From NCBI RefSeq assembly GCF_011075055.1, contig NC_058150.1:9276330-9340329 (forward strand): DNA of 64,000 nt, read 5' to 3'. This document shows positions 1 to 64,000 of this stretch, one piece after another. Positions within the stretch are counted from its first letter, which is position 1. Every line of letters starts with the position of its first letter. The position numbers and the translations under genes were made by a program. Below the pieces are notes generated by a model that worked only from the letters and a program-made list of their open reading frames with translations, searched no databases and had not been told where the DNA came from. This DNA is from Mangifera indica (Eukaryota > Streptophyta > Magnoliopsida > Sapindales > Anacardiaceae).

Positions 1-185
1 CCAATATAATAACTCTTAAGTTAATTATGAGATCAAAAGTTAGAAAAAACTCCAATTATTTTAATATCCAAGATCTGATAATTCTTTGTGATTATGAATC
101 AATACAAGATAAATAACCTTTCAAATAATTTTTAAAATAAAACACTTAATAATCTTGATTATACTATTATTAATAAAGAATAAAG
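1..185 (-). repeat. Copia LTR-like remnant
   Basis: The sequence resembles the LTR-like stretches at 6527-6880 and 7985-8340, with shared wording around the 'gttaattatga' and 'gtgattatgaatcaat' blocks. It is truncated by the window edge. The complete counterpart is at 40637-41010. Confidence 0.45.
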
Positions 186-332
186 AAAAATTATGACATT
201 TTCTTTCTTTGATTTGTGTCCACTAACAAAGCAAGGAGAATAAATTCTCCTCCTATGCAATTCTTGCTTTGCCATCCGTGCTCCAACCAAAAAACCAATA
301 AACCAATAGTAACATATCCATGTCACTTTATA

Positions 333-364
333 ATAAAGACATTAACGTAACGTAATGTCTTTAT
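333..364. repeat. Perfect 12-bp inverted repeat
   Basis: Two 12-base arms (ATAAAGACATTA and its complement) flank an 8-base spacer that is itself nearly palindromic. It is present in copy 2 near 41163-41195 with one change in the spacer. The function is unknown; it may be part of a decayed foldback element. Confidence 0.5.
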
Positions 365-492
365 GGATAATTGTCCAAAGTTAGTGAGGATTAAACAGTA
401 ATTTAGCACTCTTCAAATCCCATATCACAAGCACGTGTTTTTGGACCACAAGGTTATTTGACCAAAAGCACTCCTTTTAGCCCACGATCACC

Positions 493-861
493 TGCGATGA
501 GAGTTTTGTTTTGTTTCACCATCTTAGACAGAGACAACACCATTTATTGAATATAGGCCAAAAGATTTGTTTCCACTCAAGGTAAGGCAAAAACCTGAGG
601 TGACCATTTTCAATTTTCAATAACCCAAATATCAATGATAAACAAAATTTTATTGAAAAACTCAATTAAAATTATGGACAAATTCATCATTTAATAAAAA
701 AATTTAAATAACATAAAATTTATTATATTTAGGTTTTCAAAGTTGGAGAGGGTCATTTTGGATTTTAACTATATCTTGGGTGGAAACAAGTCTTTTGACC
801 TATATACAATAGATGATGTTGTTTATGTCCAAGATGGTGTAACAAAACAGAAGTCTCGCAT
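493..861. repeat. Foldback (MITE-like) element
   Basis: The left arm (about 493-655) is an imperfect reverse complement of the right arm (about 690-861). For example 'caccatctta' and 'aggccaaaagatttgtttcc' recur inverted as 'caagatggtg' and 'ggaaacaagtcttttgacct'. There is no coding capacity, so it is probably a miniature inverted-repeat element. Target-site duplication and exact ends were not resolved. Confidence 0.5.
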
Positions 862-1339
862 TCCCTAGGGTCTTTATTTCTATGGGTGAGCAAAATACTC
901 AAAACACACCATCTCGGAACAAGGCTACCCTGGGTAGATTTTAGTGTCTAATTTCTATTTTGATTACACCCTCTAAGAATCTGGAACTATTTGTAATTGG
1001 ATCTAAGCCATCAAGACCGTTTTCCAGCCACTAATTCACCTTCTTTTGTACTCTTAGAAAATGGTAATTATTTATCATCACCGTTACAGTTAATTAACTC
1101 AATCAAAGTGGACTATTTTAATCTCGTATATCAAAAAAGCAATTTATGATATGATACCTTATCTTTGTATTAACATAACTAAGAGGATGACAGACTATCC
1201 AATATTACCATGACAAGTTCAATTCTATACACATTAGTGTGGGAATAAATTACATTGGGGATTTATAATGCAAAACATCAGTTGATTACAATGGAAGTAG
1301 CTAACTATTTTTTTTTTTTGGTGAGTAAGCAGATAATTA

Positions 1340-2170
1340 GATAGATTCAAAAAAAAAAATTAAAAGATAAAGCTGGCAAACCATAGGATATGAACACTTA
1401 AATATGTATAATCCTAATTTTTCAGTTGTACTATGTACAATATCATCGCCCCTTAAGATTTGTGCGATGAGGCATGACAAAAATATCAATATGAATACTA
1501 TGAAACCTATTAGAGTCAAGACCCTTAGTGATGACATCAACAACTTAATCGACACTTGAAATGTATTTAACAAGCAGCTATTCACGACACACTTTTTCTC
1601 TAATAAAATGAATATAAATTTCAATATGTTTAGAGTGAGCATACTGAGCAAGGTTGGCAGCCATGTAGTTGCGCTGACATTGACAGTGTAGATAGTTGGA
1701 GGTTACAAGAAATTGAAGGATAGTTCATCAAGCTTATTTTTTAACCAACATTCCTCTGCTATTGCACTTGCTAAGGCATGATATTTTGTTTGAGCTAAAG
1801 AGTGACTAATTATAGCAGTCATGGAACACTTTGTATTAGGGCACCTTAGCCAATAAACATCACAATAAATAGACATATGTTCAATAAAACCATAAAATAA
1901 TTGGAGGCAATAAGTAACAGTACCATTGATGTTACTAATAATATTCTTGATTGCTTTCAAATAATTTCCTCAAGAAGCAGTTAACAATTAACAAACATGA
2001 TTAGTTGCAAAACTAATATCGAGTGGTGTAAATGTTATATACTACAACACGTCAACAAGACTACGATGGAACTAAACATCATATAATAAAGGACTTTCAA
2101 TGTCATAGAGTCTATAGTGTGACAACTGGTTTAGCATGCTAAAGACCACTTTGTCGAATAATAAAAGGTG
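1340..2170 (-). pseudogene. Ty1/copia reverse transcriptase/RNase H remnant
   Basis: Translating the minus strand across stops and frameshifts gives recognisable Ty1/copia C-terminal pol motifs. From right to left these are a 'YRSLV'-like block, a 'TFTPLDISFA' block (normally TRPDI.FAV), 'GTVTYCLQL', 'KYHALASA' (normally EYRALA) and 'HSKHIEI..HFIREKV' (normally [14 protein letters not shown]). The RNase H DADW segment is partly deleted. Many stops mean it is dead. It sits downstream of peptide gene a and is present in both duplication copies. Confidence 0.72.
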
Positions 2171-2690
2171 TATATTAGACTAATCTAAAAAGATTCCTTC
2201 TAAAATCTTAGTAACCAAAATTCCGAAAAAATAATTTTAAGAACCAAGATCAATCCTTGCTTAGGACGTCATTTTTTTTTTTGTGCTTATACAATGATCT
2301 TGTTAGTGTAACCTTTATTTTACTTCATGTTAGTAATTTATGGCTCAGTGGAACAAATAATTGGAGAAATATGATATGATTCTTGCGGCTTAGAAAAAGT
2401 CTTTTGTTGCCCATTAGGTGCATAACATTTTGCAGGGCATTGGATGACGGCTTTTAGTTTAAGAGATTGGATAACTCTGAAAAAATATATTTCTGCATAA
2501 TTAAATCAAAAGAAACACAAATATGAATCACAGATAAATACTTGAAACAAACAATATTAGATCTTATAACTTATTTATTATTAAAAATATTCCATCCAAG
2601 TAACAAAATTTTTGTATCTATATTTATTCATTCTCTTTTATAAAGAGAAAGAGTAAACTAATTTTCTTAAGAAATTATAAAGTTCTTCAA
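2171..2690. other. AT-rich spacer
   Basis: I see no coding motif in the left part. The right part, from about 2470, begins the block shared with the b gene (8350 onward) and holds the 3' flank of peptide gene a. It includes a perfect 8-bp stem at 2631-2649. Confidence 0.5.
2631..2649. repeat. Hairpin in the 3' flank of peptide gene a
   Basis: TTCTCTTT and AAAGAGAA form a perfect 8-bp stem with a 3-base TAT loop, about 105 bases past the stop of the minus-strand gene. An AATAAA (2693-2698, minus) lies between them. The same stem is at 8500-8518 and 48305-48323. At 51950-51966 it is broken by a T-to-G change. Confidence 0.5.
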
Positions 2691-2753
2691 ATTTTATTAG
2701 TCTAATGAAATTGTAAGGTAAAAATAGATCTCGATCGCAAATAGCCTTCTAAA

Positions 2754-3275
2754 TCAGCAATAACAATGACAACCTAACTTTCCATTATGTATTTTGCATT
2801 CACCGCCCCTACATTCATCTTGGCAAAATATGTTACATTTATCATCAGTGCACCCTTGCATAGCATTTTCTTTACAACATTTTCCAGCATCAACTTCAAT
2901 GCTTCCTATAAAATCCAAAACTACATTTTGTTAGAATTCCTGTAAAGCAGATTCATGAGATGTTATCTCGTATCGTATGACCATATCAACTTTGTGATAT
3001 GGTGAAACTATCCATATAAATATTGATCATGAAAATAAAGTTATGTGCAAGTTAATTTTTTTTCTTATTGAAAAACAAAAGAATTAAGAATAAAATTTAC
3101 CTAGAATGCTTGGCATAAATCAAACATCATCATATCAAACGTGCAAATTAACATAAACTTGACTTAGAATAATGAAATCGTGATGAACAAAACATATATA
3201 TATACATGGGACTTTACCTGTAGAGAGCACAAGTGCAACAAGAAGAATAATTATGAAAACTTTTATTTGAGCCAT
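2754..3275 (-). CDS. Defensin-like secreted cysteine-rich peptide, gene a of copy 1
   Basis: Two exons on the minus strand: exon 1 at 3218-3275 (58 nt) and exon 2 at 2754-2905 (152 nt). The 312-nt intron has GT..AG ends (donor GTAAAG, acceptor TTTTATAG) and is phase 1. The product is 69 residues. Residues 1-20 (MAQIKVFIIILLVALVLSTG) are a hydrophobic signal peptide; cleavage after A26 (V-D-A) fits the -3/-1 rule. The mature part has ten cysteines at 29, 30, 38, 43, 47, 51, 56, 65, 67 and 69. C43-x3-C47 with C65-x-C67 matches the cysteine-stabilised alpha-beta pattern, and G54-x-C56 to C65 resembles a gamma-core. A signal peptide exon plus phase-1 intron is typical of plant defensin-like genes. 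The likely role is extracellular defence or signalling; the exact function is unknown. Another secreted cysteine-rich class remains possible. Confidence 0.8.
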
Positions 3276-3805
3276 TATTTTTTTTTATTTCAATGAGCTT
3301 TGAAAAAAATTGAAATGGCGATTTAAAAATTGTGTTTTTGTGTATCTTGAATAAACTTGATGTACCCATTATATTGGCATGGTAATACATAATAAAGCTT
3401 AGGAAAGGATTCCAAAACATAAATACAACTTTTTATGTAGCTCTTGTAATTAGACAATTATAGATCTTTTCCTTTAATAATCTGCAACGCTACTATAAAT
3501 ACAACTTGTATTTCAATGAAAAAATATGCAAAAGTTATTTCACAATATCTTTCTTTCCTATCTTGTTTACCGAAAAGATACCAAATAATTAAAACAATGT
3601 TTGTGAACAATATTTATAACTCCTACTAGCTAGAAATTAATATTAAAAATAATTTAAAATATAAGTAAACCATGTATAAATTAAATTAAGTCATTCAAAA
3701 GAATTATAGGGAAGTCAGATTTCTATATAAAAAAATTAATTGAAATTTCAAGGGAAAACAATTGATTTTCACCCAAGGTTCACATTAATGAGCCTGTCCG
3801 ACTCT
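3276..3805. promoter_or_regulatory. Upstream region of peptide gene a, copy 1
   Basis: The first 150 bases align with the region upstream of gene b (9015-9175), including the degenerate TATA site near 3367-3375. Beyond about 3430 the sequence is AT-rich and not shared with gene b. No other gene is seen. From about 3316 onward this region is missing in copy 2. Confidence 0.45.
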
Positions 3806-4066
3806 CTAAGTTTGAAAATACAATTTACGAACCCACTGTCCAATTCTGCTAATGAAATGAGTTAGAATTTTTTTTTTTTTTATAGATTCATTGGAAAAAT
3901 AAAAATAGCTTTTACCATCTTTACTAAAGTTGAATAAGGTTTTCCTTCCAAAACTCTGAAAATTTTTTCCACCTCTGATTAATAAAATGCGGTCATGAGC
4001 CAACGTTACACTTATCAAGATATTATTTTCCCAACCTAGGGTTGTACAAAATTTTGATTGTGCCAA
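3806..4066 (-). other. Unassigned 86-codon open frame
   Basis: An open frame beginning MAQSKFCTTLGW with a poly-lysine stretch from an A-tract. I do not recognise a domain, signal peptide or intron. It lies in the part missing from copy 2 and has no paralogue near gene b. It may be a chance frame in old transposon DNA; there is no support for it as a gene. Confidence 0.15.
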
Positions 4067-4074
4067 TTAGGCAA

Positions 4075-4380
4075 AAAGCCACTAAAACTTATGGGAAGTT
4101 AAAATATTAAAAATATATAATGACATTTATTATAATTGACTTTATAGGAATATTTTATGGTATTTTTTTGGACATTTACATTTAAAGCCACTAAAACTAA
4201 TGGGAAGTTACTCAGTTAAAAACTTATTGTGACATTTATTATAATTGATATTAAAAATATATTTAAAGATATATTTCTTAAGGAATTAACAATAAAAACC
4301 ACTAAAGATTATGGAAAGTCAAAAGTACTTAAAATTTATTGAGACATTCATAATAATTGCTGCAGTAAGAAATTTTAATG

Positions 4381-4383
<3 letters not shown>
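4075..4383. repeat. Imperfect tandem repeats of about 110-130 bp
   Basis: Three degenerate units, each with 'ccactaaaa', 'atgg(g)aa(a)gt' and 'gacattt/cat.ataattg' blocks. Similar units occur at 9290-9610 and 52735-53050 upstream of the b genes. The array therefore belongs to the ancestral block that was copied with the peptide genes. Confidence 0.6.

Positions 4384-4437
<54 letters not shown>
4384..4437. repeat. (AT)27 microsatellite
   Basis: An uninterrupted 54-base alternating AT run. It creates a spurious open frame rich in Tyr-Ile on the plus strand. The paralogous b region (around 9610) lacks the run. Confidence 0.95.
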
Positions 4438-4440
<3 letters not shown>

Positions 4441-4494
4441 TTTACTATACCAAACAATTTGTGTTTTCGGATTATGTTTGTATTGTTTTAGTTT

Positions 4495-5039
4495 AGATTT
4501 CAGGGTAGAGACTCTGAACCAACATAAACTATGTTCGTATTGATCTATCACAACTCAAAATTAATTGAGATCATTTAATGATTCAACTCTTATAAGTGTT
4601 TTTAATGTTTTAATTTCTTCACGAAATTACTAATACGTACAACATAACATTTAGTTTTGTTTACAAATAATTAAAAAAATTTACATACCCAAAACCTTTA
4701 AAACACAAAAGGTCAATAATCTTATAAATCAAATCTTATTCTCACTACTAGAAAAACAAAAAATTTATAGACAAAAATAAAAAATAATCAAAGTAATTAT
4801 AATCATATGAAGATACAACTATATACAATATGTAAGGAGTTTAACTATTGTTGATACTTTTTCTTCAACATTTCTTTATTTTGCCCCAAACAAATTTTAC
4901 TACAATTAACATTTATTTGAATATTCAGTTTAGCTAAGGTTAGTTTAGGTTACCTTCATGCCAACTCTAACCCAATTCGATTTAGTTTTAAGTTATTTCG
5001 AGTTGACATGAATTAAATTTCGTGTAAAAAAAAACTCAA
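4495..5039. other. AT-rich spacer
   Basis: No coding motif or clear repeat is visible. It lies between the end of the gene-a block and the copia remnant, and is absent from copy 2. Confidence 0.5.
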
Positions 5040-6480
5040 TCATAACTCGAATTTTTGTGTTGTGTGGTGTTGAATTAATGGATTGCTTGACAAGTAGACA
5101 AATATCACAAGGGTTTAAATCCTTACCTTTGGCAAAGAGATTAAGGGACTTCTTCGTCAATACATGCACCCCTGTCTTACCAACCAGTCTTTTATGTCAC
5201 ATGTTTGGCGAAACATCATGTTCAACTATGTTAAGTTCATCATTTAACTCATCATCAAGAACCATTAATTAGGTCTTGTATAATCTATGTGAGCCTTGTC
5301 TTTAGCCAATACTATAGAACCTTTTGTGAGCTTCCATTTTCGATCACTAATCATGCTATGATAGCCTTCTACATCCAAGGGATAAACATGTATAATTCAG
5401 ATGCAAACCTAGTACATGATGCAAATTTTTTAGAGTTAATGTGTAACCCAACTCACTCTGCACACATACCATTTTAAATCCCATTATATTTGTATAATCG
5501 GTATCATTTATCTTTACTATATCAATTTTTCCTAGTTTGTACATAGAAATAATATCTCTCATTGGTGTTATGCTGTAACAAGCTCCTGAGTCAACAATCC
5601 ATTCTAAATTAGCATCAATTTCAACAACAAGATTACAATCTTCCTTAAAAGAAATTTCTACACTTCTTCATATACATTAGATATAGTAATAGTTGTATCT
5701 TGTTCATCTACCTTTTTCTTAATCTTTTGTTCTCTCTTGAAAGTTTTACAATTTCTCTTAATATGCCCTTCTTTGTCATAGTGATAGCAAGTGAAATTTT
5801 CTCAACTGTGACCTACCTCTAGATTTACCATACCCCTTAGAAACTTTACTCTTACTTTTACCCTCGTTCTCTGTGACAAGAACCTACCAAATATTTATAC
5901 CTATGTCTTTGTGTTTGGTCTCCTCATTATGCATGTTATCTTATACTACTTGCAAAGTTACTTCACTATTTAGAGCAGAGTTACTAAAAGACACCACCAA
6001 GGTCTCCCAATTATTTGGAAAAGAACTCAACAGAACTAGAGACTAACTCATCAACTAGATAAATCTTCTTGTTTTTGAACTGGTTTACAAAATCCTAAAA
6101 TCGCTCAAGTGATCTGCAACGCATTTTCCCCCTCTAAACAATACGTTCACCAACCTCCTGATTAAAAAGGTTTTATTCTTAATGTTCTTCCTCTAATACA
6201 TATCTTATAATTTCTTCCCCAAAACCTATGTATCAACTTCTTGTTTAATATGTGGGTAAACAATAAACTCTACCCCTTGCCTAATATTTCCTGCAACCTC
6301 TTTATGTAGCTTTTCCAATTATCTTCACATATCCTAACTGGCTTGTCAGATCCTAAATCGACAAGCTCAAATAAATCTTTGCGATAAAACAAATCCTCCA
6401 CCAATGACTTCCACATAGATTAATCGATAACTGAGAATTTAATCATGGAACATGTTGAAGTTGAACCTTCCATCTTAATT
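5040..6480 (-). pseudogene. Ty1/copia gag-protease-integrase remnant (TNT1-like)
   Basis: Read right to left on the minus strand. An ATG near 6475 opens a gag region with 'MWKSLVEDLFYRKDLF', recognisable as UBN2-type copia gag. A zinc-knuckle region follows near 5760-5830 and an aspartic-protease region near 5570-5610. Then come 'YKLGKIDIVKI' and 'LTLKNLHHVLGL' (5356-5562) and a GAG-pre-integrase piece 'KKSLNLFAKGKDLNPCD' (about 5070-5160). Frames are broken throughout. RT and RNase H are absent here. Closest in style to TNT1/94-like plant elements, by motif memory only. Confidence 0.75.
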
Positions 6481-6509
6481 CACATTATTAAGCACATGAC
6501 AAATTAATG

Positions 6510-6880
6510 TGGGCTTTGATACAACTTATTAGGGCCCAAAACAATAAAAATAATTTTACAAATTAATTAGGTCAATCAATCATAGAAAATATCATTTGAG
6601 TTCAAGAAATGAAACAATACAACCATAAACAAGAAAATTGGATTTATGAAAACCCTCTAATGTAAAAGAAAGAAGCCACAAGCCAAATTTCGAATTACAT
6701 CCACTATCAAGAAAAATCAGGTATAATCACTCCAAGTTAATTATGAACGTGAGATCATTAATCAAGAAATACCTAAATTATTTTCCCAGCTAAAGCCCTC
6801 ACATTACTATGTGATTATGGATCAATATAAGAGAAATAACTATTCAAATAATTCTTTAAATGTAACACCTATAAGTACAC
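6510..6880 (-). repeat. Degenerate copia LTR with primer-binding-site trace
   Basis: Just right of the gag start, the minus strand reads TTGTATCAAAGCCC, a decayed form of the initiator-Met primer-binding site. It is followed by LTR-like sequence that recurs at 7985-8340 and 40637-41010. This fits the 5' LTR of the minus-strand gag remnant. Confidence 0.55.
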
Positions 6881-7210
6881 TATAGGGCATTCTTGTCTTT
6901 TTGCATGATATATGATTTTGAAGAATTTAAATTAAGCTATTAGTGTTTGAGGGCTAGAACGGACGTTTTTCATAAAGGTGGATGCCCATTCATGTACTGA
7001 GAAGGGCAAATTTGTTATTTCATTTTGGTTGTGTGAAGTTTGTTAAGTGTGGAAGGATGAATGACTGTTCATGGTTGTATGCAAGCCTATTCATTAATTC
7101 GTTACACTTTGTATTAATTGCACTTAGAAAAAAAAAAAAAAGAAAGCTTTAGTGAGAAAAAAAGATATTTAGAGAAAACAATATATATTAGCAGCACTCA
7201 GGTAAGGTAA
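6881..7210. other. Unidentified insert between two copia gag remnants
   Basis: It begins TGTAACACC, like the Ty3/gypsy LTRs nearby, and includes an A-rich tract. There is no clear second end, so it may be a fragment of a solo LTR. Its duplicate is at 50317-50650. Confidence 0.35.
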
Positions 7211-7299
7211 ATACATTACGTAAATTAAATAAAGTAGTGTATATAAACTTTACTTTACTTTCCTCTCAACTTCATTAAAAAATGCAGAATACGTATTAT

Positions 7300-7950
7300 T
7301 TTGCATTTTGCCATAGTGATAACAAGTAAATTTTCCTCTCAACTGTGACCTACCCCTAGATTTAACCTGCCCCTTAGAAATCTACTTTTACTTTTACCTC
7401 TATTCTTTGTGACAAGAGCTTGCAAGGTATCTATACCCATGTCCTTGTGTTCGGTATCCTCATTATGCATGTTACCTTTTATTATCTGTAAAGTTATTAC
7501 ACCATTTGGAGAAAAGTTACCATAAGACACCACCAATGTCTCCCAATTATCTAGCAAAGAACTCAAGAAAAGTAGAGCTTGCAACTCATCATTTAGATGA
7601 ATCTTTATGTTTCCAACTAATAGACCAAATCCTAAAGATCACTCAAGTGCTCTGCAATAGATCCGCCTCTTTCAACTTAAAGTTCACCACCTTCTAATTA
7701 AAAAGACTTTATTATGAGCATTCTTCCTCTCATAGATATCTTATAATTACTTCCCCAAAACTAGTGCATCAATTTTATGTTTAATATGTTTAATGTATGG
7801 GTAAACACTGAACTTTATCAATTGTTTAATATTTTCTACAACTTTTCTATGTAGTTTTTCCCAATCATCTTCACATATCTGAGTTGTCTTGTTAAATCCT
7901 AATTTAATAAGATCAAATAAATCTTTGTGGTAAAACAAATCATTCATCTT
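7300..7950 (-). pseudogene. Second Ty1/copia gag remnant
   Basis: Two broken minus-strand frames give copia gag motifs: 'DLFYHKDLFDLI' and 'EDDWEKLHRKVVENI' (7747-7947), then 'LLDNWETLVVSYGNFSPNG' and 'ALVTKNRGKSKSR' (7339-7584). These match the N-terminal and pre-zinc-knuckle parts of UBN2-type gag. It is a paralogue of the remnant at 5040-6480. Protease, integrase and RT do not follow. Confidence 0.75.
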
Positions 7951-7984
7951 AATTCACACAATTAACCACACGCCCAAATAATTT

Positions 7985-8345
7985 GGGCACTAATATCACT
8001 TACAATAAAACTAATTGTGCAAATTAATTAAGTCAATCAATCATAGACAACATCGATTGTGTGAAGAAAATGAAACAAAACAATAAAAAAAAAAAAAACA
8101 GGACTTACATAGAAAAGCCTTCAATGTAGAAGGAAAAAATCATGGGCCAAATTCCAAATTAAATCCACTATTTATAAAACCCAAATGCAATTGCTTTCAA
8201 GTTACTTATGAACTTGAGATTAATAATAAAAAAATGCCCAAATTATTTTCCCTATTAAAATCTCATAATACTTTGTGATTATGAATCAATATAAGAGACA
8301 AAACACTTTAAATAATTCTTAAAACAAAACCCACTATCTATTATA
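7985..8345 (-). repeat. Degenerate copia LTR beside peptide gene b
   Basis: LTR-like sequence to the right of the second gag remnant, related to 6510-6880. It ends about where the block shared with peptide gene a starts (8350), so the b gene lies next to an old LTR. Confidence 0.5.
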
Positions 8346-8538
8346 AATATATATAACACTGAGAAAATAAAATTTTGTATAATTAAATAAAATAATCACA
8401 GATAAATACTTGAAACAAACAAAACTAGATCTTATAACTTATTCAATATTATTAAAATATTCCATAAAAATAACAAACTTTTAATTCTATATTTATTCAT
8501 TCTCTTTTATAAAGAGAAAGAATAATTTTCTTAAGAAA

Positions 8539-9014
8539 TTAGCAATTACAATGACAACCTAACTTCCCATTGCGTACTTTGCATTCACCACCCGTACATT
8601 CATCTTGGCAAAATGTGTTGCATTTATCATCAGTGCATCCTTGCATAGCATTTTCTTGACAACACTTTCCAGCATCAACTTCAATGCTTCCTATAAAAGC
8701 CAAAACAATATTTTGCTAGAATTCATATAAAATAGATTCACAAGATGTCGTATGAACATGTCAATGTTGTGACATGGTGAAACTATCAATATAAATATTG
8801 ATCATGAAAATAAAGTTATATGCAAGTTAAAATATTTTAAAAGAAACACAAAAGAATTAAGAATACTTTGCATAAACAAACATCACATGCAAATTAATAT
8901 AAACTTGATTTAGACTAATGAAATTGAGATGAACAAAAAAAAAAGGTGACTTTTACCAGTAGAGAGCACAAGTGCAACAAGAAGAATAATTGTGAAAACT
9001 TTGATTTGAGCCAT
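8539..9014 (-). CDS. Defensin-like secreted cysteine-rich peptide, gene b of copy 1
   Basis: Exon 1 is 8957-9014 and exon 2 is 8539-8690, with a 266-nt GT..AG phase-1 intron. The product is 69 residues, with the same start (MAQIKVF), signal peptide and ten-cysteine spacing as gene a. It differs at several mature positions: Q31 for K, T45 for I, T52 for R, V58 and R59 for I and H, and N68 for Y. All cysteines, the C-x3-C and C-x-C pairs and G54 are kept. A good TATA box lies about 95 bases upstream of the ATG (9106-9114), and an AATAAA lies about 45 bases past the stop (8492-8497). This is the best-preserved gene type in the window and is probably functional. Confidence 0.82.
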
Positions 9015-9105
9015 TATCTTTGTTTATATCAATCAGCTTTGAAAATAATTGATATGACAAGTCAAAAATTGTATTATCGTATATCTTGAGTATCCTTGAT
9101 GTGCC

Positions 9106-9114
9106 CTTTATATA
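9106..9114 (-). promoter_or_regulatory. TATA box of peptide gene b, copy 1
   Basis: On the minus strand this reads TATATAAAG, about 95 bases upstream of the ATG at 9014. A transcription start some 30 bases downstream would leave a 5' leader of about 60 bases. The equivalent site of gene a (about 3367-3375) is a weaker AATATAATG. Confidence 0.6.
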
Positions 9115-9671
9115 GGCATGATAATACACAATAAAGCATAGGAAAGGAATGCAAGAGAGGAATGGGTATAATAACATACCATTATTAGACTAATTAGAAG
9201 TTACAAATTTTTAATTAATTACTTAAAACGTAGATAATATTAAGAAATATTCTCAATCAACTTGGAATCACACAATCAAAATAAATTATAGCAAATTAAA
9301 AAACCACTAAAAATTTATGGTAATTTAAAAAATTATAGCAAGTTAAAAAATTAATAGGCATGGTGATATTTATTGTAATTGACTCTATAGTTTGGCCTTT
9401 TTTTTTGGGCATTTATAGTAAAAGCCTCTAAAACTAATGTAAAGTTAATCAATTAAAAACTTATAATAAATTATATGAAGAATATATTTAAAGACATATT
9501 TCTTCAAGAATTTATAATAAATGCAACTGAAAATTATGGAATGTCAAAAGTAATTAAAACTTATTGTGACATTTATAATAATTGCCACTACAAGAAATTT
9601 TAATGGTGATACATTTTTTTTGGTTTTAGTTTACCAGACAGTTTGTGTCCTCAAGTTGTGTTTATATCATA

Positions 9672-10341
9672 TGTAACACCTCTTTTCAAATATATACCCC
9701 TGATGGAAATATGACTTTAAGAAACTTGCACGACTGAACTATTTAAAATCATTAATACATAATCATAGTCATAAAACATGCAATAATGTGATGTAATAAA
9801 AATAACTACTTTATGAATCAAAACTCATAAAATAATGATTATCTAAAAATCTCTAATATAAAATCATTGTTTAAAATATTAAGAGTTGTTGTATCTAAAA
9901 ATAGTAATAATGACAAAAATAACACTATTAAATGCAAGTTAGATAAAGCTAAAGTACCAAAAATGCCCCTCTCCGTGTATAGCTACTCATTAGACCACTA
10001 GATTCTCTATTTGCCTCGTTACTCACCTCTGCTTGCAAAACATATAAAAAGAAAAACATGAGTAAAACTCAGTAGGTGGTGACCTTTCAACACCTAAAAC
10101 TAATATGAATAAACTAATACTAAAATTTCTGTTTCATCCGTAAGCTGAATGTGGTTACACTATGACACCTCAGTGCCTTGACATAGATTATAAACCAAGC
10201 ACTATGACACGACTATGTGTTTAAGTGTTAATCATGCTTCAAATTCTATTGTGAGTTTGGGGTATAGATTTTACGTTAACACGTCTCTTGAGGTTTATAT
10301 TCCAGGTATATAAGTGTATGTATATGGAGAGAAGTGTTACA
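9672..10341. mobile_element. Candidate solo LTR 'G' (670 bp)
   Basis: The ends TGTAACAC and GTGTTACA are perfect 8-bp inverted repeats. The interior has no coding sequence. Flanking 5-mers (tcata and taaaa) do not match, so the insertion is old or the ends are slightly off. Four copies occur, each left of an hAT fragment. Confidence 0.5.
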
Positions 10342-10433
10342 TAAAACAAAACCCTAATGATCTTGATAATACCCAATGATTAATCAAACGCGAATGGAAA
10401 ATCTAACCTTTTCTTTCTTTTATTTGCACTATA

Positions 10434-10866
10434 ATGTCTAATATATGGACTGATTTGAGACATCGATCTTTTATTAATCATGTTGTATATTCACTTAATG
10501 GTGTAGTGTTTTTGAAATCATTAGATATTTCTCGAAAAAGAAAAACTGGGATTTATTTAAAAGATATTGTTTCCTCAATGACTGAATCAATTGGCCAAGA
10601 AAATGTTGTACAATTCATAACTGATAATGGTAGCAATTTCACATCTATAGGTGACATGTTTCATTGGCACGTATCCTTGTATGTATAAGACAAAGAATGT
10701 TACTCATGGAATCTGACTTTTATTAAAAGACATATATGATGAAGTTGATTAGGTGAAAGTTACCACTAATGAAGTAAGATTGATAGTTATGTTCATGACA
10801 CGGTGCACAGTTCTTCATGCAATAATGAAAGAGTTCACCAAAGATAAACAATTAAGACAATGTTGT
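10434..10866 (+). pseudogene. hAT transposase fragment (DUF659 region)
   Basis: An 84-codon frame carries 'WTDLRHRSFINHVVYS', 'GVVFLKSLDIS' and 'ENVVQFITDNGSNF'. These match the DUF659 part of plant hAT transposases (WTD..R..LIN, GT.FLKS.DAS, ENVVQVVTDNA.N). After stops, 'RCTVLHAIMKEFTKDKQLRQ' matches the next conserved stretch. The fragment then ends abruptly where LTR F begins. The N-terminal BED domain and C-terminal dimerisation domain are missing, so it is inactive. Confidence 0.75.
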
Positions 10867-13800
10867 TGTTAGAGTATGCCCTAGAAACCAATCGCTTTGT
10901 CGATTTTAGGGCTATATATTTTGCATATACATTTATTAATAAAGAAAGAGTTTTGTCATACTTCACATGTTTACTGTATCACTTTTATATATATGTTGTT
11001 ATTGTCTATTATATCCATATTAGTTGTATACATATGAGATGTGAAAGGTTCCGATGAGTTTCAATAAACTTTATCAAATTGTTTCCTACATAGGCAATAT
11101 GTTTGAGCAATAATACTATATAGTAAGCATGTGCTATATCACCATAGTATATTATCGGATGATATTATGCATGGTGGACGTACACATGGGTAAACAATAG
11201 TTACATTTGATTTTTGGAGAACTGATCAAAGGTTATTATGTTATATTGTTTATTGAATGTGACTACTAAATGATGATCACATGAGCATTGATATGTAATC
11301 AATGATATATCGTAAATCATACTAATGTATAAATCTTTTGACCTAAGATATCACGGTTATACTTTATTCTGGGATGTATAGTTCATATGGCGTATACCAT
11401 GCACTAATAATGTCTCGTTTAGAAGTCGATTTGATCATATGTTACTTGAGCGAGAACACATGTGATGATCATATAGGGATCTTGTAACACCCGGATTCAA
11501 GTATGCCAATGAACTCTACTTCCAAAATTACCCCTAGAGTTGATTTTATAACTTCTTGTTTAAAGAAATTGTAAAAGAATTATAGAAAACTACTAAATGA
11601 GCAATAATTTTCAAAGGGGGTAAAATGGTCATTTTAGAAGGATTTAAGAGACAAAATGAGAATTTAAATTGAATGACACACTTGAAATTATACGGTGGTG
11701 CTAAGGGTTTTTGGTAATCGGCTAAGGATAAAATAGTCATTTATGGAAAAGGTTAAGGGTAAATTAGTCCAAAAAGCTTATAAAACCAACCAACTATTCA
11801 TTTTCTTCTTCCTTAGCCAAGAATCTCCATAATTTTAGCTAAAGTTTTTCCTTCAAGCAAAATTCATCAAAAAACCTAGCAAAACCACCTAATTTCCAGA
11901 GTCTCCAATTATAAAAAGTGTAGATCTATCAATTCTAGTAAGTTCTAAAGTAAAAAATTTAATTTTTAAAAGATGTCAGGTTTAGGGTTTTGATGGATGA
12001 TTATATTTTTGGTTGATTAAGGTTGCTAGGAAGAAGAAAAGAAGGAGGATAAGCTTAAATCACCTAATTAGCAAAGAAAAGTTAAGAATTTCATACTTTA
12101 CATACTTGAAGTAATTTGAGTTAGGTTATTTAAATAACCTTTACTTATATAAGTGTGTAAGGTATTAGAATTAAGGTTATTTATGCTTAAAAGGATTAAA
12201 AAAATTCATTAGGATTCATGATGTAATTTTTGGCCATAAGGGTATTTTAGACATTTTATATTCCTAGGGTTAGCTTAGTGGATTTTGTGTTGAATATATA
12301 AGAAATGATAAATTGATGAAAGAATTTGCATTAAGGGTAAGCATGTAATTTTATCCATAAGGTTAATTTTTGCTTAATTATGTGCATGATTTGTGGATTA
12401 ACCCTTATACTCATAAGGGCAAAAATGTCATTTTATGTGATGTAGGTTAATTTTGCTTAATTATGTGCATGATATGTGTAAAAAAACCATTATAATAAAT
12501 ATATATATTCATATGGAATGCATGAGATATAAGTAAATGCATGAGAAAATAATCTGATGCCCAATGAGGCTTGAAAAAAGTAAGGAAAAACAATGAATGG
12601 GCATAATTCATATTATGGTTATACATGCATACATGAGAAATCATAGCATATGCATGATTTCAGAAAAATAAAGAAAGAGAAAAAAAACATTTTTTAAGTT
12701 ATGCATGTTTTTCAGAAATGGAAAACAAGTGTTTTTGGTTCTATAATGACTCATATGATACAGGAAAGCAGAAAGCATGCTTAAAATCCTTACACACGAG
12801 TTGTACTATATGGACAGCAAAGAAAAAAAAATAAAGAAATATGCGTGTAAGAGAGGATTGTACCTTGTATGGTGACTGCGAGTACTGTCATATGTAGTCT
12901 AGACCGGTCAATAAAAATATGTGACCAAAAAAAAAAAGAGAAAGAATTAGCAAATATTTTATGAAACTCATTTGTATTAGAATCATGCATGTAAGCCTGT
13001 GTGGTTGATAAAGAGTTGAGAAAGATGTACGACTAGAAAATTGAAAAGTCATGATACTCATATATGCATAAATCATAACGAGTGAATCATATTTGTATAG
13101 TAAGGAAAGGAATAAATGTGTGAATGAAGAGAATTATGATATGTGGTTAATGCGTGTTCCATGTAAATTATTTTGTATATGAATAGCCCAGACACGCTGA
13201 GTATGGAAGAGATTAGTACTGGTATGAAATGCTTTAAGTATTGAGTATGATTTTCCTATTGAGCCATGATCGCTCACTCCGTTTAATTTAATATTTTTAC
13301 AGGCAAAGAGTTGCAGCAAAAATTCTCAGGGAGCACTAGTGAGACATGAGGCTAAAGGAGAAAGGCACCATATTTTTGTTGATTTATATGTCTTGATGTA
13401 TATGTGAATATATGCATGAATATATACTTGATATAAATATTGGTGGATACGTATATATCTTGTTTCCTATCGGTATATATGTGATTATGTATATATATGG
13501 CTAGTCATTGAAATTGGTTATAAAGTTTCTGTGGGTGCTAATTTCTATAATGGTTAATATTAAGTATTTATTTTGTTAATTGTGATTATATTGATGAAAA
13601 TCCAGTCAATTGATAGGACTGGTTTGTGTGAATTGCTAAATAGGAGTGTTACAAGGTATTAAAAAAAAAACTTCCCCGAGCCCTCTAAAATAGGGGAACT
13701 CTTGCCGTTTTTCTGTAACACACCTATTGGTTAGAAGAGATTACAGATCTGTTGGCTCAACTGTTTCTAAGTTCTCATGCAAATATCGAGAAATATAGAA

Positions 13801-14671
13801 CTCTAAAACGTTAGCCAGTGCATATAAAAGTTCACATGAAAGGAGTTTCAGTGTGGCACATTTTGACGTATTACTTGATATTCGAAGAGTTAAATATTAG
13901 ATTTTGACATTCCATGAATCCAACTTTAATCGGGATGTAGTGACAGAGGGATTGGACTGCATGGCAAATATGAGTAAGAAAGATTCATTTGGCATTATGT
14001 GAAGCTTGTACTTCACTATGATGTAGGAGTCATGGGACATTGCTAGATGACACCACATGATTAGTGGGAGCTTCATTGTGTAGCGAAAAATGAAGTATAA
14101 TGGTGAAAGATAATGTTAGGTTATATAGTGATATAGCGAAACGTATCGTATGATATGGGGCCTACGACTACGTCACTATGAATCTTAAAGGTCACACCCA
14201 TATTTCGAGAAAGAAAATAGTGTGATAAAGATGAAAATATTTATCTAAGGTATTTTCATTATACAATTTTTAAATTGTTTAGAAAGTTGAATGAATAATT
14301 TTAGGCACAAATTATTCAAACATGTGTCAAAATATTATTTACTCTTAATTACAAACTAATAGAAAAATGACACATGTTTTTATTTGATAAATATCAAGTT
14401 TATGCATAAAAATTGGGGGAGAAGAATAGAAAAAAAGAGGTTTCCCTTTTCTTCTTCCTTTAGTTGAGAAAGACTCCATTGTTCTTCGTCAAAAGATCAC
14501 TTATTTTAGTGATTCAAGCTTCCTAACTTCAAATTAAATTACAAGGTGCAAAGTATTTTATGTATTTCTACACTTTATTTTCTTGAAACAGCATGTAAAT
14601 TCCATATTTTCATTGTTGCATATGATGTGAACATGATCTAAATTATTTAATTTTGTTACCAAAATCCTACA
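10867..14671 (+). mobile_element. LTR 'F' followed by a primer-binding site, with a solo LTR inside
   Basis: It starts TGTTAGAGTATGCCC and ends in CA at 14671. After two bases comes TAGTATTAGAGC (14674-14685), close to the initiator-Met primer-binding site TGGTATCAGAGC. Without the solo LTR at 11483-13750 its length is about 1.54 kb. It inserted into the hAT fragment. No gag or pol follows in 14686-19370, so F may be a large non-autonomous element or a decayed one. Open frames such as the one at 10860-11057 are just LTR sequence. Confidence 0.55.
11483..13745 (+). mobile_element. Solo LTR 1 of the Ty3/gypsy family
   Basis: TGTAACACCCGG...GAGATTACA, 2263 bp. It is flanked by the perfect 5-bp target-site duplication GATCT (11478-11482 and 13746-13750). 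Its sequence is homologous to the LTRs of elements C and D. It holds only one unit of the minisatellite that has 5-6 units in the other LTRs. The uninterrupted target is seen at 40267 and 62332. It probably arose by recombination between the two LTRs of a full element. Confidence 0.9.
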
Positions 14672-14685
14672 AATAGTATTAGAGC

Positions 14686-15048
14686 AAGAGTTTGATCCTT
14701 GAATGACAAGAATATGTCATAGTTTTAGGTGTTTGGAAGTGTTAGTAATCAAAACTTAAGATATAAGTTTTGTTATATGTGATTGGTTCAAACCAAGTGT
14801 ACATATGTTATTGGGAATGTCTTAACAACATTTAAGACTATTTTATTTGTTGAAATTGTGTTGGACAAATTTTGACGTAAAAATCCTAATTTTGGAAATT
14901 TTGGTGTTTTTGAAATTAATGGTTTAATCATGTTTTACACATGATTGTCATGATATACACATGAATATTTAATCTTGACTTTACATGGAAAAGTGTTTTT
15001 AAGAACCTTAGTTTGTGACTTGGTGAAGGGCATGAACAAGTTGACATG
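14686..15048. other. Interior downstream of LTR F, part 1
   Basis: No coding motif was found in any frame. The sequence is AT-rich and matches 58115-58480 in copy 2. Confidence 0.5.
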
Positions 15049-16221
15049 GTTTCTGTAACATCCGAATTCAGGTGTGTCAGTAAACTCCACTTCCAAAATT
15101 ACCCCTAGAGTTGATTTTATAACTTGTTGTGTAAAGAAAATTCAAAAGAATTATAGAAAACTACTAAATGCGTAATAATTTTCAAAGGGGGTAAAATGGT
15201 CATTTTATAAAGATTCAAGGGACAAAGTGGGAATTAAAATTGAATGGCACACTTGAAATTATATGGTGGTGCTAAGGGTTTTTGGTAATTGACTAAGGAT
15301 AAAATAGTCATTTATTGAAAAGATTAAGGGCAAAATGGTCCAAAAGGCTTATAAAACATATACCCTATTCATTTTCTTCTCCATTTTAGCCGAGAGCCTT
15401 CCATTTTTTGCTAAAGTTTTTCCTTAATCAAAATTCATCCAAAAACCTAGCTAAACCACCTAATTTCCAGAGGCTCCAGTTATAAAAAGTGTAGATCTGT
15501 CAATTCTGATCAGTTCTAAGATAAGAAATTTAATTTTTAAGTGATGTGAAATTTAGAGTTTTGATGGATGATTATATTTTTGGTTGATTAAGGTTGCCAA
15601 AAAGAAGAAAATGAGGTGAATAAGCTTAAATCATCTATTTAGCAAATAAAAGGTAAAAATTTCATACTTTACATACTTAAAGTAAATTTGAGTTAGGTTA
15701 TTTAAATAACCTTTACTTATATAAGTGTGTAAGGTATTAGAATTAAGGTGATTTATGCTTAAAAGGATAAAGAAATTCATTAGAATTCATGATGTAATTT
15801 TTGGCCATAAGGGTAAAAAGGTAAATTTTGGCCATAAGGGCAAAAATGTCCTTTTATGTGATGTAGGTTAATTTTGCTTAATTATGTGCATAATATGTGT
15901 AATAACCCTTATATTAAGCCTACATTGTATATTTTGAAATTAATTAAGTGTATGAAATATATATAAATGCATGAGAAAAGAATATGATGTTTGATAAGGA
16001 ATGAAAAGAATAAGGGAAAACAATGAATGAGCATATTTCATATTATGATTATATATGCACACATGAGGAATCATAGCATATGCATGATTTAGAAAAAAAT
16101 AATGAAAGAGGAAAAATATTTTCTAAGTCACGCATGCTTTCAAAAAATGGAAAACAAGTATTTTTGGTTTTATAATGACTCATATGATACAGGAAAGCAG
16201 AAAACATACTTAAAATCCTTA

Positions 16222-16430
16222 CACGCAAGTTGTACTGTGTGGACAACAAAGAAAATAATCGGTTGTACTGTGTGGACAACAAAGAAAAATATCAGCTGTA
16301 CTGTGTGGACAACAAAGAAAAATATCAGCTGTACTGTGTGGACAGCCAAAGAAAAATATTAGTTGTACTGTGTGGACAGTAAAGAAAAATATTAGTTGTA
16401 CTGTGTGGACAGCAAAGAAAAAAATATGCG
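16222..16430 (+). repeat. LTR minisatellite, six units
   Basis: Six units of about 30-35 bp, each starting '(t/c)tgtactgtgtggaca' and ending in an A-rich 'aaagaaaaatatcag'. The runs of Cys-Thr-Val-Trp-Thr in its open frames come from this repeat and are not a protein signal. Confidence 0.9.
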
Positions 16431-17035
16431 TGTAAAAGAGAATTGTACTTTGTATGGTGACTGCAAGTACTGTCATATGTAGTCTAGACCGGTCAATGAG
16501 AAAGAGAGAGAAAAAAAATTAGTAAATATTTTATGAAAGTCATTTGCATTAGAATTATGCATACAAGCCTGTGTGGCTGATAAAGAGTTGAGAAAGATGT
16601 ACGATCAGAAAATAGAAATGTCATGGCACTCATACATGCATAAATCATAACGAGTGAATCATATCTGTATAGTAAGAAAATGAATAACTATGTGAAAGAA
16701 AAGAATTATAATACGTGTTAAATACGTGTTTTGTGTCAATTATGTGGTTGTAAATAGCTCAGACACGCTAAGTATGGAAGAGATTAGTACTGGTATGAAA
16801 TACTTTAAGTGTTGAGTATGATTTTCTTACTGAGCCATAGTCGCTCACTCCGTTTAATTTAATATTTTACAGGTAAAGAGTTACAGCAAAGGTTCCCAGG
16901 GAGCACTAGTGAGACATGAGGCTGAGGGATGAAGGCACCATATTGTTGTTGATTTATATGTTTTGATGTATATGTGAATATATGCATATATATATACTTG
17001 ATGTAGATATTGGTGGATATGTATATATTTTGTTT

Positions 17036-17038
<3 letters not shown>

Positions 17039-17077
<39 letters not shown>
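17039..17077. repeat. AT microsatellite in solo LTR 2
   Basis: An alternating AT run at the spot where the other LTRs have short AT-rich sequence. Confidence 0.9.
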
Positions 17078-17082
<5 letters not shown>

Positions 17083-17374
17083 GTATAGTTATATCTATAT
17101 ATGTATATATATATATGGCTAGTTATGAAAATTGATTATAAAGTTTTGTGGGTGATAATTTTTATAATTGTTATTATTATGTACTTATTTTATTAATTGT
17201 GATTAAGTTGATAAAAATCCAGTCAGTTGGTAGGACTGGTTTGTGTGAATTGTTAATTGGGAGTGTTACAGGGCATAATGAAAAAGAAAAAAAAATTGCC
17301 CGGGCCCTCTAAAATAGGGGAACTCATGCCGTTTTTCTGTAACACACCTATTGGTTAGGAGAAGTTATAGTTTC

Positions 17375-18140
17375 CATGTGTTTGGTTGATAGAAATAGCA
17401 TTCAATGTGGATTGAATTGTTATTAATTCATTAAACTAGTATTTGACTTGGTTTGATTGAAAATTGGATTCTTGATACCTTGGGTTGGATGAATTACATT
17501 ATGTGTAATCTTATTCATGCTTGAATAATAATCATATGGTGAGATGGATTATGTTTGAGTGATGAATGATTCATATATGTCATGATTTAGTGAAATGCAT
17601 GACACTTGTGAATTTGGTTCATATCAGGCTTGTGTTGTGTATTTAGTTTATAACTTGTCGTTCTAAAACATTTTCATGTTTAAGTATGAATTGAAACATG
17701 TTTAGTGAGATTTTGGTGAACTTGGCATGTTTTGGAAACTTAAGTGTTTGGGTTTTATGTTTGGTTTCAAGAAAAAAACAATTTTATATATGTATAAAAT
17801 TTTGGTTTAATTACTTGTTATGGTTTGATCTTGTAAACACCAAACATTAGATGTATTTGTATTTTAGCAAACTTGAATAAAGAACATAAAGTATGGTAAA
17901 TAACTTGTTGATTTTACCAAGTTACAAATTTAATTTCTAAGTTTGAATATTTGACCATGGTATTACAAATATTTAATATGGTGCCCACAATGTCATAGTA
18001 TTATAATGTATATGTGATAGCATCAATGTGTGACATATGTATGCTATATATGAGACATTAAGACATGTTAAACATCATGCATCTAAGAAGGCATTTGGTT
18101 TGGGTAATATTTTATTACCAAAATAGAGAGATTACCTTGA
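17375..18140. other. Interior downstream of LTR F, part 2
   Basis: No coding motif was found. It is continuous with 14686-15048 once solo LTR 2 is removed, and matches 58484-59256 in copy 2. Confidence 0.5.
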
Positions 18141-18870
18141 GAGGTCGTTTGGTTGGAGTGTTTTAAAGATTACCTTGGTAATCTATCTTTTATTACTTAT
18201 ATTAGTTTGTTTAATTTGTCAACAATAAATTATTACAGTAACTTTCTATTACCAATGCTAATATAACAGATAATATAGGTGATAATCTGATTACCACATT
18301 TACTTTAGGTATTAAAAGATTACCAAGGTAATCTTGATTTTATTATAATTATATTATAATTTTTTAAGACAAAACTAAATTTATTTTTAATTAATATAAC
18401 AAATAATATAAAAATATTTAAAAATAATTATATTCAATGACATTTAAGTAAAATAATTTATTAATATTTTTTATTACTATTAACCAAATACATTAATTAT
18501 TTATACCTACTGAATTATTGTGTTTTGTTAAAGGTAATAAAATAATACTAGTAAATTATTTTACTTAAATGGTCTTGAATATAATTATTTTTAAATATTT
18601 TATATTGTTTATTATATTAATTAAAAATAAATTTATTTTTGTCTCAAAAAAATTAACAAATAATAATATAATTATAATAAAATAAAGATGACATTAGTAA
18701 TCTTTTAATACCTAAAGTGAAGGTGGTAATAAGATTACCACTTATATTACCTGCCACATCAATATTGGTAATAGAAGATTACTACAATATTTTATTACTG
18801 ACAAATCAAACAAGATAATAAAAAATAAATTATTAAGGTAATCTTTAAATCTTGGAACTAAACAACCCCT
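18141..18870. mobile_element. Long foldback MITE (about 730 bp)
   Basis: The left end 'gaggtcgtttggttgg...ttttaaagattacctt' is mirrored at the right end as 'aaggtaatctttaaat...aaacaacccct'. The whole element pairs with itself: 'aaataaatttatttttaattaatata' type blocks near 18370-18410 recur inverted near 18610-18640. It is non-coding. A partial extra copy of the end motif lies just outside at about 18090-18135. The superfamily cannot be assigned without a clear target-site duplication. Confidence 0.7.
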
Positions 18871-19416
18871 AAATGCTTAAAATTATGTATAATGATATGA
18901 GTATTGAAATGGACATAACATATTAGATATGTTTGTTGTCTTAAATGCATAAATAATCAATTAAGTTTGCTATTATAGACTTAAGTTATAAGATATTGGA
19001 TGTCTTATGTTTAAGATCAACCCAATGTACATTTTAGATATGCAATATGCTAAGTTGTATGAAAATATGTATTCTTTTTATTATTGAATAATATAGTTGA
19101 TATGTGTTTAATAGTATGCCTAGGTTTTTATGTTTTATATTACCATGTGATTTATTTGTGACATATAATGTATAGTTTTGTGCTTTAGAGGATTAAAACT
19201 TTTAGGCATGAAATATTCTTACAATACCATTTAGTTATTACATAAGTTTTAAATGATATAAATCATAAGAATATGGTTTAGTAACATATCTTGGATGACA
19301 AATACATATCCTAAGATACGCACTAGACTACTCGAGATATAAACTGAACCTAATTAATAATAATAAAACCAGACAGTTTGTGTCCTCAGGGTGCGTTTAT
19401 ATCATATGTAACACCT
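18871..19416. other. Spacer between foldback element and second solo LTR G block
   Basis: No gene was seen. It matches 59989-60524. The repeated block starts near 19374 ('accagacagtttgtgtcc'). Confidence 0.5.
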
Positions 19417-19606
19417 CTTTTCAGATATATACCTCTAATAGGAATGTGACTTAAAGAGACTTGCAAGACTGAACTATTTAAAACCACTAATACATAATTG
19501 TAATCATAAAACATGCAACAATGTGATGTAAGAAAAATAACTACTTTATGAATCAAAACTCATAAAATAATGATTATCTAAAAATCTCTAATATAAAATC
19601 ACTATA
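19417..19606. mobile_element. Solo LTR G, truncated
   Basis: It matches the first 190 bases of the element at 60525-61195. About 475 bases are deleted at 19606, where 'cacta' joins 'tacaaaatccc'. Confidence 0.5.
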
Positions 19607-19694
19607 CAAAATCCCAATGATCTTGATTATACCCAATGATTAATCAAACATGAAGGGAAAATCTAACCTTTTCTTTCTTTTATTTGCACTATAG

Positions 19695-21972
19695 TGTAAC
19701 CTCTCCTAACCATTGAGTGTGTTACAGAAAAACGACAAGAGTTCCCCTATTTTAGAGGGCCCGGGGAATATATTTTTTTTTCTCTTTTTCATTATGTCCT
19801 GTAACACTCCCAATTAGCAATTCACATAAACCAGTCCTACCAACCGACTGGATTTTTATCAACTTAATCACAATTAATCAAATAAGTACATAATAATAAC
19901 CATTATAAAAATTATCACCCACAGAACTTTATAATCGATTTTTATAATTAGCCATATATATATATATATATATATATATAGATATAGCTATACACAATCA
20001 CATATTTACATATAAGAAACAAAATGTATACATATCCACCAATATCTACATCAAGTATATGTATATATTCACATATACATCAAAACATATAAATCAACAA
20101 GATTATGGTGCCTTTCTCCCTTAGCCTCATGTCTCACTAGTGTTCCCCGGGAACCTTTGCTGCATTTCTTTACCTGTAAAATATTAAATTAAACAGAGTG
20201 AGCGACTATGACTCAGTAAGAAAATCATACTCAACACTTAAAGCATTTTATACCAGTACTAATCTTTTCTAATCTTTTCCATACTCAGCGTGTCTGAACT
20301 ATTTACAACAAAATAATTGACACAGAACACGCATTTAACACGTATCATAATTCTTTTCTTTCACACATTTATTCATTTCCTTACTATACAGATATGATTC
20401 ACTCGTTATGATTTATGCATGGATGAGTGCCATGACATTTCTATTTTCGGATCGTACATCTTTCTCAACTCTTTATCAGCCACACAGGCTTGTATGCATA
20501 ATTCTAATACAAATGACTTTCATAAATTATGTACTAATTTTTTTTTTCTCTCTCTTTCTCATTGACCGGGATAGATTACATATGACAGTACTTGCAGTCA
20601 CCATACAAAGTACAGTTCTCTCTTACACGTATATTTTTTTTCTTTGCTATCCACATAGTATAGCTAATATTTTTCTTTGCTGTCCACACAGTACAACTAA
20701 TATTTTTCTTTGGTTATCCACATAGTATAGCTGATATTTTTTCTTTGCTGTCCACACAGTACAACCGATTATTTTCTTTGCTGTCCACACAGTACAGCTC
20801 ACGTGTAAGGATTTTAAGTATGTTTTCTGCTTTCCTGTATCATATGAGTCATTATATAACCAAAAATACTTATTTTTCATTTTCTGAAAACATGCATGAC
20901 TTAGAAAATGTTTTTCCTCTTTCTTTATTTTTTCTAAATCATGCATATGTTATGATTCCTCATGTATACATATATAATCATAATATGAAATATACCCATT
21001 CATTGTTTTCCCTTATTCTTTTCATTCCTTATCAAACATCATATTCTCTTCACATGCATTTATATATATCTCATACATTTAATTAATTTCAAAATATACA
21101 ATGTAGGCTTAATATAAGGGTTATTACACATATTATGCACATAATTAAGCAAAATTAACCTATATCACATAAAATGACATTTTTGCCCTTATGGCCAAAA
21201 TTTACCTTTTTACCCTTATGGCCAAAAATTCCATCATGAATCCTAATGAATTTCTTTATCCTTTTAAGCATAAATCACCTTAATTCTAATACCTTACACA
21301 CTTATATAAGTAAATGTTATTTAAATAACCTAACTCAAATTTACTTCAAGTATGTAAAGTATGAAATTCTTACATTTTCTTTGCTAATTTGGTGATTTAA
21401 GCTTATTCACCTTCTTTTCTTCTTTCTGGCAACCTTAATCAACCAAAAATATAATCATCCATCAAAACTCTAAATTTCACATCGCTTAAAAATTAAATTT
21501 CTTATCTTAGAATTGACCAGAATTGATAGATCTACACTTTTTATAACTGGAGCCTCTGGAAATTAGGTGGTTTAGCTAGGTTTTTTGGTGAATTTTGGTT
21601 AAGGGAAAAAGCTTAGCTAAAAATTATGGAGTTCTCGACTAAAATGATGAAGGAAATGAATAGACATAAGTTTATAAGCCTTTTGGACCATTTTGCCCTT
21701 AATCTTTTCCATAAATTACTCTTTTAACCTTAGCCAATTACCAAAAACTCTTAGCACCACCATATAATTTCAAGTGTGCCATTCAATTTTAATTCCCACT
21801 TTGTCCCTTGAATCTTTATAAAATGACCATTTTACCCCCTTTGAAAAATATTGCTCATTTAGTAGTTTTCTATAATTTTTTTGAAATTTCTTTACACAAC
21901 AAGTTATAAAATCAGCTCTAGCGGTAATTTTGGAAGTGGAGTTTACTGACACACCTGAATTCGGATGTTACA
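19695..21972 (-). mobile_element. 3' LTR of element C
   Basis: 2278 bp and clearly the partner of 36920-39222. The two differ by scattered substitutions, small indels and one minisatellite unit. Confidence 0.92.
20633..20805 (-). repeat. LTR minisatellite, five units, in the 3' LTR of element C
   Basis: Same unit on the minus strand. Two units carry 'atccacatagtatag' in place of 'gtccacacagtacag'. Confidence 0.9.
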
Positions 21973-22008
21973 TTTCTTCCCCCTTTAAAAGAATTTCGTC
22001 CTCGAAAT

Positions 22009-22670
22009 TTAAACAAATAAGTTGGGAAATCTCTCTCTCATTTGTTGCTCAACCTCCCATGTGGCTTCTTCCACCTTATGATTCTTCCATAATACTTTCA
22101 CTAATGGAATTGTCTTATTTCGGAGCTCTTTTATTTTTCTATCTAGTATCTGCACCGGTTGCTCCTCATAAGCTAAATCTTCTTTTAATTCTACATCATC
22201 TGATTTTAAGACATGTGAAGGATCGCTAATGTACTTTCTCAATAAAGAAATATGAAATACATTATGAACTCGATCCATACTAGGTGGAAGTGCAAGTCTA
22301 TAAGCCACCTTGCCCACTATTTCTAAAATTTCAAATGGGCCAATAAATCTTGGAGCAAGTTTCCCTTTTCTTCCAAATCTCATCACGTGCTTATAAGGGG
22401 CTATTTTAACAAAAACTTTGTCACCTGGTTGAAACTTTACTTCTTTCCTTTTCAAATCTGCATAGCTCTTTTGTCTGTCTTGAGCTTGCTTCATTCTAGT
22501 CTTGATAGTCTTTATATCTTCCACCATCCTCTGGGTTAACTCAGGCCCAAGAACTTGACTCAAATCATCTCGCTCTCCTATGTCATCCCAATGTAATGGA
22601 GATCTACACTTTCTTCCATAAAGAGCCTCATATGGTGCCATTTTAATGGTGGACTGGTAACTATTTGTAA
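22009..22670 (-). pseudogene. Element C integrase C-terminus and chromodomain-like tail
   Basis: A 210-codon open stretch beginning '[18 protein letters not shown]'. The GPY/F-type region follows ('[10 protein letters not shown]', '[13 protein letters not shown]'). The tail '[19 protein letters not shown]' is typical of plant chromovirus integrases. It ends with FPNLFV. It is cut from the rest of the integrase by element D. Confidence 0.87.
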
Positions 22671-23839
22671 CATCCGAATTCAGGTGTGTCAGTAAACTCC
22701 ACTTCCAAAATTACCCCTAGAGTTGATTTTATAACTTGTTGTGTAAAGAAATTACAAAAGAATTATAGAAAACTACTAAAGGAGCAATATTTTTCAAAGG
22801 GGGTAAAATGGTCATTTTATAAAGATTCAAGGGACAAAGTGGGAATTAAAATTGAATGGCACACTTGAAATTATATGGTGGTGCTAAGGGTTTTTGGTAA
22901 TTGGCTAAGGATAAAATAGTAATTTATGGAAAAGATTAAGGGCAAAATGGTCCAATAGGCTTATAAACTTATTTCTATTCACTTCCTTCTTCATTTTAGC
23001 CGAGACCTCCATTCTTTATAGCTAAGCTTTTTCCCTTAACCAAAATTCACCAAAAAACCTAGCTAAACCACTTAATTTCCAATGCCTCCAGTTATAAAAA
23101 GTGTAGATCTGTCAATTCTGATCAGTTCTAAGGTAAGAAATTTAATTTTTAAGATATGTCAAGTTTAGGGTTTTGATGGATGATCATATTTTTGGTTGAT
23201 TAAGGTTGCCAGAAAGAAGAAAAGAAGGTGAATAAGCTTAAATCACCAAATCAGCAAAGAAAATGTAAGAATTTCATACTTTACATACTTGAAGTAAATT
23301 TGAGTTAGGTTATTTAAATAACCTTTACTTATATAAGTGTGTAAGGTATTAGAATTAAGGTAATTTATGTTAAAAAGGATAAAGGAATTCATTAGGATTC
23401 ATGGTGTAATTTTTGGCCATAAGGATAAAAAGGTAAATTTTGGCCATAAGGGCAAAAATGTCATTTTATGTGATATAGGTTACTTTTACTTAATTATGTG
23501 TATAATATGTGTAATAACCCTTATATTAAGCCTACATTGTATATTTTGAAATTAATTAAATGTATGAGATATATAAATGCATGAGAAGAGAATATGATGC
23601 TTGATAAGGAATGAAAAGAATAAGGGAAAACAATGAATGGGTATATTTTATATTATGATTATATATGCATACATGAGGAATCATAACGTATGCATGATTT
23701 AGAAAAAAAATAAAGAAAGAGGAAAAATATTTTCTAAGTCATGCATGCTTTCAGAAAATGGAAAATAAGTATTTTTGGTTTTACAATGACTCATATGATA
23801 CAGGAAAGCAGAAAACATACTTAAAATCCTTACACGCAA

Positions 23840-24022
23840 GCTGTACTGTGTGGACAACAAAGAAAATAATCGGTTGTACTGTGTGGACAACCAGTTGTAC
23901 TGTGTGGACAGCAAAGAAAAAATATCAGCTGTACTGTGTGGACAGCAAAAGAAAAATATCAGTTGTACTGTGTGGACAGCAAAAGAAAAATATTAGCTGT
24001 ACTGTGTGGACAGCAAAGCAAA
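23840..24022 (+). repeat. LTR minisatellite, six units, in the 5' LTR of element D
   Basis: Six 'tgtactgtgtgg' units, one of them shortened (near 23890). Confidence 0.9.
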
Positions 24023-24586
24023 AAAAAAATATGCGTGTAAGAGAGAATTATACTTTGTATGGTGACTGCAAACACTGTCATATGTAGTCTAGACCAGTCA
24101 ATGAGAAAGAGAGAGAAACAAATTAGTAAATATTTTATGAAAGTCATTTGCATTAGAATTATGCATACAAGCCTGTGTGGCTGATAAAGAGTTAAGAAAG
24201 ATGTACGATCAGAAAATAGAAATGGCATGGCACTCATACATGCATAAATCAGAACGAGTGAATCATATCTGTATAGTAAGGAAATGAATAAATGTGTGAA
24301 AGAAAAGAATTATGATATGTGTTTAATGCGTGTTCGTGTCAATAATTTTATATATGAATAGCCTAGACACGCTGAGTATGAAAGAGATTAATACTGGTAT
24401 GAAATACTTTAAGTGTTGAGTATGATTTTCTTACTGAGCCATAGTCGCTCACTCTATTTAATTTAATATTTTACAGGTAAAGAAATGCAGCAAAGGTTCC
24501 CGGGGAGCACTAATGAGACATGAGGCTGAGGGAGAAAGGCACCATAATCTTGTTAATTTATATGTTTTGATATATATGTGAATATA

Positions 24587-24589
<3 letters not shown>

Positions 24590-24646
<57 letters not shown>
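24590..24646. repeat. AT microsatellite in the 5' LTR of element D
   Basis: A run of about 57 bases that replaces sequence still present in the 3' LTR copy (about 30318-30360). Confidence 0.9.
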
Positions 24647-24650
<4 letters not shown>

Positions 24651-24945
24651 GATTTTGTATAGTTATATCTATATATGTATATATATATATGGCTAGTTAT
24701 GAAAATTGATTATAAAGTTCTGTGGGTGATAATTTTTATAATGATTATTATTATGTACTTATTGTAGTAATTGTGATTAAGTTGATGAAAATCCAGTCGG
24801 TTGGTAGGACTGGTTTGTGTGAATTGTTAATTGGGAGTGTTACAGGGCATAATTAAAAAGAGAAAAATTCCCCGGGCCCTCTAAAATAGGGGAACTCTTG
24901 CCGTTTTTCTATAACACACCCAATGGTTAGGAGAGGTTACATTTT

Positions 24946-24957
24946 TGGTATCAGAGT
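24946..24957 (+). promoter_or_regulatory. Primer-binding site of element D
   Basis: TGGTATCAGAGT, one base from the initiator-Met type site, four bases after the LTR. Confidence 0.85.
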
Positions 24958-25155
24958 GCGATTTTGGGCGCTTAAAGGAAGATATAATATAATGTGTGGT
25001 AATATAATACAATATATCTATGGTTTTGCATTCTAATATTGCACAGGTGCCCCTCATGTCTCACAGATTAGCTCCCGAGAATCGACTGCAGTAAGTTGTT
25101 TTCTTTACCTGTATTCAAATAATAGAATGTTAAGTAATTACACTTATGTAGTTAT

Positions 25156-26330
25156 TAGATAAGGAGTACCACAAGACGAGGACGAGGACGGGGTCATGGA
25201 AGGGGTATTTAGAGAGAGACGGGAGAACCGTCTAACCCTGCCCCGTCAGTTGGTTCAGGATTTGGGCTAGCAGAAATAAGAGATATAGTCCGTCAGGTGT
25301 TGACTGAGAGTCAAGATAGACCCACACCTGAAAATATAGCCAGAGATACCATTCGAGATGAGATTAGAAGTGAGATTCGTGAGGAAGTCATAGAAGAAAT
25401 CAGAAATGAAAAGAGGAATGAAAGGAGAGGAGAAATTAGAGCTCAAAGGCGACTTGAGCCCATTTATTCCTTACCTAATCAACATACCCCTCCTGAATTC
25501 AAAGGTACTAAAGATCCTTTAGTGGTTAATGAATGGATCAAGCAAGTGGAAAGTACTATGGATTTATTTCCTATGACTGATAGAGAAAAAGTTCGGTATG
25601 CCAGTTTCTTGATGAGGGGAGAGGCCCGCGTATGGTGGGACCTAGTTAAAGAAACCAGAAATGTGGATCTGATGACTTGGAAAGACTTCAGAAGGGTATT
25701 TGAGGCCCAATACAGAACAGCTGATGTGGTAGCAATCAAAGTTCAGGAGTTCATTTCTTTACAGCAGGGAGAGGGTTCAGTAAAGGATTACTTTACCCGT
25801 TTTGATGTCTTAGCCAGTTTTGCTCCAGGTATGGTGAGTACCCCTAGTCTCCGGTTGGACAGATTTCTTCAAGGCCTTAAACCGGAGATAGCCTTGCATG
25901 TGTTAGCTAGACCACAACCTCCTCAAACTTATGAAGAGGCATTGGAGAGAGCATTGAGGTTGGAGGTATATGTTAATAAGCTACCCAGGAATGCACCTTC
26001 CATGTCAACACCTCCATCAGTGACAGTACCCTAGATAGTGATGCCAAGTTAGTCAGCTTTACCTGCTTCATTGACTATTTCAGCACCTGCTACAGCATCA
26101 GGGGGTAGCTCAATTGGCTCCAGTTTCAGAAACAATAGAGGAAAAAGAAAATTCCAGTCAAAAGCAAGTAGAAAAGGCTGGAAAAGTGACAAGAAGCCTA
26201 GAAAAGAAAATATTCCCTAATGTCAGATTTGTGGGAGACGTCATAGTGGGGAATGTTGGTACCAGCAGAAACAAGTGATTTGTTATAGATGCCGACAGCC
26301 AGGGCATATAGCAAAGAATTGCTAATGTAC
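25156..26330 (+). pseudogene. Element D gag
   Basis: Comparison with C shows the start codon is now ATA (about 25162). A TAG near 25210 follows. The open part 25297-26034 has a charged helical region and then Ty3-type gag: 'WIKQVESTMDLFPMTDREKV', 'FLMRGEARVWWDLV' and 'DYFTRFDVLASFAPG'. Further stops fall at 26032-26034, about 26051, 26218 and 26324, around two CCHC-type knuckles (CQICGRRHSGECW and CYRCRQPGHIAKNC). Confidence 0.87.
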
Positions 26331-26334
26331 CGAA

Positions 26335-27108
26335 GTGCCAGTTCATATACAACCACAACAAAGCCTAATTCCGCTAGTGCAACCAGGGAGAGGTACTAAT
26401 GCACGAGTCTATACAGCTACCTATAGTCAGGCAGAGGCTAGTCCATCTGCAGTTACTGGTCAGCTCTTTTTCCACTCTGTTTCTTTATATGCATTGATTG
26501 ATTCAGGAGCTACACACTCCTTTATTGCACCAGGGGTTATTGAAAGGGTAGGTTTAATACCTGTTAGATCTACCCATTCCATTAGAATTGAGATGCCAAA
26601 TGGTGGGAGTGTGATTACTGATAAGATGTTAAAAGACCAGAGGGTAGTGATACATGGGAGAGAGTTAAAGGTGGACTTGATTGTCTTTGATATGCCTGAT
26701 TTTGATGTTATCCTAGGCATGGATTTCTTAGAAAGATATGGAGTTGAGACTGACTGTAGAAAGAAAAAGGCTCGATTCCAACTTGATAATGGGGATTACT
26801 TTAATTTTGGAGAGGGCCATCAGCCTAGTATGATGATCAGTAATGTAAAAGCACAAAAATTATTGAAAAAGGGGTGTACGGGATATTTAGCTCATGTGGT
26901 ACATGAGCATGATGTTCAAAGATTAGGTGTTCAAGATGTCCCAATAGTACAAGATTTTCCAGATGTCTTTCCTGATGAGCTACCAGGTTTACCTCCAGAG
27001 AGAGAGTTGGAGTTTAGTATCGAGTTAGAACCTGGCTCAACCCCAATTTCAAAAGCCCCTTACCGAATGGCTCCAGCTGAATTGCAAGAATTAAAGAAAC
27101 AGTTGTAA
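26335..27108 (+). pseudogene. Element D protease and linker to RT
   Basis: An open stretch of 257 codons. The protease active site 'ALIDSGATHSFI' and the flap/C-terminal region 'DFDVILGMDFLERYGV' are intact. It then runs into the RT N-terminal '[16 protein letters not shown]' and '[15 protein letters not shown]', and stops at a TAA where C has CAA. Confidence 0.9.
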
Positions 27109-28448
27109 GAACTTTTAGATAAGGGTTTTATTAGACCTAGCCACTCTCCTTGGGGAGCACCCATACTATTTGTCAAAAAGAAAGATGGGTCGCTCCGTAT
27201 GTACATAGATTACAGAGAGTTGAATAAATTGATAGTGAAGAATAAATACCCGTTGCCTCGAATTGATGATTTATTTGATCAATTGAAAGGAGCTTCTGTG
27301 TTCTCCAAAATTGACTTGAGATCGGGTTATCACCAGGTGAGGATTGCAGAGAAAGATATTCCAAAGACAGCTTTTCGGACCTGCTACGGGCACTACGAGT
27401 TTGTGGTAATGTCCTTTGGATTGACTAATACTCCAGCAATCTTTATGGATTTAATGAATCGAGTATTTCATGATTGCCTTGACAAATTCCTGGTGGTATT
27501 CATTGATGATATCTTGATATACTCCAGATCAGAAGAAGAACATGCCGAACACTTGAGATTTGTGCTACAAAGATTGAGAGAAAAGAAATTGTAAGCCAAA
27601 TTCTCTAAGTGTGAATTTTGGTTGGATCGAGTAGTATTTTTGGGACACGTGGTTACTAAGGAAGGTATAGCGTAGACCCCAGTAAAGTGGAAACAATACT
27701 TGAATGGGCGAGGCCAAAGACTGTGAAAGAGATCAGAAGCTTTTTAGGGCTAGCCAGCTATTACAGAAGATTTGTTCAAGGTTTTGCCCGGTTGGCCAAA
27801 CCACTAACAGCTCTTACTAGACAAGGAACTCCTTTTATATGGACTGATGCTTATGAAAAGAGTTTCCAAGAGCTAAAAACACGGTTGACTATAGCTCATA
27901 TTTTAGTATTGCCAGAGGAAGGTGTAGATTATGATATTTATTGTGATGCCTCGCATAATGGCTTGGGAGCCGTGCTGATGCAAAGGGATAAGGTGATAGC
28001 GTATGCCTCTCGGCAGTTAAAAGATTATGAAACACGCTACCCTACCCATGATTTAGAGTTAGCAGTAGTGGTTTTTGCTTTAAAAATTTGGAGGCATTAT
28101 TTATATGGAGTTAAATGTAATATCTACACCGACCATAAAAGTCTAAAATATTTTTTCACTCAGAAAGACTTGAATATGAGACAAAGAAGATGGTTGGAGC
28201 TAGTCAAAGATTATGAATGTGATATTAAATATCAACCGGGTAAAGCAAATGTGGTAGCCGATGCCTTGAGTAGAAAGATTGCCATAGCTCATCTCACCAT
28301 TCAGATAGAGTTACAGAAAGAGTTTCAAAGGGAACAGATTGAGGTGATAAGAAGTCAAGTGGCCAGATTGGAAATTCAACCTAATCTCTTTAATGAAATA
28401 AAAGAGAAGCAAGTAGAAGATTTATGGTGCCAGAAAATAAGTCAATAG
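27109..28448 (+). pseudogene. Element D reverse transcriptase and RNase H
   Basis: The RT has '[11 protein letters not shown]', '[12 protein letters not shown]' and an intact catalytic 'FIDDILIYS'. A TAA at 27592-27594 and a one-base deletion near 27670 break the frame. RNase H (27687-28448) has '[18 protein letters not shown]', '[18 protein letters not shown]' and 'NVVADALSR'. The frame ends in a TAG at 28446-28448 where C has a glutamine codon. Confidence 0.92.
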
Positions 28449-28478
28449 ATATGTGAAGGGAAAACAACTGAGTTTCAA

Positions 28479-29822
28479 ATGATTGATGACGTGCTTAAGT
28501 TCAGAAACAGGGTATGTATTCCCCAAAATCTGGAGTTGAGAAAGAAAATCTTAAGTGAAGCACATGATACACTTTACACTGCCCACCCTGGGGGAGTAAA
28601 GATGTACCAAGATTTAAAGAAAACTTATTGGTGGATAGGTATGAAGAAAGATATTGGAGACTATGTAGCTAAGTGTTTGGTATGTCAACAGGTCAAGGCC
28701 GAGCATCAGAGACCTTCAGGTTTGCTTCACCCACTTAGTAATCCTGAATGGAAATGGGAAGATATTTCAATGGATTTCATCATTGGCCTACCTCGAGTAC
28801 ACAAAGGCTATAATGCATTATGGGTGATTGTAGATAGATTGACTAAATCGGCCCATTTTATTCCAGTGAAAGATAATTTTACTTCAGATCAATTGGCCCA
28901 GATTTATATACGGGAGATTGTGAGATTACATGACGTACCCAAAACTATTGTGTCGGGTAGAGACCCCAGATTTGTTTCAACTTTTTGGGGTAGCTTACAA
29001 AGAGCATCGGGTACTAGGCTGACATTTAGCACAGCATATCATCCTCAAACAGATGGCCAGACAGAAAGGGTGAATCAAATACTAGAGGATATGTTGAGGG
29101 CCTATTGTTTAGATTATAAAATGACCTGGCATGAAATGATTCCATTGATCGAATTTGCATATAATAATAGTTACCAGTCCACCATTAAAATGGCCCCATA
29201 TGAGGCTCTTTATGGAAGAAAGTGTAGATCCCCATTACATTGGGATGATTTAGGAGAGCGAGATGATTTGAGTCAAGTTTTTGGGCCTGAGTTAACCCAA
29301 AGGATGGTGGAAGATATAAAGATTATCAAGACTAGATTGAAGCAAGCTCAGGACAGATAAAAGAGCTATGTAGATTTGAAAAGGAAAGAAGTAGAGTTTC
29401 AACCGGGTGATAAAGTTTTTGTGAAAGTAGCCCTTTACAAGCACGTGATGAGATTTGGAAGAAAAGGGAAACTTGCTCCAAGATTTATTGGCCCATTTGA
29501 AATTTTAGAAAGAGTGGGCAAGGTGGCTTATAGACTTACACTTCCACCTAGTATGGATCGAGTTCATAATGTATTTCATATTTCTTTATTGAGAAAGTAT
29601 ATTAGCGATCCTTTACATGTCTTGAAATCAGATGATGTGGAATTAAAAGAAGATTTAGCTTATGAGGAGCAACCGGTGCAGATACTAGAAAGAAAAATAA
29701 AAGAGCTCCGAAATAAAACAATTCTATTAGTGAAAGTATTATGGAAGAATCATAAGGTAGAAGAAGCCATATGGGAGGTTGAGCAACAAATGAGAGAGAG
29801 ATTTCCCAACTTATTTGTTTAA
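28479..29822 (+). pseudogene. Element D integrase and chromodomain-like tail
   Basis: The HHCC zinc finger is 'HDTLYTAHPGG' to 'CLVCQQ'. The core starts with 'WVIVDRLTKSAHFIPV'. The usual SDRDPRF reads SGRDPRF, so the second catalytic Asp is lost. 'YHPQTDGQTERVNQ' supplies the Glu. A TAA at 29358-29360 separates the C-terminal part (29376-29822), which carries '[19 protein letters not shown]' and '[18 protein letters not shown]'. Confidence 0.92.
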
Positions 29823-29844
29823 ATTTTGAGGACGAAATTCTTTT

Positions 29845-29858
29845 AAGGGGGGAAGAAA
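29845..29858 (+). promoter_or_regulatory. Polypurine tract of element D
   Basis: AAGGGGGGAAGAAA lies directly before the 3' LTR and would prime plus-strand synthesis. Confidence 0.8.
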
Positions 29859-30658
29859 TGTAACATCCGAATTCAGGTGTGTCAGTAAACTCCACTTCCA
29901 AAATGTAACATCCGAATTCAGGTGTGTCAGTAAACTTCAGAAAATAGAAATGACATGACACTCATACATGCATAAATCATAACGAGTGAATCATATCTGT
30001 ATAGTAAGAAAATAAATAAATGTGTGAAAGAAAAGAATTATGATATGTGTTTAATGCGTGTTCGTGTCAATAATTTTATATATGAATAGCCCAGACGCGC
30101 TGAGTATGAAAGAGATTAATACTGGTATGAAATACTTTAAGTATTGAGTATGATTTTCTTACTGAGCCATAGTCGCTCACTCCGTTTAATTTAATATTTT
30201 ACAGGTAAAGAAATGCAGCAAAGGTTCCCGGGGAGCACTAATGAGACATGAGGCTAAGGGAGAAAGGCACCATAATCTTGTTAATTTATATGTTTTGATA
30301 TATATGTGAATATATGCATATATATATATATACTTGATGTAGATATTGGTGGATATATATATATATGATTTTGTATAGCTATATCTATATATGTATATAT
30401 ATATATGGCTAGTTATGAAACTTGATTATAAAGTTCTGTGGGTGATAATTTTTATAATGATTATTATTATGTACTTATTGTAGTAATTGTGATTAAGTTG
30501 ATGAAAATCCAGTCGGTTGGTAGGACTGGTTTGTGTGAATTGTTAATTGGGAGTATTACAGGGCATAATTAAAAAGAGAAAATATTCCCCGGGCCCTTTA
30601 AAATAGGGGAACTCTTGCCGTTTTTCTGTAACACACCCAATGGTTAGGAGAGGTTACA
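29859..30658 (+). mobile_element. 3' LTR of element D, rearranged
   Basis: The first 45 bases occur twice (29859-29903 and again from 29904). After 33 bases of the second copy the sequence jumps to the equivalent of 24209 in the 5' LTR, so about 1.5 kb is missing, including the minisatellite. The right end and target-site duplication are intact. The junction shares two or so bases. Confidence 0.88.
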
Positions 30659-31616
30659 CTATTATTATGTGCAAATTCTATCAATGGAACCATTTCATGC
30701 CAAGTCATTTTGTAATCTAAGCAACAGCCCTCAACATATCCTCTAGTATTTGATTCACCCTTTCTGTCTAGCCATCTGTTTGAGGATGATATGCTGTGCT
30801 AAATGTCAGCCTAGTACCCAATGCTTTTTGTAAGCTACCCCAAAAAGCTGAAACAAATCTGGGGTCTCTATCCGACACAATAGTTTTGGGTACGCCATGT
30901 AATCTCACAATCTCCCGTATATAAATCTGGGCAGTTGATCTGAAGCAAAACTATCTTTCACTGGAATAAAATGGGCCGATTTAGTCAATCTATCTATAAT
31001 CACCCATAATGCATTATAGCCTTTTTGTACTCAAGATAGGCCAATGATGAAATCCATTGAAATATCTTCCCATTTCCATTCAGGAACACTAAGTGGGTGG
31101 AGCAAACCTGAAGGTCTCTGATGCTCGGCCTTGACTTGTTGACATACCAAGCACTTAGCTACATAGTCACCAATATCTTTCTTCATACCTATCCACCAAT
31201 AAGTTTTCTTTAAATCCTGATACATCTTTACCCCCCCAAGGTGGGCAGTGTAAAGTGTATCATGTGCTTCACTTAAGATTTTCTTTCTCAACTCTAGATC
31301 TTGGGGAATACATACCCTGTTTCTGAACTTGAGCACTTCATCTATCATTTGAAACTCAGTTGATTTCCCTTCACATATCTGTTGACTTATTTTCTAGCAC
31401 CACAAATCTTCTACTTGCTTCTCTTTTATTTCATTGAAGAGATTAAGTTGAATTTCCAATCTGGCCACTTGACTTCTTATCACCTCAATTTGTTCCCTCT
31501 GAAACTCTTTCTGTAACTCTATCTGAATGGTGAGGTGAGCTATGACAATCTTTCTACTCAAGGCATCAGCTACCACATTTGCTTTACCCGACTGATATTT
31601 AATATCACATTCATAA
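30659..31616 (-). pseudogene. Element C RNase H end and integrase N-terminal and core part
   Basis: It runs from '[21 protein letters not shown]' (RNase H end) to the integrase zinc finger ('HDTLYTAHLGG' to 'CLVCQQVKAEHQRPSG') and 'WEDISMDFIIGL'. The core then runs in broken frames to the D insertion. The second catalytic Asp context reads SDRDPRF (near 30870), intact here, while D has SGRD. Confidence 0.83.
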
Positions 31617-33635
31617 TGTAACATCCCATTCCAAAACAATCCCTTAACGGTAATTAATCAAATTTTTTTTTTTTAATGATAACCATCAAATACAATTTGA
31701 TGTTTATGAGAAATCATCACATAATACTTATTGGAATACAAAAAGAAATTATGTCAAAATGTTTCAAAATAGAATTCAGTGAATATAAATAAATTGATAG
31801 TTCCGGAATGCATAGATTCCATAAAGTAAACTATTGTGAAAATGATCGAAATAGAATTAAAATAACTATAGCCAAAGCGCAGTTCAACGTGCTGATCGAC
31901 TCGCCTCCCTGCCTGCCCCATTGTTTTTTCTACCTGCAACACCCCAAAACAAATATATAAATTGTAAAACTCAGTAGACCTTCTTAAGGAATTTATTATT
32001 TCTTATCGATACTCTCGACGGAGTCTCACCGTCACATGCGTCTATAACGCACTCCACTGGACACCCATCCCAGGTGCCCTTTTTATGCCATTGTTTTAGA
32101 GGGAAATCCATCTTGGATGTATTGTATGTCTATTTTCATAAAATTTGAACACCTATCTCAGGTGTCGCTCTCATTATCATTACATATCAAAGTAATTTCT
32201 ATATTCAGAATCGAGATATCTCATCAATTGATTCGATTATATATAAACCAGGATATCACATCAACTGGCTCACAATAAAAATGTATAACTATACAAGATT
32301 TTAATTCATTAAAGGAGACGTAATTAATAAATATATATATATAGCTGCCAAATTTGTTCATTTAAAAAAACGCCTTGCCTTTCTAGAATAAATATACCAG
32401 GATGCATATGAGCGAATTAAATAGCCTGCAGCCTCACTTTTAAGAAACCAGTGCCTTGAATCCGTCCATGTTAATCTGACAAATTACAGCCATAAACAGT
32501 AACTATGCCTAGCATTCTTTTAATAATATATATATATATATATATATTTTATGTAATATAAACTTGGAAGGAAAACTGGAATTTAGGCTTTCAGAGAGGA
32601 GAAAGAAAGCGAAATATTGACGCATGGGTTTGAATTTGGAGGAAGTCGTGTGCGTTATACGGCTAGAAGTGTAGTGCAACATGGCAGACCTAACACCACT
32701 GCCGACGGTAACCAAGTCAAGGCACTGCCAAGCTTATCCCGACTCTCAGATAACAAGCAACACAAATCATTTCCAACACAACATGTATCACCATCATTTA
32801 TATTGATCACCCAGCGTAGATAAAATATATAAACACAGCAGGTGAAAGATTTTAATTAAAAATCTAAGAGCAGAAAATGACAGAAGGTGACCAACATTTT
32901 CGTCTTTCTGGAAACCCCTCATATTCTCTTTCGTTGTATGTTTAAACACTGTTCCCACATCTTCACCACTTAACTAACTCCAACTTACATTTGTAATCAT
33001 GTTTCTAATCTTATATATATCTGTATATACACATACACGCACCTCATGCATATACAATTACTGTAACTGAACCCCTGAAAATATTCATAAACATATGCAG
33101 CAAACACAAACCAGATTTACAGATACTGATGCAAAAGAAAGAAATAATGGAATCTAAAGCCTACCTCTTCTCCGGCGTTCACGTCTGTCTTTATGTGGCA
33201 ACAGCCTACTCGGTGATTTCCTCCCCCAACCGGCGAACAGAAGATTCTTTCTCTTTTACTGCACAAGAATAGATGTTGGCAATATGACAAATTCTGTGGT
33301 GGAGAAATTTTTTTTTTTTCTTATTGTGTAGAGAAAACCCATGAAAAAAAAAGTCCAGTCATGAGGCTTCAGAAACTGCTTCCTTTCTTTATGCCATTTC
33401 CCCTCCAAATGCCTTCCAGAAAAATCATGTTCAGCAAGCGTTACTCATCCAAACATAAATTGAATTGAATAAAGATGCGTTACACCACGCTTGGAGGAAA
33501 CGCTTGCACAATTAGTGTAAACAGAATCTACGTTTCCCATATAAAATCACTTTACTTAAACAAGAAACATATAAATATATTCAAAAAATTAATGAAATGA
33601 CCAAATTGCCCTTTTATTAATTTAAGGATATTACA
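31617..33635 (+). mobile_element. Solo LTR 'E' of another Ty3/gypsy family, nested in C
   Basis: TGTAACATCCCATTCC...GGATATTACA, 2019 bp, inserted in C's RNase H with the perfect target-site duplication CATAA (31612-31616 and 33636-33640). Beyond the terminal TGTAACATCC it does not resemble the C/D LTRs. It is richer in GC than its surroundings and has no coding motif; small open frames inside are chance. Confidence 0.9.
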
Positions 33636-33640
33636 CATAA

Positions 33641-34977
33641 TCTTTGACTAGCTCCAACCATCTTCTTTGTCGCATATTCAAGTCTTTCTGAGTGAAAAAA
33701 TATTTTAGACTTTTATGGTCGATGTAGATATTACATTTAACCTCATATAAATAATGCCTCCAAATTTTTAAAGCAAAAACCACTGCTGCTAACTCTAAAT
33801 CATGGGTAGGGTAACGTGTTTCATAATCTTTTAACTGCCGAGAGGCATACGCTATCACCTTACCCCTTTGCATCAGCACGGCTCCCAAGCCATTATGCGA
33901 GGCATCACAATAAATATCATAGTCTACACCCTCTTCCGGTAATACTAAAATAGGAGCTATAGTTAACCGCCTTTTTAGCTCTTGGAAACTCTTTTCACAA
34001 GCACCAGTCCATAAAAAATGAGTTCCTTGTCTGGTAAGAGCTATAAGTGGCTTGGCCAACCGGGCAAAACCCTGTACAAATCTCCTGTAATAGCCGGCTA
34101 GCCCTAAAAAACTTCTGATCTCTTTCACAGTCTTCGGCCTCACCCATTCAAGTATTGTTTCCACTTTATTGGGGTCTACAGCTATACCTTCCTTAGTAAC
34201 CACATGTCCCAAAAATACTACTCGATCCAACCAGAATTCACACTTAGAGAATTTGGCATACAATTTCTTTTCTCTCAATCTTTGTAGCACAAATCTCAAG
34301 TGTTTCGCATGTTTTTCTTCTGATCTAGAGTATATCAAGATATCATTAATAAATACCACCAAAAATTTGTCAAGACAATCATGAAATACTCGATTCATTA
34401 AATCCATAAAGATTGCTGGAGCATTAGTGAATCCAAAGGGCATCACCACAAACTCGTAGTGCCCATAGCGGGTCCGAAAAGCTGTCTTTAGAATATCTTA
34501 CTCTGCAATCCTCACCTGGTGATAACCCGACCTCAAGTCAAGTTTAGAGAACACAGAAGCTCCTTTCAATTGATCAAATAAATCATCAATTCGAGGCAAC
34601 GGGTATTTATTATTCACTGTCAGTTTATTCAACTCTCTGTAATCTATGCACATACGAAGCGACCCATCTTTCGTTTTGACAAATAGTATGAGTGCTCCCC
34701 AAGGAGAGTGACTAGGTCTAATAAAACCCTTATCTAAAAGTTCTTGCAACTGTTTCTTTAATTCTTGTAATTCAGCTGGAGCTATTCGGTAAGGGGCTTT
34801 TGAAATTGGGGCTAAGCCAGGTTCTAACTCGATACTAAACTCCAACTCTCTCTCTGGAGGTAAGCCTGGTAGCTCATCAGGAAAGACATCTGGGAAATCT
34901 TGTACTATTGGGACATCCTGAACACCCAATCTTTGAATATCATGCTCATGTACCACATGAGCTAAAATCCTGTACAC
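33641..34977 (-). pseudogene. Element C reverse transcriptase and RNase H, part 1
   Basis: The RT fingers and palm are present: '[12 protein letters not shown]', '[11 protein letters not shown]', '[11 protein letters not shown]' and '[12 protein letters not shown]'. The catalytic FIDDILIYS motif reads FINDILIYS here, so one metal-binding Asp is lost. RNase H follows with '[17 protein letters not shown]' and '[20 protein letters not shown]'. A TAA at 34498-34500 splits the RT. The left end is cut by the solo LTR at 31617-33635. Confidence 0.88.
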
Positions 34978-35576
34978 CCCTTTTTCAATAATTTTTGTGC
35001 TTTTACATTACTGATCATTATACTAGGTTTATGGCCCTCTCCGAAAGTGAAGTGATCTCCATTATCGAGTTGGAATCGAGCCTTTTTCTTTCTACAATCA
35101 ATCTCGACACCATATCTTTCTAAGAAATCCATGCCCAAGATAACATCAAAATCGGGCATATCAAAGACAATCAAGTCCACCTTTAACTCTCTCCCATGTA
35201 TCACTACTCTCTGGTCTTTCAACATCTTATCTGTAATCACACTCCCCCTATCTAGCATCTCAATTCTAATGGAATGGGTAGATCTAACAGGCACTAAACC
35301 TACCCTTTCAATAACCCCTGGTGCAATAAAAGAGTGTGTAGCTCCTGAATCAATCAATGCATATAAAGAAACAGAGTGGAAAAAGAGCTGACCAGTAACT
35401 GCAGATGGACTAGCCTCCGTCTGACTATGGGTAGCTATATAGACCCGTGCATTAGTACCTTTCCCTGGTTGCACTGGCAGAATTAGGCTTTGTTGTGGCT
35501 GTATCTGAACTGGCACTTCGGTACTCTGGCAATCTTTTGCTATATGCCCTGGCTGTCGGCATCTATAACAAATCAC
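34962..35576 (-). pseudogene. Element C zinc knuckle and aspartic protease
   Basis: It starts with a CCHC knuckle (CYRCRQPGHIAKDC). The retroviral-type protease follows, with active site 'ALIDSGATHSF' and 'DVILGMDFLERYGV'. The frame is lost at about 34967 through a one-base difference from D. Confidence 0.85.
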
Positions 35577-35585
35577 CTGTTTCTA

Positions 35586-36692
35586 CTAGTACCAATATTC
35601 CCCACTATGACGTTTCCCACAAATCTGACATTGGGGAATATTTTCTTTTCTAGGCTTCTTGTCACTCTTCCAGCCTTTTCTACTTGCTTTTGACTGGAAT
35701 TTTCTTTTTCCCCTATTATTTCTGAAACTGGAGCCAATTGAACTACCCCCTGATGTTGTAACTAGTGCTGAAATAGTCAATGAAGCAGGTAAAGCTGACC
35801 GACTTAGCATCATTGTCTGGGGTACTGTCAATGATGGAGGTGTTGACATGGAGGGTGCATTCCTGGATAGCTTATTAACATACACCTCCAACTTCTATGC
35901 TTTTTCCAATGCCTCTTCATAAGTTTGAGGAGGTTGGGGTCTAACTAGCACATGCAAGGCTATCTCCGATCTAAGGCCTTGAAGAAATCTGTCCAGTTGG
36001 AGACTAGGTGTACTCACCATACTTGGAGCAAAACTAGATAAGACATCAAAACGGGTAGAATAATCCTTTACTGAACCTTCCCCCTACTGCAAAGAAATGA
36101 ACTCTTGAACTTTGACTGCTACCACATCAGCTGTTCTGTATTGGGCCTCAAATGCCCTTCTAAAGTCTTGCCAGGTCATCAGATCCATAATTATGGTTTC
36201 TTTAACTAGGTCCCACCATACGCGGGCCTCTCCCCTCATCAAGAAACTGGCATACCAAACTTTTTCTCTATCAGTCATAGGAAATAAATCCATAGTACTT
36301 TCCACCTGCTTGATCCATTCATCAGCCACTAAAGGATCTTTAGTACCTTTAAATTTAGGAGGGGTATGCTGATTAGGTAAGGAATAAATGGGCTCAAGTC
36401 ACCTTTGAGCTCTAATTTCTCCTCTCCCTTCATTCCTCATTTCATTTTTGATTTCTTCTATGACTTCCTCACGAATCTCACTTTTAATCTCATCTCGGAT
36501 GGCATCTCTGGCTATATTTTCAGGTGTGGGTCTATCTTGACTCTCAGTCAACACCTGACGGACTATATCTTTTATTTATGCTAGCCCAAATCCTGAACCA
36601 ACTGACGGGGCAGGGTTAGACGGTTCTCCCGTCTCTCTTTGAATACCCTTTCCATGACCCCATCCTCGTCCTCGTCTTGTGGTACTCCTCAT
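35586..36692 (-). pseudogene. Element C gag
   Basis: The ATG at 36692 opens an Arg/Gly-rich start (MRSTTRRGRGR). The capsid-type gag region includes 'MTDREKVWYASFLMRGEARVWWD', as in Ty3 retrotransposon gag. A zinc-knuckle part follows toward 35580. Stops interrupt it near 36577, near 36400 (an Arg codon become TGA) and near 36083, with two adjacent TAG codons near 35584 where D has glutamines. Unlike D, C keeps the original start codon. Confidence 0.82.
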
Positions 36693-36903
36693 CTAATAAC
36701 TGCATAAGTGTAATTACATAATATTCTATTATTTGAATACAGGTAAAGAAAACAACTTACTACAGTCGAATCTCGGGAGCTGATCTGTGAGACATGAGGG
36801 GCACTTGTGCAATATTAGAATGCAAAACCATAGATATATTGTATTTTATTATATTATATTACTACATATTCTATTATATCTTCCTTTAAGCGCCTAAAAT
36901 CGC

Positions 36904-36915
36904 GCTCTAATACCA
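36904..36915 (-). promoter_or_regulatory. Primer-binding site of element C
   Basis: On the minus strand this reads TGGTATTAGAGC, one change from the initiator-Met tRNA-type site TGGTATCAGAGC. It lies four bases from the 5' LTR. Confidence 0.8.
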
Positions 36916-36919
36916 AAAA

Positions 36920-39222
36920 TGTAACCTCTCCTAACCATTGGGTGTGTTACAGAAAAATGACAAGAGTTCTCCTATTTTAGAGGGCCCGGGGAATTTTTTT
37001 TTTCTCTTTTTCATTATGCCCTGTAACACTCCCAATTAGCAATTCACATAAACCAGTCCTACCAACCGATTGGATTTTTATCAACTTAATTACAATTAAT
37101 CAAATAAGTACATAATAATAGCCATTATAAAAATTATCACCCACAAAACTTTATAATCGATTTTTATAATTAGCCATATATATATATATATACATATATA
37201 GATATAGCTATACACAATCACATATATACATATAAGGAACAAAATGTATGCATATCCACCAATATCTACATCAAGTATATGTATATATATGCATATATTC
37301 ACATATATATCAAAACATATAAATCAACAAGATTATGGTGCATTTCTCTCTCAGCCTCATGTCTCACTAGTGCTCCCCGGGAACTTTTGCTGCATTTCTT
37401 TACCTGTAAAATATTAAATTAAACAGAGTGAGCGACTATGGCTCAGTAAGAAAATCATACTCAACACTTAAAGCATTTTATACCAGTACTAATCTTTTCT
37501 AATCTTTTCTATACTCAGCATGTCTGAATTATTTACAACAAAATAATTGACACAGAACACGCATTTAACACGTATCATAATTCTTTTCTTTCACACATTT
37601 ATTCATTTCCTTACTATACAGATATGATTCACTTGTTATGATTTATGCATGGATGAGTGCCATGACATTTCTATTTTCTGATCGTACATTTTTCTCAACT
37701 CTTTATCAGCCACACAGGCTTGTATGCATAATTCTAATATAAATGACTTTCATAAATTATGTACTAATTTTTTTTTCTCTCTCTTTCTCATTGACCGGTA
37801 TAGATTACATATGACAGTACTTGCAGTCACCATACAAAGTACAATTCTCTCTTACACGCATATTTTTTTTCTTTGCTGTCCACACAATACAGCTAATATT
37901 TTTCTTTGCTGTCCACACAGTACAACTAATATTTTTCTTTGGCTGTCCACACAGTACAACTGATATTTTTTCTTTGCTATCCACACAGTACAGCTGGTTG
38001 TCCACATAGTACAACCGATTATTTTCTTTGCTGTCCACACAGTACAGCTCACGTGTAAGGATTTTAAGTATGTTTTTTGCTTTCCTGTATCATATGAGTC
38101 ATTATAAAACCAAAAATACTTATTTTCCATTTTCTGAAAACATGCATGACTTAGAAAATGTTTTTCCTCTTTCTTTATTTTTTCTAAATCATGCATATGT
38201 TATGATTTCTCATGTATGCATATATAATCATAATATGAAATATACTCATTCATTGTTTTCCCTTATTCTTTTCATTCCTTATCAAACATCATATTCTCTT
38301 CACATGCATTTATATATATCTCATACATTTAATTAATTTCAAAATATACAATGTAGGCTTAATATAAGGGTTATTACACATATTATGCACATAATTAAGC
38401 AAAATTAACCTATATCACATAAAATGACATTTTTGCCCTTATGGCCAAAATTTACCTTTTTACCCTTATGGCCAAAAATCCCATCATGAATCCTAATGAA
38501 TTTCTTTATCCTTTTAAGCATAAATCACCTTAATTCTAATACCTTACACACTTATATAAGTAAAGGTTATTTAAATAACCTAACTCAAATTTACTTCAAG
38601 TATGTAAAGTATGAAATTCTTACCTTTTCTTTGCTAATTTGGTGATTTAAGCTTATTCACCTTCTTTTCTTCTTTCTAGCAACCTTAATCAACTAAAAAT
38701 ATAATCATCCATCAAAACTCTAAATTTCACATCACTTAAAAATTAAATTTCTTACCTTAGAACTGACCAGAATTGATAGATCTACACTTTTTATAACTAG
38801 AGCCTCTGGAAATTAGGTGGTTTAGCTAGGTTTTTTGGTGAATTTTGGTTAAGGGAAAAAGCTTAGCTAAAAATTATGGAGTTCTCGGCTAAAATGAAGA
38901 AGGAAATGAATAGGCATAAGTTTATAAGCCTTTTGGACCATTTTGCCCTTAATCTTTTCCATAAATTACTCTTTTATCCTTAGTCAATTACCAAAAACTC
39001 TTAGCACCACCTTATAATTTCAAGTGTGCCATTCAATTTTAATTCCCACTTTGTCCCTTGAATCTTTATAAAATGACCATTTTACCCCCTTTGAAAAATA
39101 TTGCTCATTTAGTAGTTTTCTATAATTCTTTTGAAATTTCTTTACACAACAAGTTATAAAATCAACTCTAGGGGTAATTTTGGAAGTGGAGTTTACTGAC
39201 ACACCTGAATTCGGATGTTACA
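36920..39222 (-). mobile_element. 5' LTR of element C
   Basis: 2303 bp, with TGTAAC...GTTACA at the two ends. The primer-binding site is immediately to its left on the plus strand. Confidence 0.92.
37863..38052 (-). repeat. LTR minisatellite, six units, in the 5' LTR of element C
   Basis: Six units, one shortened. The 3' LTR of the same element has five, so units were gained or lost after insertion. Confidence 0.9.
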
Positions 39223-39226
39223 TATA

Positions 39227-39659
39227 ATGTCTAATATATGGACTGATTTGAGACATTGATCTTTCATTAATCATGTTGTATATTTACTTAGTAGTGTAGT
39301 GTTTTTTAAATCGTTAGATATTTCTCGAGAAACAAAAACTAGGATTTATTTAAAAGATATTGTTTCCTCAATGATTGAATCAATTGGCCAGAAAAATGTT
39401 GTACAATTCATAATTGATAATGGTAGCAATTTCACATCTACAGGTGACATGTTTCATTGGCACGTATCCTTGTATGTATAAGACAAAGAATGTTACTCAT
39501 GGAATCTAACTTTTATTAAAAGACATATATGATGAAGTTGATTAGGTGAAAGTTACCACTAATGAAGTAAGATTGATAGTTTTGTTCATGACACGGTACA
39601 CAGTTCTTCATGTAATAATGAAATAGTACACCAAAGATAAACAATTGAGACAATATTGT
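39227..39659 (+). pseudogene. hAT transposase fragment (DUF659), second in copy 1
   Basis: Same fragment as at 10434, with 'QKNVVQFIIDNGSNF'. It was cut from its left neighbour by insertion of element C, whose target-site duplication TATAA overlaps the 'ataatg' here. Confidence 0.73.
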
Positions 39660-40366
39660 TGTTAGAGTATGCCCTAGAAACCAATCGCTTTGTCGATTTT
39701 AGGGCTATATATTTTGCATATACATTTATTAATAAAGAAAGAGTTCTGTCATACTTCGCATGTTTACTGCATCACTTTTATATATATGTTGTTGGTGTAT
39801 ATTATATCCATATTAGCTACATACGTATAAGATGTGAAAAGTTCCGATGAGTTTCAATAAACGTTATCAAATCGTTTCCTACAAAGTCAATCTGTTTGGA
39901 CAATAGTACTGCATAGTGGGCGTGTGCTATATCACCATAGTATATAATTGGATGATATTATGCATGGTGGATGTACACATGGGTAAATAATAGTTACATT
40001 TAATTGTTGGAGAATTGATGAAAAGTTATTATATTATATTGTTTATCGAATGTTACTGCTAAATGATGATCACATGAGCATTAATATGTAGTCAATGATA
40101 CATCATAAATCATACTAGTGTATAAATTATTTGACCTAAGATATCATGGTTGTACTTTATTCCGGGTGTATGGTTCATATGGCGTATACCATAGGCTAAT
40201 AATGTCTCATTCAGAAGCCGATTTGATCATATGTTACTTGAGCGAAAACACATGTGATGATCATATGGGGATCCGTTGGCTCAACTGCTCTTGAGTTCCC
40301 ATGTGAATATCGAGAAGTATGGAAATTTAAAATGCTAGCCAATGCATATAAAAGTTCACATGAAAA
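39660..40366 (+). mobile_element. LTR F, truncated at the duplication junction
   Basis: The left 0.7 kb of F without the solo-LTR insertion: the empty site reads 'ggggatccgttggctc' near 40267-40282. It stops at about 40366, where copy 1 ends. Confidence 0.55.
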
Positions 40367-40636
40367 TAAGTTATGATAGTTACTATTTAATGATAATTGT
40401 AAATACTTTTAAAATGTATATTAATTAACTATTGAGAAAAATTAAATTTAGTGTCAAATCTAAATGTCATTACGAATTGCTACAATATCATCAAACTTTT
40501 ACTGGCAATTATTTTGTGATTATAGTGACACATGATTCAATAACATTCATCTATATGCCAATAAAAATATTTGTGATATTTATAAATATCACTAAAATTC
40601 ATAGAAAATACCACTTGATATTCTTTTTGTTACAGA
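40367..40636. other. Junction region between duplication copies
   Basis: AT-rich. It begins where copy 1 leaves LTR F and ends at the copia LTR remnant of copy 2. The 71-codon open frame at 40432-40647 has no recognisable motif. It should also lie just left of the window start if the copies are truly tandem. Confidence 0.5.
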
Positions 40637-41010
40637 GAAAATGTTAGGGCCACAAAAAATAAATATAATTATGCAAATTAAATATTAAGGCAATTAATAC
40701 AGAAAATATTAATTGAGTGTAGGAAATTAAACAAAATAACTACAAACAAAAACATAAGATTTATATGAAAAACCCTTCAATGTAAAGGAAAAATTACGGG
40801 TAAATTCTGATTAAATCCACTATAAGAAATTCAAGTATAATCACTCTTAAGTTAATTATGAGATCAAAAGTTAGAAAATACTCAAATTATTTTTATATCC
40901 AAAATCTGATAATTCTTTGTGATTATGAATCAATACAAGATAAATAACCTTTCAAATAATTTTTAAAATAAAACACTTAATAATCTTGATTATACTATTA
41001 TTAATAAAAA
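40637..41010 (-). repeat. Degenerate copia LTR at the left of copy 2
   Basis: It begins 'gttagggccac' and shares LTR blocks with 6527-6880 and 7985-8340. It extends the fragment at 1-185 to the left, which shows what lies just outside the window before position 1. Confidence 0.5.
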
Positions 41011-41324
41011 ATAAAGAAAAATTATGACATTTTCTTTCTTTGATTTGTGTCCACTAACAAAGCAAGGAGAATAAATTCTCCTCCTATGCAATTCTTGCTT
41101 TGCCATCCGTGCTCCAACCAAAAAACCAATAAACCAATAGTAACATATCCATATCACTTTATAATAAAGACATTAACGTAATGTAATGTCTTTATAGATA
41201 ATTGTCCAAAGTTAGTGAAGATTAAACAGTAATTTAGCACTCTTCAAATCCCACATCACAAGCACGTGTTTTTGGACCACAAGGCTATTTGACCAAAAGC
41301 ACTCCTTTTAGCCCACGATCACCT

Positions 41325-41696
41325 GCGATGAGAGTTTTGTTTTGTTGCACCATCTTGGACAGAGACAACACCATTTATTGAATATAGGCCAAAAGATTTG
41401 TTTCCACTCAAGGTAAGGCAAAAACCTGAGGTGACCATTTTCAATTTTCAATAACCCAAATATCAATGTATAAACAAAATTTTATTGAAAAACTCAATTA
41501 AAATTATGGACAAATTCATCATTTAATAAAAAAATTTAAATAACATAAAATTTATTATATTTAGGTTTTCAAAGTTGGAAAGGGTCATTTTGGATTTTAA
41601 CTATATCTTGGGTGGAAACAAGTCTTTTGACCTATACACAATAGATGATGTTGTTTATGTCCAAGATGGTGTAACAAAACAGAAGTCTCTCATTCC
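41325..41696. repeat. Foldback (MITE-like) element, copy 2
   Basis: Duplicate of the inverted-repeat element at 493-861, with the same arm pairing and only a few substitutions. Confidence 0.5.
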
Positions 41697-42192
41697 CTAG
41701 GGTCTTTATCTCTATGGTGAGCAAAATACTCAAAACACACCATCTCAGAACAAGGCTACCCTGGGTAGATTTTAGTGTCTAATTTCTATTTTGATTACAC
41801 CCTCTAAGAAGCTGGAACTATTTGTAATGGGATCTAAGCCATCAAGACCGTTTTCCAGCCACTAATTCACCTTCTTTTGTACTCTTAGAAAATGGTAATT
41901 ATTTATCATCACCGTTACAGTTAATTAACTCAATCAAAGTGGACTATTTTAATCTCGTATATCAAAAAAGCAATTTATGATATGATACCTTATCTTTGTA
42001 TTAACATAACTAAGAGGATGACCGACTATCCAATATTACCATGACAAGTTCAATTCTATACACATTAGTGCGGGAATAAATTACATTGGGGATTTATAAT
42101 GTAAAACATCAGTTGATTACAATGGAAGTAGCTAACTATTTTTTTTTTTTTTGGATGAGTAAGTAGATAATTAGATAGATTCAGAAAAAAAA

Positions 42193-42414
42193 TATTACAA
42201 AGTAGAGAGGATATAGAATGGAAAGGAAAATGTCACTTTCTCATTAATTTGCTCTGAGTCACAGAATGGCTTTATACAGTCTCAAGTCTCCAGAGTTTGT
42301 TACGTTTGGAAGATATGCTTAACAGAAAAAGATACCAGAAAAATATATGATACAAAATATTCCATAATGAAATAATAGAATAACTAATTACAGAACATTC
42401 CAGATATGCTAATA
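42193..42414 (-). mobile_element. 3' LTR of the young copia element
   Basis: 222 bp. On the minus strand a purine-rich tract (from 'ctccccctcaag' at 42415-42426) precedes it and would act as the polypurine tract. Confidence 0.93.
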
Positions 42415-42421
42415 CTCCCCC

Positions 42422-44568
42422 TCAAGATGGAGAGTACAGATTTTGAAATCCCATCTTGCCCAGAAGAAATTGGAATTGTGCAGGATGCAGTGCCTTTGTC
42501 AATAGGTCTGTGAGTTGATTATTTGTTGTCACGTGCATGGTCTTGATGACACCAGCTTGTATTTTCTCACGCACCAGATGACAGTCAATTTCAATGTGTT
42601 TGGTGCGCTCGTGGTAGACCGGATTGGCTGCTATGTGTAAAGCAGCTTGGTTGTCACAATAAAGAAGAGCTGGTCCTGAGTGTTTAACTTGTAGTTTTTG
42701 AAGTAGTCTCAACAGCCAAACAATCTCGTAAGTGGTGTTAGCCATAGAGCGATACTCGGCTTCAGCTGAGGATCACGATACAACTTCTTGTTTCTTAGAC
42801 TTCCAGGAAATGAGGGAAGAACCAAGAAAAATGCAAAAACCAGTGAGAGAGCGTCGAGTGTCAGGACAAGTACCCCAATCCGCATCTGTAAATGCCTTGA
42901 GCTGTAATGTTGAGTTTGAAGAGAAGAAAAGGCCTTGACCAGGTGTCTTCTTAATGTACTGTAAAACACGTACGGCTGCTTGTAAATGAGTAGTTTGCGG
43001 AGCTGCTAAGAATTGAGAGAGACGATTGACTGAATAGCTCAAGTCAGGGCGTGTAATAGTTAGATAAATCAACTTTCCAATTAACCTTCGATAGCTTGTT
43101 GGATCTTCAAGTAAATCACCATCGAATCTTGATAGTCTTAAGTTAGGCTCTATGGGAACAGAGGATGGTTTGCAACCCAAATATCCTGCTTCAGAAAGCA
43201 ATTCCAAAGCATACTTTCTTTGACAGATGGAAATCCCAGCTGCTGACTTGGCAACTTCTATACCCAAAAAGTATTTCAAATCTCCTAAATCCTTCATTTT
43301 GAAACGTTTGTTGAGAGCAGTCTTTAAATTGTTCACAGCTTCTTGGTTATTGCTAGCAATGATGATGTCATCAACATATACTAAGAGAGCCAAAAATGAA
43401 TGATTGTGAGACTTGATGAATAAGGAGTGGTCACTTGAGGATTGGGTGAAACCTTCTTCAACTAAGGCACTCGAGAACTTATGGAACCATTGTCGAGAAG
43501 CTTGTTTTAAACCGTAGAGTGACTTATGGAGCCTACACACGACATTGGAAGGTAAAGTCTCCCCCTCTCGACAAACATACCCTGGAGGGAGAGCCATATA
43601 AACTTCTTCAATAAGATCACCATGAAGAAAAGCATTGGTGACATCAAGTTGAGTAAGGGACCAGCGAAAAATGGCAGCCAAAGAGAGTAAAACCTTAACA
43701 GTTGCAAGCTTTGCCACGGGAGAAAAAGTGTCAAGGTAATCAAGTCCTTCTTGTTGGGTATATCCTTTGGCAACAAGGCGGGCTTTATGTCTTTCTATGC
43801 TGCCATCAGCTCGAAACTTAGTTTTATACACCCATTTGCAACCCACCGGGTGTTTATTAGGAGGAAGTGAAACGATGGACCAAGTCTTATTCTGTTTTAA
43901 AGCCTGCAACTCAGCATGCATAACATCACGCCACACCTGAAACTCAATAACTTGTGAAAAAGATGTAGGTTCAGTTTGTGAAGAGATGGCAAAGATAAAT
44001 GTGCGATATGGCTGGGACAGTTTTTTGTAGCTGAGAGAGGAAGAAATAGGATGAGAAGTAGATGACTTGGTAGCTAGATAACAGTGATAGTCAGCTAGAT
44101 AGGACGGAGGTTTACGAACACGTTGTGATCTTGCAGAGAGTGATGGAGGTTCATTGACATTGGAAGGATGAGGGCTGGACAAAGCAGACTCAGGAACAGG
44201 GAGAACGGACCTAGGCAAGACACGGTCACTAAAAATATCATGGTAATCCAATGGTGGTGGAGTTTGTGCAAATGGGAAAATGGATTCGTGAAACTTGACA
44301 TCTCGTGAGATGTAGATTTTGTTACTCTCTAAATCAAGCAACTTATAACCTTTATAGCCAAAAGGATAACCAAGAAAGACAGAGGCTCGAGCACGAGGAC
44401 TGAACTTTGTACGCTGATTAGTAAGAGTAGAACTATAGCAAAGGCAACCAAATGTGCGAAGGTGAAAATAAGATGGTTTTTTGTTGTTCAACAATTCAAA
44501 TGGGGTCTGATTAGAAAGTAGTGGTGATGGTGTTCGATTAATTAGATAAACAGCTGTCAAAACACAAT
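42422..44568 (-). pseudogene. Young copia reverse transcriptase and RNase H
   Basis: It continues gag-pol in the next frame. The integrase C-terminal region has 'PFELLNNKKPSYFHLRTFGC'. The RT has 'KWVYKTKFRADGSIERHKAR', 'QLDVTNAFLHGDL' and the catalytic 'LLVYVDDIIIAS'. RNase H has 'ADWGTCPDTRRSLTGF'. A TGA at 42773-42775 replaces the Arg codon normally found in [12 protein letters not shown]. The same frame then runs on through '[20 protein letters not shown]' and '[12 protein letters not shown]' to the natural end at 42422. One nonsense change is the only defect in this half. Confidence 0.93.
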
Positions 44569-46712
44569 CCCCCCCAATAAGGCAGAGGAACACATGATTG
44601 GAATAATAAAGCACGGGCCACATTAAGTATGTGTTGGTGCTTACGCTCAACCACTGAGTTTTGTTGGGGAGTGTCTACACATGAGTGATAAGGGATGATC
44701 CCTTTGGAACGAAAAAAATCAGTAAATGCCAATTCAGGTGCATTATCAGAACGTACAGATTTAATAGTGACTGCATATTGATTGTAAATAAGGGTATAGA
44801 AGTCAAGAAAAATGGAAAGGACTTCTGACTTTGTACGTAAAAGGTAGACCCATGTAGCACGCGTGCAATCATCAACAATGGTGAGAAAATATTTGTGACC
44901 AGTGGGAGTTGTGACATGAAAACTACCCCAAATATCAATGTGAACCAAATCAAATGGATTTTTAGACAGATTATTTTGTGAAGGAAATGGAAGACGTTTT
45001 TGCTTAGCCAAGTGACAAACACGACAATGAGAAGATAAATGAGATAAAGAACTAGGAATTTGTAATTCATTATGCAAGAGTTGGATTTTTACAGGGGAGG
45101 GATGTCCTAATCGAAAATGCCAAACATCACTCTTAGACATTACAGAGAAAGAACTAATTGAATTACAAAAAACAGTCCCTAGCTCTAGAAAATAAAGATT
45201 TCTTTGTCTTCTACCCTTCCCAATCATCGAGCCCTGAGTGAGGTCCTGGATGACACAAGAATCAGCAAGAAAATTAACATGACAGTGATGACTACGAGTG
45301 AGTGCACTAACACTAAGCAGATTAAAAGAGAAAAAAGGGACATATAAAACATTATGTAAAAACAGAGTGTTGGATAATTTTACGGTTCCAATGCGAGTGA
45401 TTACGACATTATGACCATTAGGAAGAGTGACAGTGGTGTTATTGATTTGTGTAGAAGTGGTAAACAAGGAAAGATTGCAACACACGTGATGTGTGGCACC
45501 AGTGTCAATGATCCAAGCATCAACAGGTATAGGAGGGTGAGAAAATGAAAAAACAGAGAAAGGGGTACTGTAAATCTGAGAAACAGAGTGTTCAATTGAG
45601 TGAGTTTCAGGTGCGTTGGTACCATGCTGATGTAGTTGCGAGCTAAGATAAGCAATAAGCTGCTGCATCTGTTCGTTGGAGAGAGATCCAGGTGATGGAG
45701 AGGAAGCAGTGGCAGTAGCAACTGTGGGTGGGAATAGTCGTGTTTTAGTTTGTTCAGCGGTAGGGTTTGAGTTGGAATGAAGAGAGCTCCCTTGGGCTTT
45801 AGGCTTGGGCTTGTAACCAGGTGGGTAACCATGCAACTTGTAACATCGGTCCACTGTATGGCCTGTGAGCCCACAATGAGAGCAGATAGGGCGGTCACGT
45901 CTTTGCTTCCCTGATGAAATTGTAGCGACAGTGGCTGGTTGTAACGAAACTGGAGTTGACGAGGTAGGCAAAGAAGTAGAGACATTGAAGGCCAAAGAAT
46001 CAGCTGGTGTCGCTGCAGGTGAATCTGTCCCAATTGAGCGTTGACGCTCCTCTTGAACAACGAGGTTGAAAACTTTTGAGATAGGGGGCAGTGGGTCAAT
46101 CATCAAGATCTGCCCTCGCATCCCTGCATAAGATTCATTGAGCCCCATCAAAAACTGCATCACGTATTCCTGTTGTTGATAATCCATCCAAGTCTTCATA
46201 TCGCCACATTGACAGACTGGAATAGGTTGAAAATTCCTGAGTTCATCCCAAAGTATTTTCAGACGCGTGTAATAGGTATTCACATCGAAAGAACCCTGGC
46301 TAAGACCGTGTAATTGCTGCTTGATCTGGAAAATACGTGGAGCATTACTTTGGTGAAACCGATCATGAAGGTCTAACCAAACGGCATGAGCGGAGTCAAA
46401 ATAAAGAAGGCTATCTGCGATCTCCTTAGAAACAGAATTGAGAAGCCAAGTCGTCACCATACTATTGCATCTGGACCAAATGCTGGCGGAGGGGTCGTTG
46501 GGAAGAGGCTTTGGAAGGCCACCATCGACAAACCCAATCTTGTTTTTAGCATTAAGTGCGATAAGCATGGCTCGACTCCAAGTATTATAGTTTGGACCTG
46601 TGAGAATGTGGGAAACGAGAGTAAGACCGGGATGGTCACCATTGTGAAGAAAAAACGGACTATGAACATCATCCATGAAGGTGGAGGGGTAGCAACTAAA
46701 GGCTGAAAACAA
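44569..46712 (-). pseudogene. Young copia gag, protease and integrase
   Basis: UBN2-type gag includes 'NYNTWSRAMLIALNAKNK' and 'AVWLDLHDRFHQSNAPRIFQ'. A CCHC knuckle follows (CSHCGLTGHTVDRC, about residue 280). The protease active site is 'WIIDTGATHHV' (about 398). The GAG-pre-integrase domain has 'WHFRLGHPS'. The integrase core has all three acidic residues, in 'HIDIWG', 'RSDNAPE' and 'VVERKH'. The frame shifts at a run of seven C/G bases (44569-44575) where six would keep it open. The true start may be the ATG eleven codons in (MDDVHSPFF). Confidence 0.93.
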
Positions 46713-46790
46713 TTATTTTTATTGTTATTCTAACCACCATGGGCGAGAGGGCTTAGAGGCTAGAAGAAGAAAAAACAGTAATGGAAGGGA

Positions 46791-46805
46791 AAAGCTCTGA
46801 TACCA
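46791..46805 (-). promoter_or_regulatory. Primer-binding site of the young copia element
   Basis: The minus strand reads TGGTATCAGAGCTTT, a perfect match to the initiator-Met type site, directly abutting the LTR. Confidence 0.9.
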
Positions 46806-47027
46806 TATTACAAAGTAGAGAGGATATAGAATGGAAAGGAAAATGTCACTTTCTCATTAATTTGCTCTAAGTCACAGAATGACTTTATACAGTCTCAAGT
46901 CTCCAGAGTTTGTTACGTTTGGAAGATATGCTTAACAGAAAAAGATACCAGAAAAATATATGATACAAAATATTCCATAATGAAATAATAGAATAACTAA
47001 TTACAGAACATTCCAGATATGCTAATA
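46806..47027 (-). mobile_element. 5' LTR of the young copia element
   Basis: 222 bp, 220 identical to the 3' LTR. Confidence 0.93.
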
Positions 47028-47043
47028 AAAAAAATTAAAAGAT

Positions 47044-47851
47044 AAAGCTAGCAAACCATAGGATATGAACACTTAAATATGTATAATCCTAATTTTTCAG
47101 TTGTACTATATACAATATCATCGCCCCTTAAGATTTGTGCGATGAGGCATGACGAAAATATCAATATGAATACTATGAAACCTATTAGAGTCAAGACCCT
47201 TAGTGATGACATCAACAACTTAATCAACACTTGAAATGTATTTAACAAGCAGCTATTCACGACACACTTTTTCTCTAATAAAATGAATATAAATTTCAAT
47301 ATGTTTAGAGTGAGCATACTGAGTAAGGTTGGCAGCCATGTAGTTGCGCTGACATTGACAGTGTAGATAGTTGGAGGTTACAAGAAATTGAAGGATAGTT
47401 CATCAAGCTTATTTTTTAACCAACATTCCTCTGCTATTGCACTTGCTAAGGCATGATATTTTGTTTAAGCTAAAGAGTGACTAATTATAGCAGTCATGGA
47501 ACACTTTGTATTAGGGCACCTTAGCCAATAAACATCACAATAAATAGACATATGGTCAATAAAACCATAAAATAATTGGAGGTAATAAGTAACAGTACCA
47601 TTGATGTTACTAATAATATTCTTGATTGCTTTCAAATAATTTCCTCAAGAAGCAGTTAACAATTAACAAACATGATTAGTTGCAAAACCAATATCGGGTG
47701 GAGTAAATGTTATATACTACAACACGTCAACAAGACTACGATGGAACTAAACATCATATAATAAAGGACTCTCAGTGTCATAGAGTCTATAGTGTGACAA
47801 CTGGTTTAGCATGCTAAAGACCACTTTGTCGAATAATAAAAGTTGTATATT
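47044..47851 (-). pseudogene. Ty1/copia RT/RNase H remnant, copy 2
   Basis: Duplicate of the remnant at 1340-2170, with the same broken motifs. The young Ty1/copia element at 42193-47027 inserted in an A-rich tract just beside it. The two are unrelated events: this remnant is far more decayed. Confidence 0.72.
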
Positions 47852-48427
47852 AGACTAATCTAAAAAGATCCCTTCTAAAATCTTAGTAACCAAAATTCCT
47901 AAAAAATAATTTAAAGAACCAAGATTAGTCTTTGCTTAGGACGTCATTTTTTTTTTGTGCTTATACAATGATCTTGTTAGTGTAACCTTTATTTTACTTC
48001 ATGTTAGTAATTTATGGCTCAGTGGAACAAATAATTGGAGAAATATGATATGATTCTTGCGGCTTAGAAAAAGTCTTTTGTTGCCCATTAGGTGCATAAC
48101 ATTTTGCAGGGCATTGGATGACGGCTTTTAGTTTAAGAGATTGGATAACTCTGAAAAAATATATTTCTGCATAATTAAATCAAAAGAAACACAAATATGA
48201 ATCACAGATAAATACTTGAAACAAACAATATTAGATCTTATAACTTGTTTATTATTAAAAATATTCCATCCAAGTAACAAAATTTTTGTATCTATATTTA
48301 TTCATTCTCTTTTATAAAGAGAAAGAGTAAACTAATTTTCTTAAGAAATTATAAAGTTCTTCAAATTTTATTAGTCTAATGAAATTGTAAGGTAAAAATA
48401 GATCTCGATCGCAAATAGCCTTCTAAA

Positions 48428-48949
48428 TCAGCAATAACAATGACAACCTAACTTTTCATTGTGTATTTTGCATTCACCGCCCCTACATTCATCATGGCAA
48501 AATATGTTACATTTATCATCAGTGCATCCTTGCATAGCATTTTCTTTACAACATTTTCCAGCATCAACTTCAATGCTTCCTATAAAATCCAAAACTACAT
48601 TTTGTTAGAATTCCTGTAAAGCAGATTCATGAGATGTTATCTCGTATCGTATGACCATATCAACTTTGTGATATGGTGAAACTATCCATATAAATATTGA
48701 TCATGAAAATAAAGTTATGTGCAAGTTAATTTTTTTTCTTATTGAAAAACAAAAGAATTAAGAATAAAATTTACCTAGAATGCTTGGCATAAATCAAACA
48801 TCATCATATCAAACGTGCAAATTAACATAAACTTGACTTAGAATAATGAAATCGTGATGAACAAAACATATATATATATATAGGACTTTACCCGTAAAGA
48901 GCACAAGTGCAACAAGAAGAATAATTGTGAAAACTTTTATTTGAGCCAT
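48428..48949 (-). CDS. Defensin-like peptide, gene a of copy 2, promoter lost
   Basis: Exon 1 is 48892-48949 and exon 2 is 48428-48579, with a 312-nt GT..AG phase-1 intron. The 69-codon frame is intact with all ten cysteines. Compared with gene a of copy 1 it has four amino-acid changes (I8T, S18F, Q48H, G61E) and three silent changes. G61E lies in the loop between C56 and C65. The sequence upstream of the ATG matches copy 1 for only about 40 bases. It is then joined, through about 20 bases of filler, to copia gag remnant, so the TATA region is gone. It may be silent or may have gained a new promoter. Confidence 0.75.
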
Positions 48950-48984
48950 TATTTTTTTTTATTTCAATGAGCTTTGAAAAAAAT

Positions 48985-49014
48985 TGAAATGGCATATGAG
49001 TCATTTCAACAATC
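48985..49014. other. Deletion junction with filler DNA upstream of peptide gene a, copy 2
   Basis: Sequence matching copy 1 ends after 'aaattgaaatggc' (copy 1 about 3315) and resumes at 'tggtgttatgctgtaac' (copy 1 about 5566). About 20 bases that match neither side lie between. This looks like end-joining repair that removed about 2.25 kb. Confidence 0.75.
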
Positions 49015-49930
49015 CTTGGTGTTATGCTGTAACAAGCTCCTGAGTCAACAATCCACTCTAAATTAGCATCAATTTCAACAAGAAGATTACAATCTTCCTT
49101 AAAAGAAATTTCTACACTTCTTCATATACATTAGATATAGTAATAGTTGTATCTTGTTCATCTACCTTTTTCTTAATCTTTTGTTCTCTGTTGAAAGTTT
49201 TACAATTTCTCTTAATATGCCTTTCTTTGTCATAGTGATAGCAAATGAAATTTTCTCAACTGTGACCTACCTCTAGATTTACCATACCCTTTAGAAACTT
49301 TACTTTTACTTTTACCCTCGTTCTCTGTGACAAGAACCTACAAAATATTTATACCTATGTCTTTGTGTTTGGTCTCCTCATCATGCATGTTATCTTATAC
49401 TACTTGCAAAGTTACTTCACTATTGGAGTAGAGTTACTAAAAGACACCACAAAGGTCTCCCAATTATTTGGAAAAGAACTCAACAGAACTAGAGACTAAC
49501 TCATCAACTAGATAAATCTTCTTGTTTTTGAACTGGTTTACCAAATCCTAAAATCGCTCAAGTGATCTGTAATGCATTTTCCCCCTCTAAACAATACGTT
49601 CACCAACCTCCTAATTAAAAAGGTTTTATTCTTAACGTTCTTCCTCTAATACATATCTTATAATTTCTTCCCCAAAACCTATGTATCAACTTCTTGTTTA
49701 ATATGTGGGTAAACAATAAACTCTACCCCTTGCCTAATATTTCCTGCAACCTCTCTATGTAGCTTTTCTAATTATCTTCACATATCCTAACTGGCTTGTC
49801 AGATCCTAAATCAACAAGCTCAAATAAATCTTTGCGATAAAACAAATCCTCTATCAATGACTTCCACATAGATTAATCGATAACTGAGAATTTAATCATG
49901 GAACATGTTGAAGTTGAACCTTCCATCTTA
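49015..49930 (-). pseudogene. Ty1/copia gag-protease remnant, copy 2
   Basis: Duplicate of 5566-6480. Its left part (the 5040-5565 equivalent) was removed by the deletion that also took the promoter of peptide gene a. The same gag and protease motifs are visible, and the frames are broken. Confidence 0.73.
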
Positions 49931-49964
49931 ATTCACATTATTAAGCACATGACAAATTAATGTG

Positions 49965-50320
49965 GGCTTTGATACAACTTATTAGGGCCCAAAACAATAA
50001 AAATAATTTTACAAATTAATTAGGTCAATCAATCATAGAAACTATCATTTGAGTTCAAGAAATGAAACAATACAACCATAAACAAGAAAATTGGATTTAT
50101 GAAAACCCTCTAATATAAAAGAAAGAAGCCACAAGCCAAATTTCGTATTACATCCACTATCAAGAAAAATCAGGTATAATCACTCCAAGTTAATTATGAA
50201 GGTGAGATCATTAATCAAGAAATACCTAAATTATTTTCCCAGCTAAAGCCCCCACATTACTATGTGATTATGGATCAATATAAGAGAAATAACTATTCAA
50301 ATAATTCTTAAACTGTAACA
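49965..50320 (-). repeat. Degenerate copia LTR, copy 2
   Basis: Duplicate of the LTR remnant at 6510-6880, in the same place relative to the gag remnant. Confidence 0.55.
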
Positions 50321-50756
50321 CCTATAAGTACACTATAGGGCATTCTTGTCTTTTTGCATGATATATGATTTTGAAGAATTTAAATTAAGCTATTAGTGTT
50401 TGAGGGCTAGAATGGACGTTTTTCATAAAGGTGGATGCCCGTTCATGTACTGAGAAGGGCAAATTTGTTATTTCATTTTGGTTGTCTGAAGTTTGCTAAG
50501 TGTGGAAGGATGAATGATTGTTCATGGTTGTATGCAAGCCTATTCATCAATTCATTACACTTTGTATTAATTGCACTTAGAAAAAAAAAAGAAAGCTTTA
50601 GTGAGAAAAAAAGATATTTAGAGAAAATAATATATATTAGCAGCACTCAGGTAAGGTAAATACATTACGTAAATTAAATAAAGTAGTGTATATAAACTTT
50701 ACTTTACTTTCCTCTCAACTTCATTAAAAAATGCAGAATACGTATTATTTTGCATT

Positions 50757-51402
50757 TTGCCATAGTGATAACAAGTAAATTTTCCTCTCAACTGTGACCT
50801 ACCCCTAGATTTAACCTGCCCCTTAGAAATCTACTTTTACTTTTACCTTTATTCTTTGTGACAAGAGCTTGCAAGGTATCTATACCCATGTCCTTGTGTT
50901 CGGTATCCTCATTATGCATGTTACCTTTTATTATCTGCAAAGTTATTACACCATTTGGAGAAAAGTTACCATAAGACACCACCAATGTCTCCCAATTATC
51001 TAGAAAAGAACTCAAGAGAAGTAGAGCTTGCAACTCATCATTTAGATGAATCTTCATGTTTCCAACTGATAGACCAAATCCTAAAGATCACTCAAGTGCT
51101 CTGCAATGGATCCGCCTCTTTCAACTTAAAGTTCACCACCTTCTAATTAAAAAGACTTTATTATGAGCATTCTTCCTCTCATAGATATCTTATAATTACT
51201 TCCCCAAAACTAGTGCATCAATTTTATGTTTAATATGTTTAATGTGTGGGTAAACACTGAACTTTATCAATTGTTTAATATTTTCTACAACTTTTATATG
51301 TAGTTTTTCCTAATCATCTTCACATATCTGAGTTGTCTTGTTAAATCCTAATTTAATAAGATCAAATAAATCTTTGGGGCAAAACAAATCATCCATCTTA
51401 AT
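50757..51402 (-). pseudogene. Second Ty1/copia gag remnant, copy 2
   Basis: Duplicate of 7300-7950 with the same motifs. The frame 50788-51057 carries the 'DNWETLVVSYGNFSPNG' block. Confidence 0.73.
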
Positions 51403-51429
51403 TCACACAATTAACCACACGTCCAAATA

Positions 51430-51795
51430 ATTTGGGCACTAATATCACTTACAATAAAACTAATTGTGCAAATTAATTAAGTCGATCAATCATAGACAAC
51501 ATCGATTGTGTGAAGAAAATGAAACAAAACAATCAAAAAAAAAATACAGAATTTACATAGAAAAGCCTTCAATGTAGAAGGAAAAAATCATGGGCCAAAT
51601 TCCAAATTAAATCCACTATTTATAAAACCCAAATGCAATCGCTCTCAAGTTACTTATGAACATGAGATTAATAATAAAAAAATGCCCAAATTATTTTCCC
51701 TGTTAAAATCTCATAATACTTTGTGATTATGAATCAATATAAGAGAAAAAACACTTTAAATAATTCTTAAAACAAAACCCACTATGTATTATAAA
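51430..51795 (-). repeat. Degenerate copia LTR beside peptide gene b, copy 2
   Basis: Duplicate of 7985-8345. Confidence 0.5.
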
Positions 51796-51986
51796 TATAT
51801 ATAACACTGAGAAAATAAAATTTTGTATAATTAAATAAAATAATCACAGATAAATACTTGAAACAAACAAAACTAGATCTTATAACTTATTCAATATTAT
51901 TAAAATATTCCATAAAAATAACAAACTTTTATTTCTATATTTATTCATTCTCTGTTATAAAGAGAAAAAATAATTTTCTTAAGAAA

Positions 51987-52462
51987 TTAGCAATTACAAT
52001 GACAACCTAACTTCCCATTGCGTACTTTGCATTCACCACCTGTACATTCATCTTGGCAAAATGTGTTGCATTTATCATCAGTACATCCTTGCATAGCATT
52101 TTCTTGACAACACTTTCCAGCATCAACTTCAATGCTTCCTATAAAATCCAAAACAATATTTTGCTAGAATTCGTATAAAATAGATTCACAAGATGTCGTA
52201 TGAACATGTCAATGTTGTGACATGGTGAAACTATCAATATAAATATTGATCATGAAAATAAAGTTATATGCAAGTTAAAATATTTTAAAAGAAACACAAA
52301 AGAATTAAGAATACTTTGCATAAACAAACATCACGTGCAAATTAATATAAACTTGATTTAGACTAATGAAATTGAGATGAACAAAAAAAAAAGGTGACTT
52401 TTACCAGTAGAGAGCACAAGTGCAACAAGAAGAATAATTGTGAAAACTTTGATTTGAGCCAT
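51987..52462 (-). CDS. Defensin-like secreted cysteine-rich peptide, gene b of copy 2
   Basis: Exon 1 is 52405-52462 and exon 2 is 51987-52138, with a 266-nt phase-1 intron. The predicted 69-residue peptide is identical to gene b of copy 1. The only coding differences are two silent ones (in codons 38 and 52). The upstream region is retained, with a TATA box at 52554-52562. Identical protein with silent changes fits purifying selection or a recent origin. It is likely functional if the duplication is real. Confidence 0.82.
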
Positions 52463-52553
52463 TATCTTTGTTTATATCAATCAGCTTTGAAAAGAATTGA
52501 TATGACAAGTCAAAAATTGTATTATCGCATATCTTGAGTATCCTTGATGTGCC

Positions 52554-52562
52554 CTTTATATA
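52554..52562 (-). promoter_or_regulatory. TATA box of peptide gene b, copy 2
   Basis: TATATAAAG on the minus strand at the same distance from the ATG (52462) as in copy 1, in a conserved upstream block. Confidence 0.6.
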
Positions 52563-53116
52563 GGCATGATAATACACAATAAAGCATAGGAAAGGAATGC
52601 AAGAGAGGAATGGGTATAATAACATACCATTATTAGACTAATTAGAAGTTAAATTTTTAATTAATTACTTAAAACGTAGATAATATTAAGAAATATTCTC
52701 AATCAACTTGGAATCACACAATCAAAATAAATTATAGCAAATTAAAAAACCACTAAAAATTTTTGGTAAGTTAAAAAATTATAGCAAGTTAAAAAATTAA
52801 TAGGCTTGGTGATATTTATTGTAATTGACTCTATAGTTTGGCCTTTTTTTTTGGGCATTTATAGTAAAAGCCTCTAAACTAATGTAAAGTTAATCAATTA
52901 AAAACTTATAATAAATGATATGAAGAATATATTTAAAGACATATTTTTTCAAGAATTTATAATAAATGCAACTGGAAATTATGGAATGTCAAAAGTAATT
53001 AAAATTTATTGTGACATTTATAATAATTGCCACTACAAGAAATTTTAATGGTGATACATTTTTTTTTGTTTTAGTTTACCAGACAGTTTGTGTCCTCAAG
53101 TTGTGTTTATATCATA

Positions 53117-53786
53117 TGTAACACCTCTTTTCAGATATATACCCCTGATGGGAATGTGATTTAAAGAGACTTGCACGACTGAACTATTTAAAATCATTAA
53201 TACATAATCATAGTCATAAAACATGCAATAATGTGATGTAATAAAAACAACTACTTTATGAATCAAAACTCATAAAATAATGATTATCTAAAAATCTCTA
53301 ATATAAAATCATTATTTAAAATATTAAGAGTTGTTGTATCTGAAAATAGTAATAATGACAAAAATAACACTATTAAATGCAAGTTAGATAAAGCTGAAGT
53401 GCCAAAAATGCCCCTCTCCCTGTATAGCTACTCATTAGACCACTAGATTCTCTGTTTGCCTCATTACTCACCTTTGCTTGCAAAACATATAAAAAGAAAA
53501 ACATGAGTAAAACTCAGTAGGTGGTGACCTTTCAACACCTAAAACTAATATGAATAAACTAATACTAAAATTTATGTTTCATCCGTAAGCTGAATGTGGT
53601 TACACTATGACACCTCGGTGCCTTGACATAGATTATAAACCAAGCACTATGACACGACTGTGTGTTTAAGTGTTAATCATGCTTCAAATTCTATTGTGAG
53701 TTTGGGGTATAGATTTTATGTTAACACGTCTCTTGAGGTTTATATTCCAGGTATATAAGTGTATGTATATGGAGAGAAGTGTTACA
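53117..53786. mobile_element. Candidate solo LTR G, copy 2
   Basis: Same length (670 bp) and ends as 9672-10341. Confidence 0.5.
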
Positions 53787-53878
53787 TAAAACAAAACCCC
53801 AATGATCTTGATAATACCCAATGATTAATCAAACGCGAAGGGAAAATCTAACCTTTTCTTTCTTTTATTTGCACTATA

Positions 53879-54311
53879 ATGTCTAATATATGGACTGATT
53901 TGAGACATCGATCTTCAATTAATCATGTTGTATATTCTCTTAATGGTGTAGTGTTTTTTAAATCATTAGAAATTTCTCGAAGAAGAAAAACTGGGATTTA
54001 TTTAAAAGATGTTGTTTCCTCAAAGATTGAATCAATTAGCCAGGAAAATGTTGTACAATTCATAACTGATAATGGTAGCAATTTCACATCTATAGGTGAC
54101 ATGTTTCATTGGCACGTATCCTTGTATGTATAAGACAAAGAATGTTACTCATGGAATCTGACTTTTATTAAAAGACATATATGATGAAGTTGATTAGGTG
54201 AAAGTTACTACTAATGAAGTAAGATTGATAGTTATGTTCATGACATGGTGCACAGTTCTTCATGCAATAATGAAAGAGTTCACTAAAGATAAACAATTAA
54301 GACAATGTTGT
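53879..54311 (+). pseudogene. hAT transposase fragment (DUF659), copy 2
   Basis: Duplicate of 10434-10866 with the same 84-codon open frame and the same abrupt end at LTR F. Confidence 0.75.
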
Positions 54312-57300
54312 TGTTAGAGTATGGCCTAGAAACCAATCGCTTTGTCGATTTTAGGGCTATATATTTTGCATATACATTTATTAATAAAGAAAGAGTTTTG
54401 TCATACTTCACATGTTTACTGTATCACTTTTATATATATGTTGTTATTGTCTATTATATCCATATTAGTTGTATACATATGAGATGTGAAAGGTTCCGAT
54501 GAGTTTCAATAAACTTTATCAAATTGTTTCCTACATAGGCAATATGTTTGAGCAATAATACTATATAGTAAGCATGTGCTATATCACCATAGTATATTAT
54601 CGGATGATATTATGCATGGTGGACGTACACATGGGTAAACAATAGTTACATTTGATTTTTGGAGAACTGATCAAAGGTTATTATGTTATATTGTTTATTG
54701 AATGTGACTACTAAATGATGATCACATGAGCATTGATATGTAGTCAATGATATATCGTAAATCATACTAGTGTATAAATCTTTTGACCTAAGATATCACG
54801 GTTATACTTTATTCCGGGATGTATAGTTCATATGGCATATACCATGCACTAATAATGTCTCGTTTAGAAGCCGATTTGATCATATGTTACTTGAGCGAGA
54901 ACACATGTGATGATCATATAAGGATCTTGTAACACCCGAATTCAAGTATGCCAATGAACTCTACTTCCAAAATTACCCCTAGAGTTAATTTTATAACTTT
55001 TTGTTTAAAGAAATTGTAAAAGAATTATAGAAAACTACTAAATGAGCAATAATTTTCAAAGGGGGTAAAATGGTCATTTTAGAAGGATTTAAGAGACAAA
55101 GTGGGAATTTAAATTGAATGGCACACTTGAAATTATACGGTGGTGCTAAGGGTTTTTGGTAATTGACTAAAGATAAAACAGTTATTTATGCAAAAGGTTA
55201 AGGGTAAATTAGTCCAAAAAGCTTATAAAACCAACCAACTATTCATTTTCTTTTTCCTTAGCCTAGAATCTCTATAATTTTAGCTAAAGTTTTTCCTTCA
55301 AGCAAAATTCATCAAAAAACCTAGCAAAACCACCTAATTTCTAGAGCCTCCAATTATAAAAAGTGTAGATCTATCAATTCTGGTAAGTTCTAAGGTAAAA
55401 AATTTAATTTTTAAAAGATGTCAGGTTTAGGGTTTTGATGGACGATCATATTTTTAGTTGATTAAGGTTGCTAGGAAAAAGAAAAGATGGAAGATAAGCT
55501 TAAATCACCTAATTAGCAAAGAAAAGTTAAGAATTTCATACTTTGTATACTTGAAGTAATTTGAGTTAGGTTATTTAAATACCTTTACTTATATAAGTGT
55601 GTAAGGTATTAGAATTAAGGTTATTTATGCTTAAAAGGATAAAAAAATTCAAGATGTAATTTTTGGCCATAAGGGTATTTTAGACATTTTATATTCCTAG
55701 GGTTAGCTTAGTGGATTTTGTGTTGAATATATAAGAAATGATAAATTGATGAAAGAATTTGCATTAAGGGTAAGCATGTAATTTTATCCATAAGGTTAAT
55801 TTTTGCTTAATTATGTGCATGATTTGTGGATTAACCCTTATACCCATAAGGGCAAAAATGTCATTTTATGTGATGTAGGTTAATTTTGCTTAATTATGTG
55901 CATGATATGTGTAAAAAACCATTATAATAAATATATATATTCATATGGAATGCATGAGATATAAGTAAATGCATGAGAAAATAATCTAATGCCCAATAAG
56001 GCTTGAAAAAAAAAAGGAAAAATAATGAATGGACATAATTCATATTATGGTTATACATGCATACATGAGAAATCATAGCATATGCATGATTTCAGAAAAA
56101 TAAAGAAAGAGAAAAAAAACATTTTTTAAGTTATGCATGTTTTCCGGAAATGGAAAATAAGTGTTTTTGGTTCTATAATGACTCATATGATACAGGAAAG
56201 CAGAAAGCATGCTTAAAATCTTTACACACGAGTTGTACTATGTGGACAACAAAGAAAAAAATAAAGAAATATGCATGTAAGAGAGGATTGTACCTTGTAT
56301 GGTGACTGCGAGTACTATCATATGTAGTCTAGACTGGTCAATAAAAATATGTGACCAAAAAAAAAAGAGAAAGGATTAGCAAATATTTTATGAAAGTCAT
56401 TTGCATTAGAATCATGCATGCAAGCCTATGTGGCTGATAAAGAGTTGAGAAAGATGTACGACTAGAAAATTGAAAAGTGATGACACTCATACATGCATAA
56501 ATCATAATGAGTGAATCATATTTGTATAGTAAGGAAAGGAATAAATGTGTGAATGAAAAGAATTATGATATGTGGTTAATGCGTGTTCCATGAAAATTAT
56601 TTTGTATATGAATAACCCAGACACACTGAGTATGGAAGAGATTAGTACTGGTATGAAATGCTTTGAGTATTGAGTATGATTTTCTTACTGAGCCATGATC
56701 GCTCACTCCGTTTAATTTAATATTTTTACAGGTAAAGAGTTGCAGCAAAAATTCCCAGGGAGCACTAGTGAGACATGAGGCTAAAGAAGAAAGGCACCAT
56801 ATTTTTGTTGATTTATATGTCCTGATGTATATGTGAATATATGCATGATTATATACTTGATATAAATATTGGTGGATATGTATATATCTTGTTTCCTATC
56901 GGTATATATGTGATTATGTATATATATGGCTAGTCATTGAAATTGGTTATAAAGTTTCTGTGGGTGCTAATTTCTATAATGGTTAATATTAAGTATTTAT
57001 TTTGTTAATTGTGATTATATTGATGAAAATCCAGTCAATTGATAGGACTGGTTTGTGTGAATTACTAATCAGGAGTGTTACAGAGTATTAAAAAAAAAAA
57101 AAATTCTCCGAGCCCTCTAAAATAAGGGAACTCTTGCCATTTTTCTGTAACACACCTATTGGTTAGAAGAGATTACAGATTTGTTGGCTCAACTGTTTCT
57201 AAGTTCTCATGCAAATATTGAGAAATATAGAACTCTAAAACGTTAGCCAGTGCATATAAAAGTTCACATGAAAGGAGTTTCGGTGTGGCACATTCTGATG

Positions 57301-58100
57301 TATTACTTGATATTCGAAGAGTTAAATATTAGATTTTGACATTCCATGAATCCAACTTTAATCGGGATGTATCAACAGAGGGATTGGACTGCATGGCAAA
57401 TATGAGTAAGAAAGATTCATTTGGCATTATGTGAAACTTGTACTTCACTATAATGTAGGAGTCATGGGACATTGCTAGATGACACCACATGATTAGTGGG
57501 AGCTTCATTGTGTAGCAAAAAATGAAGTATATTGCTGAAAGATAGTGTTAGGTTATATAGTGATATAGCGAAACGTATCGTGTGATATGGGGCCTACGAC
57601 TACGTCACTATGAATCTTAAAGGTCACACCCATATTTCGAGAAAAAAAATAATGTGATGAAGATGAAAATATTTATCTAAGGTATTTTCATTATACAATT
57701 TTTAAATTGTTTAGAAAGTTGAATGAATAATTTTAGGCACAAATTATTCAAACATGTGTCAAAATATTATTTACTCTTAATTACAAACTAATAGAAAAAT
57801 GACACGTTTTTATTTGATAAATATCATGTTTATGCATAAAAATTGGGGAGAAAAATAGAAAAAAAGAGGTTGCCCTTTTCTTCTTCCTTTAGTTGAGAAA
57901 GACTTCATTGTTCTTCATCAAAAGATCACTTATTTTAGTGATTCAAGCTTCCTAACTTCAAATTAAATTACAAGGTGCAAAGTATTTTATGTATTTCTAC
58001 ACTTTATTTACTTGAAACAGCATGTAAATTCCATGTTGTCATTGTTGCATATGATGTGAACATGATCTAAATTATTTAATTTTGTTACCAAAATCCTACA
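54312..58100 (+). mobile_element. LTR F with solo LTR inside, copy 2
   Basis: Duplicate of 10867-14671. The primer-binding-site-like TAGTATTAGAGC follows at about 58103. Confidence 0.55.
54928..57177 (+). mobile_element. Solo LTR 1, copy 2
   Basis: Same insertion site as 11483-13745, with target-site duplication GATCT (54923-54927) and GATTT (57178-57182, one mutation). It was therefore present before the segmental duplication. Confidence 0.9.
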
Positions 58101-59256
58101 AATAGTATTAGAGCAAGAGTTTGATCCTTGAATGACAAGAATATGTCATAGTTTTAGGTGTTTGGAAGTGTTAGTAATCAAAACTTAAGATATAAGTTTT
58201 GTTATATGTGATTGGTTCAAACCAAGTGTACATATGTTATTGGGAATGTCTTAACAACATTTAAGACTATTTAATTTGTTGAAATTGTGTTGGACAAATT
58301 TTGACGTAAAAATCCTAATTTTGGAAATTTTGGTGTTTTTGAAATTAATGGTTTAATCATGTTTTACACATGATTGTCATGATATACACATGAATATTTA
58401 ATCTTGACTTTACATGGAAAAGTGTTTTTAAGAACCTTAGTTTGTGACTTGGTGAAGGGCATGAACAAGTTGACATGGTTTCCATGTGTTTGGTTGATAG
58501 AAATAGCATTCAATGTGGATTGAATTGTTATTAATTCATTAAACTAGTATTTGACTTGGTTTGATTGAGAATTGGATTCTTGATACCTTGGGTTGGATGA
58601 ATTACATTATGTGTAATCTTATTCATGCTTGAATAATAAAAATATGGTGAGATGGATTATGTTTGATTGATGAATGATTCATATATGTCATGATTTAGTG
58701 TAATGCATGACACTTGTGAATTTGGTTCATATTAGGCTTGTGTTGTGTATTTAGTTTATAACTTGTTGTTCTAAAACATTTTCACGTTTAAGTATGAATT
58801 GAAACATGTTTAGTGAGATTTTGGTGAACTTGGCATGTTTTGGAAACTTAAGTGTTTGGGTTTTATGTTTGGTTTCAAGAAAAAAACAATTTTATATATG
58901 TATAAAATTTTGGTTTAATTACTTAGTATACTTGTTATGGTTTGATCTTGTAAACACCAAACATTAGATGTGTTTGTGTTTTAGCAAACTTGAATAAAGA
59001 ACATAAAGTATGGTAAATCACTTGTTGATTTTACCAAGTTATAAATTTAATTTCTAAGTTTGAATATTTGACCATGGTATTACAAATATTTAATATGGTG
59101 CCCACAATGTCATAATATTATAATGTATATGTGATCGCATTAATATGTGACATGTGTATGCTATATATGAGACATTAAGACAGTTAAACATCACGTATCT
59201 AAAAAGGCGTTTGGTTTGGGTAATATTTTATTACCAAAATAGAGAGATTACCTTGA

Positions 59257-59988
59257 GAGGTCGTTTGGTTGGAGTGTTTTAAAGATTACCTTGGTAATCT
59301 ATATTTTATTATTTACATTAGCTTGTTTGATTTGTCAACAATAAATTGTTACAGTAACCTTCTATTACCAATGCTAACATAGCAGATAATATAGGTGATA
59401 ATCTGATTACCATCTTTACTTTAGGTATTAAAAGATTACCAAGGTAATCTTAATTTTATTATAATTATATTATAATTTTTTAAGACAAAAATAAATTTAT
59501 TTTTAATTAATATAACAAATAATATAAAAAATATTTAAAAATAATTATATTCAATGACATTTAAGTAAAATAATTTATTAATATTTTTTTATTACTATTA
59601 ACCAAATACAGTAATTATTTATACCTACTGAATTATTGTGTTTTATTAAAGATAATAAAATAATACTAGTAAATTATTTTACTTAAATAGTCTTGAATAT
59701 AATTATTTTTAAATATTTTATATTGTTTATTATATTAATTAAAAATAAATTTATTTTTGTCTCAAAAAAATTAATAAATAATAATATAATTATAATAAAA
59801 TAAAGATTACATTGGTAATCTTTTAATACCTAAAGTGAATGTGGTAATCAGATTACCACCTATATTACCTGCCACATCAATATTGGTAATAGAAGATTAC
59901 TGTAATATTTTATTACTGACAAACCAAACAAGATAATAAAAGATAAATTATCAAAGTAATATTTAAATCTTGGAACCAAACAACCCCT
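59257..59988. mobile_element. Long foldback MITE, copy 2
   Basis: Duplicate of 18141-18870, with the same ends and self-pairing interior. Confidence 0.7.
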
Positions 59989-60524
59989 AAATGCTTAAAA
60001 TTATGTATAATGATATGAGTGTTGAAATGGACATAACATATTAGATATGTTTGTTGTCTTAAATGCATAAATAATAAATCAAGTTTGCTATTATAGACTT
60101 AAGTTATAAGATATTGGATGTCTTATGCTCAAGATCAATCCAATGTACATTTTAGATATGCAATATGCTAAGTTGTATGAAAATATGAATTCTTTTTATT
60201 ATTGAATAATATAGTTGATATGTGTTTAATAGTATGCCTAGGTTTTTATGTTTTATATTACCATGTGATTTATTTGTGACATATAATGCATAGTTTTGTG
60301 CTTTAGAGGACTAAAACTTTTAGGCATAAAATATTCTTACAATACCATTTAGTTATTACATAAGTTTTAAATGATATAAATCATAAGAATATAGTTTAGT
60401 AACATATCTTGGATGACAAATACAGATCCTAAGATACGCACTAGACTACTCGAGATATAAACTGAACCTAATTAATAATAATAAAACCAGACAGTTTGTG
60501 TCCTCAGGTTGCGTTTATATCATA

Positions 60525-61195
60525 TGTAACACCTCTTTTCAGATATATACTTTTGATAGGAATGTGACTTAAAGAGACTTGCAAGACTGAACTATTTAGA
60601 ACCATTAATACATAAATGTAATCATAAAACATGCAACAATGTGACATAAGAAAAATAACTACTTTATGAATCAAAACTCATAAAGTAATGATTATCTAAA
60701 AATCTCTAATATAAAATCACTATTTAAAACATTAAGAGTTGTTGTATCTGAAAATAGTAATAATGACAAAAATAACACTATTAAATGCAAGTTAGATAAA
60801 GCTGAAATACCAAAAATGCCCCTCTCCCTCTTACAACTACTCATTGGACCACTGGATCCTTTGCTTGTCTCGCTACTCACCTCTACTTGCAAAACATATA
60901 AAAAGAAACACATGAATAAAACTCAATAAGTGGTGCCCTTTCGACACCTAAAACTAATATGAATAAACTATTACTAAAATTTTTGTTCCATCCGTAAGCT
61001 GAATGTAGTTACACTATGACACCTCGGTGCCTTGACATAGATCATAAACCAAACACTATGACACCTCCATGTGTTTAAGTGTTAATCATGCTTCAAATTC
61101 TGTTGTGAGTTTGGGGTATAGATTTTAAGTTAACATGTCTCTTGAGGTTTATATTCCAGGTATATAAGTGTATGTATATGGAGAGAAGTGTTACA
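60525..61195. mobile_element. Candidate solo LTR G, fourth copy
   Basis: 671 bp with TGTAACAC/GTGTTACA ends. It is more diverged from 9672-10341 than 53117-53786 is, in keeping with an older block duplication. Confidence 0.5.
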
Positions 61196-61287
61196 TAAAA
61201 CAAAATCCCAATGATCTTGATAATACCTAATGATTAATCAAACATGAAGGGAAAATCTAACCTTTTCTTTCTTTTATTTGCACTATA

Positions 61288-61720
61288 ATGTCTAATATAT
61301 GGACTGATTTGAGACATTGATCTTTCATTAATCATGTTGTATAGTTACTTAGTGGTGTAGTGTTTTTGAAATCGTTAGATATTTCTCGAGAAAGAAAAAC
61401 TGAGATTTATTTAAAAGATATTGTTTCCTCAATGATTGAATCAATTGGCTAGAAAAATGTTGTACAATTCATAATTGATAATGGTAGCAATTTCACATCT
61501 ACAGGTGACATGTTTCATTGGCACGTATCCTTGTATGTATAAGACAAAGAATGTTACTCATGGAATCTAACTTTTAATAAAAAACATATATGATGAAGTT
61601 GATTAGGTGAAAGTTACCACTAATGAAGTAAGATTGATAGTTTTGTTCGTGACACGGTACACAGTTCTTCATGTAATAATGAAAGACTACACCAAAGATA
61701 AACAATTAAGACAATATTGT
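61288..61720 (+). pseudogene. hAT transposase fragment (DUF659), fourth copy
   Basis: Matches 39227-39659. A TAG replaces a glutamine codon in the 'ENVVQ' region, so the frame is broken here but open in the other three copies. Confidence 0.73.
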
Positions 61721-62774
61721 TGTTAGAGTATGCCCTAGAAACCAATCGCTTTGTCGGTTTTAGGGCTATATATTTTGCATATACATTTATTAATAAAGAA
61801 AGAGTTTTGTCATACGTCGCATGTTTACTGCATCACTTTTATATATATGTTGTTGGTGTATATTATATCCATATTAGCTACATACATATGAGATGTGAAA
61901 AGTCCCGATGAGTTTTCAATAAACATTATCAAATCGTTTCCTACAAAGTCAATCTGTTTGGACAATAGTACTGCATAGTGGGCATATGCTATATCACCAT
62001 AGTATATAATTGGATGATATTATGCATGGTAGATGTACACATGGGTTAATAATAGTTACATTTAATTGTTGGAGAATTGATGAAAGGTTATTATATTATA
62101 TTGTTTATCGAATGTTACTGCTAAATGATGATCACATGAGCATTAATATGCAGTCAATGATACATCATAAATCATACTAGTGTATAAATTATTTGACCTA
62201 AGATATCACGGTTGTACTTTATTCTGGGATGTATGGTTCATATGGCGTATACCATAGGTTAATAATGTCTCATTCAGAAGCCAATTTGATCATCTGTTAC
62301 TTGAGCGAAAACACATGTGATGATCATATGGGGATCCGTTGGCTCGACTGCTCTTGAGTTCCTATGCGAATATCGAGAAGTATGGAAATTTAAAATGCTA
62401 GCCAATGCATATAAAAGTTCACATGAAAAGAGTTTTGATGTGGTACATTCTGATGTATTACTTGATATTCGAAGAGTTAAATATTAGATTTTGACATTCC
62501 ATGAATCCAAGTTTAATTGGAATGTAACGACGGAGGGATTGAATTACATGGTAAGTATGAGTAAGAAATATTCATTTGGCATTATATGAAGCTTGTACTT
62601 CACTATGATACAAGGGTCTTGGGACATTGCTAGATAACACCACATGATTAGTGGGAGCTCCATTGCATACGAAAAAATGAAGTATATGGACTAAAGATAG
62701 TGTTAGGTTATACAGTGATATAGCGAAACGTATCGTGTGATATGAGGCCTACGACTATATCACTATGAACCTTA
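61721..62774 (+). mobile_element. LTR F, truncated
   Basis: It carries the empty site for the solo LTR near 62330-62345 and stops matching F at about 62774, inside the LTR. Sequence unrelated to F follows. Confidence 0.55.
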
Positions 62775-63085
62775 TCACAAGAACAAATGTTGGTGTTCAA
62801 TCACAAGAACAAATGCTATTAATAAAACATTCTCCAGTAAATCATCAAAACTTATCACAAGGTCAAGTGTTCTCTACTAAACCTAGTATTGCATATGAGA
62901 GCAGTCTTGATAGTGTATAATAGACTCCAACAAACACACCAATTATTCTATCATTTTAGATTCACTTACATTAATTTAGTCTTATTAACAATTAATATGA
63001 TCATAATTCATGCATACTTTGGTTATTTTTAAAGATTCTTCGCAACCAGAAAGAATGCTAGGTTTTACTTTGCTAGTTGATATTT
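62775..63085 (+). other. Region right of the duplication
   Basis: LTR F stops matching here. An open stretch with 'SQEQMLLIKHSPVNHQ' runs to a stop near 62920, in a Gln/Ser-rich style. It could be the upstream part of the transposase-like remnant that follows, but no domain is recognisable. Confidence 0.3.
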
Positions 63086-63980
63086 GAAACCTTTCTGATG
63101 GGGAAGAAATTCTTGTGCAATTTAATAATTGAGGACAAAGAATTAATAAAGAAGCTTGTGTGCTTGCTAACTTTTTAGGAACTGTGGCAAGTAATCTTAA
63201 ATTAACCCCACTTCATATTCTAGATCGAAGGAAATATCTAAGGACAGAGAAAGAAAAATTGACTGCACTTATTAAGATGAAAACAATCTTCTTCCAAAAC
63301 AAATAATCATATTATTTGTTATGGTCATTATATTTGAATCTATTAAGTTATGATATGTCAAATAAATTGATAAGATTATGATATGTCAAATATATGCCAA
63401 ATAAATTGATAAAGTGTATCTTTTTAATCATGTTTTACTAGGCTGAGAATAGAGACGTTCCCTCTAGAGCAAAACTATTTACAACAACACAAAACAGATG
63501 TAAGGAGGGAAGACCAATTGATTATAAGTCTAGTCAAAGACTTGTGAATTTACTCTTTTTTTGTTTGTAAGGTTCAACAATGTTGTTGCATTTGTATTGT
63601 TACTTTCACTTACATTATAGTATAATGAATTATTGTTACTTGTAAAAATAATTATTAAGCTTTTTAAGAAGGAAAAAGAAATATCAAGTTATAAAGGGCA
63701 TTATTTAATTTTTATCCTATCTTTAAGACTAATAAACTTAGTTTAAATGATATATTGCTCATTTATTTTGAGCTCAGGAGATAATCCCAGAAAAGTTGAA
63801 CCAATTAACTTCAAAATTCCATCGAGCAAACAAATAGAGACAATGCTTGGGAAGGTAATATGTTTTCACAAGTGATGAGACCAAAGATATATGGTCGGGT
63901 GCATGGTTTAGGATTAGGGCCTACTCTTGCAAAGTATGTAAGGTTCATCATCTCATCACTTAAGAACTTCAGAGAATGAT
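63086..63980 (+). pseudogene. Transposase_24-type (plant Ptta/En/Spm) remnant
   Basis: One frame reads 'DGEEILVQFNN', a stop, then 'GQRINKEACVLANFLGTVAS', and later 'YLRTEKEKLTALI'. This matches the Transposase_24 pattern (I.FN..GQP.G.....L..FLG.L.R). Further right, 'PKIYGRVHGLGLGPT' (about 63885-63930) resembles the conserved GRVRG.G.G.TP end of the same family. AT-rich intron-like or decayed sequence separates the parts. It is broken and probably inactive. Confidence 0.5.
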
Positions 63981-64000
63981 ATATCATCTAATGAGAAAAT

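Follow-up and report, generated by a model that had tools for sequence, protein, structure and literature searches.

Four minus-strand genes of Mangifera indica, located within a window of 64,000 nucleotides (the whole stretch of DNA that was analysed), can be assigned by profile score to PF10868, an already catalogued flowering-plant family of defensin-like peptides. They belong to two subtypes, A and B, and the surrounding matches indicate that a single A-B pair was duplicated together with its surroundings to give the four genes, the copies being 96-98% identical. We regard it as highly probable, taken as a whole, that these PF10868 genes encode secreted peptides of the CS-alpha-beta fold, that an older duplication produced an A-type and a B-type gene, that this pair was later copied with its surroundings, and that the second A gene (A2) then lost its promoter region.

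Gene models and family membership

The four genes have the following exons and introns:

2754..3275, minus strand: gene A1; exon 1 at 3275-3218, intron at 3217-2906 (312 nt), exon 2 at 2905-2754 including the stop; 69 aa
8539..9014, minus strand: gene B1; exon 1 at 9014-8957, intron at 8956-8691 (266 nt), exon 2 at 8690-8539; 69 aa
48428..48949, minus strand: gene A2; exon 1 at 48949-48892, intron at 48891-48580 (312 nt), exon 2 at 48579-48428; coding sequence intact, upstream region gone
51987..52462, minus strand: gene B2; exon 1 at 52462-52405, intron at 52404-52139 (266 nt), exon 2 at 52138-51987; protein identical to that of B1

In the spliced reading, a 58-nt exon 1 and a 152-nt exon 2 give a 210-nt coding sequence with no internal stops in all of A1, B1, A2 and B2, and each of the four spliced peptides has 69 residues and ten cysteines. 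The introns are all in phase 1 and all run GTAAA...AG. The identical B1 and B2 proteins are encoded by sequences two silent changes apart, while 4 residues distinguish A1 from A2. An earlier reading made from sequence only had proposed these four two-exon genes with identical phase and splice signals, and its coordinates, lengths, phase and cysteines all proved accurate. If left unspliced, the exon 1 frame meets a stop within the intron in all four copies, and no methionine precedes the mature part in the open exon-2 segment. The genes are presumed to be expressed and spliced, and their products to be secreted and disulfide-bonded.

Six-frame reading of the window reveals four open ten-cysteine segments, all on the minus strand, as well as 3 further cysteine-rich segments of unrelated pattern. 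A tblastn search of the window with A1 and a Xanthoceras relative recovers the four genes; beyond them it finds only weak fragments, with E values of 0.04 or worse. The ten-cysteine pattern was scanned in a strict and a looser form, and simulated windows were generated by a first-order Markov model. The window contains it 4 times across all six frames and the 100 simulated windows contain it 0 times, which rules out a chance origin of the pattern under that model.

The organization into a signal-peptide exon, an intron and a mature-peptide exon has been described for plant cysteine-rich peptide genes (excerpt of PMC3924332), and the window gene models, in their spliced reading, match it. Exon 1 would encode the signal peptide, and the mature peptide, some 43 residues long, would come from exon 2, with a putative cleavage after A26 that is our own reading of the sequence. 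Two relatives retain parts of the same structure. P0007 (65 aa, from a 1245-base contig) consists of exon 1 followed by an A1-like intron, departing at the same point, and P0002 (55 aa, from contigs of up to 1544 bases) opens with what resembles the tail of an intron and passes into exon 2 at the corresponding position. Taken as unannotated read-throughs, these models support the two-exon layout and do not in themselves prove splicing.

The spliced A1 and B1 peptides score 30.7 and 29.5 bits against PF10868 (Defensin_like), and the exon-2 frames of A1 and A2 score 31.4 and 29.9 bits, all above the cut-off of 25.1. No other Pfam family matches A1 or B1 at E <= 10. Membership in the classic plant defensins (PF00304, Gamma-thionin) was considered and rejected, there being no PF00304 match for A1 or B1 at this threshold. 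Thus, the profile search of the spliced peptides bears out the earlier view of them as defensin-like and distinct from the classic eight-cysteine defensin. NCBIfam, which is oriented towards prokaryotes, gave nothing above its cut-off. Searches of PDB sequences found no significant relative (best E 2.9 with A1 alone, 0.023 and 0.1 with profiles), and the best matches of both profile searches are named “Antibacterial factor-related peptide 2”.

Protein searches returned 2 matches with a single peptide, 7 with a four-row profile and 51 with a six-row profile (E <= 10, some of them weak). The closest relatives are in the Sapindales (Pistacia and Xanthoceras) at 70-80% identity, the Pistacia match reaching 80%, and others come from Cephalotus, Papaver, Macleaya, many grasses, Ensete, Zostera and Victoria. 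Homologues were sought in related species, and they occur both in the Sapindales and across flowering plants. No Brassicaceae were noticed among the names of these matches, which does not prove absence, as the search needs shared short words. The full ten-cysteine pattern is present in 37 of the 51 matches; the other 14 are cut short, run on or read into an intron, or differ through loss or gain of cysteines. Six Xanthoceras models (P0006, P0008, P0011, P0018, P0020 and P0027) follow the cysteine domain for part of its length and then end or read through, and look like misannotated introns or decayed copies. In addition, same-species relatives lie on equal-sized contigs (Pistacia P0001 and P0003, Cephalotus P0009 and P0010, and several Xanthoceras proteins), which suggests that PF10868 genes are clustered in other plants too.

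It had been suggested that the peptides may form a little-described subfamily. A new subfamily is not supported, because all ten cysteines are invariant across 25 of 25 aligned rows (A1, B1 and 23 of the 51 matches, picked for completeness and spread) and the pattern of PF10868 extends from Victoria and Zostera to grasses, poppies and Sapindales. “Little-described” is fair with respect to function, and a literature search on the name PF10868 found no paper. A wheat survey, PMC6329339, describes one subgroup with 10 or 11 cysteines, and PMC5507414 concerns a different DEFL.

Within the mature part, G53, G54 and H66 are also invariant in the 25 rows, and R52 and K57 nearly so. The motif CxGGxC occurs in 45 of 51 homologues, with R at x in 45 of 45, and the C-x-C-x-C end occurs in 42 of 51, with Y in 37 and F in 5. 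Subtype B changes two of these near-constant residues (R52T and Y68N), and comparison with Pistacia P0001 suggests that Q31, T52 and N68 are derived states of B. The isoelectric point of the mature window peptides ranges from 5.6 to 6.9, while the family median is 7.5, with 16 of 37 members below 7.

AlphaFold2 predicts a beta-alpha-beta-beta fold (E5-8, H14-22, E27-33, E36-42) with a pLDDT of 90.9, in line with the CS-alpha-beta structure that had been anticipated. The known folds closest to this model are the plant defensins AtD90 (PDB 7JN6) and Ah-AMP1 (1BK8), with weak Foldseek E-values. The window peptides are thus predicted to adopt the CS-alpha-beta fold, in which the mature peptide would be held by up to five disulfides.

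Possible functions

The peptides are likely to be secreted and to act extracellularly, probably via the conserved hairpin C-R-G-G-E-C ... C-H-C-Y-C. We give roughly even chances to a function as a conserved receptor ligand or a reproductive or developmental signal; direct antimicrobial defence is possible at appreciably less than even chances, and other roles, such as metal binding, would take the remaining share. Our inclination towards signalling arises because the hairpin hardly varies across PF10868 relatives, and because maize genes of DUF2667, which we take to be the older name of PF10868, are enriched in the embryo sac. For two of these maize genes, the log2 ratio of embryo sac to nucellus is 11.38 and 13.08, respectively, and the gene with the higher ratio is also down by log2 2 after pollination (excerpt of PMC4269116). 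In rice, Os01g0584500, a name carried by the protein-search match P0024, is raised in seedlings overexpressing OsDi19-3, as confirmed by qRT-PCR (excerpt of PMC12115221), and therefore at least one PF10868 member is expressed outside the embryo sac too.

If the peptides were instead apoplastic antifungal agents, the A-B pair and its copy would represent ordinary growth of a defence cluster, and the hairpin changes of subtype B would represent diversification under pathogen pressure. The antifungal defensins AtD90, whose activity is reported in the excerpt of PMC7557933, and Ah-AMP1 are among the fold neighbours. Moreover, the Pfam title of PF10868 is “cysteine-rich antifungal protein 2, defensin-like”, and the habit of clustering is seen in Pistacia, Xanthoceras and Cephalotus, where members share contigs. 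However, the hairpin varies much less than is usual in defence peptide families. The near-neutral to acidic character of the window peptides (pI 5.6 to 6.9) also argues against this function: in the same excerpt of PMC7557933, neither of the two defensins whose pI was below 6 showed antifungal activity at the doses used. We see antimicrobial defence as a plausible minority alternative to signalling.

The signalling reading can be extended into a more specific proposal, which we put forward as speculative and rather unlikely in its entirety. Rather than serving chiefly in defence, PF10868 would represent a secreted ligand of ancient origin and angiosperm-wide occurrence, its hairpin CRGGEC...CHCYC being kept constant by a receptor. 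Its five disulfides would merge the classic end-to-end bridge with the N-terminus-to-second-strand bridge of AtD90, using one cysteine of the CC for each, and subtype B (R52T, Y68N) would be an altered or antagonistic binder. In the numbering of mature A1, the bridges of this topology would be C12-C30, C17-C39 and C21-C41, with the CC cysteines joined to C25 and C43.

The loci themselves are ordinary, in that they add more members of a catalogued family within a retroelement-rich duplication. The cysteines and hairpin of PF10868 are little changed from Victoria to grasses, and with embryo sac-enriched members in maize the family is a reasonable candidate for a conserved signal. Subtype B provides a natural variant for probing which hairpin residues matter.

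Duplication and divergence of the A-B pair

Self-comparison of the window identifies the following segments and blocks:

1..19605: duplicated segment, copy 1, starting at or past the window edge; its blocks match copy 2 at 96.1-98.4%
40832..60723: duplicated segment, copy 2; its blocks match copy 1 in the same order and orientation
2-1366 = 40832-42202: block, 97.5%
1349-3319 = 47024-48993: block, 98.4%
5559-15053 = 49013-58482: block, 97.3%
17367-19605 = 58475-60723: block, 96.1%
39223-40377 = 61284-62439: further collinear block, between and after the two copies, 96.6%
3320..5558: stretch upstream of A1 that is missing from copy 2, where 19 bases (48994-49012) take its place; the blocks stop at 3319/48993 and restart at 5559/49013

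Because the blocks are collinear and equally oriented, a single segment carrying both an A and a B gene appears to have been copied. The four well-preserved genes noted earlier are indeed present, and they would represent one duplicated pair as opposed to four independent survivals.

An alternative is that the assembler placed both haplotypes of one locus in tandem, so that the second A-B block is not a true duplicate, in which case the true haploid count would be two genes (one A and one B). The 96-98% identity and the insertion/deletion differences between the blocks fit two haplotypes, and haplotypes of an outcrossing tree could differ by 2-4% plus insertions and deletions. On the other hand, the window has no N, and the match of 39223-40377 to 61284-62439 (96.6%) falls between and after the blocks as it would in a tandem copy. 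Neither of these points settles the matter, and we consider this assembly effect unlikely.

The surroundings are rich in retroelements. A copia-type retroelement at 42192-47027, present in copy 2 alone, has 223-bp end repeats (42192-42414 and 46805-47027) that are 99.1% alike; its long open stretches carry Pfam domains of gag, integrase and reverse transcriptase. A repeat of about 2.3 kb occurs in whole or partial copies and in both orientations at 15054-17373, 19695-21973, 22665-24941, 29937-30658 and 36916-39222. Four copies carry arrays of 33-34-bp units, and this repeat may be a long terminal repeat, because two copies flank Ty3/gypsy-type coding stretches. The window has 27 stop-free stretches of at least 110 aa; 9 of the 10 submitted to Pfam contain retroelement domains and 1 has no match, and to that extent the four genes can be called, as they had been, the only well-preserved host genes.

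Comparison of A and B shows purifying selection. Between A1 and B1 there are 8 silent changes in 41.0 sites and 7 replacing changes in 166.0 (pN < pS, one-sided Fisher p 0.0027), and the alignment of A with B has 0 gap columns in the exons and 46 in the intron. The other pairs give one-sided p-values of 0.0002 (A1-B2), 0.0063 (A2-B2), 0.040 (B1-B2), 0.046 (B1-A2) and 0.13 (A1-A2), the six tests sharing overlapping sequences and being uncorrected.

A1 and A2 follow the opposite trend, with 7 differences in 210 exon positions compared to 2 in 312 intron positions (p 0.034; p 0.083 when the exons are set against the remainder of the block). This exon excess, with four residues changed, could reflect loosened constraint in a promoterless A2, the numbers being small. 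Of the 32 A1/A2 differences in the 1.97-kb block, 5 fall within 49 bp near the end of exon 1 (3205-3253 compared to 48879-48927).

Upstream of A1, positions 3320-3409 align to the sequences that precede B1 and B2, and therefore at least 3320-3409 is ancestral and was lost from copy 2. A2 retains 44 nt of shared 5′ leader followed by other sequence, and its TATA region is gone; by sequence comparison, its promoter region appears to be lost. The description of all four genes as intact thus holds for their coding sequences, and fails for A2 upstream of this leader. B1 and B2 have a TATA-type site at -101, and the TATA-like site of A1 is a variant, CAATATAATGG, unlike that of B.

That the four are decaying remnants, recently silenced duplicates in a retroelement-rich region whose peptide is no longer made, would accord with the missing A2 upstream region, the unusual A1 site, the A1-A2 exon divergence and the retroelement domains close by, but is quite improbable given the intact frames, splice sites and ten cysteines in all four copies, the low pN relative to pS between A and B, and the mere two silent changes between B1 and B2.

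Comparison with known defensins

AtD90 (Arabidopsis, Defensin-like protein 204) is a fold neighbour of the window peptides as modelled, and its sequence in the excerpt of PMC7557933 has C-x4-C-x3-C and C-x8-C-x-C spacings that agree with theirs. However, AtD90 has 8 cysteines and 9 histidines (same excerpt) compared to 10 and 2 in mature A1, and it does not match PF10868. Mature A2 has 3 histidines and mature B has 1, so the high histidine content of the AtD90 group is not shared.

Classic defensins (PF00304, such as Ah-AMP1) have the predicted CS-alpha-beta fold and a signal peptide-like N-terminus in common with the window peptides, whose ten cysteines are arranged differently, with an adjacent CC and a C-x-C-x-C end.

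The PF10868 relatives in Pistacia, Xanthoceras, Cephalotus, Papaver, grasses and Zostera share the ten-cysteine order, the GG and the CHC with the window peptides. Pistacia has one glycine between the second and third cysteines and Xanthoceras has a longer loop, both of which are absent from the window peptides. Subtype B features CTGGEC and CHCNC, which replace CRGGEC and CHCYC.
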